A DNA stretch of 64,000 nucleotides from Heterotrichella gracilis (Eukaryota; Sar; Xanthophyceae; Tribonematales; Xanthonemataceae). The stretch lies in NCBI GenBank assembly GCA_032358255.1, contig JAULBX010000003.1, forward strand, positions 124,001-188,000, read 5' to 3'. Under the pieces are notes generated by a model. That model was not told the DNA's origin. It searched no databases and saw only the letters and a program-made list of their open reading frames with translations. How positions within the stretch are numbered: the first letter of the stretch is position 1; each line of letters begins with the position of its first letter. Shown here in pieces: positions 1 through 64,000 of this stretch. Both the position numbers and the translations under genes were made by a program.

Positions 1-3000
1 TATTATATATCTGGTGGTTTGCAGAGGCCATGTGGCGTTGCATTACTCCCACGATAATGACCCGCCATATTCGCAACTTGTTGCCGCAACTGCTTGTGGC
101 ATGCCGTATTTCGTGATGGACAGACAGGAAGGGGAGCTCAGTGTGCAATGTGTAGCCTGGGTTGAACCAATGATGTGGCATGGACTGCAAACATGTTGTG
201 CAAGCCTTGCTGCATTTGGGATTTTGTCATCTCAGCTGGCATTACGCATTTCCAGGAGCCAGTTGCACAGGCGGTGGCGGCGGCTGCCAGTACAAGAGGA
301 AGCTCAGACCTTGTACCAGCATAATGCCACGTGTACTGCGCAAATCATCTGCCAAAATCGCATTCCCCACACGTGCCCCCGCGCTACCCTTCTGCCTTAA
401 CCATTGGGTGGTGGCCGGCCACTGACAGTGCCAGCCGAGCGTGTCCGAAAGGCACAAACATGTACTTGCAGAACATATATGCGCGCAGGCTTCGCACGCG
501 CAGGCGTCATCCATGCCCGTTTGCGTCACACCTTACACAACGGTGAAGTGCGCGCATTGCTGAGGGGGCAAAGTAGTTCCTAGACAATATCAGCGCTGAT
601 GATACGCGGGGACGCGGTGTGGTGGCTGTGATCAGTCGCTCGGCTGGGAGACAAGGTGCGCATCATGCATGGGAGCCATTCAGCGCAAATGTGTTTGTGA
701 CCTTCACGTCATGGACGCTGCGAGATTGTGGAACGGGGTTACGTACTTGGGGACATGCACCTTTTCGGCATGACATGGGTGCTGCTTCGCCTTGTTGGAC
801 ACAATTGTACAGCTCTAAAACCCAGTCCAGGGCGCCAGTCGCCGGTAGTTGCCACTGTAGGAACGGTATTCTTTAATCTTAAACATAGCTAAGCTACTGC
901 AACCTAGACCTAACCGTGACGCCGTGATATCGAACGCCAGCCCATCACATGTGGTTGACCTGCAGCTGAGTACTGTGCTGAACTTTCATGATATCATTCA
1001 AGCATTTTCTCAGAAAATCCGAACACTGTAAACGGACGCTCGCTTGGGTATCGCTGTATAGGCAGCCAGTGGTGTGGGGTTTTGGACTTTTATCCATGCC
1101 AGGCACGCATGCCACGTTTCAGTACTGCTGCAAGGGTGGAGGCATTAATATTGTTTCGTCATCGCTGGCTCGTGCGTGTAGCAACGCCCAGTAGTAGAAT
1201 GCGCAACGGTCGTGACTTGGCGGCGCTGGTAAGGCGTTCACCGCTTGTTACTGGAGTGCCCGTACAGCTTGCAACCTCGCTCAGGCAAGTTGCTGCTAGA
1301 CTGTGCTTGCACTGTGTGCCAAATGTATACACCCTGATGGCAGTTGCTATTTCTAGCCACATATTTGCCCACAGCTTTTAAATGAAAGTATGATATTGCA
1401 GGCACTCACATAACATGCATGGATGGCCACCCATGCACGCACGCCTAGGCGCAGTGCTGGCACACCACCAATGCTGGCACACCATTAATTCTCTTTAGGT
1501 AGAATTAGGTACAACATGGCGTGGCGTGAATATAGCCCTAACACCTAATAAAACCCAGTTTGCTGAATGCCCCAACATCAATGTACCCCACAGCCATAGA
1601 CTGCTATAGCTTCTGGCTAAAAAAACTGACCACGGACGGGTAGTCCTCCCTGCATAACAACCGCATTTTCTGTATGATGCATCTGGCACAGCTGTACTGG
1701 CATACCATGGTACCAAGGAACATATAAATGCACGACAGGTGTGGTTGCGTGCACCTTTACCCTTCAATTTCAGCAGTCACTCTGGTAGGTAAAATCGCGG
1801 GCCAGTGCTGCACAGCACGGTACTGCGATGCACCACTACTGTTCACTAGTGCAACTCCTTGACCATGTGGTAAATCCCGAGGCTTGCTCGTTTTTTCCCC
1901 TTGTGTATTGTGGAAAACCAAGTGGATTTTGTTTTCACAAATTGTGCATCATAGGTGTTTATCCTAAAACACTGAACTTTTCCACTCCCCTCTCTTTTAT
2001 GGACATGCGGCGCGGTACCTTCAGCACCTTGGCTCGTAGATGGGAACATTAGGTTGTCTAGTCTGTGCTATTTCCCCCATTGCATTATTTTGTACGCAGC
2101 CGCATTTCAAAGCAGTCTGTCTTAAAGGCTCGGTAACTTTTCTGCTAAGGTAGTAGCATGGCATCCTAATTTCTTAAATTCATTTCATGTGCTTGATTGC
2201 TGTAATTTTCCAAGAATTAGTACTAGACATCTTGAGGATAATGAAAAAGTGGTACTTTGTGTTTTCGCATCATATATGGTGGTGCACTTGTACCGTAATG
2301 TGACACATATTGCCAACGTATATACATCATAATGAGACATATTCTCACAATATGCTCCTAGTTACCATCGCGCACCAAGATCAGTAACGTTTGGTGTGAC
2401 AAACGCAGCTTGATACGTATATGACACACTCAGTGGCAAATGCGCAAGCTAAATAATGACTAAAATATACTACAGGTTATCCATCAGAATACAGATAACT
2501 CTATATAAACATTTATCAACTGTAAGTAACCCCCCCCCTAAAAAAATACTGTTTATTCAGTTGCGTTATTTTGGCCATCTGATCAAGCTACTTGGTCACC
2601 TGTGGAGGGGTGCTTTTCTATTTGCTGATTTTTACTATGTAAGATAAGTGTTTACGTCTTTTTGGCCCCAGGGCGCTTGTGGTGGGGGGCATTGTGCCCA
2701 GGGTCACGACCTCCTGCAACCTCTGGTGAAGGTGGCCGCCTGTGCAGGGATGGCTATGATGCCGGCCCTCTGGTGATTTCCTTTCACTTCAAGTGTATTT
2801 GACAACAATAATTAATGATTTTAATTAATTTTTATCTATCTTTAGTCCTTCCCTGTGCCGGCTGTTTGCGTGGCAACTATTTCCCATGCATATTGTTTGC
2901 ATCAGTAAGGATCAGCACCGTGGTATACCGTGGTAGCGTGTGCATTTGTACATTTCAAGTATCTGATATTATTGTAATATATATTATATTACATTCTTAT

Positions 3001-3600
3001 AACTTTTTGTTTATCGTATGCTGGCTGCAGTGGCGTTTTAGGCACCCTGCTGATGTCCCAAGCTAGGTAGGCTACATGCAAACAGCAGCTTGCATTTATG
3101 GGGTCCATGGCAGCTGTTAAATCTAGGATAAATTGTGGCAGGGATAGCTGGCCCCCGTGTGTTATATGATCATTTACGGTACCCACATAAGTGCTGACAC
3201 ACTGTTGACCAGTTTCAATCCCAAGACGTACTCGTATGTGCTATAAGTAGAGACTGCAACCACCGCCATTACTACTCAGTGCCCCATGGTCAGCCGGGGT
3301 TACCTAACTTAGGTAGTACCGTAATGAGCCATATCCTAAGCAGGACAGGGTTACCTAGGAAGTACCCTGGAAGTCCTAGTGGAACCGCAAGTGATATTGT
3401 AGCTGTATATACCAAGGAGCCAGTGACTGCCTTTGTGAGTTCCCTTTCTTTCTATAAGAAAGTGTACTAGCCTAGTAGCGTGGCAGTCTGGATGTTGGGT
3501 GCTGGTGACGTCAGCTACGTCAATGGCTTACAATTTACAAACAGAAAACATGGATCAAATTACTGATAGTACATATAATACAGAGCATGCCTAAGCAGGT
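1..3600. other. Gene-poor region, nothing recognised
   Basis: No reading frame here shows a recognisable domain, a coherent exon chain or the G/C-rich codon use of the genes further right. The stretch from about 1500 to 3600 is more A/T-rich than the rest of the window, with homopolymer runs such as C8 and A6 near 2530. It could be intergenic DNA, long UTR or decayed mobile-element sequence; I see no terminal repeats or transposase remnants to support the last. Confidence 0.5.
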
Positions 3601-3840
3601 GACCAGCGCTAGCCAGCCTGCAGGGAAGGTGAATACCAGGGTGCATGGCCATGGCGAAGTACGTAGGTGCTTGTGATGCAGGGGAGGTGGTGCACGTGAG
3701 ACTGGCCTGCCGGCAGGCCAGCAGTGGAATCCGGATGCATCGATGGTGGTCTATAGATAGATAGATAACTTACAAGAGCAGCAGCGCATTCGCCATCCCC
3801 GGGAGCTTCTCGCGGGTCAAAAGGGCATAGGTAGGCAGAT

Positions 3841-3862
3841 GGTGGTGGTGGTGGTGGTGGTC
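3841..3862. repeat. (GGT)n microsatellite
   Basis: About seven consecutive GGT triplets (CCA on the other strand) at the left border of the large minisatellite. It encodes a His run in one antisense frame, which contributes to a spurious long open frame there. Confidence 0.85.
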
Positions 3863-3934
3863 TGTAAAGGCAGATGGTCTGGGTAGGAGCCGGCGGATGG
3901 TCCACGTGGGTAGGCAGGTGTTCTGTGTTGCTAA

Positions 3935-4600
3935 GCAGGTGGCATCAGATGGATAGCTGTGGCAGGGGACAGGTGGCGTGGATGGATAGTTTAGCCAGGT
4001 AGTGGGGATAGGTGCGTGTTCTGCGTGGGTAAGCAGGTGATTTGGGATGGTAGGCAGCTGCGCAGCGGTGCGTGCAGGTGGCATTGGTGGCGTGCAGGTG
4101 GTTTGGGTGGGCAGGGTGGCATCGGTGCGTGGCAGGTGGCATCGGTGCGTGGCAGGTACCTTGGAGCATGGCAGGTGGCATTGCCCCCCTGCAGGTGGCA
4201 TTGGTGGTGTGCAGGTGGTTTGGGTAGGCAGGGTGTCATTGGTGCGCGGCAGGTGGCATTGAAGCGTGGCAGGTGGCATTGGTAGCGTGCAGGTGGTTTG
4301 GGTAAGCAGGGTGGCATCGGTGCGTGGCAGGTACCTTGGAGCATGGCAGGTGGCATTGCCCCCTGCAGGTGGCATTGGTGGCGTGCAGGTGGTTTGGATA
4401 GGCAGGGTGGCATTAGTGCGCGGCAGGTGGCATTGAAGCGTGGCAGGTGGCATTGGTACCTGCTGGTGGCGTTGGTGCGTGGCAGGTGGTTTAAGTAGGC
4501 AGGGTGGCCGTAGATGGCAAGTAGGTCTAGCTAGAGGTGGTTGGCGTCTGGGCAGGTAGGCGGTCTGGGTAGCAGGTTGGTTTGGGTAGGTAGATGACCA
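3935..4600. repeat. G/T-rich minisatellite with higher-order structure
   Basis: The array is built from a core of roughly 18-20 bp related to GGCAGGTGGCATTGGTGCGT. Blocks containing GTGCAGGTGGTTTGGGTA recur at about 4093, 4209, 4288 and 4384. Two larger blocks repeat at higher order: 4209 matches 4384 (about 175 bp apart) and 4093 matches 4288 (about 195 bp apart, sharing GGCAGGTACCTTGGAGCATG). The strand bias is strong, with G/T on plus and C/A on minus. The array keeps frames open for long distances in antisense (a 282-codon frame of His/Pro/Cys/Thr repeats), which I regard as a by-product rather than a gene. Confidence 0.9.
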
Positions 4601-5722
4601 CGAGGAAACAGATGGCATCGTCCGGTGGCTGAGCTAGATGTGGATGGGCAAGCAGGTGGACTGTGACCTTGGGTGGGTAGGTGGTCTGTGGGTGGCATTC
4701 AGTGGCCCTTGGTGGCCAGATCTAAAAAGCCCGCAGGGTACATGCTTGCTTGCCACGCTGCCAGAGGCCACGCACTGTATGCAGCAGGTGCTCGTCTTAA
4801 TGTTTCATTTTAGGTTACAACATGTACAGCTAGGCCTGCTCCCAGGGAAACGTCAGGCGGAGAAATGATTTTCCTTTGAAGCCTCGCATATGCATATGCA
4901 GCACTGGATGACCACACGCAGCGCTGAATTGTCTAAATTGTACAACAATATATTATATGTATATAATGTTGAATATATGCACAATATACTGACCACCATC
5001 TCCAAGTTTAAAAAAAAGCATTGCACATCTGTGCGACTTTTGAGGTATGCAGTGGCCATTTCAAGCTCGTGCATCTTATATAGTACTAAGGGCTGCGCCG
5101 CTGATTGTTTATAAATTGTGGCCAGCTGAGACGCATGCACGCACCAGCTGAGATGTATTGACTGGTTGCACAAGTGGTCACCCTTCAGGCAAAAAACATG
5201 CTTTGTCAGGCCTGAACAGTTTCGGCGAGGGCCAGTGTAAATAGATGATGCATATTACCCCCTTCTACAGTACAAAGCAATGGCTGCGGGCGCACTCGGG
5301 CTCCAAAGGGTGCCGGACAGCACATGCCCCAGTAGACTTGTGCACACCTAGAGCTAATATGTCGGGTTGAATCTTACACAGTCCAATATAAAACAACTAC
5401 AGTAAAATGTGAATAATGTACTTTGATAACATGTGCATGCACCTCACTAGCACAGCGCATATCCTTAAGCATGGTACACAGGTGCACGGGCAGGTATACC
5501 ATGTTGGAGCTGTTAAAGAGCAGCCGCGGCACCGCTAGGTCCGCGCTCTGCTGCACGGCTTGCAAGGCGAGACCCCCGGTGTCGCTGCTAGCTACATCCT
5601 GTTGTGTGTCCTGCCTGTGAGCGCTGTTAAGGAGGTTACCTGCAAACGTGATGGCACATATGCAATGCTGTGCACATGCACGTGCTCTGGTTGACACCTG
5701 GCAGGGCAGAAAGTATGCCTTC

Positions 5723-5750
5723 CTGCCGCTGCTGTTGCTGCTGCTGCTGG
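5723..5750. repeat. CTG-type trinucleotide repeat
   Basis: Imperfect CTG/CCG/TTG triplet run of about nine units, with no gene assigned around it. Confidence 0.75.
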
Positions 5751-6220
5751 ATAGGTAGCTGCCTGCATCAAGTGCATATATATTACATAATAAATTATGA
5801 GTTATATATAATGCATGCATGGATCATCCTATTGCTGTGGACAGATGGCTGCTTGCATCTAGTGCTCGGCACTGCTGCCTTATCACTGCGTCCGTCTGAT
5901 ATAATCATGTGCATGCCTAATCAATTATTTTGCACATGCAAATCCTGCCTGTCTGATAACCCCGCCTGCCAATGATGTACATGATCTTTGGGTGACAACT
6001 ATAATATTAGACAAGAAGGCGCCTGGCGCAACATTAAGCAACATCTAAACTTTCAAGGCTGAAACTTGGTATATACATGGCTGCTGCTGCTGAACAGATC
6101 ATCATTTACACATGCTCGCACACCATATGTATGCATTGCCAGTAGCAGAGCTGAGGCATGCCCAAGGGGCTGCTGGGTGGCGCTGGTCTGTAGCTATGTA
6201 GCTCTATAGAGCATCCCCAC

Positions 6221-6420
6221 ATGCACCCATATTCGCCTGCGTATACCCAGCATGGTAGTGCACGCGGATGTATATGTATACCATGTGGATGTATACATGT
6301 ACCACATGTACGCATGCGTGCATCTAGTTACACAGCTAAATGTGCATGCATGCTCATGCACAGATGCGCATGTATGCGCGTAGGCTTGTACGTATGCCAC
6401 GCATGCATGCCTGTCTGTGG
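6221..6420. repeat. Alternating purine-pyrimidine, GCAT/GTAC-rich tract
   Basis: Dense GCATGC, CATGTA, GTATAC and TGTACA steps give long stretches of alternating purines and pyrimidines and many short palindromes. Such DNA is known to be prone to left-handed (Z) or cruciform structure. No gene is assigned here; function is unknown. Confidence 0.6.
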
Positions 6421-8775
6421 GCATGTACATATTTGTCTGCTAGGGTGCTATGCCCACTTCTGCATGTGGAATGCTTTTATACATACCTACGTCACAAGCA
6501 CTGTTGGGCATGCAGTGTCATTGAAAGGGACCTGGCCGCAGCAAACCTTTGGCCAGCATCTGGCACGCATATGGCTGCTGTGCTGCAGCTTAGTTGTACA
6601 AACTGTTTTAGGGCCGGCTGTGGGCGGTTGTATTTAAAATATTCAATTTTGATTACGTGATGCCGCCTACCACTGTGTGGCGACATGCGAGATGACTGTA
6701 AACATTGCAATAAATGTGCTCCAGCAATAAATGCCCGTCCCCTGGGGGCACATGCATGCCATGGCCTACGCATGGTCTACCTGCTTAGGGCAGCTACCTG
6801 CCATAGCCTATGGCTAAGTTGCTGCACATGCAAGCATGGGTGCGCATGGGTGAGCGCGCCACATCATGACTGACGGAGTTAGATCATTGTGATGCCGTCC
6901 AATGGTGCACATGATGACACCATCCAATCAGCGTGATGATTTGATGATGACGCCATTGCGACTGATCATCCGGGACGCATTGATTCCACTGTTGGCACCA
7001 GGCTGGCGCTGGTACTGCCATGTGGTGACATGGTGGCAGATGGTGGTGCATGAGGCAGGGCAAAGCATGCCTTATGGGCAGGCATGCCTGATGATCAATC
7101 GGATGCAGCTCACCCCACTGGGCCGGAGCAAGCAGATGTTTTGGCCAGGCCATGATGGGCCAGAAACATACCATAAGCTGTCATGAGTGCAATTATAGTG
7201 CTGGGAGAAACCGAGCGAAATCAATTCTGGTATGCATCAGCCACCTGTCAGCCGAGGGTTTTGAATCAATGAAGGGTTACAATGTTCTGTAAAGTCGCCC
7301 AGCCCCCAGGTAGCGGCGCTACTGTACCATAAAGCTATCCCAGCTATATTACATCCCATATTGGATGGAATATATCACACGAGGCTCACTGAGATGTAGT
7401 GATTGCCTACACTGCATGATGTCCAAGGGCAGGTGTCAGCTGTGCAGCCATCGAGGTAGCAAAGGAATCTGCAATCAGCAGGCTAGGCGCCGTCCAATAA
7501 TTTACTACGGATGCCTCAATAAAAACTACATTTTCTGGGGAAAACCTTCATTTAATGCACTGCAGTTTGTAATGATAATAGGTTTGCCAACAGGTAAACA
7601 TTTTGCAACTGGCAGTGGGAAGTGCTGGCTGGCACATAAAACCAGAAAATGCTGTTGAGCCAACGCATGTACCTATCATAACTAGAAAATTCTAGACACA
7701 CTCAGATATGATTGGGCGTTGCCAAAGCCCAACTTCGGAAATTCTCAGATACTATGGGATTGAAAACTTTTAAGCAGTATCAAGTTCAACATTGGTTTAT
7801 CATGGGCAGTGCCCAAACTGACGTTCAACGTTGAAACAATGCCATCACTGATGGCTGTGCCCCGCTAACCAACTTGCAGGCAGCAGCGGTGTGAGGATAG
7901 ACGGGCAAAACGTTTGGCATACGAGCAGCAACCCACGCGGCCAACACCAACACGATACAACGGCATTGCAATGTCACAGGAGAGCACCCGTGGACCACCA
8001 CTGTTACTGGTGGCACCGGGAATGTCAGCAAAATCATGAGTACCCACTCGGTGAACAAAATCAGAAGCTGCAAAGTGGACGTTCGCATGCAGCTCGGTTC
8101 CTAACCCTCGATCATGCAAAGCCGCAGATGCCACAGCACAACCTTGCACTCATGCGCATCATGGCGGCATGATGCATCACAGGAGCGTTGGAACCTGACT
8201 TCGCCTGGGCACGTTGTGGCAACACAGCAGCTAATGATGCACCTGCAATCTAGGCAGGCGCAGCCTCTCAAGCCCGTATACTGCCAGGCGTGTGGTGCCA
8301 TTTATGCTGCAAACACTCACGAATTGGGCTACTTGTACATATGCATGAGTACTAGCCAAGGTGGAGAAGATATCCACCAGATTTTATGGTGCTAAAATGT
8401 GCTACTCGCACGTAAAAAAAAGTAGCAGGGGCTCAATATGCCTGCTCGGTACCCAACTCAGTGTGCCACTTGACCTTGGCCCACAAAAACGTGCTGGCAC
8501 GACCAAAAGGCTGTGTGGCACAGGTGTACCCAGAAAAAAATGCGTTTAAAAAAAATGACAGTCGCGCGGACGGGAAGAAAAAAACAAAATGAAAAAACAG
8601 ATGTAAAGTTTAAAAAATAGTAGTCTACCAACAGGCTCTGGCCCTACCGGGTTGTCAGGATATACCACGCGTTCAAATGTGGCTTTTGTGGTGCACAGCT
8701 CTCTACGCTTTCCCACCCGTCCCCCCCACCTCCCCCCCACTGCATGTGACGTCACCCGCCCACCCCGATTTGCTG

Positions 8776-10415
8776 TCACATACCGTGACTGAAGTACATC
8801 CCATAGTACATGCTGTTGGGGTCCATGGGTAGGTTGCCGTGCTGCCCCTGCAGCTGTCCCTGGTGCTGCGCAGCATGCTGGGGCTGTGAGCCAGGCTGGG
8901 CATGCGGCAAGTTGGCTGGGTTGCCCATCATGAGCTGCGTTGACGTCATAGGGTTGCCTGCCATCTGCGGTAGGAGCATGGGCTGCATCGCTGGGCTCCC
9001 CAGCATGGCTTGGTGAGGCATCATGCCTGCCATACCGTGAGACATGCCCATTATGAGCGGCGGCGTGCCGCTGCCTGTGGCTGTTTGGTGCCGGCCCCAG
9101 GAGCACTTGATTGTCCTGCCACCAAGGATGAACCCAGCCATCCCCACAATGGCTGCCACTGCCTCACTGTGCTTCTCATACCGGACAAAGGCGTAGCTCC
9201 CTTTGCGGTATTGCTTGACCTGAGACACAGGGGTATTCGTGTGGGTCATGATATGGAGGACAGCCATGGTAGACTGTGCACAGCCCATGGTAGGCTGTGC
9301 ACTTTGTCATGGCAGCTGGAAAGGGAACACCCAGATCAATGTATGCAAAGAAAGTACCTCGGCTACTTCGCCATAGACGGCAAAGGCGTTGCGGAGGTCA
9401 GCGTCTGTGACGTCAGGTCCCACGTTGCCAACATAAACGTTGGTGTTAGCAGGGTCTGCTCTGTCTACTGTGTCGGTGTCCATTGGTTGCCCCTGCTCCT
9501 GTTTGTGCTGAGCCCAGCCACACCTCACCCGCCTGCTGCCGATCAGCTCACCGTTCATCTGCTGGATGCCGGCATCGGCGTCCGTCCGAGTCCTGAAGGA
9601 GACAAAACCGTAGCCACGAGACCTGCCAGTGCTGTGGTCCCACATCACCCTGCATCACCAGCGCAAAAGCTCTCAGCTTCTGCTCGAGAAGACACGCAGA
9701 ATTTGGGTAATACAGTTCAACAGGTCAGACAGGCGTGCCGGGTATTGCAGGCTATGCCAGCTACTTCCCTTCAACATGGACAGGCAGTTCATATGGACGG
9801 CCATGGCCAAGGAATGAACGCATTTTGCAATCACCCACCTGGCTTCGCTGCAGGGCACTCTCTCAGTAAACGCCTGCAGCAGCATCCTGTCTGTGACCTC
9901 ACTGCCAAGGTCCCCCACGAAGATGTGGAAGTGCTGGCTGGTGTCTTCCTTCTGGTTCTTCTGGAAAGCCCTGTACGCAGACGGAATGGGACGCCTGTTT
10001 GTCAACAACAAAATAGGCAGGGTGCATACGAACGAGTGCCCATGCCATTGCAGGTTTGATGCAGCTAAATGTGGGTGGCCCACTTGCATCAAATGGGCTG
10101 TGCATTGAGGGGGAAAGTGAAAGCTGCGTACCAGTTCACCCTGACCTCTTGTCCGTAGAGCACCCTGCCATGGATGGACGTTATGGCCAGCTCGGCCGAC
10201 CGCCAATCGACGAACCTCACAAAGCCATACCCTGCCGATAGGCCAGTGACGCGGTCCTTGATGATCTTCACCTCAGCCACCGCACCCAGGGTAGCAAAGA
10301 TGTCTTGGAGCATAGGCTCAGAGACGAAAGGATGTAGATTACCCACGTAAAGCGTCCTGTTCTGACTGCTCGGGTCCCCCATATCGCCCACGGTCCCCGG
10401 CATGGCTCCTTCCAT
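8776..10415 (-). CDS. UBP1/TIA-1-like three-RRM RNA-binding protein
   Basis: Predicted exons (minus): 10415-10132, 9970-9839, 9649-9358, 9219-8776; 1152 nt, 383 residues. RRM1 lies at about residues 19-93 (RNP2 LYVGNL, RNP1 AGYGFVRF), RRM2 at about 105-182 (FHIFVGDLG; RNP1 RGYGFVSF, preceded by CSEARVMWDHSTGRS) and RRM3 at about 205-275 (NVYVGNV; RNP1 GSYAFVRY). A Met/Gln/Pro-rich tail of about 100 residues follows, ending in SHGM. The order and the sequence around RRM2 match plant oligouridylate-binding protein 1 and animal TIA-1, which bind U-rich pre-mRNA and 3' UTRs in splicing and stress granules. The first in-frame ATG before RRM1 was taken as the start. The last exon could instead splice at a GTATGT just before the stop, extending the tail. 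Same strand as the CELF-like gene upstream of it. Confidence 0.9.
9262..9301. repeat. 20-bp tandem duplication in UBP1-like intron 3
   Basis: GCCATGGTAGACTGTGCACA is followed directly by a near-identical copy inside the intron 9357-9220. Confidence 0.85.
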
Positions 10416-11710
10416 CAGGAAAGACGCCTCTTTTCCAGCAACCAAGGGACTGAAATCTTTGTGCGACGGCTAGGCTGTGTTCTCAGCTGGTGACTGGCTT
10501 CGCCGCTACATATGGCACAACAGGCGAACAGGAGAGCACAGAGAGGGCTTCGCGGGTCATTGTGATTGTATGTTGCACGCTGTGAGGTGCATGGACGAGG
10601 CAAAGGGTGTTTGCAACCTGGTACCTGCCCCTACATACGCCAGCCGCTATCGAGTATGCCCCAGTCCAAGGCAGCAAACTTTCAAAGCTCCTCTTCGTGC
10701 CTGTTGGTACGTGTACCAGCCTGGCGCCCCAGCCTGCAATAACGTCACTGCTTGTCATTTCATTGTGCCGCCTGGGGGTAGGCCGCCGCCGTGGCCCTGA
10801 GAATCCCCCAAACAAGCTTCCCCGGGATGATTGCGGCTGGAGTGCTGGGCTCGTCGTCCATATTTCAACCACGGGCTACATGGTCTGCAGAGCACTAGGT
10901 CCTAGCTTGGCCGACTGTTCAATGCTAACGAGTGTCCAAATGCAGGTAAGACACTGTGACTGTCTAAAAATGTCTAAAAACCTCTTCCGCAGAGGCGTGC
11001 GCGCATGATATTGGCGCCAGTTTTGAGACGCAATTGCAAAAAGCTTTTACAAGAACTGGCTGAACAAACACTGCTGCATGGAGTGCACTCACTCCGTAAT
11101 GGACTGGTAAATGGGGTGGTACATCAAGTGCACCTCAACATTACTGATTGTAGCACAGCTGCCATCCTCTACCTAATGGTCAATAGTATTGACCAGATGC
11201 ATGCCACGCTATTTACAGTGTACACTGCCCTGGCAACGTGGAGCAGCCTCACTATTGCACCGCATATGCCCAAGTTGTAAATAAGGAACCACTTTTGTCA
11301 GCCAAATCTGGCGTGCTGGCACACTGCTACTACACAACCGGACCTTCAGAAAATTGGTAATGAATGAGTTGTACTGTGGCTTATGGTATATATGAGGAAC
11401 AAAATTGAAACCACTGCGCTCACTAGTCTCCGTGCAAAACCCCATACTGTTGAACAGCTAAGCTAGCTTGCCCACACACTCCAAGCCCACATTCGCAGCA
11501 GCATCCCGGCAGAACCTCAACTGCCTGTGCGATCAAGCCTGGAGCTTGCTGGCCATGCCCCTGTCCGTTACCCTAGACACTGAACCCCAAACCCTAAACA
11601 GACCCCTGCTCATGACCTGGGCTGACCCTTGTCCGCAAACTTGACCACAAGCGTCCTGCCGTGCGGCATTACCCTAGACACTGAACCCCAAACCCTAAAC
11701 ATGCCCCTGC
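10416..11710. other. Intergenic: UBP1-like upstream and CELF-like 3' region
   Basis: About 1.3 kb between two genes on the same strand. No exon chain was recognised. It should hold the promoter and 5' UTR of the UBP1-like gene and the 3' UTR of the CELF-like gene. The right end (11570-11700) is a duplicated piece of the CELF-like last exon with CCCTAAA repeats. Confidence 0.5.
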
Positions 11711-11770
11711 TCACGACCTGGGCTGACCCATGTCCGCAAACTTCACCACCAGCGTCCTGCCGTGCGGCAT
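11570..11770. repeat. Echo of CELF-like last exon with CCCTAAA unit (about 101-bp period)
   Basis: Two tandem units. Each holds ACCCTAGACACTGAACCCC plus AACCCTAAAC, followed by the reverse complement of the last coding segment (residues HGRTLVVKFAD plus stop). The right unit is the live exon end; the left unit (11610-11669) differs at scattered positions. The duplicated stretch includes the stop codon. Confidence 0.9.
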
Positions 11771-14648
11771 GGGCTTGTTGTTGTGCATGTCGATGGCCTG
11801 CTGCGCGGTGAATCGGGTGGCGTAGGTGATGAAAGCACAGCCCTTGCTCTTGCCCTGGGGATTGCGCAGGATTGCCAGCTCGTTGATGTCGCCCGCTGGC
11901 GCAAACAGGTTCCACAGGTCGCGCTCGCTTGCCTGCACAGCAATCGTGAGCAGGGTTAGGGTTTAGGGTTTGGCGAAGGCCTGCACAGCAGCCATGGGCA
12001 GGCTTAGGGTTTAGGGTTCAGCGTTGGCCTGCACAGCAACCAAGGGCGGGTTGAGGGTTTCCTGTTTTCCTTTATGGGAGGAGGTCACCAGGCAACGGCT
12101 TGTGATGGACTGAGGTACAGGACGTGCACGTACTAGCAATGGATGCATCCCACTTGGGGCATGCACGGCCCTGCACCTGATAATGCTCATGCTACACAGC
12201 TACCTGCAGGCGCCGACCCTGGATAGCACAGCCCGTAGTACCAATGGTATTTGCCCCAAAAACACTAATCAGCCCTCACTTCAGGTGGTATTCCCGACAA
12301 TGCCTAAACCCTAGCCAGCCCTTACCTCCAGTGGTATTTGCCCCACAAAGAGCTTCCAGGCAAAAGCCGCCTCGTTGACCACGCCCTTGCCCCACTTGCC
12401 ATTGGGCTGCACAATGGGTGGTGGCACATTCTGCATCTGCCCCATGCTTGCCATGCCCATGCCTGGCATCCCCATTCCAGCCATCCCCATCCCCATTCCC
12501 ATCCCCGACATGGCCATGCCATCCATCCCGCCATTCATGCCCATACCCCCGCTCAACCCCATTCCATTGGCCATCCCCATTCCGTTGGCCATCCCCATTC
12601 CGCTGGCCATCCCCATCCCGTTGGCCATCCCCATCCCGTTGGCCATCCCCATCCCCGCATTCATCCCCATTGCTCCTAGCCCCATGCCTGCCATGCCCAT
12701 ACCCATCATGCCTGCATGGCACAACACAGGGGTCAGGAGGCATTACATACAGTTCAGAAAGCATCGTCTACAAGACAAGTACCCTGCCAGCTGGCATGCA
12801 CAGAACATAGCGTGACTGCAATTATGTATGCGAGGCAGTTCCCTCAGCCACAGCGTGCACCACCAATTGCCACAGCACTGCAGCTGCAAGGAACTGCAAC
12901 TGAACTGGGTAGGCCATCAAGGAGTGCCGTGCACGTGATGCATGCGCACCGGGGTTGCGGGGTTTAGGGGATGCCCTACACGTTATGCGTGCGCGCCAGG
13001 GTTGCAGAATTCAGGGAATGCCCTACACGTTATGCATGCGTACCAGGATTGTAGGCCATGCCCATCATGCCTGGCGCCATGCCCATCATGTTGACCCCCA
13101 TCCCAGTCATATCCCCCATCACGTTCACGCCACCGTAACCCCAAGGATTCATGCCCATCGCCCGGGGCATGTTGGCCTGCTGGAGGGCACACAGACTGTT
13201 CAATGGAAGGCAGCAGTGAAGCCCACATTTTGTGCAAGAAACTGTGGCGATGGTGCAGTAAAGGAGCGCGGTTTGACTTCTTGTGAAAACTGTAGCAGTA
13301 ATGCATGAACAAACAAGCAGGCGGCACACATTTGGACACCATCACTAGAAGACGCAACCATTGCCGCGCTGCAGCGCCACAACCAAATCCCAAACCCTAC
13401 ACAGCACATAGGTTTACCTCCCTGAGTCCAAAGGCTTTAGGGTTTACCCCTCATGAGTAAAAAAGTTGCCGGTTTTAAGGTTTAAACCTTACCTCCAGGA
13501 GCCCAAAGGTTGCCCGTTTGCTGGTGTCAGCCTCTTCTGCCATGCCGCGCTTCTGCCCCGCTAGCTGCGGCGCATCCTTTCGCTTGGCGTCTGCAAAGCG
13601 CACCACCACCGGGGCATCTGACCCCGTGAATGTGATGTTGCCATGCAGGGATTTCAGCGCCGCCTCTGCTTGTGCCCACCTCCTGTATTGCACAAAGGCA
13701 CAGCCTGCGCCAGTGGAAGGAACGTAAGTTGGCGCGCCTTGCAACCTGGCTGAACTGTGGCATGCATGCATGCATGCATGCATGCATGTGCAAAGTGGAG
13801 TGGGGATTGTCACTCACCGGCTCTCCCTGTCCTCAATATGCTCAGGTATTCTATTTCTCCGAAGACCTCAAAGTGCTGCCGCACCTCCTCCTCGCTGATG
13901 GTTTTGGGGACCTACCAAGGGACAGGGACACACATCACGAACAGGTGCGACTGGGACGGGAGACAAGACAGACAGACTGGGGAGCACAGGGAAAAAAAGA
14001 CGAGCACTGTATACATGCTACGGGAGAGGGTGCAGAGGCGTAGGTGAACCACAACAGCGTCGTTTGCGTAACGGACGGTTGGACTCCAGAAAGGGCTGAA
14101 CGGTTTCCGGGGCATATGACGGGAGAAGGAGACACCGCTTGCATATACATAACGTCACCAGACTCCACCGGCCAAACTTAAACACGCCCACCAACGCAAC
14201 GTCTTCTAAAAAGCCCTCCTCCCCGGAAACAATCACCCACATGCACCCATATGCATGCATTGGACATGCTACTGCACTCAGGGGACCGACACGGGGCGAC
14301 AGACACCTGGCCAACAAACAGCTTCCTTGGAGCGATGCCCGGCTGGACTTCCTGGTTGGGCCCCGACTTGGGTGGGTTGGCAAACCGCACAACCAGCGGC
14401 CTGCTGTTCCCGCCTTCCAATGGCGTGGTGCCGTTCAGCGCATCCACCGCTTGCTCGGCGGACGTCCAGCTCTCGTAGGACGCCATCGCACAGCCCTGGG
14501 ACTTGCCATCGCGCCCCTTGATAATCTGTATGCTTTTCAGGTCGCCAAACTGGGCGAAGAGGTGGGTGAGCTCCTCCTCTGTGGCTGTTGGCGGGAGCTG
14601 CCCACAGAACAGCCGGGGCTCGCTCGATACGGGTTCAGCAGCCGCCAT
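11711..14648 (-). CDS. CELF/Bruno-like three-RRM RNA-binding protein with Met/Gly hinge
   Basis: Predicted exons (minus): 14648-14307, 13911-13818, 13704-13493, 13179-13044, 12711-12326, 11932-11711; 1392 nt, 463 residues. RRM1 is at about residues 10-92 (RLFCGQL; SQGCAMASY), RRM2 at about 108-193 (RKLFVGQVPKTISEEEV; AGCAFVQY) and RRM3 at about 380-460 (KLFVGQIPLEASERDL; SKGCAFITY). The two N-terminal RRMs, long divergent hinge and third RRM are the architecture of CELF/Bruno proteins and resemble plant FCA RRMs; these regulate splicing, polyadenylation and translation of U/G-rich RNAs. The hinge (about residues 240-350) is almost entirely Met and Gly, with MANGMG repeats encoded by an 18-bp minisatellite. 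The first ATG (14648) is followed by MAAAEP. Several introns contain copies of the adjacent exon edges. Confidence 0.9.
11931..12060. repeat. Echoes of the RRM3-exon acceptor with TTTAGGG (about 49-bp period)
   Basis: GCCTGCACAGCA (reverse complement of the TGCTGTGCAGGC acceptor) occurs at the live junction (11931) and again at about 11982 and 12029. Each is followed by sequence such as GGTTAGGGTTTAGGG. Successive copies diverge with distance from the exon. Confidence 0.85.
12240..12330. repeat. Echoes of CELF-like exon-5 donor
   Basis: The live exon end and donor (GGCAAATACCACTGGAGGTAAG on minus, near 12326) has diverged partial copies at about 12283-12300 and 12244-12256 inside the same intron. 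Confidence 0.7.
12553..12660 (-). repeat. Coding 18-bp minisatellite (MANGMG units)
   Basis: About six tandem 18-bp units of the type CATTCCGTTGGCCATCCC lie in the hinge exon of the CELF-like gene. They encode Met-Ala-Asn/Ser-Gly-Met-Gly. The unit length keeps the frame, so copy-number change would lengthen or shorten the hinge without frameshift. Confidence 0.9.
12945..13050. repeat. Echoes of CELF-like exon-4 donor (about 51-bp period)
   Basis: Three tandem copies of a unit containing ATGCCCTACACGTTATGC and CAGGATTG-like sequence. The right-hand one contains the live donor (AATCCTG/GTACGC on minus); the left copies are diverged and one carries GGGTTTAGGGG. Confidence 0.85.
13757..13788. 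repeat. (GCAT)n microsatellite
   Basis: About eight perfect GCAT units in the intron between exons 2 and 3 of the CELF-like gene; self-complementary alternating DNA. Confidence 0.9.
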
Positions 14649-15747
14649 GGCGATCAACAGTGGGGGGGCAGCATGTGGAGGCGCATAAGGTGCTCTACCA
14701 CGGACTGCGCTGCAGCGTTCCTTGCGCTTCGGAAAAAACGTTGTCTACGTGTCGGTATCGTTGAAAGCACAAAGCCCACGCTGGGCCTTTTCTGCAGGAA
14801 TTGTTCTATGCTGGCGGACAGTCGAGTCCGCCAAAACCCTAATCCTGTTTAAGACCCTAGAGGGAATACGCCATGCATGCAATTACCCCAGCATTGCCAA
14901 TCATGGTGAAAGCCTGAATCCACACCACACTGATGCAACTGCCACGGTACTATCACGTCCTGCGGACCTGTAGCTTCGCATGTGCGCTGATATACGCGTC
15001 CCCTTCTACCATTGAAGACAAGAAAACAGACGCCAAAGGCGTAAAGAAGGCGGCATAGCAACTACGCATAGCACCCATGTCAAGTCAGTCGGGTAACCCG
15101 TCCCTTCTACTATTACACTCAGTCTGTTCTGCCGATGGATGCTGCATCCTGGGCCCCAGGCTGCGTACGTCTGCAGACACCACCTTCTTCAAGATGCAAG
15201 CACAGGTTGAACCGGGTTCGGGCTGCAGCGGTCACCTGTACAGTCCTGAAAGTATTGTCATGCCCCGTGAACGATACCACGCCTGTGAGTCACGCTGCAT
15301 CACTTGCAATTCAAAGAATGGTGCCGTATCAACAATCGCCACCGACAACTCCATGCCAAAGCTACAACTTGCCACCACACATACTGTCATATCCACAACC
15401 CATGGCCCATCCCCACCACACATAAGACCAATCCCAGCAACTAGTGTTGCCAGTCCCCACTCATTCAGCGCTCCTCTCCAACCCCTCCCTCTCAATGCCG
15501 GCTGCGCTATCCCTCACCCCAATCATTCACCGCACACTCCGCCACAGCCACCCTAGGGATACATACGCACGGCCAGGCCGGATTCTTCAAAAGCTATCTG
15601 CTATATGATTATACTAAATGATTATACAATACTGCAAACTTAAGGTGGGAGCCTTGAGAGGATCAAAGCCCTACCCACAGGAGGGACACATGTGCACGTG
15701 CACCTGCCCAAGCCCTTCCCCCTTGGGCCAACCCTAAACCCTAAACC
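14649..15747. other. Intergenic: CELF-like promoter side, RNase III 3' side
   Basis: About 1.1 kb with no recognised exon. It should contain the promoter and 5' UTR of the CELF-like gene (minus) and the 3' UTR of the RNase III gene (minus). The segment 15400-15545 is C/A-rich on plus. Confidence 0.5.
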
Positions 15748-15752
15748 CTAAG
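15729..15752. repeat. Interstitial telomere-type repeat at the RNase III stop codon
   Basis: Three CCCTAAA units (TTTAGGG on minus). The RNase III stop codon TAG (15750-15748) is itself the beginning of this array, so the 3' UTR opens with telomere-type repeats. Confidence 0.9.
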
Positions 15753-18700
15753 CACCAGCCTGTGCAGCGCCAGGGAAGTCTCCCTGCACCACGTTGTCCC
15801 ACGCGTTCCTTGCCGCGCTCATCTCCGCATCCTTCTTGGTCCTGCCCCTGCCCTGGCCCACCTCCTGCTTGGCTATCACCGCAGCCACAACCCACTCCAT
15901 GCGCTGCGAGGGGGAGAAACATAGGTCAGTGTCAAGGGCGTGGGTAACCCTATATCCATGCGGCCAGGGCGTGTGGGCAGCAGTCACCAGCAAACCCTAA
16001 ACCCTACAAGTGTACCCTGAACACCGAACCTTCAACAGGGCGCGTGGGCAGCGGCTTAAGGCACGCGCCAGGTGGCATGGAGCAGCGGCATGCACTGTGG
16101 GTGGACCCTGGTCCAGCGACCCATGCAGGTAACTGTGCACGCCAATGCCCACAAGTGCATGGTTACCCATGTGGAAAAGGTATGTGGGTCACAACCAAAT
16201 AGTCCCATTGTCCCAAAACCACATCCATAATTTGCCACAGCATGAATCGCCCTAGTATGACACCTCCTACAACACACTCCAACGATAATGCCCCACTGCC
16301 GTGCCCCAAGCAGCCAACATTTCTCCTCCTCACCTTTCACCATCCCTATTCCCCTTTCCCACTACCTTTCCCGCCCTGCTTTCCACCTCAAAATAAGCCA
16401 CCAACCCCTCCCCTCCCCTTTCCCCCTTCCCCCTCCCCACCTACCTTCACCTTCCCCTTGCCCTTCCCCTTGTTCTTCCCAGCCGCCACCCCGTACCCCT
16501 TCACATTGTACTGAGGGGGCCCGAGTCTCTGGGAGGCGGCCCACGACATGAGCTGGTCTTTGGCATTCTTGCCCACCATGACGTCATCCAAGTCCATGTT
16601 TTTGGCAATCGCGCGCAGCACAAAGCGGCGACATGCGTCGAGGCCCCTGTCCAGGTAGACTGCAGCGATGAGGGCTTCAAAGGCGTCCCCAAGTGCACGT
16701 GGCCAGCTCACTGCGCAGAAGGATGTAGTGTTAAACATTTAGCGTTTAGGGTTGAGGGTTTAAGGTCGCCAAGTGCACGAGACTAGCTCACGGGGAGGGT
16801 GTGGGGCATTGGGTTGTGGATCGCGGAGAGCAAAAGGCCAACCAGTTGGCGCAACCTGAACCTGGACCCCACTGTATGCAGGTTGACCGCCATAAAGCAC
16901 CGCCGCCGCAGAACCCAAAACCCTGGACCCTGTAACCCGGCTGACCCTGACCCTCACCCCCACCTTCATCGTGCACCATGTGCAGGTTGACCGCCATGAA
17001 GCGCCATAAAAACCCTAAACCCTAGGGCCTGGACCCTACAATCTGGCTCAATCTGACCCTAACCCCCACCTTCGTCCTTCACCATGTGCAGGTTGACGGC
17101 CATGTAGCGCCTTAGCTGCAGCTGCTCAGCAAACTCACTTGCAGCCTTCCCGTTAATCAGGCGGGTGGCACCCTGCGTCAGCGCGCCCTGCGGGGACAGG
17201 CAGGTAGGGTTTAGGGTAATGGAATTGCTCTGCGGGTGGGGTTTAAGGGTCCTAGAATTGGCTCCGTGCGTGACCGCGCCCAGCGGTGACATGCGGTCAG
17301 GGGTTAGGTATATCAAGGTTGCAGGGTTTGGGATACGCCAGCTGCAACGCCACAATGTGGTCACCATCACATAGCAGCACTAGGGTGCCCAGCGGAGACA
17401 CGCATCACCCCAAAAATGCATGCAGCATGTACTCAACTGTGCGCAATGGCACCACCACACCACCACCTCCCACCCACCCACCCACCTCATCCACATTGGG
17501 GTAGCGCTCATACAGCTCCTGGCGCACGATGACAGACAGCACCGCATCCCCCAGCAGCTCCAGGCGCTCAAAGGAGTGCGACACCCAAAAGTGCGCGCGC
17601 AGCGCCTGCTTCACAGTCAGCGCCTGGCGGTACATGTCAGGGTTGCGGATGGGCATGTGCAGGAGTTGCTCTAGGCGCCACTTGGGGATGTCGCGCAGCG
17701 GGTGCGCGCTCACGCACTTGCCTGCAATCAGAATAATAACTGTATTGAAAGCCATTGGTGGTTTTGCACGATATTTCCTACAGGTTTGTCCAATCTCTGT
17801 TTCAATTTCTTCGTTCTTAAGAATGTGGGGGTACAGTTCAGGGCGTTCAATGGACATGCGCAGGAGCTACTCTGGGCCCACGGGATGTCGCGCAGCGGGT
17901 GCGCGCTGGTGCACTTTCCTGCACTTCGTTTATTACCTAGGTACTTCCCTAGCTACATGGACTCCAACCATGCAATCAGCCTTGCATAAGCTGCGTGAAG
18001 CACACTTCGTATAACCTCCTGACCTTGCGTGATGGACATACTGCTCAGTCATGTCAGCCTGTTTGGCCCTCAGCCTACCTATTCTATTTCCGTCATGGCC
18101 CTTATTGATATTAACATAATGATGAAAATGATAAATAGTTCAACATCAAGTATTTTCCACCATGGCAGCAAGTACAGCGCATGCATTTGTGTGAACACAC
18201 GCTAGGGTTTTGTCAGCATGCTAGGGTTTTGTCAGCATGCTAACCCTCCCCAGTACCCGGCCTGGTGGTACACTTCGTCGCCAATAACCCCTACCTTCAT
18301 TGTCGTAGCCATAGTCGCGCCACTGCTCGGGAGGCACTGTCAGGGCAGCAGCCAGTGAGGGGCTGGCATGCACCTCGGGCTGGAGCGGCTGTGGGAAGAT
18401 GGGCAAGCTCCTGACGTGGTAGGGGAGCCACGTCCACAGGGTGAAAGCCGTGCTTTGCAGCCTGAAACACATGTGGTGCTGGTGAGGGCATTGGGGTTTT
18501 GAATGTAGGTAGGGTTTGTGAGGCTTGATTTGTGCGCTGTGGTTTCATGTAGCTGGGCAAGGTAATGGTGTGGGTAGAGGAGGCACGCCCAGAATGTGAA
18601 AGCCGCACTTTGTAGCCTGTGGCACAAGTATGCGGCGCTGGTGTTCATCCATAAACCCTTAACCCTAAACGGAGCAAAACTATGCGGCGCTGGTGTTCAT

Positions 18701-21700
18701 TTATTGTCCAGTCATTATCCATAGGAACGATATTTGTGGATCAGTCAGCACCATGGGATTCCATTGGGACCACCACGCCCGCACCTTGACACCGTTGAGG
18801 GTCCAGAGCTGACCTTAACCCCTAACCCTCAGCCCCCAAAACCCTAGAACCCTAACGCCTCAAGCCACGCCCGCACCTTGACGCCGTCGAGGCAGCAAAC
18901 CACTTCAGCCCCGCAGCCACCCGTTCCCAGACCGCCCCCCATGCCGCAGTCCCCAGCCAATGCCACAGCCCCCTGCTCCGCCCATCCCCACCACCCGCCC
19001 GCTTGACAGAAACCTTCCTGGTTCCCTGCCCAAAGGCCTCGCCCAGGTCTCCTGTGGCAGTCGCAGCTGCAGCCACCAAGGCCCCGCCTGCGTCCTTGCC
19101 CTGGAAATCTGCCCCGTACGCCCCCCTGGCAATGGCCACGTTGCTGGGGGGCAGCGGCTGCAGCCTGTGCAGAGCGAGGGAAAGAGGCTGAGAAGGCGGC
19201 TAAGGATGAGGATGAGAGTGAGAAGAGGAAACTGAGAAGAGAGACTGCGCATAGAAATGTCAACGTCAACGACAATGAGGATGAGCCAACACAATGGCTC
19301 TTACAACCCAAAGGGAACATGACCTCGGGGGTGAAAAGGAAGCACCAATCCACAGAAAAAGAATAAATTAAATCGATTATGAGTACCGTACCCGCCATGA
19401 CTCTGGCACCCAACAGGCAACAACATGGGACAAGGCAGCATTCCCGCAGCGCAGGTGTGCAACGCATGCGCTGCATGTCCCTATGCAAAAACAACAGGTA
19501 TACATAATGGAAATCACAATCCTCAGGGTGAAAACAAAATCACACCTGTCCAGAGTCCCCGCGCCGCCGCCGGGCCCTCCCCGGGGCTCAAACTGGGGCT
19601 CCACATTTTCCAATAGCGCGCCCGACAGTGGCAAAGGCCGCTGCGCCAGGATTAGCGGTTGAGTACCATCCCCACCCCCAATCCCCAAAGCAGCCCCATT
19701 TGTCCCTGCTTGAGCATCGCTGGCAGGATCACCACCCGCAGACAAGGGGTCAGGTTGGGACGAGGTCCCCGGATCAATCCCTAGTGCCTGCGCGGACGTC
19801 CCCGATTCGATCCCCTCCAGATAATTCCAAAGCTCCGTCTCATCCAAGCCTTGCAGGGAGGCCCCGGGTTCGATCCCTTCCAAAGAGGCCCCGGGTTCGA
19901 TCCCTTGTGGGGAGGCCCCGGGTGCGTTCCCCTGCGCAATCCCCAGCTTGGCCCTGATGTAGTCAAGCTTCGCCTTCAGCTCCAGCAGCTGATCCAGTTG
20001 AGCCACCAGCTGCTTGTATTCTGTATCTTCCTCCCCTTGCCCAACTCCAGGTGGCGCCATCCCTCCATCAGAGGAGGCGGCCCCATTGCCTGGCACTGCT
20101 GATGGTGCTGATGCTGATGCGTCTTGCGGTGGCGTTGAATTGGTGTGAGAGCCTGACATTGCAGCATCACCGGTACCATCACCGTAAAGACTCCCATTCT
20201 GTGCTGTGGCGCCATTGCTAGAGTCCTGTGCGCCATTGCTAGCGTCCAGTGCGCCACTGGTGGCCTCCTCCTGATCCACTCCCGGCTGGTCTGCCACCAT
20301 TGACCCTGTCTCAAGGGTGGTGGTGTTGGTGTCGGTGCTGGTGGGGGTGTCAGTGCTGGTGGGGGTGCTGGTGGACTCCTCCATTGCTTTCAGGAGTGCT
20401 TCTGCCAGCTGCATGCGCGGCTGCGGCTGCTGGTCAGGAGCCTTGTCCACCTGCAAAAGGGTGGGGAGGGCAAGGGTGTCACGCCCTGGATGCATACATC
20501 TGTTAAATAACTACACAATAAATCGTCAACAATGATAAATTTCATCCACCTGCAGGGGGGGAAAAGGGTGTCACGCCTCAGTACCCACAGGTGCACAGGC
20601 TGGTAACATACGCTGCATGGTGGGCTGAAATCAAAACGTTGGTATATGCACCCCAATTACAACACAGACGGCGTTGTGACACATCCCCCCCCAAATCTAG
20701 CACATACCCTTCTTTCTAGCCGTCATTCACACCCACACATGAGTCATGTGACACGACAGAGCAATCCACGACATAATGGTCTGCAATCCGTCGTGTGACA
20801 CCCACCGCGAGGAGAAAGATACCCATGATCGAAGTACAACAACCCCTTTGGCAGGCATGATGCACATTTCTTTAGCATGACCACCCATACACCTAGAGGG
20901 AATCAAAATGACAAGCAATATTCACCTGCTCATCCTGGCTGGCGCTGCTCTCCTGCCAAAGCTTGTAGTCCAGCTGCACACTCCGAGTCACCCCTCTGTC
21001 CCTCACCAGGGCCTCCAGCTTGCTTAGGGTTTTGCGGTAGGACCTGCCCTGCAGGGTGGCCACGTGCACTGCGGACCGCCAGGAGGGGAGCTGGCGCTGC
21101 CTCTTGTCAAAGCAGAATGCGATTTCGCCGCCCGGGAGCTCTGTAGAGGGGATCGATTGTCTATGTTGCCCGCAGCGATTTACCATTAAGGGAATGCGAG
21201 GGTGGGAGATGGGAACGGGGTTGTCGGGGACGTGTGGTGGGGCATGTGGTAGAGCATGCGGGCATCCAGGAGGGTTAGCTGGCGCTGCCCCTTGTCAAAG
21301 ACATGAATGCAACATTGGTGCTGGGGAGCTCTGCAAAGGGAGTACGGTAGTCCCCTCCCAAACACCCCGAGGCATGCAAGAAAGTGTTGAATGGGGACCC
21401 TACCCAACAACTTGACTGACACCCTTTTGACCTGTATACACCCTACCAAGAGACATTAAAAACCCTTACCGAAGACCTTGACGGACGCCCCCTTGACCTG
21501 CTTCAGCCTGTGCTGCAGCTCCTCCAGCGACATCCAGCTGTGGGGGCCAGGCAAGCCCACACCCAGGAAGCGACCAGGCGCCTCCCCCTGCTGCACACCC
21601 TCGCCATTCCGTGCACCAGGGGCTTCCTCCAGGCTACCTCCCGCTTCCGAACCCACAGCGTCTGCCACCTGGCCATTGCTGCTTGCATTTTCTGATGTTC

Positions 21701-22197
21701 CAGAGCAGGCTGGGGATGCGTCTGAAACCGCTGCTGTTTTGTGGGTTGGGGCTGGTTCCCCGTGCGCTTTCCACAGCTGGAAGTCTAGGGTCTCGTCGGT
21801 GGGGTTACCCTGGCTGATGGTGGCCAGTTTGTCTAGGACGACGAACTGCTGGTTGGGTGAGATCATCCCTAGTGGCTTCCCCCCGCCCCAGCTTGCCCCC
21901 TTGCCGAACCGGAACAGCAGCTCTCCATCCTTTAGCCCTGAGGAAGGGCATGCAAGGTTATCATGAGTGAGCAATCATATTGACAAGGTTGCTCAACACC
22001 AGGTACAGTCTCACTGCGGCTTCATGAATGCGTGCCTGGAGGTATCACTCACGCTACCTTGAAAGGAGTCACGCTACGTAGGAAAGGAAATGCCACATGC
22101 ATGCATGTGCAGCACATATGCATGCATACGCGGCACAGATATGCGCGCATATATGTGCCGTGCCAGAGGTCCGCGCACCTTCCACGGCTGTAGACAT
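15748..22197 (-). CDS. RNase III (class-I type catalytic domain plus dsRBD) with long N-terminal extension
   Basis: Predicted exons (minus): 22197-22179, 21937-21470, 21140-20926, 20450-19546, 19164-18877, 18461-18295, 17721-17486, 17187-17070, 16710-16445, 15903-15748; 2838 nt, 945 residues. The RNase III domain lies at about residues 710-850, with signature ERLELLGDAV (739-748) and second motif GDAFEALIAAVYLD (813 on). The four acidic metal-binding positions expected for catalysis appear present, so it should cut double-stranded RNA. A dsRBD follows (about 870-940; QEVGQGRGRTKKDAE). There is one RNase III domain and no helicase, so it is not a standard Dicer. The first 690 residues have no domain I recognise: two related segments (DETLDFQLW, SVQLDYKLW) and a Ser/Thr/Pro/Gly-rich part with GIEPGASLEG repeats. 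The tiny first exon is the least certain part. Many introns carry exon-edge echoes. Confidence 0.85.
16868..17110. repeat. Echoes of RNase III exon-8 donor (about 104-bp period)
   Basis: The live exon end reads MAVNLHMVKDE followed by a GTGGGGGT donor on minus (17110-17064). Copies at about 17010-16964 and 16895-16868 retain GTGCAGGTTGACCGCCAT and CACCTTCATCGTGC-like sequence. CCCTAAA motifs lie between them. Confidence 0.9.
17167..17405. repeat. Echoes of RNase III exon-8 acceptor with TTTAGGG
   Basis: The live junction (17187) has diverged copies at about 17261-17290 (GTGCGTGACCGCGCCCAGCG) and 17387-17405 (GTGCCCAGCGGAGACACGC). The spacer carries GGTAGGGTTTAGGGT. Confidence 0.75.
17660..17935. 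repeat. Echo of RNase III exon-7 acceptor
   Basis: The start of exon 7 (17740-17660) is repeated at about 17935-17845. Shared sequence includes GATGTCGCGCAGCGGGTGCG and GGACATGCGCAGGAG-like sequence. The copy has substitutions and no matching reading frame. Confidence 0.9.
18200..18245. repeat. 20-bp tandem duplication
   Basis: GCTAGGGTTTTGTCAGCAT occurs twice head to tail inside RNase III intron 6. Confidence 0.9.
18440..18625. repeat. Echo of RNase III exon-6 acceptor
   Basis: The exon-6 start (GTTTCAG then GCTGCAAAGCACGGC on minus) has a diverged copy at about 18625-18585 (CCACAG then GCTACAAAGTGCGGC), with the acceptor AG retained. Confidence 0.85.
18770..18895. repeat. Echo of RNase III exon-5 donor
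   Basis: The exon-5 end (GACGGCGTCAAG then GTGCGGGCGTGG on minus, around 18877) is copied at about 18800-18770 with CAACGGTGTCAAGGTGCGGG. The spacer contains CCCTAA-type repeats. Confidence 0.85.
19840..19930 (-). repeat. Coding minisatellite, GIEPGASLEG units
   Basis: Tandem units of about 30 bp (GAGGCCCCGGGTTCGATCCC) in RNase III exon 4, encoding repeated Gly-Ile-Glu-Pro-Gly-Ala-Ser-Leu/Pro-Glu/Gln-Gly. A looser copy (GIESGTSAQA, GIDPGTSSQP) lies further along the protein. Confidence 0.85.
21060..21345. repeat. Decayed duplicate of RNase III exon 3 (pseudo-exon)
   Basis: The live exon-3 start (21140; CTCTACAG then AGCTCCCGGG) has a copy about 195 bp upstream on the minus strand (21335-21245; CTTTGCAG then AGCTCCCCAG). 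The copy keeps the acceptor and the GACAAGGGGCAGCGCCAGCT motif. It has indels and an early in-frame TAA, so including it would truncate the protein. Confidence 0.85.
22083..22160. repeat. Alternating purine-pyrimidine tract in RNase III intron 1
   Basis: GCATGCATGTGC, CATATGCATGCATAC and TATGCGCGCATATATGTGC-type sequence just downstream of the proposed first exon. Confidence 0.6.
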
Positions 22198-23549
22198 GTT
22201 CGTAGGTTCCAGGCTCGATTGCACGCGAGTAGCATGTCTTGCGGCAAACGAGTGGCCGAGTACACCAGAGGCTGCATGCGGGTGCCATGGGAATGACCCA
22301 ACGGGCCGTGGCGGACGATGGCCAGGCACCAAGACGCCGAATCCTGGCGATATACATGGTTTTGTGGTACAGTGGGTGTGGTGGGATTCCATGGTAGCGT
22401 CTCGCTAGCCGACAGGGGTGTTGTTTTGCCAAGTGCACGCTCGGATCTGCATGACTGGGTGACTGAGGCAGTCCTCCCGGCGGGCAGGCGTCAATAGCCT
22501 GAGATCACTGTGAGCTTCCCTTTAAATAATACAATACAATATCATAGGGTAGCACTGTACCACTTCATATACTATGCCTTCTCGACATGGGCATACGCAT
22601 GTGGGCACCAGAGCCGCTCGGACACCTGTCCCAAAAGCAACAGGTATGCATGCGCTGCTGACTACGAAGGTGTCCGTGCAGCGGTACTTACACCTGTACA
22701 GGCTACCGCGACTTCAAGTTGACCCAAAGCAAGCATAGTACAATAGAAGGAGGATAAGCTTAATTAACCCTGCACTTTGGTGGCACTGAGTGGCAGGTGT
22801 TGTCGTGGCGTGCTGCAAGCCTGCCCCAACTAGTGCTATATCACATGTTACAACAGTTGTGCTGGGCAAAGCGCTGCGCTGCCTTGCGCTTGGAAGTCTT
22901 GCAGGCGTCATCGATACCCCAGGTAATGAGCTTGGTCCACGGTGAAGCGCTGTGCAAGTAGACTTAAGGTAATGCATGCATGCTGTGCATGCTCGCAACC
23001 TTGCGCAAATATACAACGACGTACAGTGTCACAAGCGGCATCTCAGGTGAGTGTTGCGTACTCAAAGGTTAGCACTGTTTAAGTAGGTAGCTGGTGGTTT
23101 CTTCTGTCCCAGTGATTCTCATGTGCATGCATCATGGGGTAATTGGATGTGGATGTGCTACGTAAGTTTGTGTGCGGCCAGTAGATCTATGTTTCCAGTA
23201 ACGATGCCAGTGAGACTGCATTGTGTCCTGTGAACAAACCCCGTGCACTGCGTGTTTAAAGCCTCTCCATCCAGATATATAGCTGCCTCATCAATAGGAA
23301 ACATAATGCCGCTGGCGGTCTGGCAAGCTTGGAGTGCTCATCACCCCACTCTGTTTTGCAAGCTTTACTTCAAAGGACAGCATTGGAAACTCACAACAAC
23401 CGCAATTGCGCCTATAGGCAGCTCCCAATCTATCGCAAGTGGATGCCAAGGCCTGCACCAAGTGCTGAGTCAGCTAGACAAGTCACAACAGGAGTCTTCT
23501 CCAGTTTAGGCTTACGGGTTTCCTCAAGGCAGCCACCCAGCCCTGCAGC
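22198..23549. other. Divergent intergenic region RNase III / DDB2
   Basis: About 1.35 kb between two divergently transcribed genes, so it should hold both promoters. No exon chain was recognised. No clear TATA box or operator can be assigned from sequence alone. Confidence 0.5.
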
Positions 23550-26500
23550 ATGCCTCGCTGGGTGATAGCAAGCGAGGAGGAGGAGGCAGCAGGGGCGGAC
23601 TCAGACCAGGAGTCGGAAGGAGTGGACTCTGAGGAGCAAGGGGAGGATGATGGGGAGGAGGCAGGGCAGGGGCCCAGCAGGGTGGACCGCACCGCCACCG
23701 CCAGCACCTCCAACGTGCAGCGCATAACCATCTCCCTCAAGCCAGGGCCGGCTGACGACGTGTGCCACGTGCGTGGGTGGACGAGCTACCCAAACCCTAA
23801 ACCCAAACCCTAAACCATAAATATATGCGTGAGTGCACGACACGCGCAGCTGTCATTGGCGATAAGCGCCTGTTCACAACCTGCCTGTTGTGCGGCCACA
23901 CCTACTGCCGTGCACACATGCCGCAGTGTGGTGCGTGCATGCCACAATACACACGTTTCAGTGTGCCCTAAGGGGGCCAGTAGGGGATCTCAGGCCGCGC
24001 CCCAGATCCTACGCCAGCACCTCGCATCTCTTGGCTGCAAATATTAGGATGTTGACACCCGACAAAGCACACAGGCTGCTAGGGTTGGGCCGGCACTGGA
24101 TTGGGGTTTAGGGTTTAGGTGCCGACCCTCCGCCAGGTACCCTTGTGCATGATGATGTGACACGTCGTGTGTTGTGTCAAACCCAAAACCTTAAACCCTC
24201 AACCGTGCCTGGTGGTAATACGAGCTTGGCCCATCTGCGGTGCAGGTGTGTGGCAAGAAGGGGCACAACGCAGGCTTTGTGGGGGCAAAGTACCTGGACT
24301 GCCCCAACCGGCCCTGCTACCTGTGCAAGATGGCTGGCCACACCACCGCCACCTGCCCCTACAAGACCGCGCCTGAGACGGGGTGCGAGCGCGCCAGCGG
24401 GGTGGCCGAGCACTCTTTGCTGAATGCACTGCGGCAGCAGGCGCAGGATGGCAGGTGGGTATAATATGGGTGGTGGGTGCTGCACCAATGAACCATGACA
24501 CCACATGCGGGCCCTGGCATGTGGCGCTGCAGTTAATCTGACGCGTCATGTAATCAGTGGCATGCGGCGCCAGCGGGGTTGCATAGCATACTTATTGGAT
24601 GCACTGCGGCAGCAGGCGCAGGATGGCAGGTGGGTGGGTGGTGGGTCCACGTCATGTGGCAGCCATGGGGATCCCCATTACGGCGCCTGCAACCCATTGA
24701 CGTGTTGTGCCGCATATGATCTGATGGTGCATGTGACTGGTGGCATGTGATCAGTGGCGTGTGCTCGGTGGCACGCGATTGGTGGCAAGCAATTGGTGGC
24801 ATGAGGTTTCCAATTGACGCACTGACTTGTGGCGTGTGGTGCTGCATTTTATTTGATGGCCCCATTTGTTTATTGGGTTGTGGGGCCGCATGATCATGAC
24901 GGCACATGGGATCAAAAGTTGTTGTCGCAGATCATGACGGCACATGGGATCAAGACTTGTTGTCGCATGATCATGACGGTACATGGGATCAAAGTCTTCT
25001 GTCGCCGCATGTACCATAGCATCGCGTATGGTCATGGGTAGTGGCCGCTGCGTGTGCTCTTGATGTCCGATGCGGTCATTGGCGTGCTCAGTGTGATGAT
25101 GGCACAAATGGTTGTCCGGGCGGGGCTGGGATTAGGGTTTCATGTTCCGCAAGCTGAGCAAGAGTGGTTGCGTGTCTGGCTGGGCGCCTGACCTGCTTAT
25201 AAACCCGACGTTTTGACGTGTGTGCAGGCCCCGCTGCGTTCCCATCAAGGCGCAGCAATGGCACGTGGATGCTGCAGTGCTCAAGCTGCACTCCAGGCGC
25301 TGCACCTGCCTGGAATTCCATCCCACGCTGGTAAAAACTGAAACTGAAAACGTTCGTCTGCCACTGGCTGCGTGCTCATTGCAAGTGGTGTACGGTGCAT
25401 GAGCGCAGGCAATAGGGGGGGCAGTGGGGGCCTAATGCGTGTTGAACACAATCTGGTTGTAAGTAATTGCACCTCGTCCACTTCCCTTGAGATGTGAATC
25501 AGATTTCAACCAATGTGGTCCTGCGTGCATCATCTGCAGATCATGGAGCATCATGTGATCAGCCCTAGCACATCCAGCGTTCATTGCGTGGAACTTCAAT
25601 CTGTCTTATTCTGTTTTATTTTCGAAGTCCAATGTCCTCGCTTGCCGATCACCGTGCAGGACCACCTAGTGATCAGCGGCGACAAGAAGGGCCAGATTGC
25701 TGTGTGGGACTTCCAGCGGGTGGTTGAGCGCACCGTGTACAACAACATCAACAAGTGGTACACTGCGGGGCTGCGCTGCATGCGGGGGGGGGATGGCATG
25801 GGCTGTGTGTCGGCATCGTCGGATGGCACTGTCAAGGTGGGTGGGTGGGTTAGTCCAACTACAGTCAATTGCTAGCAGTACAGCCAGATTATCAGTCTGG
25901 CCAAGCCATGTCTTGGCACGGCAGATAATTTGCAGCGCCCAGCCTTGTCCTGGCACTGGGGATTGTTCGCAATGGTTATTGAACAATTTTAAGCATTTAC
26001 AGCTGAAATAGATGACACCATGAAGCTGAGGGGTGGACAGGTAATTAGTAGAGTGCATTCAGCAGCCAGATAAGCAGCATATGACACAGTCACAAACCCC
26101 TCGAATAGCAGGTGTGATGCGTGTGCCAATTATTGCAATCCACTTGCAAGGACTGCAGGTGCATGCTCGTAGGCATTGAGGCTCCTAGGCATTGAGGCTC
26201 CTAGGTATTGAGGCTACAAGTAGGCCGATGGGATAAGCTTGCACCCTGTCCTCCTAATTCAGGTGTTTGACATTGAGACTGGGGACCACAACACGCTGCT
26301 GGAGCTCAACCCCGGGGGCTGGATCAACGGAGTGAGCACAGAGAAAAACTGGGGCATGCTGTATGGCCTGGACGTGTCAGCCATCAGCGGTCTGGTGGTG
26401 TCTGGGGATTCCTTTGGCAACGTGCACTTTATGGACAGCCGCATGCAGGCTGTGGTCAACTCCTCACTCATTCACAAGAAGAACACCAAGGTGACGTCGG

Positions 26501-28451
26501 TGCATATCAACCCAGTGGATCCGCACCTGGTGATGACGGCTGGCAACGACTACTTTGCAAGGCTGCTGGACATCAGGGCGCTGTCCTCCAGCGGCGATGC
26601 CAAGGGTGAGTGGCAGCGTGCAATGCATGTGCACATGCCTTTCATTCTGGGCTACAACAGCATTAATCACACCGTTTTATTGCAGATGCGTTACATGTGT
26701 ATGCACCGTCACTGTCAAGTACCAATATCTATTTGATCAAGTATCAATGTCCCTTTGACACTATAATTCACAGGGAGCCCATTGGAGGCTCTGCACGCTG
26801 ATTGAGTGGAATAATCATACTGGATGATAGTTCCATTTGATGTATCCAGCTATGGTGCAGGTGTTTCCACATGATCCTCTCCCATGTGCACAGGCAAGTC
26901 CTCAGTGGAGCCACCCAGCCAGATCCACGGGCTCCAGCACCCCAAGGTCATCAACGCAGCCTACTTCAGCCCAATCACCGGCACCAAGATCATGACCACG
27001 TGTCAGGACAACAGGCTGAGGGTCTGGGACTATGTGTACGACATAGACAAGCCTGCGGATCGCGAGATCGTGCACAGCAATGACTTCAATCGCTACCTGA
27101 CCCCTTTCAAGGCTGAGTGGGACCCCAAGGATGCCAGCGAGAGGATCGTGGTGGTGGGCAGGTGCGCACAGTGGTGAAACTGCACTCGTTTGGTCAATCT
27201 GCATGTGGGGCCGTAGGGATGTGTAGCCGCTCCTAGACAGGGGCGCGCTGCCCTAACTTGCGCACAGATGTCCGATTCAGTACTTTCCCCCTATATGGCC
27301 CCCAGCTGCGCCAAGTAGTTTGTTAAATTCAATTTACCCACTGCGTCTCAAATTTGGTTTACCATCATTCTTCCACTCGGTGGCTGCTGGTGGGCGCTGA
27401 TACCATACCACCATGGTACCACCCAGTTGTTTACCGTCACAGGGTGACTTTAGCCCTCGACCAGGGCCAGGCATCATGTAAGATGCGCATCAAGGTCGCA
27501 GGGCTTAGCTCTTGATTGCGTATAGTTACTTGCGTGCATGCAAGAGTTGCTTGGCGCTGCATGTACAGCTAATCTGGCTGTACTGCTGGAATGGCATGTT
27601 ACCAACTGATGCGAGTCCTTGCACAGTATGTTAAAAAAACCGTGTAATCCTTCAGGTACATCAGTGAGGACTTTGGGGGCATGGCGCTGCACCCAGTGGA
27701 CATCCTGGATGCCTCCACCGGCAGGCTCATATCAGAGCTGGTTGACCCCAATCTCACCACCATCTGCCCGGTAAACAAGCCCCACGCAAGGCTGGACCTC
27801 ATTGTGTCTGGCAGCTCCCGGTCACTGTATGCATGGAGGCCCGTGGCTGACGGTGAGAACTCGCACTACTTGGACAACCGCAGGCTCCAAGGGGTTGAAA
27901 GCAATGGGATTGGTTTGTTAGTTTTCCTGGTCTGTGCCCTGACCACTGCTGTCTGCTGTTGTCTGACTAGCAGTCGCCAGCAACTGATAGCAGAGAGTGT
28001 CGGCTACCGCTGTCAAGGGTTTTACAGCTGTCTTCTATTGGCTATTGCTGTGAGTTGTTGCACAGTATGATTCAATCTATTGTGAGGTGTTGCACAGTAG
28101 AATGCATTTTTATTGTGAGGTGTTGCACAGTACAATCTAATACATGTGGCTCGCCTTGTGCTTGCAGGTGAGCTGGTTGAGGAACAGATCTTGCTGCCGG
28201 ACAGCTTCCGGCAGGGGGCTGATGGTGCAGCAGGTGCTGGCAATTTTAAACCACTTGGATCCTCCACCTTCACTCTGTTTGATGCTGACCCTGATGTGGG
28301 CAAGAAGAAGGGCAAGGGTGCCAAGGCTGCACAGGCGGAGGAGGAGGAGGAGGATGGGCCTGTGAAGAAGAAAGGCAAAGGCAGCAGAGGTGGAGGCAGT
28401 GCTGGGCAGGATGGCAAGGGGGGATCAGCACCCAAAAAGCCACGCAAGTAG
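23550..28451 (+). CDS. Plant-type DNA damage-binding protein 2 (UV-DDB2)
   Basis: Predicted exons: 23550-23768, 24246-24454, 25228-25330, 25660-25836, 26263-26605, 26894-27161, 27656-27852, 28168-28451; 1800 nt, 599 residues. An acidic N-terminus precedes two cysteine clusters (CHVCGKKGH at about 72-80; CYLCKMAGHTTATC, a CX2CX4HX4C zinc knuckle, just after), as in plant DDB2. WD40 blades follow (LVISGDKKGQIAVWDF; LVVSGDSFGNVHFMD; IMTTCQDNRLRVWDY; IVSGSSRSLYAWRP). The tail is Lys/Glu-rich (EEEEEDGPVKKKGK) and probably nuclear-localising. DDB2 recognises UV photolesions in chromatin and links the CUL4-DDB1 ubiquitin ligase to global-genome nucleotide excision repair. Intron 2 has an echo of exon 2 and a satellite-like repeat. 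The join across exon 1 completes the first zinc cluster, which supports this start. Confidence 0.93.
23788..23816. repeat. Interstitial CCCTAAA repeats in DDB2 intron 1
   Basis: Several CCCTAAAC units directly after the exon-1 donor region; further TTTAGGG units occur near 24105-24118 in the same intron. Confidence 0.85.
24393..24648. repeat. Echo of DDB2 exon-2 donor (about 175-bp period)
   Basis: The exon-2 end (GCACTGCGGCAGCAGGCGCA, then GGATGGCAGGTGGGT with its donor) is repeated almost perfectly at about 24600-24640. The preceding 30 bp are more diverged. Both copies have a usable-looking GCAG/GTGGGT donor. Confidence 0.93.
24893..25010. repeat. Three-copy tandem repeat (about 43 bp) in DDB2 intron 2
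   Basis: Units contain GATCATGACGGCACATGGGA followed by TCAAAAGTTGTTGTCGC with small differences. Confidence 0.9.
26170..26216. repeat. 18-bp triplicate in DDB2 intron 4
   Basis: GGCATTGAGGCTCCTAG-like units occur three times in tandem. Confidence 0.85.
28051..28137. repeat. Three-copy tandem repeat in DDB2 intron 7
   Basis: Units of about 37 bp around TGTGAGGTGTTGCACAGTA, ending just before the exon-8 acceptor. Confidence 0.85.
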
Positions 28452-29687
28452 GCGCGATGTCAACCAAAACAGCACCACAGCGGCGTATTTTCCAGGGTTG
28501 ATTGCTTCAGATTGCTGCCGCTGCTGGTACCGTGTATTCCTGGCAACTTTGTTGGTTCAATCAATCTAATCAGTGATTGTTCATAAATGCAACCCGTCTC
28601 AGTGCGGGGCACATGTGGGTGGGGCGCATGTGGGGAAGCGCAAGTGGCCGCTCAGACTGTGCACATGGTCATGTCTCGGGGGAGGGGTGCATGTACACCG
28701 GTACATAGCTCTTGAGGCAGTGCAGAGTGTGTGCAACCTGACAAAATGCTACTCTGTGAATAGGAACTGGCAGCTCACACGTGTACCGCTGCACGTCAGC
28801 CGGCGCCCATATTATATGTACAATTCCCCCTCTGCCTGTAACAGTCAAAGTCCTGGCCATTTACACTGTGTCTGAGTCAATCCTAACGAATGTACTCTGC
28901 CTGCATGGTGGTCTGACAGGCCTGCCCAGCATGCAGACCATGATCAATGATGGACAATGCACTGACAATAATTTATGCGTAAGTAACTTACGCATAAATG
29001 TTAACAAATAAGTTTGTGGAGGAATGAATCCAGATTTGTGCTGCAGCCAGTATCAGTCTGGTCAGCTTACGAGCAAGCCACATGGCATTGCAGTCACTGT
29101 GTGTGTTCAAACAGCACGTGCCACAGTGGGTTCAGCAATGTCATCCTGATTGGAGTAGCAGCAACTGCTCTGCAGTCTGAGTTGCACATCCACAGGCTGT
29201 TGATGTTCAACGCCACAAGGCTGGCTACAAATCAGCTTGGTTTGAATTTGATTCAATTCTGTCCTGACAGGGGACTGCGCATGGGGACACCAAAGGATGG
29301 ATTCGTCTTGATTACAGACTGCGTGTGAACGGCGCCAACAAGCATGACTGTCATGCTTGATGCCTACCAGACCAGGTGCTACTAAGCAGCATAAAAATAT
29401 TAAGCCAGAATTTGTCGCATTACGCATACATGAATATGAGTCGCCTCTGCCAGCGGCCAAAGCCTATGGGGCATTGGTAGCGTTAGCATAGACAAGATAA
29501 ATTTGCAATGGCCCAGAAGACTGACGCAGGTTCAACCGGTTTCATACAGCGTAAATGCTCGTGCATGTAAATATCCTAGTGACGAATCTCTTCAAAATGG
29601 AAGTCCATCTGACAAAATAGATGACCAGCCTGCAGGCAATGGTCACAGCACGCCTCGAGGGCTCACGGGAGCCCAAAGTGAGCGCGC
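28452..29687. other. Convergent intergenic region DDB2 / PstS-like
   Basis: About 1.2 kb between two gene 3' ends. Apart from 3' UTRs nothing was recognised. Confidence 0.5.
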
Positions 29688-32600
29688 TTAGGGGGCTGGG
29701 AGACCGCCGTTGTTGCATCCACCGATGGTGTTGATGCTCCTGAAGCCGGCGATTGCACTTGACTTGATCTGCGCACCAGAGGAGAAATGGGTAAGAGACA
29801 GGGAAAAAAGCAAACGTACGGTGACATTTCCAATGGGGCGGGTGACACTGCATGCTGATGATTCTTAGCTGCAGGTTGACTGCCAACCATGATGGCATTG
29901 TTATTTATCAGTCCATCATAGACCATGATGCTCAACAGCCGATCTGTTGTGGAATGTTTCTCAATGTGCCTGTGCGGCATTGAGCTTCCAATCTGGCAAG
30001 AATAGGCCTTGGTGCTCAACTAGTTAGGATTTACCCTGAAGCTGGTCTGTGCAAACTTGAAAGGCAGGGAGGTTACGGTTTAGGGCTTACTTTGAAGCTG
30101 GTCTGTGCAAACTTGTAGGCGGGGAGGCGGGCCTGGCCACCATTGTTTGCCAACCAGAAGCCAGCCACAGACTTGGTCACGCAGCCCTTGACCTGGAGGC
30201 CTGCAGGTCATAAAAATAAAATTAATTGATTAATAAAAAAAAATTATATATTTTATTTATAAATAAAACAACTAAAGTAATTAAAAATAGAATACTGGGG
30301 AATCATCCAGTTGGCAGCACAGCAACAGCAGCATGGTTGCAGATACCTGGTTCACACCAGCTACTGTGGAGTGAGCTATGCCGACTAGCCACGCAAGTGG
30401 TGCCCGCACATTGCCAGCCATGATGCTGGTGTCACAAGTGTGCACCAGTCCTACCCACCATGCAGTCTGAGAAGCCATTGGGGTTTGACGTTCATTCAGG
30501 GTTTTTCCAGGCATAGCCGTCTGCAATGCAACAGGTGTTAGGGTTCCAGGGTTAAGGGTTTTGCGAGTACGCACCAACTTGGTTGTCCTGCACCATCATG
30601 AACGCCAGGAAGCCCATGGGGTACTGGTTGGGCTTGCCGGCCAGGGTCAGGTAGTTCTGGTTCCAGTTTCCGTTGAGGGTGGGGGGGATGGCGCCCTTGA
30701 TGAAGTCATCCAGGCCGGCGTAGTTGGCACGGCTGCCCAGGAACTTGCACGCCTGGTTGCACAGGGTGACCTCCTTGAGTCCGCCCCTCAGCCCGATGAA
30801 GGTATCTATGTACCTGCGCGGGGCAGATGCAGAGATTAGGGTTGTGGAGCAGATCGAGGTTAGGGTTTCGGGGCGAGTTCAGGGATCCATGTGGTATTAC
30901 GTGTACCGAGCAATGTCAGAGTTTAGGGTTCAGAGCGGATTCAGGGATCAGGGTTTTCTGTACATGCATCCTGCAGTGGAGATTACAAGGATGGGCCCCA
31001 TAATGATTAACTTGTATTACAGACTCGGCGCCTCGGTAACGGCAGTCGTAGCAAGGGAAGAGGACATAAGGGGACAGAGCCTGGCTAGTTATTCCGCCCG
31101 GGGTGGTGTCCGCCAAACACTAATCCTCCAGGCAGCTGCACTTATCAACAGCAGGGTCTGACATCTGGGCTTAGGGACTGTGTGTTGGTGTGAACCCTAC
31201 AGTCAAGGGTCCCTGCCTGAATTCAGTTCGCCTACATTCAACGCCGCCCGCTAATGGCGTTGATGTCTGCATCTAGGATATGTGTAGGGTGCCTACGGTC
31301 CAGGGTCCCTGCACGTACCCAACGGCTGTTTAGGGTTTAGGGTTCACGTACCCAATGGCACCAGGGGTGGAGGTGATGAAGGCTTTCATTGCCTCTGATC
31401 CTGTCCTACGAGCCACATTGGAGCCCACAATGGCCGTGGGGTTGCCATTTCCGGGTGTGGTCCACACGCCGCGGCAGTTGGCGTACAGGTGGTTGGTGAG
31501 GGCAGTGGAGGAGCCGGAGTTGTCGGAGCGGAACACAGCCTTGAGGGCCAGGTTGGGGCCGCTGCATGCAAAGCAAAGGAGTCAGTAAATGCGGATGGAA
31601 GAGTGGATATGCTTGTGCACACACCCTGGCAATGCAGCCGGTCCTTGGATGTCCTTTCTCCTATCAATGTACCAATGTGTTACAATGAATGGAAGCGAAG
31701 TCGGATCAGAGCTTATGTAGAGGTTTGAGTCACCACATGGTTGGTACAAGCACACAGGGCTGTCAGTAATACCCATGGGGCCTGCTAATGCAGAGCATTT
31801 GATATGTACCATGTTTGCAAATGCAGAGCAACGCCTCCACCTCTCAGGCCCATTTTAATTCATTTAGCTGAAGGGAAAAACTATGCAGCCTGACCTTGAA
31901 CAGGCTGTTGGTAGGCAGGGGAAGTAAGAAAGAGAAAAAAGCTTGGCCCCATCAATTCATTACCATTTGTCATTCCATTTGGAGTTGTATAATTACCAAC
32001 TAATAATGTATATTGTTTGGCTCAGCAGAACGGCTTCCTTTCACTAGGTTGCAAATTGTGAGCATTGAGTTCACCACCACTGCCCGGCATTGCAGGGCAC
32101 AACGCTCGAGGGTTATTGATGCCGTACGTACCCGACTTGGTTCCAGTTGGTGACTTGACCCCTGAAGATCCTAGCCAGCTGGCAGGCGTTCAGTCCCTTA
32201 GAAAATGGAATCCCTGCGCCAGCAACGTATGACATTGAACAACATGACATCGATGTGTGAGCAGGTGACAGAGAGGGAGTGAAGTGAGAGAGGTGAGTAT
32301 GGTCATGTGCACCCCCTGTTCAGCTCATGGGCAGGGTGCTACTGCGGTGTCCTGTGATCACAGTGCACATGGCGCTAGAGACAGGGCTTTGCAGTCACAT
32401 GTGACGTGCGCAGTGCCAATGTTATATAAGCACGTGACTTACTGGGGTTGATGAACACGCTGATGGTGCCGATGGCGAATGGGATCTGGTGGGTGGCCCT
32501 GCACACAAGGACACGTGTTCATCACGAGCTGCTATTAGCTGCTGTAATACCAAGGCAGAACCATTGACCAAACCCTAGACCAGTTGTAGCATAAGCTGTA

Positions 32601-33843
32601 AACAGAAGGCAAGGCTGTACTATAGTTATAAGCTTGGCGAAACACTTGGTATGCCAACAACATAACAAACCCTTCGTTATGAAACACAGTGAACCAGACG
32701 GGTGCCAGTTGAAAACTCTCGCAGCGACCCCAATCGTGACACTTGACTGTGTTGAAAGTTCCAGTAACCTCCGCAGACTTACCCCTGGGCAGTAGGGTAG
32801 GGGCTGTCGGCAAAGGCCACGGCGTACTTGCCGCTCTGCACACCGCTCCTGCCGCCACCGGATCCAGACCCGTCATAGGGCAGGAGACGGACGGGGCCGT
32901 ATTTGGCGCCCAATGTGGTCTGTGCCCTCTGGGCGATGTCTACGTTCAGGGCTGATTGGGCGGTGGAGCCTCCAATGGGGACACTGACTGCGCGGGCACA
33001 AAAACGTGTCAGAACAAGCACAGAGGTACGGCAGGCAGCAGTCACACGGCGCGCTAAGGAGGTTGGATGGTTTGTTGGTGCGTATGGACCCAGGAACTGC
33101 AATGGCGGGTGCCAGCTGTTGCCCATATGCATCATATGTATGTGCGCATGGGTGCGGGGCGCCACGCGCGCGCAACAAGCCTAGCGCGCGATGGGGGACG
33201 AGCGAAACAGTTACAGCTACGAGGCCAATGCAAATAGGATATACTATCTGGTTGGCGGCGCGAACCAAACATGTGGTTCGCAACTGCAGAGCGCACATTT
33301 TTAGACCACCATGGCCAAGTGGTACAACACACTACACCTCGCTAGAGGGAGACTCTGCACTGCACGCGTTTAGGGAACACAAAACGTTGTGTATCAGATA
33401 CACGACGTGTCTAGACGTACGTTGGAAGTGCCTGCAGCGGATGACTGAACCGTGACAGGGTGCAGGACACTTTACATGCAAAGGTCGCTCATGCTAGGGG
33501 TAACACAGAGACACCCAAACTAGGGAACTGTGGAAGTGGACACTGAAAACTGCAGTTGTAACGTGAATACGATGACTACCCCCACGTTCAGTGCTCTACA
33601 ACGGTGCGAGCAGGTGGGGTTGGTTAACGGCCAGGGTGTTCCACACACAAGCGAATACCCCACCCGCATGCGGACATGCATGCAACTGGTACAGCAGGCG
33701 GCGTTGTGCAACGTGCGTGGCAAGACAACGTGGATGAACGCGATGCAACCCGCTGTTGTTGTAGGTTCGGTTCACGACTTACTTTGTGCGTGGGCAGCCC
33801 CCAGCAGGCATGCCAAGACCAGGCAGACGGTGGAAGCCTTCAT
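29688..33843 (-). CDS. Secreted PstS-like phosphate-binding protein
   Basis: Predicted exons (minus): 33843-33783, 32987-32783, 32498-32443, 32213-32132, 31561-31352, 30813-30575, 30200-30091, 29768-29688; 1044 nt, 347 residues. Residues 1-20 (MKASTVCLVLACLLGAAHAQ) form a classical secretory signal peptide. The mature part has features of PstS, the solute-binding subunit of bacterial phosphate ABC transporters: GGSTAQSAL near the start, LLPYDGSGSGGGRSGV, KYAVAFADSPYP, IPFAIGTISVFINP, CQLARIFRGQVTNWNQVG and RSDNSGSSTALTNHL. In an alga it would bind phosphate at the cell surface or in the wall; no permease or ATPase gene is nearby. The exon 6 to exon 7 join gives a continuous frame, but a possible small exon near 30520-30492 lies in that intron and cannot be excluded. 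The phosphate role is inferred from family similarity. Confidence 0.85.
30031..30127. repeat. Echo of PstS-like exon-7 donor with TTTAGGG (about 55-bp period)
   Basis: The exon end GCACAGACCAGCTTCAAA with its GTAAGC donor (minus, about 30120-30086) is copied at about 30065-30031 as GCACAGACCAGCTTCAGG followed by GTAAAT. The two are separated by CCCTAAACCGTAACC. Both copies have a donor-like GTAA. Confidence 0.93.
31328..31343. repeat. Interstitial TTTAGGG repeat in PstS-like intron 5
   Basis: Two TTTAGGG units directly next to the exon-5 donor at 31352-31346. Confidence 0.9.
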
Positions 33844-33889
33844 CGTGCAAGATTTGCAAGAGAGTGAAGGGAAGTTTGGTTGAGCAAAC

Positions 33890-34209
33890 CTACACGAGAA
33901 CGTGCTTATACATACACCTAAAGCTGGGACAAGCAGGCGAATATCGACACGTTTGTTCCAGCCAAGGCGCCGTCGCAGCTGGCAGCGACCCTTGCGACCA
34001 AAGCTGTGCTTTTTGCAAGTTTGTGGCCAGGCTCCGGGACCGGATTCGGACGTCCGTGTAGACGCCGGATAAATCTCGGTACTTTATTTTCATCCGAGAT
34101 TCGTCCGCCACTTCAATCGGCTCGGTGGACGGCTTGTCCCACCGGAAGATCCGCAGTGGGTTTGGAGGTCCGATGAAGGGCCTGTGCATGGAATATTCCA
34201 CCTGCAAAG
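33890..34209 (-). other. Candidate exon of unknown gene upstream of PstS-like
   Basis: An open minus-strand frame preceded by a good acceptor (GCTTTGCAG/GTGGAATATTCC at 34209) encodes a segment containing HRPFIGPPNPLRIFRWDKPS and MKIKYRDLSGVYTDV. Codon use looks coding-like for about 55 residues and then loses quality before the stop at 33890. I recognise no family, and no convincing upstream exons were found. It lies only 47 bp before the PstS-like start, so it may instead be 5' leader sequence. Confidence 0.25.
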
Positions 34210-34981
34210 CTGTCAAGGGTTTTGCCTGGCTACCACAGCGATACCATACCTTATTGTAGGTGTAGAGTAGCTAGCCTGATGAATACTCTGGTTAGGTAGC
34301 TACACCAGTCCAAAGAGCCACATTTAGGGTGTCTCAAGGATGTTTTACCACTCAGGTTGTGCGCTGGTGCCCAGTGGCAATCCAGCGCACTCCAGAACCA
34401 AGCCCTGGCTCAGCTTTGGCTACAATAGTTGAAAGCTGGGTACAAGCCAGCTGGCACAGATGCAGCTTTCATGCACATTGTAAGAAAAGCCTGATCCTTG
34501 GCTGACTGGGCGAGACAGAAGTGTTGCTTGCTTAACTGCTGCTGCCATCGGTGCATGGGATACTTTGTGGCATTTGTGGTCAAGCTGTGGCTGGAGGAGC
34601 AGGTGAAGTGTTGGTCCAACACAGGGTCCAACAGGATTGAAGTTGCACCAATCCGCAGGCAGGCCATGGCAGGGGCACTTGACGTAGCATTGTGAATGGT
34701 CCAACAGGATGGTACTGTTAAGGTACTGTGAGACCGAGGCATTCTGGTGGACCATCACTTGAAGCTCTACAAGCACGAAAATGGTGTTGCCGATGGCGGG
34801 TTAGGGTTTGTGCATTGCATGTGCTGGCCATTGGAATGGCTGTGGTTGGGCAGCCCCAATTGATGAGCCAGTCGGGGAAGAACGGCTATGCCAGAACGGA
34901 AAATCAAGTGATATGGTGACAAGCACACCATGCAAGACAATGATGTTCCAGCAATACATCCACACAGACAGTCTGCCCTGT

Positions 34982-35051
34982 CCTCAAACCGGTTACGCCA
35001 CCCCTATCCCCAAACCGGTTACGCCGCCCCTGTCCCCAAACCGGTTGCGCC
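34982..35051. repeat. 26-bp minisatellite, three units with ACCGGT palindrome
   Basis: Three tandem units of the type CAAACCGGTTACGCCACCCC plus TATCCC. AACCGGTT is a perfect palindrome in the first two units. Confidence 0.9.
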
Positions 35052-35627
35052 ATCTCAGCACCGGTGATTCCATAGCAGAGGTCAACCCATGCGGGTATGG
35101 GCCTTCCAACTGCGCCTTGCCCTATTGCTTCAAAGTAGCTATTTTTTCTGCTATTTATTAGCAGGCATTATTTGCCAAATAAAACAATTGGGCTCCTAAA
35201 AAACCTTCAAGTGCTCTGAGGCTGTAAAAGCACGTGACTTGGAACAGAAATTTAGAGAAGAAAAGGAAGACAGAATACTTCACTAGAAATTTAAAACCAG
35301 CAGGGTGGAATGGTCAAAGATCAAACCTGGCAGAGGGCCCTTAACGCAAGCTCATTAGGTCAGCTGCATGTTTTTTTGTTGGCCAAAATAGAGCATTTGT
35401 CATTTCACGAGTAATAATAACATAATGACCTAACGACCATGCGTTGAGGAGGTTGCAACAGTCAGGTGTCAGCATTTGTATCCAAAACCTCACTCCAAAG
35501 GCTCCTAATACGTGTGTGTGCATGCCGGAAGACAGCCCGAGGTGCCACATATTTTGCAAGTGCTCAACGGCAGTTTTGATTTGCTTACCTGCCTTGCAAG
35601 ACCCCAATTCTTACCAGGCGCTTCCTG

Positions 35628-35987
35628 AAGATGTGACTGCAGTTGCTAGCCACATGCAAACAGGGTACAGACATGTTCTGATGTTGCATCCAAATTCCCA
35701 CCCTTACCTTGATCGCCCCAACTACGGTTATGTGCACGCCGGAAGACAGGTGCAAATGCTTGCCATATACTTAACAACACCTCGATTTCCTTGGCAAGCA
35801 CACCCATAAACACACCTCCATAAACAAAACTGTTGTCGCCAATTTGAAACCATTTAGGAACCGAGAAGCCGCAATATGCAGATGTGACTGCAGCTACTGA
35901 TGAATGCTGCACACTAGTCCATGAGGCATACTGGGGACAGACGTAGCTTGTTGTTGCTTCCAAATTCCCACCCTTACCTTGATTCTC
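35628..35987. repeat. Dispersed direct repeat, two copies about 265 bp apart
   Basis: GATGTGACTGCAG and TCCAAATTCCCACCC plus TTACCTTGAT recur at 35628-35718 and 35880-35987. A third partial element (CACGCCGGAAGACAG) recurs at 35522 and 35738. No coding sense was found. Confidence 0.85.
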
Positions 35988-36764
35988 CCCATGCAGGTGT
36001 GATCCATAACGGTACTGTTGACCCACATTCTGTCTGATGCTATTGCAAGCTTGCTGTCTGCAACTAAAACGCCCGTACTGCACAAACAATGTAAAGTGTA
36101 CTTAACCCACCATACGTGGCTTGTGAATTTGAATGCTCGGGCTTCAGTCTCTGGGCTAGAGTGGCTTTAAAAAGGGTGCATAAGGTGGATATGCATGCAT
36201 ATGGAAAGCCCAACTAAACGCTTGCGATAGACCCTGATTTCGCACTGCATTAAGCACCCAACGATGCATCGTGTGATTTGCAGACGATACTCCGTACGTT
36301 TTGCCCCTGATCTGGTGCCAGCACCACAAACCAAGAGAATGTTGATGCATGCAGTGTGGCACACAGTCATCTACAATATGTGAGAGTTCAGCCCAGCAAA
36401 ACACATGCACGCGTACTCTGATACAAGGTTTTGCACGCTTGCCTTCTGCCTTTACCGAAATGCGCTGGGATGATGTCGCAAGTTGCTGCTTTGCTCTTAT
36501 GTATTACTCGCCCCTGACCACTGCCCACTGGACCACTGGTTCTGGGTTTTGCTGTAACGGCGCCAGATGCCCTCAAAAAGCAAGGCCCATCACCAACCAG
36601 CTGTGTCTTCGTTTGAAAAAGCCCCACTGTGTCCCACCCTTCCATTGCTTGCTACCGTGTGGTCCCCTTGTATGTCATGTGGCGTTTGGAGAGACTTCCT
36701 CACCCGGCATTGCACAGCGCTCAATCGCTTGCAGGTTTTGATCCAAGGGACCCTGTAAAAGCGG

Positions 36765-38605
36765 ATGGGCCGTCACAATGCTCCTCGCCCAGCCCCCAAT
36801 ACCAGGCTGGCACCAGTGCCCTTGCCGTTCGAGACCCCTGTCGCGGAAGACGAAGTGGGTGTTGGTTTTTTGTTACTGGTGTCATGTCTCAGCACCTGCC
36901 TTTGCAACCTATCATTGGGTTGGAACGTGTACCTCCCACACCAACTCTGTTTGTAAAACGTGTGCCAATGTCTTGCAGGAGCCAACATGCCCCCTCTGCA
37001 TTGAAGTACTGGACCAAACGGAAAGGGCTTTCTACCCATGCTCGTGCGGGTAAGCCATTCTACAACTTTCAAATTTCCGCGCTGCACCTGCAGCGTCACC
37101 ACCGCCCCTCCAAGCCCGCGCCTGGTGGTCTGATCCTTGGCTGATGTTTCCTTGTCCCTTGCAGGTACCAGGTCTGCTTGTTCTGCTTTGACAGGCTCAA
37201 AAACGAGTGCAGCAACCTGTGCCCAGGCTGCAGAACCCCCTATGGCACAGAGGTGTTCTCAGACAAGGACATCAAACGCAACGTGGCTGCACCAAGCCAA
37301 CCCACAACCGCCCAAACCACTGCGCCACCTGGATCCACCCCTGGGGCAGCAGGCAGCACCGCTGCAGGTAGAGGCCAAGCCCCCTCCACGGTCAAGGCGC
37401 CAGAGCCACTTTTGCGCGCGCGGACGGAGGGCGGCAGTGTATGGGGCATCACGCAGCCGACACCTGTGGCCAGCTCCCTACCTGACCAGGACAGCTTGGC
37501 AGCATGGCCAACGCTCGCAGCCAGCGCGCAGCCTCCCTCGGGGACCACCAGCAGGCCTGGGAGTGCACAGCCTGCACAGCCAGACCCCTCGGGGAGGGAG
37601 CCTGCGCACCACCCCAGCAGCAGCAGTGGGCCGGAAGCCGCCTACCCCCACTCCCACCACCTGATGGCGCCCGGCCAGCGAAACGGGTACCCCTCCCAGG
37701 GCCCAGGGCTGGAGCCCAGCAACTCAGACGCGGGTTCCACGGCGATGCAGACGGCGGCCCAGGCGGCGCAGCAGGCGGTGAACGAGGGCAAGATGTCGGC
37801 TTCAGAGGCGGCTTCTCGCCTGGTGGCCTACCTCAAGCAGCAGGAGGGGCCCGCACCCAGCCAGCTGTCCATGCTGCGGGACAAGAAGGTGAACCCTCCT
37901 CCAGGGTTTGGCAGCGGAGCTACCACGGTGGGTCCCTCGCCGCCCGCCAAGGGCCCGCCGCCAGGCTTTGGCCCCCAGCGGACCTTCAGCCGCCCCTCCA
38001 GCTCGGGCTATGGCGCGGTGGGCGAGGCGGGCGCCAGCGCCTCCATGCCCATGCCCATGCCCATGGCGGGCGCGGGCTGGGAGCGCAGCATGCAGCCCTC
38101 CGGCTTCCTCCCCGCGCCGCCCTGCACGCCCATCGACATGCTGCTGGCGGACCTCCACACGCAGGCAGGCTTCCACATGCTGCTCAACGGGCTGCGCTTC
38201 CCCGACTTCACCGACCCCTTTTGGACGCAGAGCATTCTGGACTCGGGGGCGCCCCCAGAGCGCGAAGCAAGGCGGCCGCCGCTGTACGCGCGCGGCAGGG
38301 GCCTCCCTCAGCTCATGCAGCTTGGCCAGTCGGGCTACGCGCTGTTTGAGAATGGCGCGCCGGTGCCCGGCGCCCACCCCGGCGCCCACCAGCAGCAGGG
38401 TGCGGCGGCGGGGGGGCGGGGGGCACCCACGGGGCCCCCTGCGGCCAAGGCTGGCGGGTTTGCGGGTTTTTTGGCGCAGCAGCAGCAGGGTGGGGGGGGT
38501 CAGCATGCGTTTGTGGCCATGGGGCCGCAGGAGCTTGCGGCGCGGCAGGCGGGGATGGGCGGGTTCGGCCAGCAATGGGGCACCAGCAACGGGGCATGGG
38601 CCTGA
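36765..38605 (+). CDS. CNOT4-type C4C4 RING protein (putative E3 ubiquitin ligase)
   Basis: Predicted exons: 36765-36854, 36979-37049, 37165-38605; 1602 nt, 533 residues. The RING domain is split over exons 2 and 3 (about residues 34-80): CPLCIEVLDQTERAFYPCSC, then GYQVCLFCFDRLKNE and LCPGCRTPY. The spacing and the FYPCSCGYQVC core match NOT4/CNOT4, the ubiquitin ligase of the CCR4-NOT deadenylase complex. The rest is Pro/Gly/Ala/Gln-rich with two PPPGFG motifs (CNOT4 proteins carry similar ones), a short helical segment (NEGKMSASEAASRLVAYLKQ) and a segment around FPDFTDPFWTQSIL. Unlike typical CNOT4, no RRM or CCCH finger is visible after the RING. The first in-frame ATG of exon 1 was chosen; exon 1 could extend upstream by another exon. 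Confidence 0.87.
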
Positions 38606-40283
38606 GGAAGTGGGGATGGTGGTGGGGACGGGGTGCGCCACTTCGTGGATGGCAGCTTGACCTGCAGATTGGTGCTTAGCAGCGGAACTTTGTTTTCAAA
38701 TGCAGGCGTGTACCTGCCGCCGTGCGATGTTGCATGCACTAGCTGTGCGGGGTGAGAGGACTGTGACTGTTTGTCACGCAAAGAGAGTGGCCCAGGTTCT
38801 GGCACTGGTACTGGTTCACAGCATGATGTTGAACAGCTGGTGTTCAGCGTTGGTGCCTCATCTGTCTTGCTTACACATGACGATGCTCCTACCACGATGA
38901 TAGCATTCGTGTATTGTGGTTGGCATGTGTGCCATAGCCCTATGCTGTGCACATGACAGTGTATATTTCATGTCCCTTGTGGAACGTGTTGTGAGGCGCT
39001 TAGCGTAGGAGAGCCGTCACTCTGTAAGCATACAGGCTTTACCGTTCAATGTACTACACACATGCCAACCACAGTACTCCACATGAGTCCTGGATCAATA
39101 CTTTTTCAGCGGCGGTGCCCATCAACATTGTGAGACTCTGGTGCTCAGTACTAATCATTTTGGCAATGATGACATTATGAGCCGTGATGGCTTCACTGGC
39201 TAATTAACTCCTTCTGCCAATTGTCAATTGGCAAAGACAGCCGGTCGGGATGGCCTTGGTGGCTTTCTGTACTTTTTCAACCGCCATGCATGGACCGTGT
39301 GCACGGTGACCTCTAAATGCAGTGCCACTGTGTGCGCAAACTCAGTGCCGCGCCCCTAAATGTGCCTGCCACTGGACCCCACGCTGTCAGCCTGTCATTG
39401 ACAAGGTGAGTTTGAATTTGTACAATGGGACTGGCACTTTAAAGGGCTTGCACCAGTGGCGCTGGCACGTTCACCGAATCGAAAATACCATAATGGAGCA
39501 GCTGAACACATGTGCACAGGGGTCCGGCGCTCAAAACAGCCTGTGGCACGAACTTTGAGGTCAATTCCCTGTCCCACCTTCATGGTGATCCCAGTCTTGG
39601 GATGCCAAATCTTGGGAAGGAAATGCCCAATTTCACACTGCCAGGGCCCCCTGGTTGCTGAAACTCAACTGAGCATGAAGGTCAACCCAACCCAAATAAA
39701 TGTGGTGAATAATCTACAAAAAAATAAATTGACTGTTTGTCTCACCTGGAGTTCAATGTTCCACAATTAGAGTATCCTATCATTGGCATTGCCAAGCAGC
39801 GCAAGCAGATACTGGCCCAAACACCCAAATCAAGCCTGACCTGGCAGATATTTGGACCCTGGGAGACAGTGTCATTTGTTGGTTCCTATGCTGCTTGCAA
39901 AACACAGCACACCTACAAGCACCCAAGTGCACTATCCGTTGTGGGCCCTTGAAAAAACCCAGAAATTGCATCCGTTTGCGCTACGCATAGCTTCAGCTCC
40001 TGGCAGGGGAAGAGAAAACAATTGGCCCTCCATGTTCGGGCGACAAAAACATCCCAAGAAACAGCCAGCTCGAGAAGGGCACACTCCCAACGGTACCTGT
40101 GATCCAAAATACAGCACCAGTGGCGCCCTCAAATGCAAAAATCACCAAAGCCCTTTTTACAGGACTACAAAAACGTTGCATCGCAATCATCTCTCCTACA
40201 CCCATCATCCCCCTCCACCAACACTGCCTCCACCCCACGCTGAACACCCACCCCCACCCCCACACCAGGCGCCACCCCTTCCC
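38606..40283. other. Convergent intergenic region CNOT4-like / LysR-type gene A
   Basis: About 1.7 kb without recognisable exons; presumably two 3' UTRs and spacer. The right end (40200-40290) is very C-rich on plus. Confidence 0.5.
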
Positions 40284-43200
40284 CTATGCCCCTCCCGTCC
40301 CCCGCCCCCCCTGCTCCACCTTGCCGTTGCCACCCACGCCGCCGCCAGCACCACCACCCGCCGCAGCCCCTGCAGCCGCCCCCCCTCCCACCTGCTCCCA
40401 GGGCCGAGGTCGCGTGGCGCCCAGCAAGCTCCCGTCCGGCCCCGCCATCCCCTAAATGGAAAAGAATCGAATCAGAGCGGGCGTAAAATGCGGATTCTGC
40501 AGTGAAGCTAGGGTCTGGGTACGTGGTGCTTCAACCGCCACGGTTTTCCTGACCCTGCTTCCATTACACATGTACACGATGGCCAGTAGTCACACCCTAG
40601 AATGGATGGTGTAACATGAACATTGCAGTTACACAATACTTATGCACACAGCAGGGGATTCCACTCCATTCATGCAAAGCACCAGCCGCTCCGCTCACCT
40701 CGAAGATCTCCTGCATGAACTTCTGGGCAGCCCTGGAGAAGTGCCGCGAGGGGTTTGTGACCAGCAGCAGCGGCCGTGTGAGGCGCACCCCCTTGATGTG
40801 CACCCGGTGCACCAGCCCCAGCTCCAGCTCCTTGTCGATGGCGGACACAGATACAATGGCCACGCCCAGCCCGTACTGCACAGCGGTCTTGATGGCCTCG
40901 ATGGAGTTGAACTCCTGCGGGTGGGGTGGGGTGTAGGGGGTTGGGAGGGGTGGTAAGTTAAAACCTCTCCTGGGAATACACCCTCGAGGTTTTTGGGTTG
41001 CACAAAAAACCCTCGAGGTTTCCATGCACGCGCCAAGTTACCCTGTAGCCTTGCCCCTAGAAACCCTTCCACATTCCCCCACAGACGTCACCACCACCCT
41101 CATCCCCCATCCTCCCTGGCCCCACCCCACACAGACAGCATCCGCACCTTCGGCAGCTACCAGCACCACATCCTGCGCACACATGAACCCCCCACCCCCC
41201 CATCCCCACCCTGGAGAGCTGCCAACTGTCACCGCACTATCTCAACATTGCATCCTGCACCCCCACCCAACCCCCACCCACCCCCACCACTCCCACCCAC
41301 CCCACACCCACCATCTCCACCCTCAGCAGCTGCCAGCTGATGTCGTGCTGCCTCAGCACCGCCTCCTGCACCGACTGCACGCTGGACCCCTGGTTCAGCG
41401 ACACAAAGCCAAGCTGCAGGAGCTCGTCCTTGTCGATGCACTGGCGCTGCGCCAGGTCGTGGGTGCGGGGCACGATGAGCACCAGCTCGTCCTGGCCGTA
41501 CACAGTGGCCTGCAGGAGGGTGTGTTTTTAGGGTTTTGGCTCCATGAGAAGAGAGTGGGGTGGGGTGAAGATTGAGACAGGAGTGTCTATGGGTGGAACA
41601 CACATCACCCATCGCCATGCCCGTCCCCACATACAGCTCTGTTACACCTCTAGCACCCCCCAACGATGGCAAGGTCACTCATCCCCGCACCACCGCATAC
41701 CCCCTTCCCTTTACAAGGATCACACAGTAGCACCCTCCTCCCACCCAAACCACCTACATTCGGCACGCTCTGGTACTCCTCCGGCACCGCCAATGATGGC
41801 AATGTCCACCTCCCCCCGCATCACCGCCTATCCCCTCCCCTCCCCTCCCCTCCCCCCCCCCACCACCTACGTTCAGCACGCTCTGGTACTCCTCCGGCAC
41901 CTCCCCGCCAATGATGGCGATGTCCACCTCCCCCCGCACCACCGCCTCGCAGATCCTCCTGGATTGGTCCACCTGCAGCTGCACCGCCACGCAGGGCGAG
42001 CGCTGGCGGAACATGCCGATGAGGCGCGGCATGAGGTATGTGCCAGTGGTCTGGCTGGCGCCCAGGGCAACCATGCCTGTGGCGGCGGTCTTGTAGTCCT
42101 CCAGGGCCTGCGGGTGGATGGGGTGGGGATGGGAAGTACTGAGGTGGGTTGTGACTGGAGTGTATGAGGTGGGTCGGTGACTGGAGGCCTTTGCATGTGG
42201 GTGTGGTGTACGTGGAGGTGGGTAGGTTGGGGTGGATGGGAGGGGGGGGGGTGTTGTTCCAGTGCCAGTGGCTGGCGCTCAGGGCAACCATGTCTGTGGC
42301 GGCGGTTTTGTAGTCCTCCAGGGCCTGCATTGTGGAGGCTTTTGGAGAGGGAGGAGGACAAGTGGGTGAGCGTGTTGGCAGAGCATGAGGTACGGAGTGG
42401 GTGCCAGGGCCAGGGCCAGAGCCAGGATGATTGTGCATGCGCGGTGGTGCAGCGCGGCCGTCTGCAGGCCTTCAACGTAGCCAGGCCAATACACCGGGTT
42501 ATGCGGCAGCAGCGCACATACCCTCCATCTCCTCAACTTCCTCACCCCACCTTGCAGGAATCACTGTCACCTGCCTCACACTCCTTGCCAGCCGCACTAT
42601 CGGCCGCTCACCGCCCCCCTCCCTCCACCCCTTCCATTCCCCTCTCTTCCCTTACCTTGCATGCCTCGCTGGCCAGCAGCAGTATGGTGTCGCAGTACTG
42701 GAGGAACAGGCGCCCAGCCTCAGTCAGGAACACAGGCCCCTGCCTGCAACATAGGCACACCACATATTTAGACACATGATTAGGAGCATGTTCAGGTGTA
42801 GAAGGCAACCTTTGTCAGACTACCTGGCCTGTGTAATCAAGGGCCGGGTGGACAGGTGGCGCTATGCGCCACACTAATCGCCAAGTACATGATTCGCCAC
42901 TGTGTACCCAGACCTCGCTGCGCCCCTTGCCAACACCTCACTTGTGCGATCTGCCCACCACCACCGCCGCCACCCACCCACCCACCCACACCGCCGCCAC
43001 CCACCCACCCACCCACGCCCTCACCACGTCACCCCACCCCACGCCAGGAACAATTACAGCTACATGCATGCCCCCAAAGCAATGGATCCACACCACTCCA
43101 ACCCCCAAAAACTCACTTATGCGATCTGTGCAGCAGCTCTGCCTCCAGCGCCTGCTCCAGCCCGTTGATGCTCTTGCTGATGGAGGGCTGCGACACAGCC

Positions 43201-43394
43201 AGGGCAAGCGCAGCGCGCTTGAAGGCGCCCGTGGTGACCACCGCCCGGAAGGCCAGCAGCTGGAGGAGGGTGAAGGGGGTGCGCCGGTGGGGGGCGAGCG
43301 CGTCGACGGGGGGCTGGGGCGGGGTGACGGCTGCAGTGCGTGGATTTGGGCGATTGGGGGTGGGCGGATGCATGCGATGTGTGTTCTGGGGCAT
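40284..43394 (-). CDS. Nuclear LysR-type (RbcR/Ycf30-like) transcription regulator A
   Basis: Predicted exons (minus): 43394-43117, 42743-42656, 42107-41871, 41509-41312, 40914-40699, 40451-40284; 1185 nt, 394 residues. After a Pro/Thr/Arg/His-rich leader of about 40 residues comes a winged helix-turn-helix (about 41-100; [28 protein letters not shown]). Next is a LysR effector domain with [54 protein letters not shown] and [20 protein letters not shown]. These stretches agree closely with cyanobacterial RbcR and plastid-encoded Ycf30, regulators of RuBisCO operon transcription. A Gly/Ala-rich tail on exon 6 is tentative. The acid-poor leader could be a plastid transit peptide; then it would regulate plastid genes, but nuclear action cannot be excluded. 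Gene A starts only about 130 bp after gene B ends. Confidence 0.9.
41751..41947. repeat. Echo of LysR-A exon-3 donor (about 113-bp period)
   Basis: The live exon end (GGAGTACCAGAGCGTGCTGA plus AC, then GTAGGTGG on minus) has a copy at about 41830-41751 carrying GGAGTACCAGAGCGTGCCGA then ATGTAGGTGG. About 80 bp are recognisably duplicated. Confidence 0.93.
42032..42330. repeat. Echo of LysR-A exon-3 acceptor (about 222 bp apart)
   Basis: The acceptor and first about 55 bp of exon 3 (GCCCTGGAGGACTACAAGAC on minus, starting 42107) are duplicated at about 42329-42262, including an AATGCAG acceptor. The copy keeps frame through about 20 residues but has no donor of its own. Confidence 0.93.
42957..43023. 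repeat. CCCA/CCGCCA-rich tandem repeat in LysR-A intron 1
   Basis: Two tandem blocks of CACCGCCGCCACCCACCCAC type. Confidence 0.85.
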
Positions 43395-43528
43395 GTAGGA
43401 TTTTCAGCATGTTGGGGCTCCTCGATTTTGGGGGCATTTGGTGCTTCATTGGGCGGTACGCCACTGCAACCCAGCAGGAATGCAAGGATGTCAAAGGGCA
43501 AACAGGCTGTGAGGCGGTGTAGGGCTGC

Positions 43529-46500
43529 TCATATACCCAACCCAACCAGTAGCGTACCTATGCACTGCTCGTTCCCTTGAGCGTCCAGGTCCCCATTGAG
43601 GCTCTGGACTAGCCACTTGCTTCGGTCGCCCCGGTGGCCCTGCATACACCAGTTACATCGTCAGGCGCTTGCATGTATGGCAAAACCCTAACACAACCGC
43701 GCCTTGCTCCATCCCCTTGACAGCGCAATGAAAAGCGCACCCCCACCCCCATCCCCACATGCACCACCATCATCAACATGACATCAACACTGTATCATCA
43801 ACCCCCTCTCACCACTCCGTCCCCAGTGGACCACCACCATCACCATTACATCCCCACCCCCCCAACCCCCATCTCACCACTCCGTCCCCAATGGACCCAA
43901 AGGCCGCCGTGCATGTGTTGAGCCCAAATATCTCCCTTAGGAACGCGCGCACCGCGTTGCTGCAGTAGCGCGAGGGGTCTGTGACCACACTCAGCATGCG
44001 CTGCAGCGACACGCCCCGGATGGTCAGCGCTCGCAGCCGGCTCATGTGCACCTGTCACAAGGTGGCTGGATTTTAGGTCAAGGCTCTTGGGTTGTAGCTA
44101 TTAGCTTCCAATCCCCCTCGTTTGGACGAGGTTCCATTTGCTTTAATTGTGCATGAGACTGGCCTGAAGGCATCAGACATGCAAACGCAAGAAATGGGGG
44201 GTAAAAAACATCGAGACCATGGCAAATAGCCCAATTATTGCTGCACTCAACAGGGTCTTTCTATGGCAAACCCGCCAAGTGACCACGTGTCAATCATTAA
44301 TACGGGATTCAGAAGACCAATTATATCCTACCTCCTTGCTCACTGCTGCGCGTGACACAAATGCCACCCCCAGATCCGCCTCCACCGCGGCCTTGATGGT
44401 CTCAATGGAGTTGCACTCCTGCAGGTTGCATGCAATTTATTCCTTGTTACGACCATCCACAAGGATGCACACACACAACGTACAGGTGCGCCAAGTGCGC
44501 CCAATGTGCACCAACATCAACATGCAAACCCAGCAGCAACACATGCCAGTGTGGTGAAACTGGGGGAGTGCGGCCATACCAGCATAAAACCAGTAGTGCC
44601 ACACCATCCAGTCATGAAGGTTTCAGGGTTTACTGATGCATGTGTGGCGCATTGTGCTGGAGTGCAGCCTGTTCCACCCCATGTCGCCCCAGTACAGGCC
44701 TGATGCAACCCAAATGCACCAAATGCAGTCATTCAATGCACCATTTGCGTCACTCTACCCAACAGGGCTTGGAATTGCATTGACACACATTAAATGCATG
44801 TGCATGTGGCGTGGCATTACTTGCCATGGCGCAGCAGTCAAGACCATGTCGAGATCAAGGTCTAGGGTTTAGGGTCTATTGACGCATGTAGCGCGCACCA
44901 TTCCTGTGTGTAGCCTGTCCCAGTCCAGCCCGTGCCGCTCCAGGATGGCCCGTATGCCCTGCACCGTGGACGACTTGCGCAGCGACACAAAGCTGAGCCC
45001 GTACAGCTCGTCAAGGTCTACCTCGCTGCGCTGCTGGCCCAGCGGGTGGCTGTCCGACACAATGAGCACCACCTCGTCCTCGCCATAGGGCGTCACCTGG
45101 AGGCGCACAATTAGTTGGTTTATATTTTCTTTTCTTCGCTCCAGTAAAGCAGGAAGATTAGCAGTCGGCCCTGTCTACCTTGGGCCACAGGCTTTGAAGC
45201 AGGGTTAATGGATCAATGTGTGCGGCAATCAGAGTGGCGACAAGGATCGCATGTGGCTGCAATGCGGACCACATGGGCGCAATAAAGGCCCACATGGCTA
45301 CTATTGCCCACCTGCAGCATGCGCTCTGTGTCCGGCGATATTGCCCCCAATTCCCCCCCACTGCCAGCTCCACCATGCATGTGATCCCCCCCCAGCCCAC
45401 TCATATCGTGCATAGGCATGAGCAGCGGTTTCTTCTATATATATATAGAGATATATATGTATATCACCACCGTGCATGGGCGTGAGCAGCGGTTCTTATA
45501 TTGAGATGACCACCATGCATGTGGTGACCCCCCCACCTGCAGCATGTGCTCTATGTCTGGCGGGATGGCGCCCCCCACCACCGCCAGCTCCACCGTGCCG
45601 TCCAGCACCATCCGGCAGCAGCGCTGCGTGTTCTCCACCTGCATCTGCACAGTGATGGCGGCGTGCTTCTTCTTGTAGCTCTCTGCGCATGACGGGAGCA
45701 AAAAAGTGCTGAGCAGGCGCTACCTGGGTATGTTCATGCTATGGCAATTGAGGGTCCCTCGTGGTATTTGCAGGACATGGCTTTGGAGCTCATTGATAAC
45801 GCGAGTTGGTACTTCATGCCATGAGCGGGCAGGTCAAACAAGCACTATTCCTGCGCTGAGCCCTCATGAAACGTGCTGTGTACATGCGCTGAGCCGCATT
45901 ATACCAAAGGGTGACCATGCATGTGTCGGCCAGCTGCTGTGGAGGGGGTTGTGAGGGGCGGCGTACCGATCAACTTTGGCATGATGTACACCCCTGTGGT
46001 TTGGCTGGCCCCCAAGAACAGCTGCCCCTTCTTGATGTCCTTCAAGTCATTCATGGAGGACACCGCATCCGCCGCCAGCGCCAGTATCCGCTCGCAGTAG
46101 GGCAACAGCAGCCGCCCTGCCGTGGTCATCTGCGTGTTGGCCTTGCGGGGCCGCTCCACCAGCTGCATCCCGATGTTCTCCTCCATCTTGGTCAGCGCAA
46201 AGTGGACTGCCGTGGGGGTGCACTGCGCTATCTGGGCTGCAGCCTCGATGTTGTTGGTGGAGGCCACTATCTTCAGGTAGGTCAGCTGCTGGAGGGTGAA
46301 GGGGAGGTCCAGTGCCACGGGGAACATCTGCATGCCAACCTGTTTCCAGTCCTTGGTGCCAGGGCCAGGGCTGGGCTGTGCTTTTGCAAAGTTCCCGGTG
46401 TGCTGCGTGGCCATCGCCTGGGTTCTCTGCTGCTCCGGTGGCGTGTAGTGCCACGTCTGCGTGATGGTGCCTTCCTTGCCATTGAGGTGCGGTTTCGGCG

Positions 46501-46666
46501 CGGATGACGCGGCCACTGGTCCCGCGCCGTTGCCGTTCAGATGCTGGGTGCACTGAGGGCGTTGTTTGGGTTTCCTTGCTCCACTCCTAGGGCCTGCCGG
46601 GAGTGGCGTGCTGGTATGGTGGGTGGGTGGGCCACCCACTGTCGACATGTCATTGGCCCACCTCAT
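43529..46666 (-). CDS. Nuclear LysR-type (RbcR/Ycf30-like) transcription regulator B
   Basis: Predicted exons (minus): 46666-45967, 45682-45537, 45096-44899, 44418-44332, 44051-43878, 43639-43529; 1416 nt, 471 residues. An unstructured Pro/Gln/Thr-rich leader of about 115 residues precedes the HTH (about 123-180; FTLQQLTYLKIVAS, CTPTAVHFALTKMEE). The effector domain has [57 protein letters not shown] and ECNSIETIKAAVEADLGVAF. It shares several splice positions with gene A (after the EHMLQ/QSVLN stretch, before ECNSIE/EFNSIE and after it), so the two are an old tandem duplication. The HTH recognition segment (CTPTAVH versus VSQPSIS) differs strongly, suggesting different DNA targets or loss of binding. 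Exon 6 (WLVQSLNGDLDAQ) is the least certain part. Head-to-head with ERD2. Confidence 0.9.
43800..43900. repeat. Echo of LysR-B exon-5 donor (about 66-bp period)
   Basis: GGGGACGGAGTGGTGAGA (minus), which contains the exon-5 donor, occurs at the live site (43878) and again at about 43824-43807. Confidence 0.85.
45300..45600. repeat. Echoes of LysR-B exon-2 donor
   Basis: The exon-2 end (CACATGCTGCAG, then GTGGGG on minus, about 45537) has a diverged copy at about 45355-45311 (CGCATGCTGCAG, then GTGGGC). Between them CACCATGCATGTG and GTGAGCAGCGGTT units repeat at about 45375, 45420 and 45480-45520, and there is a TATA dinucleotide run near 45437-45460. Confidence 0.8.
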
Positions 46667-47773
46667 GGCTCATGTTGGGGCAAGCCAACAGGGGTTGCCG
46701 TGGTTGAAGCACGAGCAACATCCCTGGTTGTGCAGCCTCAGGCATATCATGCTGGTGCCCACCTCTTAAAATCAGCCTGTGTTTGGGACAAGGGTATTTC
46801 ACACAATTGGCAGACTTGGCAATGTTGGCAGACAGGTTTTGGCCACGATAGTAACATGGTATCCTGATCACACTGCGTTTGCTAGGTACAGAAGGGAAAC
46901 CAGCATATGAATACACACGCCGCATCGCCCACGGTATGCCCTGCAACGGGGCATCTATGGTGTGCACCAGGTGTGTACTCATGTGGAGCGATGTGCTGCC
47001 AAGCAGTGGGTGAACACTGGGCAAACAAATGATCGCCCTATTCACGCACCAACCTGCAGTAGGGACCATATGGCATATGGAAAGGCAGGCACTTACCCGT
47101 TGGCAGTTGCACGTTGCTGGAACCAGGTCAAGCCACCGCACTCACACTCGCCAATCGCTTGAAGCAAGCCACAACAAAGTGTATGTAGCCACACAGAAAC
47201 TCAAGAGACACTCGGTGATAACCCACTTATGCTCCAATCACGCTGCGTTGAACAGATTCGAACTTTCGTAAGATGGGTACCCCAAGGAGAACAAGGTCAG
47301 ATGTGATGCCTGCCGAAGACGTAGTGTGGTGCTACTGGGCGATGTGTATATCTAAGTGGTGCTCGAATGCTGCTGTATGCCGTTGCTGCACTGTTATGTC
47401 GCACAAGCCTTGTGACAAGGTTCGGTTTCTAAAAAAGCATGCATATTGAGCTAGCAGGGGAGGACTTGTGACGTCAACCTGCAACCCCCCCTTGGACACT
47501 TCATGCATGTGCCTCGACTTCATATTCGTATGCTGCTTCTGACAGTGCCATTCCCTCGTGATGTGGCCTAGATCGCCCGCAACCTTGAGTGTCATCACTG
47601 CCGCAACTTTGATCGGCTGAGTTCAAACTTTGGTCCCAATTTGCTGGAATGTCATTTCACGTCATGCCCAGTCCCACGAGCAAACTGGCTTGACTGCTGG
47701 TGTGTTGCGTGAGCATTCTGGACTATCCGGCGCTGTGAAAAGGCCTTGCTGTGGAAAAAAAACACAACACACC
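46667..47773. other. Divergent intergenic region LysR-B / ERD2
   Basis: About 1.1 kb between divergent start codons, so it should contain both promoters. Nothing else was recognised. Confidence 0.5.
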
Positions 47774-48910
47774 ATGATGAACCTGTTCAGGCTGGCGGGT
47801 GACATGACCCACCTGCTGTCCATCCTAGTCCTGTTGCTCAAGATACAAGTTTCCCGCAGCTGTAAAGGTATGAGCACGTTTGGGGCAGATTGCTTTTACG
47901 CCATGTCCCTATCCCGAGCCATGGCTAACTTCACTGGCATTTGCAGGCATTTCCATGCGAACCCAAGAGCTGTATGGCCTTGTGTTCGTGACAAGATACC
48001 TGGACCTCTTCACAAACTTCTCGTCGTTGTAAGTCTCGGTGCTGAGGTCTTTTCCCTGCCCTAACATTACCTACAGGGGGAAGCTGCCCTGGGGTCTAAA
48101 CTCTGGCTCTGGCTTGCTCAGGTACAACACGGTCATGAAGCTGATCTTCCTTGCCTCATCCTTGACGATTGTGTACTACATGCGCTTCCACCGGGTGGTC
48201 AGGAATACATATGACCGTGATCAAGACACATTCCGCTACATGTTCCTGCTGGGACCATGCGCGGTACTAGCCCTGCTGATCAACCAACGCTTCGAGTTCA
48301 TCGAGGTACCGTTGCAGTACTTTCCACTCAGTTGACAAGGTGTACTATCTCTATGAATTGCCACCTTTGTAACTGTTGGTGGTGCGGTGGTGTAGATCCT
48401 GTGGACGTTCTCCATCTACCTGGAGGCGGTCGCCATTTTGCCACAACTGGTGCTCCTACAGCGGACGCAGAACATCGACAACCTCACAGGCAACTATGTC
48501 TTCCTTCTCGGGTAAGTTTGGCAGCTATGCTGTGTTTCACAGGAACCATACTTGCTTGTTGGCAGCGGCTAACAGTGGGCATGCTGCAGGACGTACCGGG
48601 GGCTGTACATCCTGAACTGGATCTACCGCTTCTTCACCGAGCCACACTACAGGCAATACATCGGTGGGTGTGCTGCTTACTTTGCTCTTGATATATGATT
48701 GATGCGGTATATGCCATTGCTCGGCATGTCAGCCTGGTGATTGTCAGTGTACCTGCTGCAATCACTTGCAAGCCCTCCTTTGGGCTCACGGGGTGCATGC
48801 TCAATGCAGTGTGGTTTTCTGGCACGGTACAAACCCTACTGTACCTGGACTTCTTTTACTACTACGTCAAGAGCTGGAAGAATAACGAGAAGCTCAAGCT
48901 ACCAGCATAA
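47774..48910 (+). CDS. KDEL/HDEL receptor (ER lumen protein-retaining receptor)
   Basis: Predicted exons: 47774-47867, 47947-48028, 48122-48305, 48396-48511, 48590-48663, 48810-48910; 651 nt, 216 residues, the usual length of the family. It starts [18 protein letters not shown] and ends [13 protein letters not shown], both family hallmarks; internal landmarks are [53 protein letters not shown] and [13 protein letters not shown]. Seven membrane helices are expected. ERD2 sits in the Golgi and ER-Golgi intermediates, binds luminal C-terminal HDEL/KDEL signals at low pH and returns escaped ER residents through COPI vesicles. Every intron is short (about 75-150 bp) and free of exon echoes, unlike most neighbours. 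Confidence 0.97.
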
Positions 48911-50069
48911 GCGGATGTGTGTGGCCATTGGAGGACACACAAGCTCTTGAGCAAGAGCATGCGGGGGCGTTGATTTGACAACGAGGAGCACAAGCTGCAA
49001 GGGAATTATGCTGAACAGGCTGACATGGGGTCGCCGTGGTAGCAGCTAGGAATGCATTCCACATTTGACGGCGTGGGCGTTTGGCGTAGCGTCTTTTCTT
49101 TGCAAGATCTTGCAACCCAACCTGCGCACAAATCATGGCGAGTGGTGACTCAGTGGTGTCGCAGTGGTGACTCCAATGATTGCACAGGACAAGCATGCGT
49201 CAACCACATAGCAGCTGAGACCGAATGGCAAGCCCAATCCCTGGTGGGCATGGAAGTGAGGCGTGTAGAAGTCATTCCTCGGTCGTGTCACTCACATATG
49301 CCGAACTCACACTGGCTGAGATCGGTGCGGCTATGCAAGGCCTAATTCTTCCCGTGTGTGTTTTACGGTGAACAGCATGATGAGTACTGTGATCATCACG
49401 GCAAATTGCTGGATTTTTTGCTTGTAACCGTTCACAGTGTGCTTGACAACGTCATTTTTTGCCATAGTCTTGCAGCCATTAATGTTACGCACTGTGCAAT
49501 GTGCCTGATCAACGAAGTGTAATGCTGTGATATAATCATACTGATCATCAACAATGATTAACATGTCACATATGTTACCGACCAGGTCTTTCACTGGGTA
49601 CTGCTTATCAACCCCCTGGCCTGGCAAAGAATATTAACTGTTATGTGGCATTTGTTTACAAACAGCTATGTGGCATTAAATTTTGTTACAAACACATATG
49701 CCACATAGCTGAGCTATTCAGTACGTCCAGCAACCACTGTGGACAGTCCATAAGCAACTGTTGGGACACACAAGAAGGTTCAAACCAGCTTTGCGCATTA
49801 AATGTTATATTATTGATCATCCCCGGGCTATGGGCCGTAGCCACTAAATACACCATCGGATGTTCAAATCATTGACCAGATCAATTCAACACAATTCGCT
49901 GCCGCCCCCCAAAATGAGATGCCTCCTGCTGGAAGTGACTTTAAAATTTGCCAGGACAGTCCTGGCAGTAAAAAAAGAAAAAGATTGTACACAATACGCA
50001 GTGCCTTGTGACCCGTACTGTCCACGGCAGCGCGTGGTATCCAGACAGTACAGCGCTAGTGGAGAGAGC
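48911..50069. other. Convergent intergenic region ERD2 / IST1
   Basis: About 1.2 kb between two gene 3' ends. No exon recognised. A short duplication (GTGGCATTTGTTTACAAACA against GTGGCATTAAATTTTGTTAC) lies near 49640-49690. Confidence 0.5.
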
Positions 50070-53000
50070 TCAAAAGCCTCCTCCGCCTTTCTTCAATGCC
50101 TCAAACCGCTTCGTAAGCGCATCCATTTCATTGCTGGGCGCATTTGCCTTGGGAGGATCTGGAAGATCTGCGAACATTACATCCCATTAGGACTGTACTG
50201 CACCACAACTTTGTATTGCATGCACATTGTACAGCGTCTAAACTGAAGCTCAAGGCTCATTCAAGATTTGTTTGCGGCTGCAGGTACAGCCACCCCCATG
50301 ACTGCGTTGGTAATAATGGCGTCGATGCTACATTGGCGGCACGTGCAATTCATGTCTGCTAATGACGATATTTGATGCATTGGTGTAGTACCTAGTGGCA
50401 CATGCGTGCACTCACCCAGTTCAGCTGGCGAGGGGCTCTGCGGTGCGGGTGCGGGGGGTGCAGAGGGAGCAGGCGGTGCAGAGGGCGGGCCAGGCCTGTT
50501 GGCATCATACTTGGAGGGTGGGCCTGGTGCCGCCTCATATGCCCGCCGAATCTCCTCCTCGCTCTTCACCACGTAGGGGCCAGGCGCTGCATAGGGGACA
50601 GGAAGGATTTAAGTTTCAGGGCGGCATGGGGTCAAAAATCCGTGCAGGGGGGAGTAATGAACCGGAAAAAAGGGCAGATCCAGAATGAAATGCAAACCTT
50701 TGCATCTTCCCCACATGTGCAAGGAGGAGTGAAACATGTAGCAGCAGACATGACGCATGAGGACTAAGTAGGGTCCCAATACGATGACCATTGGCTCACA
50801 CCAGCAGTGCTGTGAGCCATGAGCAGGTACTCAAAAGGCCGGACCCATGGTAGTGTGGCAGACATCCAACAGTGCAGCCGACATGGATTTCAATGAGGCA
50901 CTGGGGCATGGAACACACAAAATGGATCGAATACATGGGAGTAGGGTGTGCAAACGGGTGTGCAAAGTACTTTGGTAAACCCCATCTCAAGTAAGGGCGT
51001 GCTCACCGTTCTGTGGAGGGGGCGCATACCCGCCAACGTGCCCTGCATCCCCTGACCCCTGTACAAACAGAACACTGGTCAGCATGGTGTGCAGGCACAG
51101 GGGCATGTTGCGCACCATTAACAACATGGTGGACCCGCCAATGCTTGTGCTTCTATGCACCCACACGATACTTCCATTTTTGCTTAACAAAGAAATTCCG
51201 ACAGGTACCCATCACAGTTACCAGGATATTGCCGGACAGAGGTGTTGTTAGCTGCATGGTTCGTACCAGCATGCCCCATGTATTTCACCACCACATGAGC
51301 AGCATCTTTATAAACATTTTACACCGGTAACCACCAGATTTTCCAGACCACCCAACAGGTCCCAAGAAACTACGCCTGCACACCCCAACATGCACCTGTG
51401 CACGTACCTGCGACTGCGCATTGTAGCTGAATGGTCCGGAGGGAGGTGCTTCATCTGCACCATGGCTTGGCGCACCATCATCCATGGCTGGCTTCCAAGC
51501 CTACGTCGCACAGCGGCATGGGTTGACAATAGGGTATAAGGCACTGCAGCATGTGCGCGCGAGAGGTGGTGGGGTAATTCTTGGCACCAGCGTGTGCACT
51601 GGTATAGTCAGCTGAGGCGTCAATGGGCGATTGCAGTTGCCGTGCAGTTGATGTGTTGATATTTCAACACATACAATGGAGTGCTCCCATGGGACAGGGC
51701 CATGCAGTAGCCACATGCGACAGTGGTATGGTCACCAGGTGGTGCTGATGCATTGAGATGGCCACGCAGGTGGCGCCAGGCCCGGAAGGGTGCACCGTGA
51801 TGGAAATGAACAGGGATTGACAGCACATGCGAGTTGGTAAACTTATGAAGAGGAACATGTGAAGAGGTGCTGTATGTGATGGCGGGCGCATGGGGCACAC
51901 ACCTCTGTAGGGAAGGGGCCTGCTGCCGGGGGCTGTGCAGGTGGCTGCCATGTGGGTGTGCTGGCTGACGGGTCACTGGGTCCCCTGCATAGATACAAGC
52001 ACACAACCTCACAATCCAGCTGATTTCAACGTGCTGCATTTATTGTGCACGACGGGCGCGGATGTTGATAAATATCATATGCCGATGGCGATACTTGGCG
52101 TTGCACCGTTAACCCCTAGACAGTTCCAATTGCACTCAGACCAACCGACACCCGCCAACTATTGCCATGGGTTTTCATCCAGCACCAACCCCTTGTGTGG
52201 CGCTTGTGGGTGCCCTGAACCCTACCTGCAAGCTGTACATCCCTATCCAGTTTCTTGAAGATTTGACGGAACTTTTGTGGGACAAAACAGAATCATGCGA
52301 CTTTGGTAATCCCTTTACTTACACTATGTGCATGCTGCTGTACACCGATCCTGGCGCTGATTGCGGGGGAGGGGGGCCGCTGGCTGGCGCACCAGTTGGC
52401 GGAGGCCACGATGCCTGCACACCCTGCGGAGGGTAATCCGCTGCTGCTGCCGCTGCCTGCTGCGCTGCATAGCCAGGGCCAGGCATGCCCCCCTGTGGCC
52501 GACCGCCTGCAGCACAGCAACACATCAAGTAATGCCTTGAGCTCAGTGGCAGATCCTAACTTACTGTTCTTATCACACGCGTTCCAGCGTGAAAGCCAGA
52601 TCGGCCATTGACACTTGACCCTAGTCCATCCACAGACCCTAAACCATTTGGCACATGGTATACATTTACGGGTGTACACTCACATTCCAGGATGAGGGCT
52701 GAGGGTTTCAAGGGCAAGTGCCACTGGCTTTGATTGCTTACCTCCCCCCTGGTGGCCGTAGGATGGCGGGGGCCGCGACGAGCACATCTCCATTGCTGCC
52801 TTGTCTGCGTCAAACTCCACCCCATACTCCTGCGCAATGTCCGCCAGCACAGCAACCTTCTCCTCGGGCTGGGGGGGCTCAACAGCCAAGCACCTGCAGC
52901 GCACCAGTCAAGGCGATCAAATGGCGGTTAACAAGGCTGTGGATGTACAACATGCACTACCTTCCCCACCCTCGCCAGATAGTTACAGAATTGATTTGAC

Positions 53001-54095
53001 CCATGACCATGGGTGAAGCAAGTTCGACTCGCAACGGCGCGCTGCCGGATACCTATAAATTACATTCCTCTGAAGCATAGTGGCACAGCCCATGCCTTGT
53101 GCGCACCAGAAAGCTACCAATTTGTCACCGTTGTGCGACAGTGCACTAGGCTAGTTCAACCCACTGTGCTGACCTGATGAGGTCCTCGTTCACCCCCCAC
53201 TTCCTGCACACGGCGTCCGAGGAGGCCTCCCCCGCAAACTCTTTGCCGTACTTGCCCGCAAACAGCTGGCGGATGGTGAGCAGCTCGGGCAGGTCTGCCA
53301 GCCGGTTGGAGGCGTACATAATGGAGCCAATGGCCTCAACCATGTCCTGCACGTTGGGGTGCGCAGGGTTTGAGGGTCGTGCACGTTAGGGTACAAGGCC
53401 GGGAAAGAGCTGGCCCCCCACAAAACCCAGCAGAATGTAGTTACGAGCTATGCGACGGAGGGGGTGGATGCCAGGTATGCAAGAACGTTGGGCACAGCAC
53501 CAGGTACACTACAGTGTGGTGACATGCCACAGGCATGGTGACATGGGTGCGGGTGCATCAATATGTCACAACCAGCCAAGGTTCCCAGTGCTACACCCAA
53601 CGCGTGCAGAGCACCTGCTTGGCTCTTTTTAGTTTGCTGCAACACCTACAGGAGGGATAGTCTTCTGCTTCTGGATGAACTGGCACCGGACTGAGCACAG
53701 CTCCACATAGAGCTCAAGGATGTCGAAGGCTTGCAGGTTGAAGTTCTCCCTGATCACCGCCTCCACCCTGATGCGTGCACTGCCGTGCTTCCCTTGGCGC
53801 ATCAGCTCCGAGACATCCTTGCGTTGCTGCCGCAGCTGCAGGGAGAGCACTGGGGCATGAGTGCGTAGCTTCCATTGCAATGTCCCAACAAAAACCATAG
53901 AGAGGGAGGGTCCGTACCGCGATGTTTTTCTTGTTTCGCATGAGCTTGATGCGCGAGATGCACAGCTTGCACTGCGTTTGGCTGCGAGCAGAAAGAGGCC
54001 TGGTTAGCAGCTACTCGTTGCAGCTCCTCACAAAGTGTAAACACACATGCCCAACAAGCTACGTACCATTTGTACGAGTTGAAGCCACCAAACAT
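50070..54095 (-). CDS. IST1-like ESCRT-III regulator
   Basis: Predicted exons (minus): 54095-54067, 53981-53918, 53835-53650, 53346-53174, 52893-52742, 52506-52323, 51984-51903, 51500-51408, 51058-51007, 50586-50416, 50167-50070; 1284 nt, 427 residues. The N-terminal 200 residues form an IST1 domain: MFGGFNSYKCQTQCKLCISR, then LRQQRKDVSELMRQGKHGSA, RIRVEAVIRENFNLQAFDIL and ELYVELCSVRCQFI. A long Pro/Gln/Gly/Ala-rich linker follows. The last 32 residues contain EMDALTKRFEALKK, a good match to the MIM1 motif with which IST1 binds the MIT domain of the Vps4 ATPase. IST1 modulates Vps4 and ESCRT-III in multivesicular-body sorting, abscission and endosomal tubule scission. The small proline-rich exons in the linker are supported by frame continuity only. 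Confidence 0.92.
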
Positions 54096-54849
54096 GATGG
54101 CGACCTGGTGGGTAGTAAACACACAAGCGTTGCTCCTTGCTGTCTGGGCTTTGGCTTGGTTACCGTTGCCCGAGCTACAACGCCAGGTTTCAGCAGCTCG
54201 GTGAGGGTTGTCCACTGCACTCTGATAACTGATCCCGAGAGATAATCCTTACAGCAGCGGTTCACAGCTTCAATAGCACAGATGATAACAGGCTCCGCAA
54301 CGTTTGGGTGTGTCTGGACAGCAAGGTGAAGCACCAAAGCTTATATGTCGGAAAGAGGAAGTGGGTCCAGTGAGACTTTGCAGGTGCTGGACAACAGCTA
54401 AAAAAGCTTCTTATAAACCCTAAACAAGGGTTTTGTAGTTGTGGCTATTAATAGAAATTTCACCATACGTTCAAGGTTGGCGGAAGGTGATCAGGCTAGT
54501 TTACAAGTCTCCTCCCCACACTAGAATAAACGGTCTTCAAGGCACCGTGTTTTACTGCGCACCTTTACAAGTACAGCGGGTATGTTGCTTTTCTGGCATG
54601 CATGCATCTTGGCAAGTGTGCACTGACTGCCCTCCCAGTGCTGTCTGCATCCGCTGTTTACCCTGTGCCACACCCAGTCAGAATGCCACCGCGCAGCCCA
54701 AAGCCCCCATCAGATACACCCCTAAAACACCCCATAAATCAGTGCCAGCATAGCCCACTGGGAGTCCCTCCCGCTGTTCCCCTTCCAACTCCCTCCCAGT
54801 GCTCTACATCTGAAAAAGGTACAGAATCCCTCCCCGCTTGCCAACCATC
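54096..54849. other. Intergenic: IST1 upstream region and DUF819 3' region
   Basis: About 750 bp; both neighbours are on the minus strand. Nothing recognised beyond expected UTR and promoter sequence. Confidence 0.5.
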
Positions 54850-57800
54850 CTACATCCGGAAAGCCGCAATCTGCATCCCCTTGAGCACTCTGGTCCCCAG
54901 TGCCACCCCCAGGAAGGTGGCAACCGCATACCCTAGGGTTCCCACCAGGATGCAGGGCACGATGGAGAGCTTCCACCCCTTGGCCGCAGCCATGCCTGCC
55001 GCGGTGGTGGGGCCTGCGCACAAGGGGGAGATAGCGGACTGTGAGCAAGCGGTGCATATTCATGTACTTTCCGCTTGTGCAGAGAAATGAAGAAAGGGAC
55101 CTGTTATCTTATTGTCCTTGCCCCAACGCTGCGGGTGCACATGAACCTACCTCCCACATTGGTGCTTTACACCAGCAACAAGTCAATCTACACATGCACG
55201 TGCAATTAGAACATACTAAACATACGGCTGTACTATAGAAATGCAGTGCAAAAGGGTCTGCGCTTACCTCCCACATTGGCATTTGAGGCCAGCAGCAGGT
55301 CCCGCTTGGTGAGCCCCAGCAGCTTCCCCACCCCCAGCACGATCCCCAGGTGGATGGCGATTTGGATGAAGGAAAACACAAACAGGGAGGGCGCGGTGCG
55401 TATCACCACCGCCACATTGCCGTTGGCCCCGACAGCGGCGAAAAACACCTGCGCCGTGGCACATTCAGTTCAGAGACATGGTCACCCCACAGGGTTCCGA
55501 TACGAAAGGCATTTCTAAGGGGAACTCTCCCGAGAAGGGCCGCAGAAAATCAAGGGGGGGATCGACAGGCGTGCTCAGTCATTTAATGAGCAAACGCATG
55601 GATCTCGTGCATGCCGACCCCCTTGCATGACCAAAGTGGCGCACATCCAGGCACCAAGGCTGCACAGGCAATGGCTTTGTCGTTGTCAATACAGTACAAC
55701 AGATCAAATGATGGGTGTCTGCCGCCGCAGCAAGTTCTCATGGTCATCAGCAGCTCTCCAGCTTATAAAAATTCCATTTTCTTTTGGTTTTTCTTGGTTT
55801 AAAAAGGAACGGCGCAAGGATTAATTCAAGGGAGACAATAGGGCTGCTTGCTAACCTGGCCTTTTTTTGGCCAAAATTGCAATAATAAGGGATTAGTGTC
55901 ACATCCCACCTGCATGATGATGGCTGCGATGCCCTCAGCTGATGAAACATATGGCGCCAGTGCCCCCGGGAAAAGCGTGGCCAGCGCCACTGTGAACGCC
56001 GTGACTATGGGTATCAGGCTGCCGGACATGCCCCACGCCTTGGCACACGCCACGCCCACGTAGCAGATGACGAAGGATATGGCCAGGGCGGTGGTGCCGT
56101 GGAGGACCTGACACATCAGGGAACAATCGATGTTGGCTGAATAAAACCCTCATTTTGTTCTGCATGTCATTGAACCACCAGCATGTCAACATTGTTCTGC
56201 ATGCTATTGGATCGCCAACATTCCCTGCACCATTTCTGGTAGATTGATACAAAGGAACACTCATTTATTCAGCGCCTGCAAATTTAATTTATGGCAGGGT
56301 GAAAGAAAGAAATGCTCATCTATTCAGTGCCGGCACCGTGAATTATGGTAGATTGAGAAAAAAGGAAACGCTTATTCATCCAGCGCGCGCACCGTGATTT
56401 ATGGTAGATTGAGAAAAAAGGAAACGCTTATTCATCCAGCGCGCGCACCGTGATTGTCTTGTGCTGCTCCTCCCGCAGGTCAGCATGGGGGTCAGACGCA
56501 GCCCTGTCCTCCGGAATGCCCCTGGCTAGGGCATACACCGTGGCAAAGTACAGCGCACAGATCAGGTTGTCTGCTGCCAGGCCAGCAGCTTGGGCTGAAG
56601 ATGAGATGCCCAGGGTCTCCGCCACTCCCACGTAGTTGACCGCGCCGCCTATGTGCCGCGCAGCGAGTGCTGCTGCCACCTGGCACGATGGCGACGCAGG
56701 TGGGAACTTGGTTGATGATCATGGGATGTGTGTGTGTGGATATGGCTATGGGTGTACAACCCCGAGTTTTCAACAGACAATCTGGAGCGCCATGTCTGTA
56801 GCACAAATGCATACATGATGCAAGATGGCCAGGGTCCCTGCCGCAACAACGTAACAACCCCCCATGTGCCGACCGGCCCGAGCTGCTGCCACCTGGCACA
56901 ATGGCAATGCAGGCGTGCAGGTACGCAGCCCTAAACATATCGGGCAAAAATGATGAGCACGGGTGGTGCAATATGATGGGCATGCTACCCTCGTCCCTTA
57001 GTCACATGGGCATGCCATAATTAAAAGGTTTCATTATTCGTTATTCATTTATTTGAAATAATGGTTAATTATACTTAGATAATAATGCGTGTCACCCGCC
57101 CACCGGCAGCGCACCTTCCAGCCATCCGCCCCCAGCGACAGCAGTGGTATGAACTTCATGGCGGCAAGGGTGCCCGCCACAGTGGCGCATGAGCCCAGGA
57201 TGAAGGCCACAAGCAGCCTCCCTGTGTCAGTGATCACGCGCCTGCAGTAGGGTTTGGGGTTTAGGGAATAGGGCTTGGGGTACCCGCCACAGTGGCACAT
57301 GAGCCCAGGATGAAGGCCACAAGCAGCCTCCCTGTGTCATGATCACGCGCAGGAAGGCACCCACTGCGAGTCAGCTCCAGAAACAGGTAAGCAACTGGCC
57401 ACGCGTGCCCCAGTGCAATGAAGCCACCAACGCTGGCCTCTCGCCACCGACTGGTTTTGGTAGGGTTTTGGTAGGGTGTGGGTTGGGATCGACAACAGCG
57501 TTTGTGAGTTGCATAGCACACCTGAGGTTGGCTGAGAAGAGCAGGGGCACCTCCACTCCTGTCCTAGGGGTTTGGTCGGGTTCAGATGATTGTAGGTGTA
57601 ATATCCCACCTGAGGTTGGCTGAGAAGAGCAGCAGGGGCACCGCCAGAGGCAGCAGCCACCTGTTGACGGTGTCATACACCCCCGAGCTGCTGGGTATGA
57701 GGCCCATGTTGCTGAACGCCAGCCCAACCAGGGTGGCCACCAACGCCCTGGAACAGCAGGGGTCAGGGTGATGTGTTGCTGGTGGTGGTTCAGCATGCTA

Positions 57801-58450
57801 CCGCGGTCGGTGCGTCAATAGTGCGTCAATGGGTCGGTGCGTCAATGGTGCGTCAATGCCATGGTAAACCCTGAAACCCTAAACCCTAAGCGCCAGGGTG
57901 TCAGGGCATGTGGTTGTTGACAAGTGGCAATCAGCAGGCGAAGCAATAAACCTGTGGCGAACCCTAAGCCCTAAACCCTAGCCAGTACACCGTGAGCCTC
58001 ACCCGCTGAGCTCCCTCCCAACCCTCGATCGCTCTGACCTGCAGCAACACACTTCACCTAGTTAGCTCTTTTTCAGTGCCATGCAGGGCTTTGCAGTTGC
58101 TAGAGCAGGTGAAAATTCCCCACAGCGCGAGCTGTCAGTGCAAGTGGGGTCACGTACCACAGTCCCACAGCACTTGCAACCACCAGCGCGCCCCAGATGC
58201 CCCATGACGAGGTCACCGGTACCAAGGTGGGCAGTACTAGAGAGTACTGAGCACTGCACTTGACTGGACCCCTTCTGGCAACGTTTCTGGTCGCTGCAGG
58301 TCTCTGGTAGTGGGTCCGACCCCGCAACAAGGCGGGTTTTGGAGTGCCGCATGGGTGTGAAGGGAGGCCACTGCACTTGACTAGGGAGGCAGCCCTGAAG
58401 TGGTGTGGCATGGCCGGGCACGGAGGCAAGATCATCCTTCTTTGCAACAT
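54850..58450 (-). CDS. Plastid-targeted DUF819 (YjcL-like) membrane protein
   Basis: Predicted exons (minus): 58450-58158, 57747-57610, 57241-57115, 56679-56449, 56107-55910, 55448-55268, 55013-54850; 1332 nt, 443 residues. Residues 1 to about 65 are rich in Ala/Arg/Pro/Ser with almost no acidic residues and end [10 protein letters not shown], typical of a chloroplast transit peptide. About ten hydrophobic segments follow: [126 protein letters not shown]. Repeated [21 protein letters not shown]-type motifs and the helix pattern match DUF819, a family found in bacteria and in plant chloroplasts with no firmly known substrate. It is divergent from the plastid bL34 gene across 480 bp. Intron donors and acceptors show tandem echoes. 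Confidence 0.88.
56225..56457. repeat. Four-copy array of the DUF819 exon-4 donor (about 60-bp period)
   Basis: The live donor region (ATCACG, then GTGCGCGCGCTGG, minus, at 56449) heads an array extending into the intron. The next copy (about 56400-56337) is almost identical, including ATGGTAGATTGAGAAAAAAG and CGCGCGCACCGTGATT. The third (about 56345-56282) and fourth (about 56290-56230) are increasingly diverged. Two or three copies keep a donor-like CACG/GTGC. Confidence 0.95.
56670..56925. repeat. Echo of DUF819 exon-4 acceptor
   Basis: CTGCTGCCACCTGGCACGATGG at the live acceptor (56679) is repeated at about 56882-56905 as CTGCTGCCACCTGGCACAATGG, followed by similar GCAGG-rich sequence. 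Confidence 0.9.
57159..57353. repeat. Echo of DUF819 exon 3 flanking a TTTAGGG spacer
   Basis: About 65 bp of exon 3 and its acceptor side (CATGAGCCCAGGATGAAGGC, then CACAAGCAGCCTCCCTGTGT) occurs at 57188-57240 and again at 57297-57350. Between them lies GGGTTTGGGGTTTAGGGAAT. Confidence 0.95.
57520..57640. repeat. Echo of DUF819 exon-2 donor (about 80-bp period)
   Basis: CACCTGAGGTTGGCTGAGAA plus GAGCAG, containing the live donor (57610), is repeated at about 57521-57546. Confidence 0.93.
57808..57857. repeat. GTGCGTCAATG tandem repeat
   Basis: Four units of GGTGCGTCAAT(G) in DUF819 intron 1, followed by CCCTAAA-type repeats at 57868-57890 and 57960-57980. Confidence 0.85.
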
Positions 58451-58930
58451 TGCAGCAACTGTCAACAGAGGTGTTAAGAGGTGCTGGACTAGTGACTAAA
58501 TCAGCTTGCTGCACATGCCCCTAGGCATGCACAAGTGCCGACACCCTTTTCGAAAGCTCCAGCAGCGGATGTGCAGCCCAGCAGCTGATCACGCTTGGGC
58601 ATCTGGAGGTTGAAACGCGCTGACAGCCTTGCCCAACTCGCACAAGAACTGGCATGCTTTGTAGGAAGTTGTCCAGCACCCAGCACCCTTATCACCCTCC
58701 GCGCACCAGCCCGGGATGCCCGCCTTGGCCCAGGTCAGTCGCGCGGCGGGCTTCCAGCGCGCCGCCCACAGAAAGCCACAAAAAAGCCACGCAAACGAAA
58801 CCATAAATGCGGGCCATTCTCGTACGCCCAAGTGCAGTTTTCCGTCACCCAGTGGCGTTTTACAAGTACTGGGTTTGCTGCCAGGTTTTCACATAGACTC
58901 GTAGGTGCTTGGGCTGTGAGGTTGAGCACC
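58451..58930. promoter_or_regulatory. Putative bidirectional promoter of two plastid-protein genes
   Basis: 480 bp separate the divergent ATGs of the DUF819 and bL34c genes, both with transit peptides. The short shared interval suggests a common promoter region. No specific element can be assigned by eye. Confidence 0.4.
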
Positions 58931-59948
58931 ATGGCGTTCACTTTGAGGGCACCAGTGGCATTCAAGGCCCAGGTGTCCATGCAACGACGGACAGCGCTGG
59001 CCAGCCCCACAAGGATTGCACCAATCGCCGTCAGGCCTGCCGCACTCTTCTCCAGCTTCCTGCCCTCCACCTCGTCAATCCGGGGGTTTGGCAGCAAAAT
59101 CACAGGCATGTGGAACCACAAGTGCAACCCTGTACTTCAGTTGCCAACCCTCACCTTCTACAGTGTCGTCACTGACACGCATTCTTCTGCACAGGCTTGT
59201 TCATGTCCACAGTGAGCAGGACGTTCGGCCGGAGGGGGTCGTTGGTGATTGAGTCGAACGCAAAGCGGTCACTTGGGTGCACACTGGAGGGAACCAGGAG
59301 GTAAGGCTGGTGCACTAGCTAGTTTCACCTTAACGAGGCAAAAGGCTGTTTGGCTAGCCAATGGGGTAGGAATTGTTGAAGTACTATTCCTAGTCACACA
59401 CGTACTGCTAGGTACCAGCTGGTAGCAAGGTTGATTAGCAGCTGCAACCAGGGTGGGCCAGCAGGCATTGGCATGATGCTCTGTCCAGGTTGCAGTATGC
59501 ATGCTGACTTACAAACTCGTGGGCGGTGTTCAATCGTCACTAAATTGGTTGGTAGTACTGCATTTGTGTACTGCATTGGTGTGGTGGGTACTGAGACCAA
59601 GCCGTTTGTTAGAGCATGCAGTAACTCGTGTGGTGTGTCTGGAGCATGTAGTAACCCCAGTCTGGTGTGCTGCAGGAAGAAGATTCGTGTGTCTGGGTTC
59701 CGCAAGCGGAAGCAGACTGTGGGTAAGTCCCCATGTACAGCAACCCGCCAGTGTGCAGCAGTTGACCCTGCATGAACAGTGTGTACTGCAACACTAGCTG
59801 CACATATGGCACCTGCATGCGGTTGGAAACCTCTCGCATTCTGTGCTGAGCTAGGCACTTTGTTGTCCCAGGTGGGCGCAAGGTGTTGAAGGCAAGGAGG
59901 GCAAGGGGGCGCAAGATGCTGACGTCTGCCGCCAGCTACAAGAAATAG
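58931..59948 (+). CDS. Plastid 50S ribosomal protein bL34c, nuclear-encoded
   Basis: Predicted exons: 58931-59105, 59195-59267, 59676-59722, 59872-59948; 372 nt, 123 residues. The first about 55 residues (MAFTLRAPVAFKAQ, then Arg/Ala/Ser/Thr-rich, acid-free) form a chloroplast transit peptide. The C-terminal 45 residues are the small basic bL34 core: RKKIRVSGFRKRKQTVGGRK, then VLKARRARGRKMLT, as in bacterial and plastid L34, which sits near the exit region of 23S rRNA in the large subunit. The first intron appears to start with GC rather than GT (CACAG/GCATGT); an alternative acceptor 18 bp further into exon 2 also keeps the frame. Confidence 0.9.
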
Positions 59949-61403
59949 AGCCCTTTACTTTCTGAACAGCTCAACTCCTGGGTCCTGGGGCTAGCAGCAA
60001 CTTGCAGGCTGGTGTGACAGTAGCTTGTGCGGCCAGTGTGAGCAATACCCTCATGGTCCCTCCCTTTTTACTGGCTTCGGCCTGTGCTTCTATCACCAAA
60101 AAAATAGTCAATGCTGAGGTTGTTGCCATGCATAAACAGAGTTCTCAGACGAACTCTTGGCTGACGCTGCAGTGGGTACTCTATCTGTAACAAGCTGAAC
60201 TCTCCTGGGAGCTTTTTGGCACATGGGTTGCCCTGTGGCGGCTACACAAGATACTGCATTTGTCACGGTGTTTTGGCAGCATGACTCAAGCCAGCCGCTC
60301 AGCAGCACAGTATTTTCAAGGGTGTTACAGTTGAATTATGCATGGCCCGCAATTGTGCTGTGTGCAGTGTGTGCCTGGCTGGTGGCCGCCATACCCTGTT
60401 GCAGGCCTGCTCCAGGAAACGCACAGGAGCAGCTGCAACAATAAACAGAAGCCGCAAACCACCAGCAGGCTATGCCAGGCAAATGTGCAGAGGGCACTCA
60501 CCGGCAGTTGGCGTGAGTGACAAGCCAACCGGCCGGCCTGGCCCTCTCTTCAGTGGTTCTCAAATCCATAACCGCGCTCAACTATAGTACAAGTACAGCT
60601 GCGACGTCCAACAGCTAACCCCTCTCCCCCGTGCGAGTGCATGCCATACTGACAACACGCATACCGTTTGCTAATAAATGTGCTGCTTCGCCAGAAAAAG
60701 GCTGGCAATAGATGTACACGGGTCTGAGGAGTTTGAACCTATCAAACGGGCTGGGAGGAGCTTGTTGTCATGCCTAGTTTCATAGCTCCCGGCCCTCCAC
60801 AACAGGCTAAAAGCTTGTCACAAAAAGAAAGAATAGAGTGCCTCAACGAGCGCTGTGAACAAGGCTCTACAAGGGCACCGTTTGACAAGTCTGCAAATAA
60901 CAGTCTAAAGAAAGAGGCAGGGCGTGCAGGGCTGTTCTACTGACAGCGGGGCCACATACGCTTGCATTTCTCCACGCGTGACAGCGATGTTTCAGAAGAA
61001 CCTTGAGTTCAGAAGAATCTCGGCCACTGCCATAGGGACCTCGGGTGAGGGCAGACAAGCAGCGCCCAGCCCTTGCAGCAGGCCCCTCCCTGGGTACCAA
61101 TTGCTCAGAAGTAACCACTCGCTCAGCTCCCTGGCCTTTGCAGTCCCCTGCCAATCAACAACGTACGGTCAGCTGTCTAATTCCACAGGAACCCTGCAAG
61201 CGATACCTGATGGGGTATTTCATGCTCCATTCATGCTCTGGTCCTCTATTGGCTGTGCAATTAAAGCAGCAGTTTGACAGCACAAGCCCCACTGCAACAG
61301 CTGAGCAGCACAAATCACGCTCTAACAGTTTGGAAGTGCAACACGACGTTTGGGAGGCGCGCAAACCAGGTGCGAACCACACCTATCACCCACCCTCTCA
61401 GCT
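59949..61403. other. Convergent intergenic region bL34c / hnRNP-like
   Basis: About 1.45 kb between two 3' ends. A TGTAA, the usual green algal polyadenylation signal, lies at about 60186, some 240 bp after the bL34c stop; its use is inference. No exon recognised. Confidence 0.45.
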
Positions 61404-62930
61404 CTAAACCAGAATAAAACGCACGCGCATGAACAAGCCACGGTGTGCACCCACTGACCTGGGGAAGCTGCTCCTGCCCACTCCACTGGAAGGCCCTTGG
61501 GGCGAAGGCTGCGGGTGCCCAGGCTGCGGCTCATACCCCGCTGGACCCCCAGGCCCCCCTGGTTGCTGGCCAAAGGTCGGAGCGTAGGCGCCATACCCAC
61601 CCCCGTAGCCATACTGAGGCATCATCATCCCATAGGGACCTCCGTAGCCCACCCCATACCCGCCCATCATCCCTGCTGGGGCATATGACCCCATGGCAGC
61701 GCCAGGGTACCCTGCCCCCACCCCATAGCCCGCAGGGGCGCCCAGCTGCCCAAACTGCCCCGGGAACGGCCCGAAACCCACTCCCCTCCCTGGCATCGCT
61801 CCTCTGCCCCCACGCCCCATCCCTCTCCCGCCCATCGAGCCAGATCCCTTGGGCGTGGCCTCTTTCACCTCCACCTTCTTGCCAGCCAGCTCATGCATGG
61901 TGCCTGCTCCAAACACCCTGTCCACTGCCTGCTCCTCCTCAAAGGTGATGAACCTAAGCAAGGGTTCAACAAGCGGTGAGTTGACCCAAAAGAGGTGGAA
62001 ACAGGCGCACAAAAGTGCGGTGTGGTCAGATTGGCGCTTACCCAAACCCTCGTGAGCGCCCGCTTTGGTGGTCCACCATTATTTGCGCCTCGATTACCCT
62101 GCCATACTGCTCAAAGTGGTTCTTGAAGTCCTCTGAAACACATCCAAGGGTACAGGGTTAGCAGCCTACGGCCTGGGTCTGCTGTGCAAAACACAGATTG
62201 CACTATAGGTACAAGCATGTGACAGATTCCAAACCCTACCTTCGGTGGTCTCTGGTGCCAAGCCCCCAACGAAAATCTTCTTGCTCTTTGGCTTCTGTTC
62301 TTGTGGGACAGATCTCTTGGCATCAATCTGCACATGACGCCCGGTTGGCATGACTAAAAGGGCCCCCTTTCGGCACGATGATCCAGCGTGCACAGTGACA
62401 TGGTTCGCACCTGCCGGCCATCCAGAATGTGCGTGTCCTGGCACACTCGGTCCGCCACTGACTCATCCCTGAAGGTAATGAACCCGAAGCCTCTGGGCTT
62501 GCCCGTGATACGGTCTTTCATGACCACCTGAGACCACGGTCGGACAGTGAGTGCACACATGGCAGGGTCTTTCAACACCGGAGCAAAACCAGGCGCAACG
62601 CACCGCCTCAACGATGTCCCCGTATCTTTGAAAGTGCTGCTTTACTTTCTCTGCAACAGAGGGTTGAAGCTCAGGCGTAGCCAGGAAGACATGGGCAACA
62701 TTGCACAGATACACATGTCTTGTTGCGCGAGCAGGCACGGAGCACTACACTACCTTCTGTCGTCTCCCACGAAAGCCCACCCAGAAACAGCTTCACTCCA
62801 AGCCTGCAAGGCGCCCAGGTTGAGTGCCAGAAAGGGAGCGCAGGCTGCAAATCGTCTGCCCACAACCATACCTGGGCATCGAACCGGGCTCCTCGCCTGA
62901 AGCACCAGGCTCCCCGTAGCCCTCGTCCAT
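61404..62930 (-). CDS. hnRNP A/B-like (Musashi/DAZAP1-type) two-RRM RNA-binding protein
   Basis: Predicted exons (minus): 62930-62872, 62803-62754, 62650-62604, 62527-62411, 62327-62240, 62132-62042, 61953-61404; 1002 nt, 333 residues. RRM1 (from about residue 22) has KLFLGGLSWETTEEKVKQHF and RNP1 GKPRGFGFITF; RRM2 (from about 108) has KKIFVGGLAPETTEEDFKNH and RNP1 GRSRGFGFITF. Two closely spaced RRMs followed by a tail rich in Gly, Tyr, Met and Pro (GYGVGYGGPYGMMMPQYGYG) are the plan of hnRNP A/B, Musashi and DAZAP1 proteins, which act in splicing, mRNA export, stability and translation. The tail is a prion-like low-complexity domain. A donor-like AG/GTCAGT at 61459 might lead to a further exon; the simple read-through to the stop at 61404 was chosen. 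Confidence 0.92.
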
Positions 62931-63752
62931 GGCTACCTTCGTGCCCGCTTACTCCCAAGCCTTGTCACCAGTGCACTATGCAAGCAAACGTCGCTCGGAA
63001 GGGCAGGAACTAAGGAACATTAGTTGCTGTTTCTGCGAGCGAAGAGGCGGTTTGTGCACGCGCTTCACCGGGTTTTCCAGCAGCGTGTGCGCAGCTCTCG
63101 CTGCCTGTGGGCACCCTCGCAGTGATCAGCAACTAATGCGCCGTGAAACAGGCTCGCATGGGCGTGGAACTGGCAGAACTGTTGGCGAGGCAACAGTGGG
63201 CGCCCGTGTGGGCTTGCACAGCCGCTTGAGAATCGACAACTATTTGGCCAAGCCTATAACGTCGGCATCCAAAACCTGGTGGAACGGGCTGGTGTCGAGA
63301 AGGGACGCACTATTAGTAATGGGCACAAATGCGCGCGGCCTTGATGGATTTGAATTGAACATTATTGCACTCCCTGCCGATTGTAATGCTGCAATCCTAG
63401 CGGGAATTGGAGGGAGAAATTGATGGGACACCCTGGATGTACAGCATTTCCGGGATTTGAAGGGGCCACATCAGGGTTTGCTGCTATTAGGAGCGGCACG
63501 TCATGGCTCGAGGGCTTGGCCCCGGGCCGGGCAGGCTTTCAAGCCACCGCCGGCGCAAAAGCATGCATGCATGCGTGATGGTGGTTCGCATTTCTCGCCC
63601 AGGATAGCAGGTTGCAGTGGCAGAACATTCGCTGCAAAACACACATACCTATCCCGTCGAAGGCACACACCTGTTGCTGTGTTTGCGCAAGGTTCCTGGC
63701 AGCAATGCACTGTTTTACACCTGCCCTCACGGGCTCTGCTCTGCTGCTGCAG
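62931..63752. other. Divergent intergenic region hnRNP-like / right-edge gene
   Basis: About 820 bp between divergent starts; nothing specific recognised. Confidence 0.45.
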
Positions 63753-64000
63753 ATGCAGATGCAGAGCAGGGTAGCCATGCTTCAACCTAGAACGCTACCT
63801 GGTGGCCTATGCCCAGCTCACAGGATGGCAGGCGTCAGGCGCGTGAAGGTAAAAACATTACATGCTAGCCATGCTACTTGATGCCATGCTAGTGCCATCA
63901 TAGAAACCCTTGTACCCTGCTCGCCTCCAACCTGCGCTGTGGCTGTTGACAGGGCGGCGGCTCGACCCTGCGCATGCCCTTGGTACAAGCGGTTGCTGCA
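63753..64000 (+). CDS. Start of an unidentified gene, cut by the window edge
   Basis: Exon 63753-63848 (32 codons, beginning MQMQSRVAMLQ and rich in Arg, Pro, Ala and Gly without acidic residues) ends at a GTAAAA donor. An acceptor at 63951-63952 (GTTGACAG) opens a second exon that keeps the frame to the window edge (GGGSTLRMPLVQAVAA). The first exon looks like the beginning of a plastid or mitochondrial targeting peptide. The product cannot be named from 48 codons. Confidence 0.45.

Follow-up and report, generated by a model that had tools for sequence, protein, structure and literature searches.

Copies of exon edges within the adjoining introns, often accompanied by telomere-like tracts

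Many introns of this photosynthetic eukaryote contain diverged copies ("echoes") of the edge of the exon that adjoins them. Of 441 predicted introns, 56 matched an edge of the exon beside them (34 exon ends and 29 exon starts), which bears out the claims of an earlier note on this DNA that introns copy the adjoining exon edge and that donors and acceptors are both affected. Swapped exons, the control that the note had called for, gave no match in 4394 comparisons, and two other control sets, the reverse complement and the far edges of the same exons, gave 1 of 882 and 0 of 539, respectively. The swapped comparison set the exon edges alone against other introns, and its result indicates that the copied part is gene-specific.

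Sample and gene models

The gene models were self-trained and ab initio and gave 441 introns in 314 kb, with 373 on contig C2 and 68 in 50 kb of contig C46. Some echoes were called exons by these models, so the count of 56 of 441 is probably an underestimate. Four predicted proteins were pasted into a Pfam search to check the gene models, and two of the four were without any family match.

Echo loci in the window

Within the window, which is the whole 64-kb stretch of DNA analysed, 24 local direct-repeat pairs less than 2 kb apart were found at E<=1e-4, and 19 of the 24 lay inside the span of the original finding (11570..57640). Domain searches supported the gene names proposed there for the RRM/CELF-like, RNase III, LysR A, LysR B, DUF819 and PstS-like PBP genes. 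The DDB2 identity held in part: a WD40 gene is present at that place, but its WD40 matches were weak and under curated cut-offs. All of the following loci are on the minus strand except the WD40 (DDB2-like) gene, which is on the plus strand.

In the CELF-like gene, where the domain search found RRM domains, a 101-bp unit present twice (94%; 11568..11770) comprises the end of the last predicted coding exon, the stop and a TTTAGGG tract. This pair sits at a predicted stop codon, and it is doubtful that the place is a splice site. The same gene has three copies of a 48-bp unit with an acceptor (TGTGCAG; 11931..12074), two of which contain CCCTAAACCCTAA-type sequence. In the RNase III gene (Ribonuclease_3 domain), an exon end with its donor and a telomere-like tract occurs three times at a spacing of about 105 bp (16870..17114), and the true exon start at an acceptor edge (17625..17726) has a 78% echo in the intron (17826..17923). 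Two other exon starts, 18397..18484 and 21070..21150, have echoes at 18551..18643 (73%) and 21257..21340 (79%). The true exon end and donor of the WD40 gene (24391..24478) has an 82% echo (24567..24646) across an 88-bp spacer without the telomere motif.

The PstS-like gene (PBP_like_2) has an exon-edge segment and its copy at a period of 56 with CCCTAAA between them (30024..30127), the exact edge being uncertain. LysR A (LysR_substrate pieces) has an exon end with diverged copies at a period of about 131 (41636..41947), and its true exon start behind CGCAG (42052..42111) has a 95% echo with its own TGCAG in front (42269..42328). Similarity in this echo ends about 4 nt into the intron, and the spacer is without a telomere motif. 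In LysR B (LysR domains), an exon-start segment occurs twice within 45307..45598 (45307..45378 and 45532..45598, 79%), and the model called both exon. In the DUF819 gene, an exon segment (56604..56700) has a 73% copy (56823..56913). Its true exon start behind CTGCAG (57168..57241; DUF819 domain) adjoins a 36-bp CCCTAAA-type spacer with an acceptor at its end (57242..57277), followed by a 96% echo with a 1-nt deletion (57278..57350). Lastly, an exon end with its donor (57601..57646) has an 87% echo (57513..57555) that the model called exon.

Properties of the copies

Local repeat pairs at E<=1e-5 were direct in 156 cases and inverted in 2, with identities of 67-99% apart from one short C46 match at 100%. 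Many units were plain tandem duplications, and arrays of at least five units were present. The copies run through the splice site, as had been described: in 18 pairs at >=90% identity the similarity extended 0-63 nt past the site (7 nt or less in 5 of the 18, one pair at a miscalled mini-exon excepted). Gapped alignment of these pairs gave a mean exon part of 48 nt and a mean intron part of 34 nt, with the exon part longer in 12 of 18. This alignment weakened an early impression that copies end precisely where the exon does.

In 51 echoes, mismatches at the three codon positions were 10.6, 8.1 and 19.6%, and 22 of 23 indels were not a multiple of three, which indicates that the echoes are non-coding while the exon is constrained. 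In addition, Pfam domains pass unbroken across four echo introns. Selected coding or alternative exons were rejected as an account of the echoes on these grounds. Counts made by eye from printed alignment rows showed GT kept in 19 of 34 donor copies and AG in 18 of 29 acceptor copies. Most copies sit mid-intron, far from the opposite splice site; the predicted acceptor was reached by 2 of 34 donor echoes (190734 and 214712), both within tandem arrays. Echoes were also present at predicted stop edges, in 11 of 70 genes where the control gave 0 of 688, although no fewer than one of these edges is a gene-model error.

The claim that the copy nearest the exon is the most similar was not sustained. 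It was so at 14 of 21 untied edges against 7 (p=0.19), the tie being the one row of 22 in the multi-echo set that is a masking artefact. The proposed check of identity against distance gave a Spearman rho of -0.14 (p=0.17) on 95 points, which still include the duplicate points of that row. An outward decay gradient was rejected, since neither result was significant.

Telomere-like tracts

The motif TTTAGGG occurred 35 times in the window against 5.5 expected (maximum 11 in 100 shuffles), and triple-unit telomere-type places numbered 834 genome-wide with none in the reversed control. Many spacers had been said to hold TTTAGGG/CCCTAAA units. The association with echoes is real, with odds ratios on C2 of 5.1 (donors) and 9.6 (acceptors). 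No motif was present, however, in 31 of 63 spacers scored by eye from the alignment rows. Telomere 6-mers covered 0.241 of the sequence between copies, 0.148 beyond the echo and 0.069 in non-echo introns. In 57 cases, a tract flanked both copies in 26, lay only between them in 7, only outside in 2 and in neither place in 22.

The tracts peak 10-40 nt behind donors, and those behind donors were also present in non-echo introns. Motif density on C2 fell from 4.04 per kb in the 50 nt nearest to donors to 0.71 at 50-100 nt, with 0.87 in mid-intron, a distribution that departs from random genomic placement; intergenic DNA on C2 had 29 motifs in 62.8 kb. The orientation TTTAGGG:CCCTAAA within 50 nt was 36:34 at donors and 4:30 at acceptors (12:32 in a looser count). 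Donor strength was 1.33 with a tract (n=52) and 1.31 without (n=389; p=0.56), and compensation of weak donors by tracts was rejected for want of a difference.

Placement in the genome

The pattern had been claimed to be genome-wide. Signs of it appear in pattern counts from many further contigs, but its density is uneven: echo introns made up 54 of 373 on C2 and 2 of 68 on C46, the latter a single 50-kb stretch (Fisher p=0.005). In the 68.5-Mb genome, the motif followed a donor-like heptamer at 912 places and preceded it at 189, with one donor counted once per nearby motif. Donor-like pairs numbered 348 at 80-110 bp apart and 124 at 410-440 bp. Among the first 100 of 365 matches listed in one of the heptamer and motif counts there were 88 distinct sites, and 22 of the 88 had a second site within 50-400 bp, for which the chance expectation is 0.002 per site.

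On C2, 87 of 105 duplication clusters were at exon edges against 56 expected, an enrichment that weakened once the clusters were split by identity. At >=88% identity, intron-only clusters numbered 6 against 6.2 at random and edge clusters 21 against 13.9. Young intron-only duplications were thus as frequent as random and the edge excess milder, so that part of the apparent exon-edge specificity is survivorship. Duplications in predicted intergenic DNA were depleted, both the young (0 against 5.2 expected) and overall (4 against 19). A stricter count of 28 young clusters gave 9 at clean edges, 2 at small edges, 5 in introns, 0 intergenic and 12 coding-disrupting, where random placement gave 4.0, 1.3, 5.4, 5.3 and 12.0, respectively. 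The 12 coding-disrupting clusters are presumed to be echoes miscalled as exons.

Intron length and intron gain

The median intron length on C2 was 375 nt for echo introns (n=54) and 269 nt for the others (n=319). Together with the Pfam domains that cross four echo introns, this supports the suggestion that echoes lengthen introns. Judged from their sequence, echo copies may also provide spare splice sites. The further suggestion of intron gain by duplication of an AGGT segment found no signal over swapped controls in an anchored test of the 441 introns. The intron end against the upstream exon end scored 0.252 (swapped control 0.252) and the intron start against the downstream exon start 0.262 (control 0.257), and the null result held for the whole set as well as for short introns and for introns with the motif. 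One intron of 441 (C46, 68 nt) had a gain-like score. Intron gain by this route was rejected because the anchored end-match was no better than in controls.

Origin of the copies

Our preferred reading, which we regard as somewhat probable, is that short stretches are duplicated locally time and again when breaks are repaired or replication stalls, and that the echoes are the scars of these events. A segment of some tens to about 100 bp across an exon edge, either exon end with donor or acceptor with exon start, would give rise to a direct copy, typically at a distance of 50-250 bp and often with a short degenerate telomere-like tract at the junction, and repeated rounds would build the longer arrays. 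The trigger would most likely be repair of a staggered break or replication after a stall, and the telomere-like DNA may have been added at the break or been there beforehand. Insertions that broke the frame or a splice signal would be purged, which would leave the survivors behind splice signals. The intron copy would then decay like other non-coding DNA, and since selection freezes its counterpart in the exon, edge-spanning duplications would stay recognisable for longer than intron-internal ones. What we infer here is the break and repair step, where the telomere-like DNA comes from and why it lies at splice sites. Survivorship does not explain the tract peak behind donors or the absence of young intergenic duplications. 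The 12 of 28 young clusters in the class that selection should purge, equal to the random value, also count against this reading, as do the many plain tandem duplications, the spacers that lack the motif and the young LysR A pair, which has none either.

A possible but less probable alternative is that the tracts preceded the copies. Telomere-like DNA beside a splice site would be fragile (fork stalling, G-rich structures), and ordinary slippage or template switching would duplicate the edge in tandem with part of the tract. A tract that flanks both copies, as in 26 of the 57 cases, fits its presence before the duplication, and the young pairs 122325 (95%) and 81908 (91%) were by eye flanked in this way. 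Tracts behind donors in non-echo introns agree with this order of events, and interstitial telomeric sequences are reported to be unstable in yeast (PMC11626172). However, at the young pairs 136807 (98%), 57168 (96%) and 65606 (92%) telomere-like sequence is confined to the spacer that separates the copies, the young pair 42052 (95%) has no telomere motif, and the location of the tracts at splice sites stays unaccounted for.

It is unlikely that ordinary tandem duplication occurs everywhere and is visible at edges through the preserved exon copy, with the tracts coincidental. The random frequency of young intron-only clusters, with the mild edge excess, and the echoes at predicted stop edges would be expected from it; the intergenic depletion, the motif-echo odds ratios, the splice-site motif peak and the 912:189 order asymmetry would not.

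Selection on tracts and duplicated edges as functional splicing elements is quite improbable. In other organisms, runs of G close to the donor are known to enhance splicing, and the tract position behind donors and the preference for CCCTAAA at acceptors would suit such a role, but the donor-side orientation is unbiased, donor strength shows no difference between introns with and without a tract, and the echo copies decay as non-coding DNA.

There is very little to recommend the echo as the mark of an intron born from tandem duplication of an AGGT segment or from a mobile introner. Such models predict direct repeats at splice sites (PMC4974935; PMC11782384), and one intron was gain-like; against them stand the null anchored test, the mostly mid-intron copies and the few donor echoes that reach the predicted acceptor. 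In addition, the substrate domain is interrupted in both LysR paralogues at about profile positions 66-69 and 132, so these introns appear older than the echoes. Pair 98470 adjoins an N gap, but false boundary duplications in the assembly are scarcely credible and were rejected, given the clear divergence of most copies, their indels, a spread of mismatches over codon positions that points to long divergence, arrays of at least five units and signs on many contigs.

Relation to known systems

Interstitial telomeric sequences of primates, rodents and horse, inserted when double-strand breaks are repaired, are likewise short internal telomeric repeats, sometimes with direct target duplication. 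Insertion at breaks with such duplication is reported at 3 of 66 horse loci (PMC7215372), and target duplication accompanies inserted repeats at 6 of 130 rodent and 4 of 25 primate loci (PMC2246262). They occur in either orientation, as do the tracts at donors here, while those near acceptors are biased. Mammalian interstitial sequences look randomly placed (31% in human introns; PMC7215372), whereas the tracts described here lie 10-40 nt behind splice sites and are short, degenerate and accompanied by duplicated exon edges.

The AGGT intron-gain model (PMC4974935, citing Rogers 1989 and Hellsten 2011) also has an exon segment and splice-site sequence duplicated in tandem, but here the intron pre-exists, the copy is inside it, and the predicted anchored end-match is absent. 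Rogers and Bendich 2025 (PMC11782384) described direct repeats near exon/intron borders and read them as traces of break repair. Their repeats measure 4-30 bp (mean 11.4) and match the 5' border to the 3' border, whereas those found here are mostly longer, link a single border to a copy within the intron and often have telomere-like spacers. Introner elements of Amoebophrya similarly have repeats at intron boundaries (8-20 nt inverted and 3-5 nt direct; PMC7789003), but each copy here derives from its own neighbouring exon; inverted repeats of 8-20 nt are too short for the E<=1e-5 search that gave 2 inverted pairs.

Chlamydomonas and its relatives have conspicuously long introns, with medians of 198-343 bp in six species, and the mechanism is left open in that paper (PMC8226300). 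The median here was 280. The literature searched, which lacked most subscription papers, gave no prior account of copied exon edges with spacers of telomere-like sequence. The repair chemistry is known; the setting and scale appear new.

Implications

It is doubtful, though conceivable, that in this lineage breaks concentrate at the exon-intron junctions of active genes, where telomere-like DNA is deposited just after the splice signal and the exon edge is copied anew. If this were true, introns would grow and splice sites would be duplicated through a process directed at the splice sites themselves, and it would have run for long enough to leave its mark on about 1 in 8 introns in the sampled 314 kb. 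The echoes themselves offer a concrete, datable route to longer introns and extra splice-like sites, and they tie intron evolution to telomere-like DNA in a pattern that is directly testable with relatives, population data and long-read RNA.

Copies of exon edges in adjoining introns

The earlier note had claimed that introns of at least seven genes in the window carry echoes, which are diverged copies of the neighbouring exon edge together with its splice site, and that donors and acceptors are both affected. Both points hold in our analysis, which covered the window (C2:124001-188000), the adjoining 200 kb of its contig (C2) and 50 kb of a second contig (C46), 314 kb in total. For every exon edge, its 60 nt were compared by alignment with the intron next to it, and a score of at least 36 was taken as a match. 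Thirty-four exon ends and 29 exon starts matched their own intron, involving 56 introns out of 441 that are flanked by exons at both ends. Matches were found for 0 of 4394 exon edges swapped between genes, 1 of 882 reverse complements and 0 of 539 far edges of the tested exons. In addition, a search that used no gene models found 152 direct and 2 inverted local pairs on C2 (264 kb), and 4 direct and 0 inverted on C46 (50 kb).

The gene models are ab initio predictions of a small gene HMM trained on the analysed 314 kb itself. The HMM called 542 exons and 442 introns, the introns having a median length of 280 nt, with donors of the CAG/GTGAG type and acceptors of the TGCAG/G type. Pfam backed the gene identities named in the earlier note, weakly for the WD40 gene. 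Four predicted proteins encoded in other parts of C2 were also compared with Pfam. Two of them matched families, the Exo_endo_phos domain being continuous across three echo introns and the COG5_N domain across one; the remaining two matched none. The assembly (68.5 Mb, 903 contigs) has TTTAGGG repeats of the plant type, and the chlorophyll-a/b-binding family is matched 43 times; this indicates a photosynthetic eukaryote.

The usual layout is an exon end, its donor, a spacer of some tens to about 150 nt, and the copied exon end with its donor; acceptor-side echoes are the mirror image. The smallest offset was 50-249 bp in 98 of 103 C2 clusters (70-119 bp in 45, 190-219 bp in 20). A 64-bp unit is repeated at least five times at C2 position 140530 (C2 positions outside the window are numbered from its start). 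In the 18 pairs with at least 90% identity, the copied segment held on average 48 exonic and 34 intronic nt; some copies end 7 nt or less from the splice site and others are complete tandem units. Two genes, at 136807 and 183081, have alike exon ends (TCACCTGCGCCAACATCATGGTCAACCTGG) and echoes at that edge, which would reflect common descent of the genes as paralogues or repeated events at a single site.

Echo introns made up 54 of 373 on C2 and 2 of 68 on C46 (Fisher p=0.005), thus echo density varies along the genome. In C46:300001-350000 both echoes and telomere motifs (TTTAGGG or CCCTAAA) were scarce, the latter at 1.8 versus 8.0 per 10 kb on C2. The echo process is patchy along the genome.

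Other repeats and genes in the window

A predicted coding exon of the CELF-like gene contains tandem repeats of 15, 18 and 54 bp (window 12440-12712), and a 56-bp tandem repeat of about four diverged copies lies around the point where the DUF819 gene is predicted to end (56232-56468). A diverged minisatellite with units of 20, 58, 97 and 174 bp (4033-4508) was called exon by the gene model and is probably non-coding. Two tandem LysR regulator genes (40200-46650, minus strand) are of bacterial type, bear introns and lie on a eukaryotic contig. The substrate domain is split near profile positions 66-69 and 132 in both, so some of these introns seem older than the gene duplication. Three further LysR hits (C222, C72 and C702) are single open frames on possibly bacterial contigs.

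Telomere-like tracts

The claim that many spacers hold telomere units stood in part. Echo and motif were associated on C2, the odds ratio being 5.1 for donors (p=1e-4) and 9.6 for acceptors (p=1.5e-6), but 31 of 63 spacers, counted by eye, had no motif. Introns without a detected echo also show the motif peak. Exact motif density in C2 introns was 4.04/kb in the first 50 nt from the donor, 0.71/kb at 50-100 nt and 0.87/kb in the middle, rising before acceptors to 1.42/kb at 50-100 nt and 1.96/kb within 50 nt. Cover by telomere 6-mers was highest at +10 to +40 from donors (0.10-0.13 vs about 0.04). Motif orientation was balanced at C2 donors (36 vs 34), and within 50 nt of acceptors there were 30 CCCTAAA and 4 TTTAGGG; a looser acceptor count, in which a motif in a short intron could be assigned to each of its two ends, gave 32 and 12. 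The bias near acceptors most plausibly reflects selection there against new TTTAG sites.

Telomere cover was 0.241 between copies and 0.148 past the echo (57 echoes, p=0.0003). Among young C2 pairs, with identity in brackets, a telomere-like stretch lies solely between the copies in 136807 (98%), 57168 (96%) and 65606 (92%), on both sides in 122325 (95%) and 81908 (91%), and is lacking in 42052 (95%).

Edge bias and probable survivorship

When copies were counted along with their sources, local-repeat cover on C2 was highest at splice sites, where it reached 0.174 over the final 30 exon nt and 0.143 over the first 30. It fell to about 0.06-0.07 some 60-100 nt into exons and was 0.034 in intergenic DNA; exon cover climbs again to about 0.10-0.11 at 150-200 nt. 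Of the 105 C2 clusters, 87 were at edges, 6 lay in introns only, 4 in intergenic DNA only and 8 in exons only, against 56, 21, 19 and 9 expected at random. Clusters of at least 88% identity comprised 21 edge, 6 intron, 0 intergenic and 1 exon (expected 13.9, 6.2, 5.2 and 2.6), and those below 80% comprised 45 edge and 4 exon. An intron-only pair decays on both sides and should fade about twice as fast, so much of the edge bias would be survivorship. A stricter count of 28 young C2 clusters asked if insertion could be neutral. The outcome was 9 clean edges and 2 small ones, 5 intron clusters, 0 intergenic and 12 disruptive, with 4.0, 1.3, 5.4, 5.3 and 12.0 expected at random; we read the disruptive class, which equals its random figure, as candidate echoes miscalled as exons. 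Survivorship does not account for two facts: young intergenic pairs are lacking, and the telomere motif peaks behind splice sites.

Among 70 predicted genes, 11 also had echoes at the stop-codon edge, with 0 of 688 in the control; at least one of these stops is a donor that was misread by the model. Start edges had echoes in 2 of the 70, with 1 of 688 in the control. Motif density directly 3' of stops was 1.61/kb (6 motifs) versus 0.5-0.8 farther on. Thus, splice sites are the main edges, though perhaps not the sole ones.

Genome-wide pattern counts

The donor-like heptamer AGGTGAG with a motif at most 25 nt away was counted in the whole assembly. CCCTAAA came after AGGTGAG at 365 places and TTTAGGG did so at 547, versus 77 and 112 in the reverse order; backward-read controls gave 12, 8, 13 and 18. 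Pairs of AGGTGAG numbered 348 at 80-110 bp and 124 at 410-440 bp, compared with 36 and 13 for the backward-read pattern. Among the first 100 of the 365 AGGTGAG-CCCTAAA places, 22 of 88 distinct sites, on seven contigs, had a same-strand neighbour site 50-400 bp off, where 0.002 per site was expected. These pattern counts point to the genome-wide occurrence proposed earlier; the places counted would be exon edges.

Fate of the copies

Mismatches by exon codon position were 10.6, 8.1 and 19.6% in 51 echoes scoring at least 40, and 22 of 23 indels were not multiples of three. This pattern is expected when a copy decays freely while its exon tolerates mainly synonymous changes, and the copies look like non-coding, dead DNA. 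Decay with distance from the exon, also proposed earlier, was not significant: the copy closest to the exon was the more similar one in 14 cases and the less similar one in 7, and the one tie is an artefact.

The suggestion that new introns are seeded by AGGT duplication, a route described in PMC4974935, is rejected. Introns born in that way would resemble the upstream exon at their end and the downstream exon at their start. In 441 introns, likeness showed no excess over swapped controls for the intron end and upstream exon end (0.252 vs 0.252) or the intron start and downstream exon start (0.262 vs 0.257), nor was the signature present in short-intron and motif-intron subsets; one intron of 441, on C46, had a gain-like score.

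Mechanism

The components are already known, namely telomeric insertions at breaks and tandem duplications, and direct repeats near introns are described in PMC11782384. A limited literature search, of partly available texts, revealed no account of a genome that habitually carries exon-edge copies with telomere-like spacers.

Break repair in which staggered ends are filled in can capture telomeric DNA. The direct orientation almost throughout, the short distance, the extra junction sequence and the telomere-like spacers fit such repair. Alternatively, a pre-existing fragile telomere-like tract may promote slippage. A tract flanks both copies in 26 of 57 echoes, and such tracts are unstable in yeast (PMC11626172); we consider this origin rather unlikely. 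Duplication linked to repair, with telomere-like DNA at the junctions, is the origin towards which we lean, by a modest degree, for the echoes of this genome.
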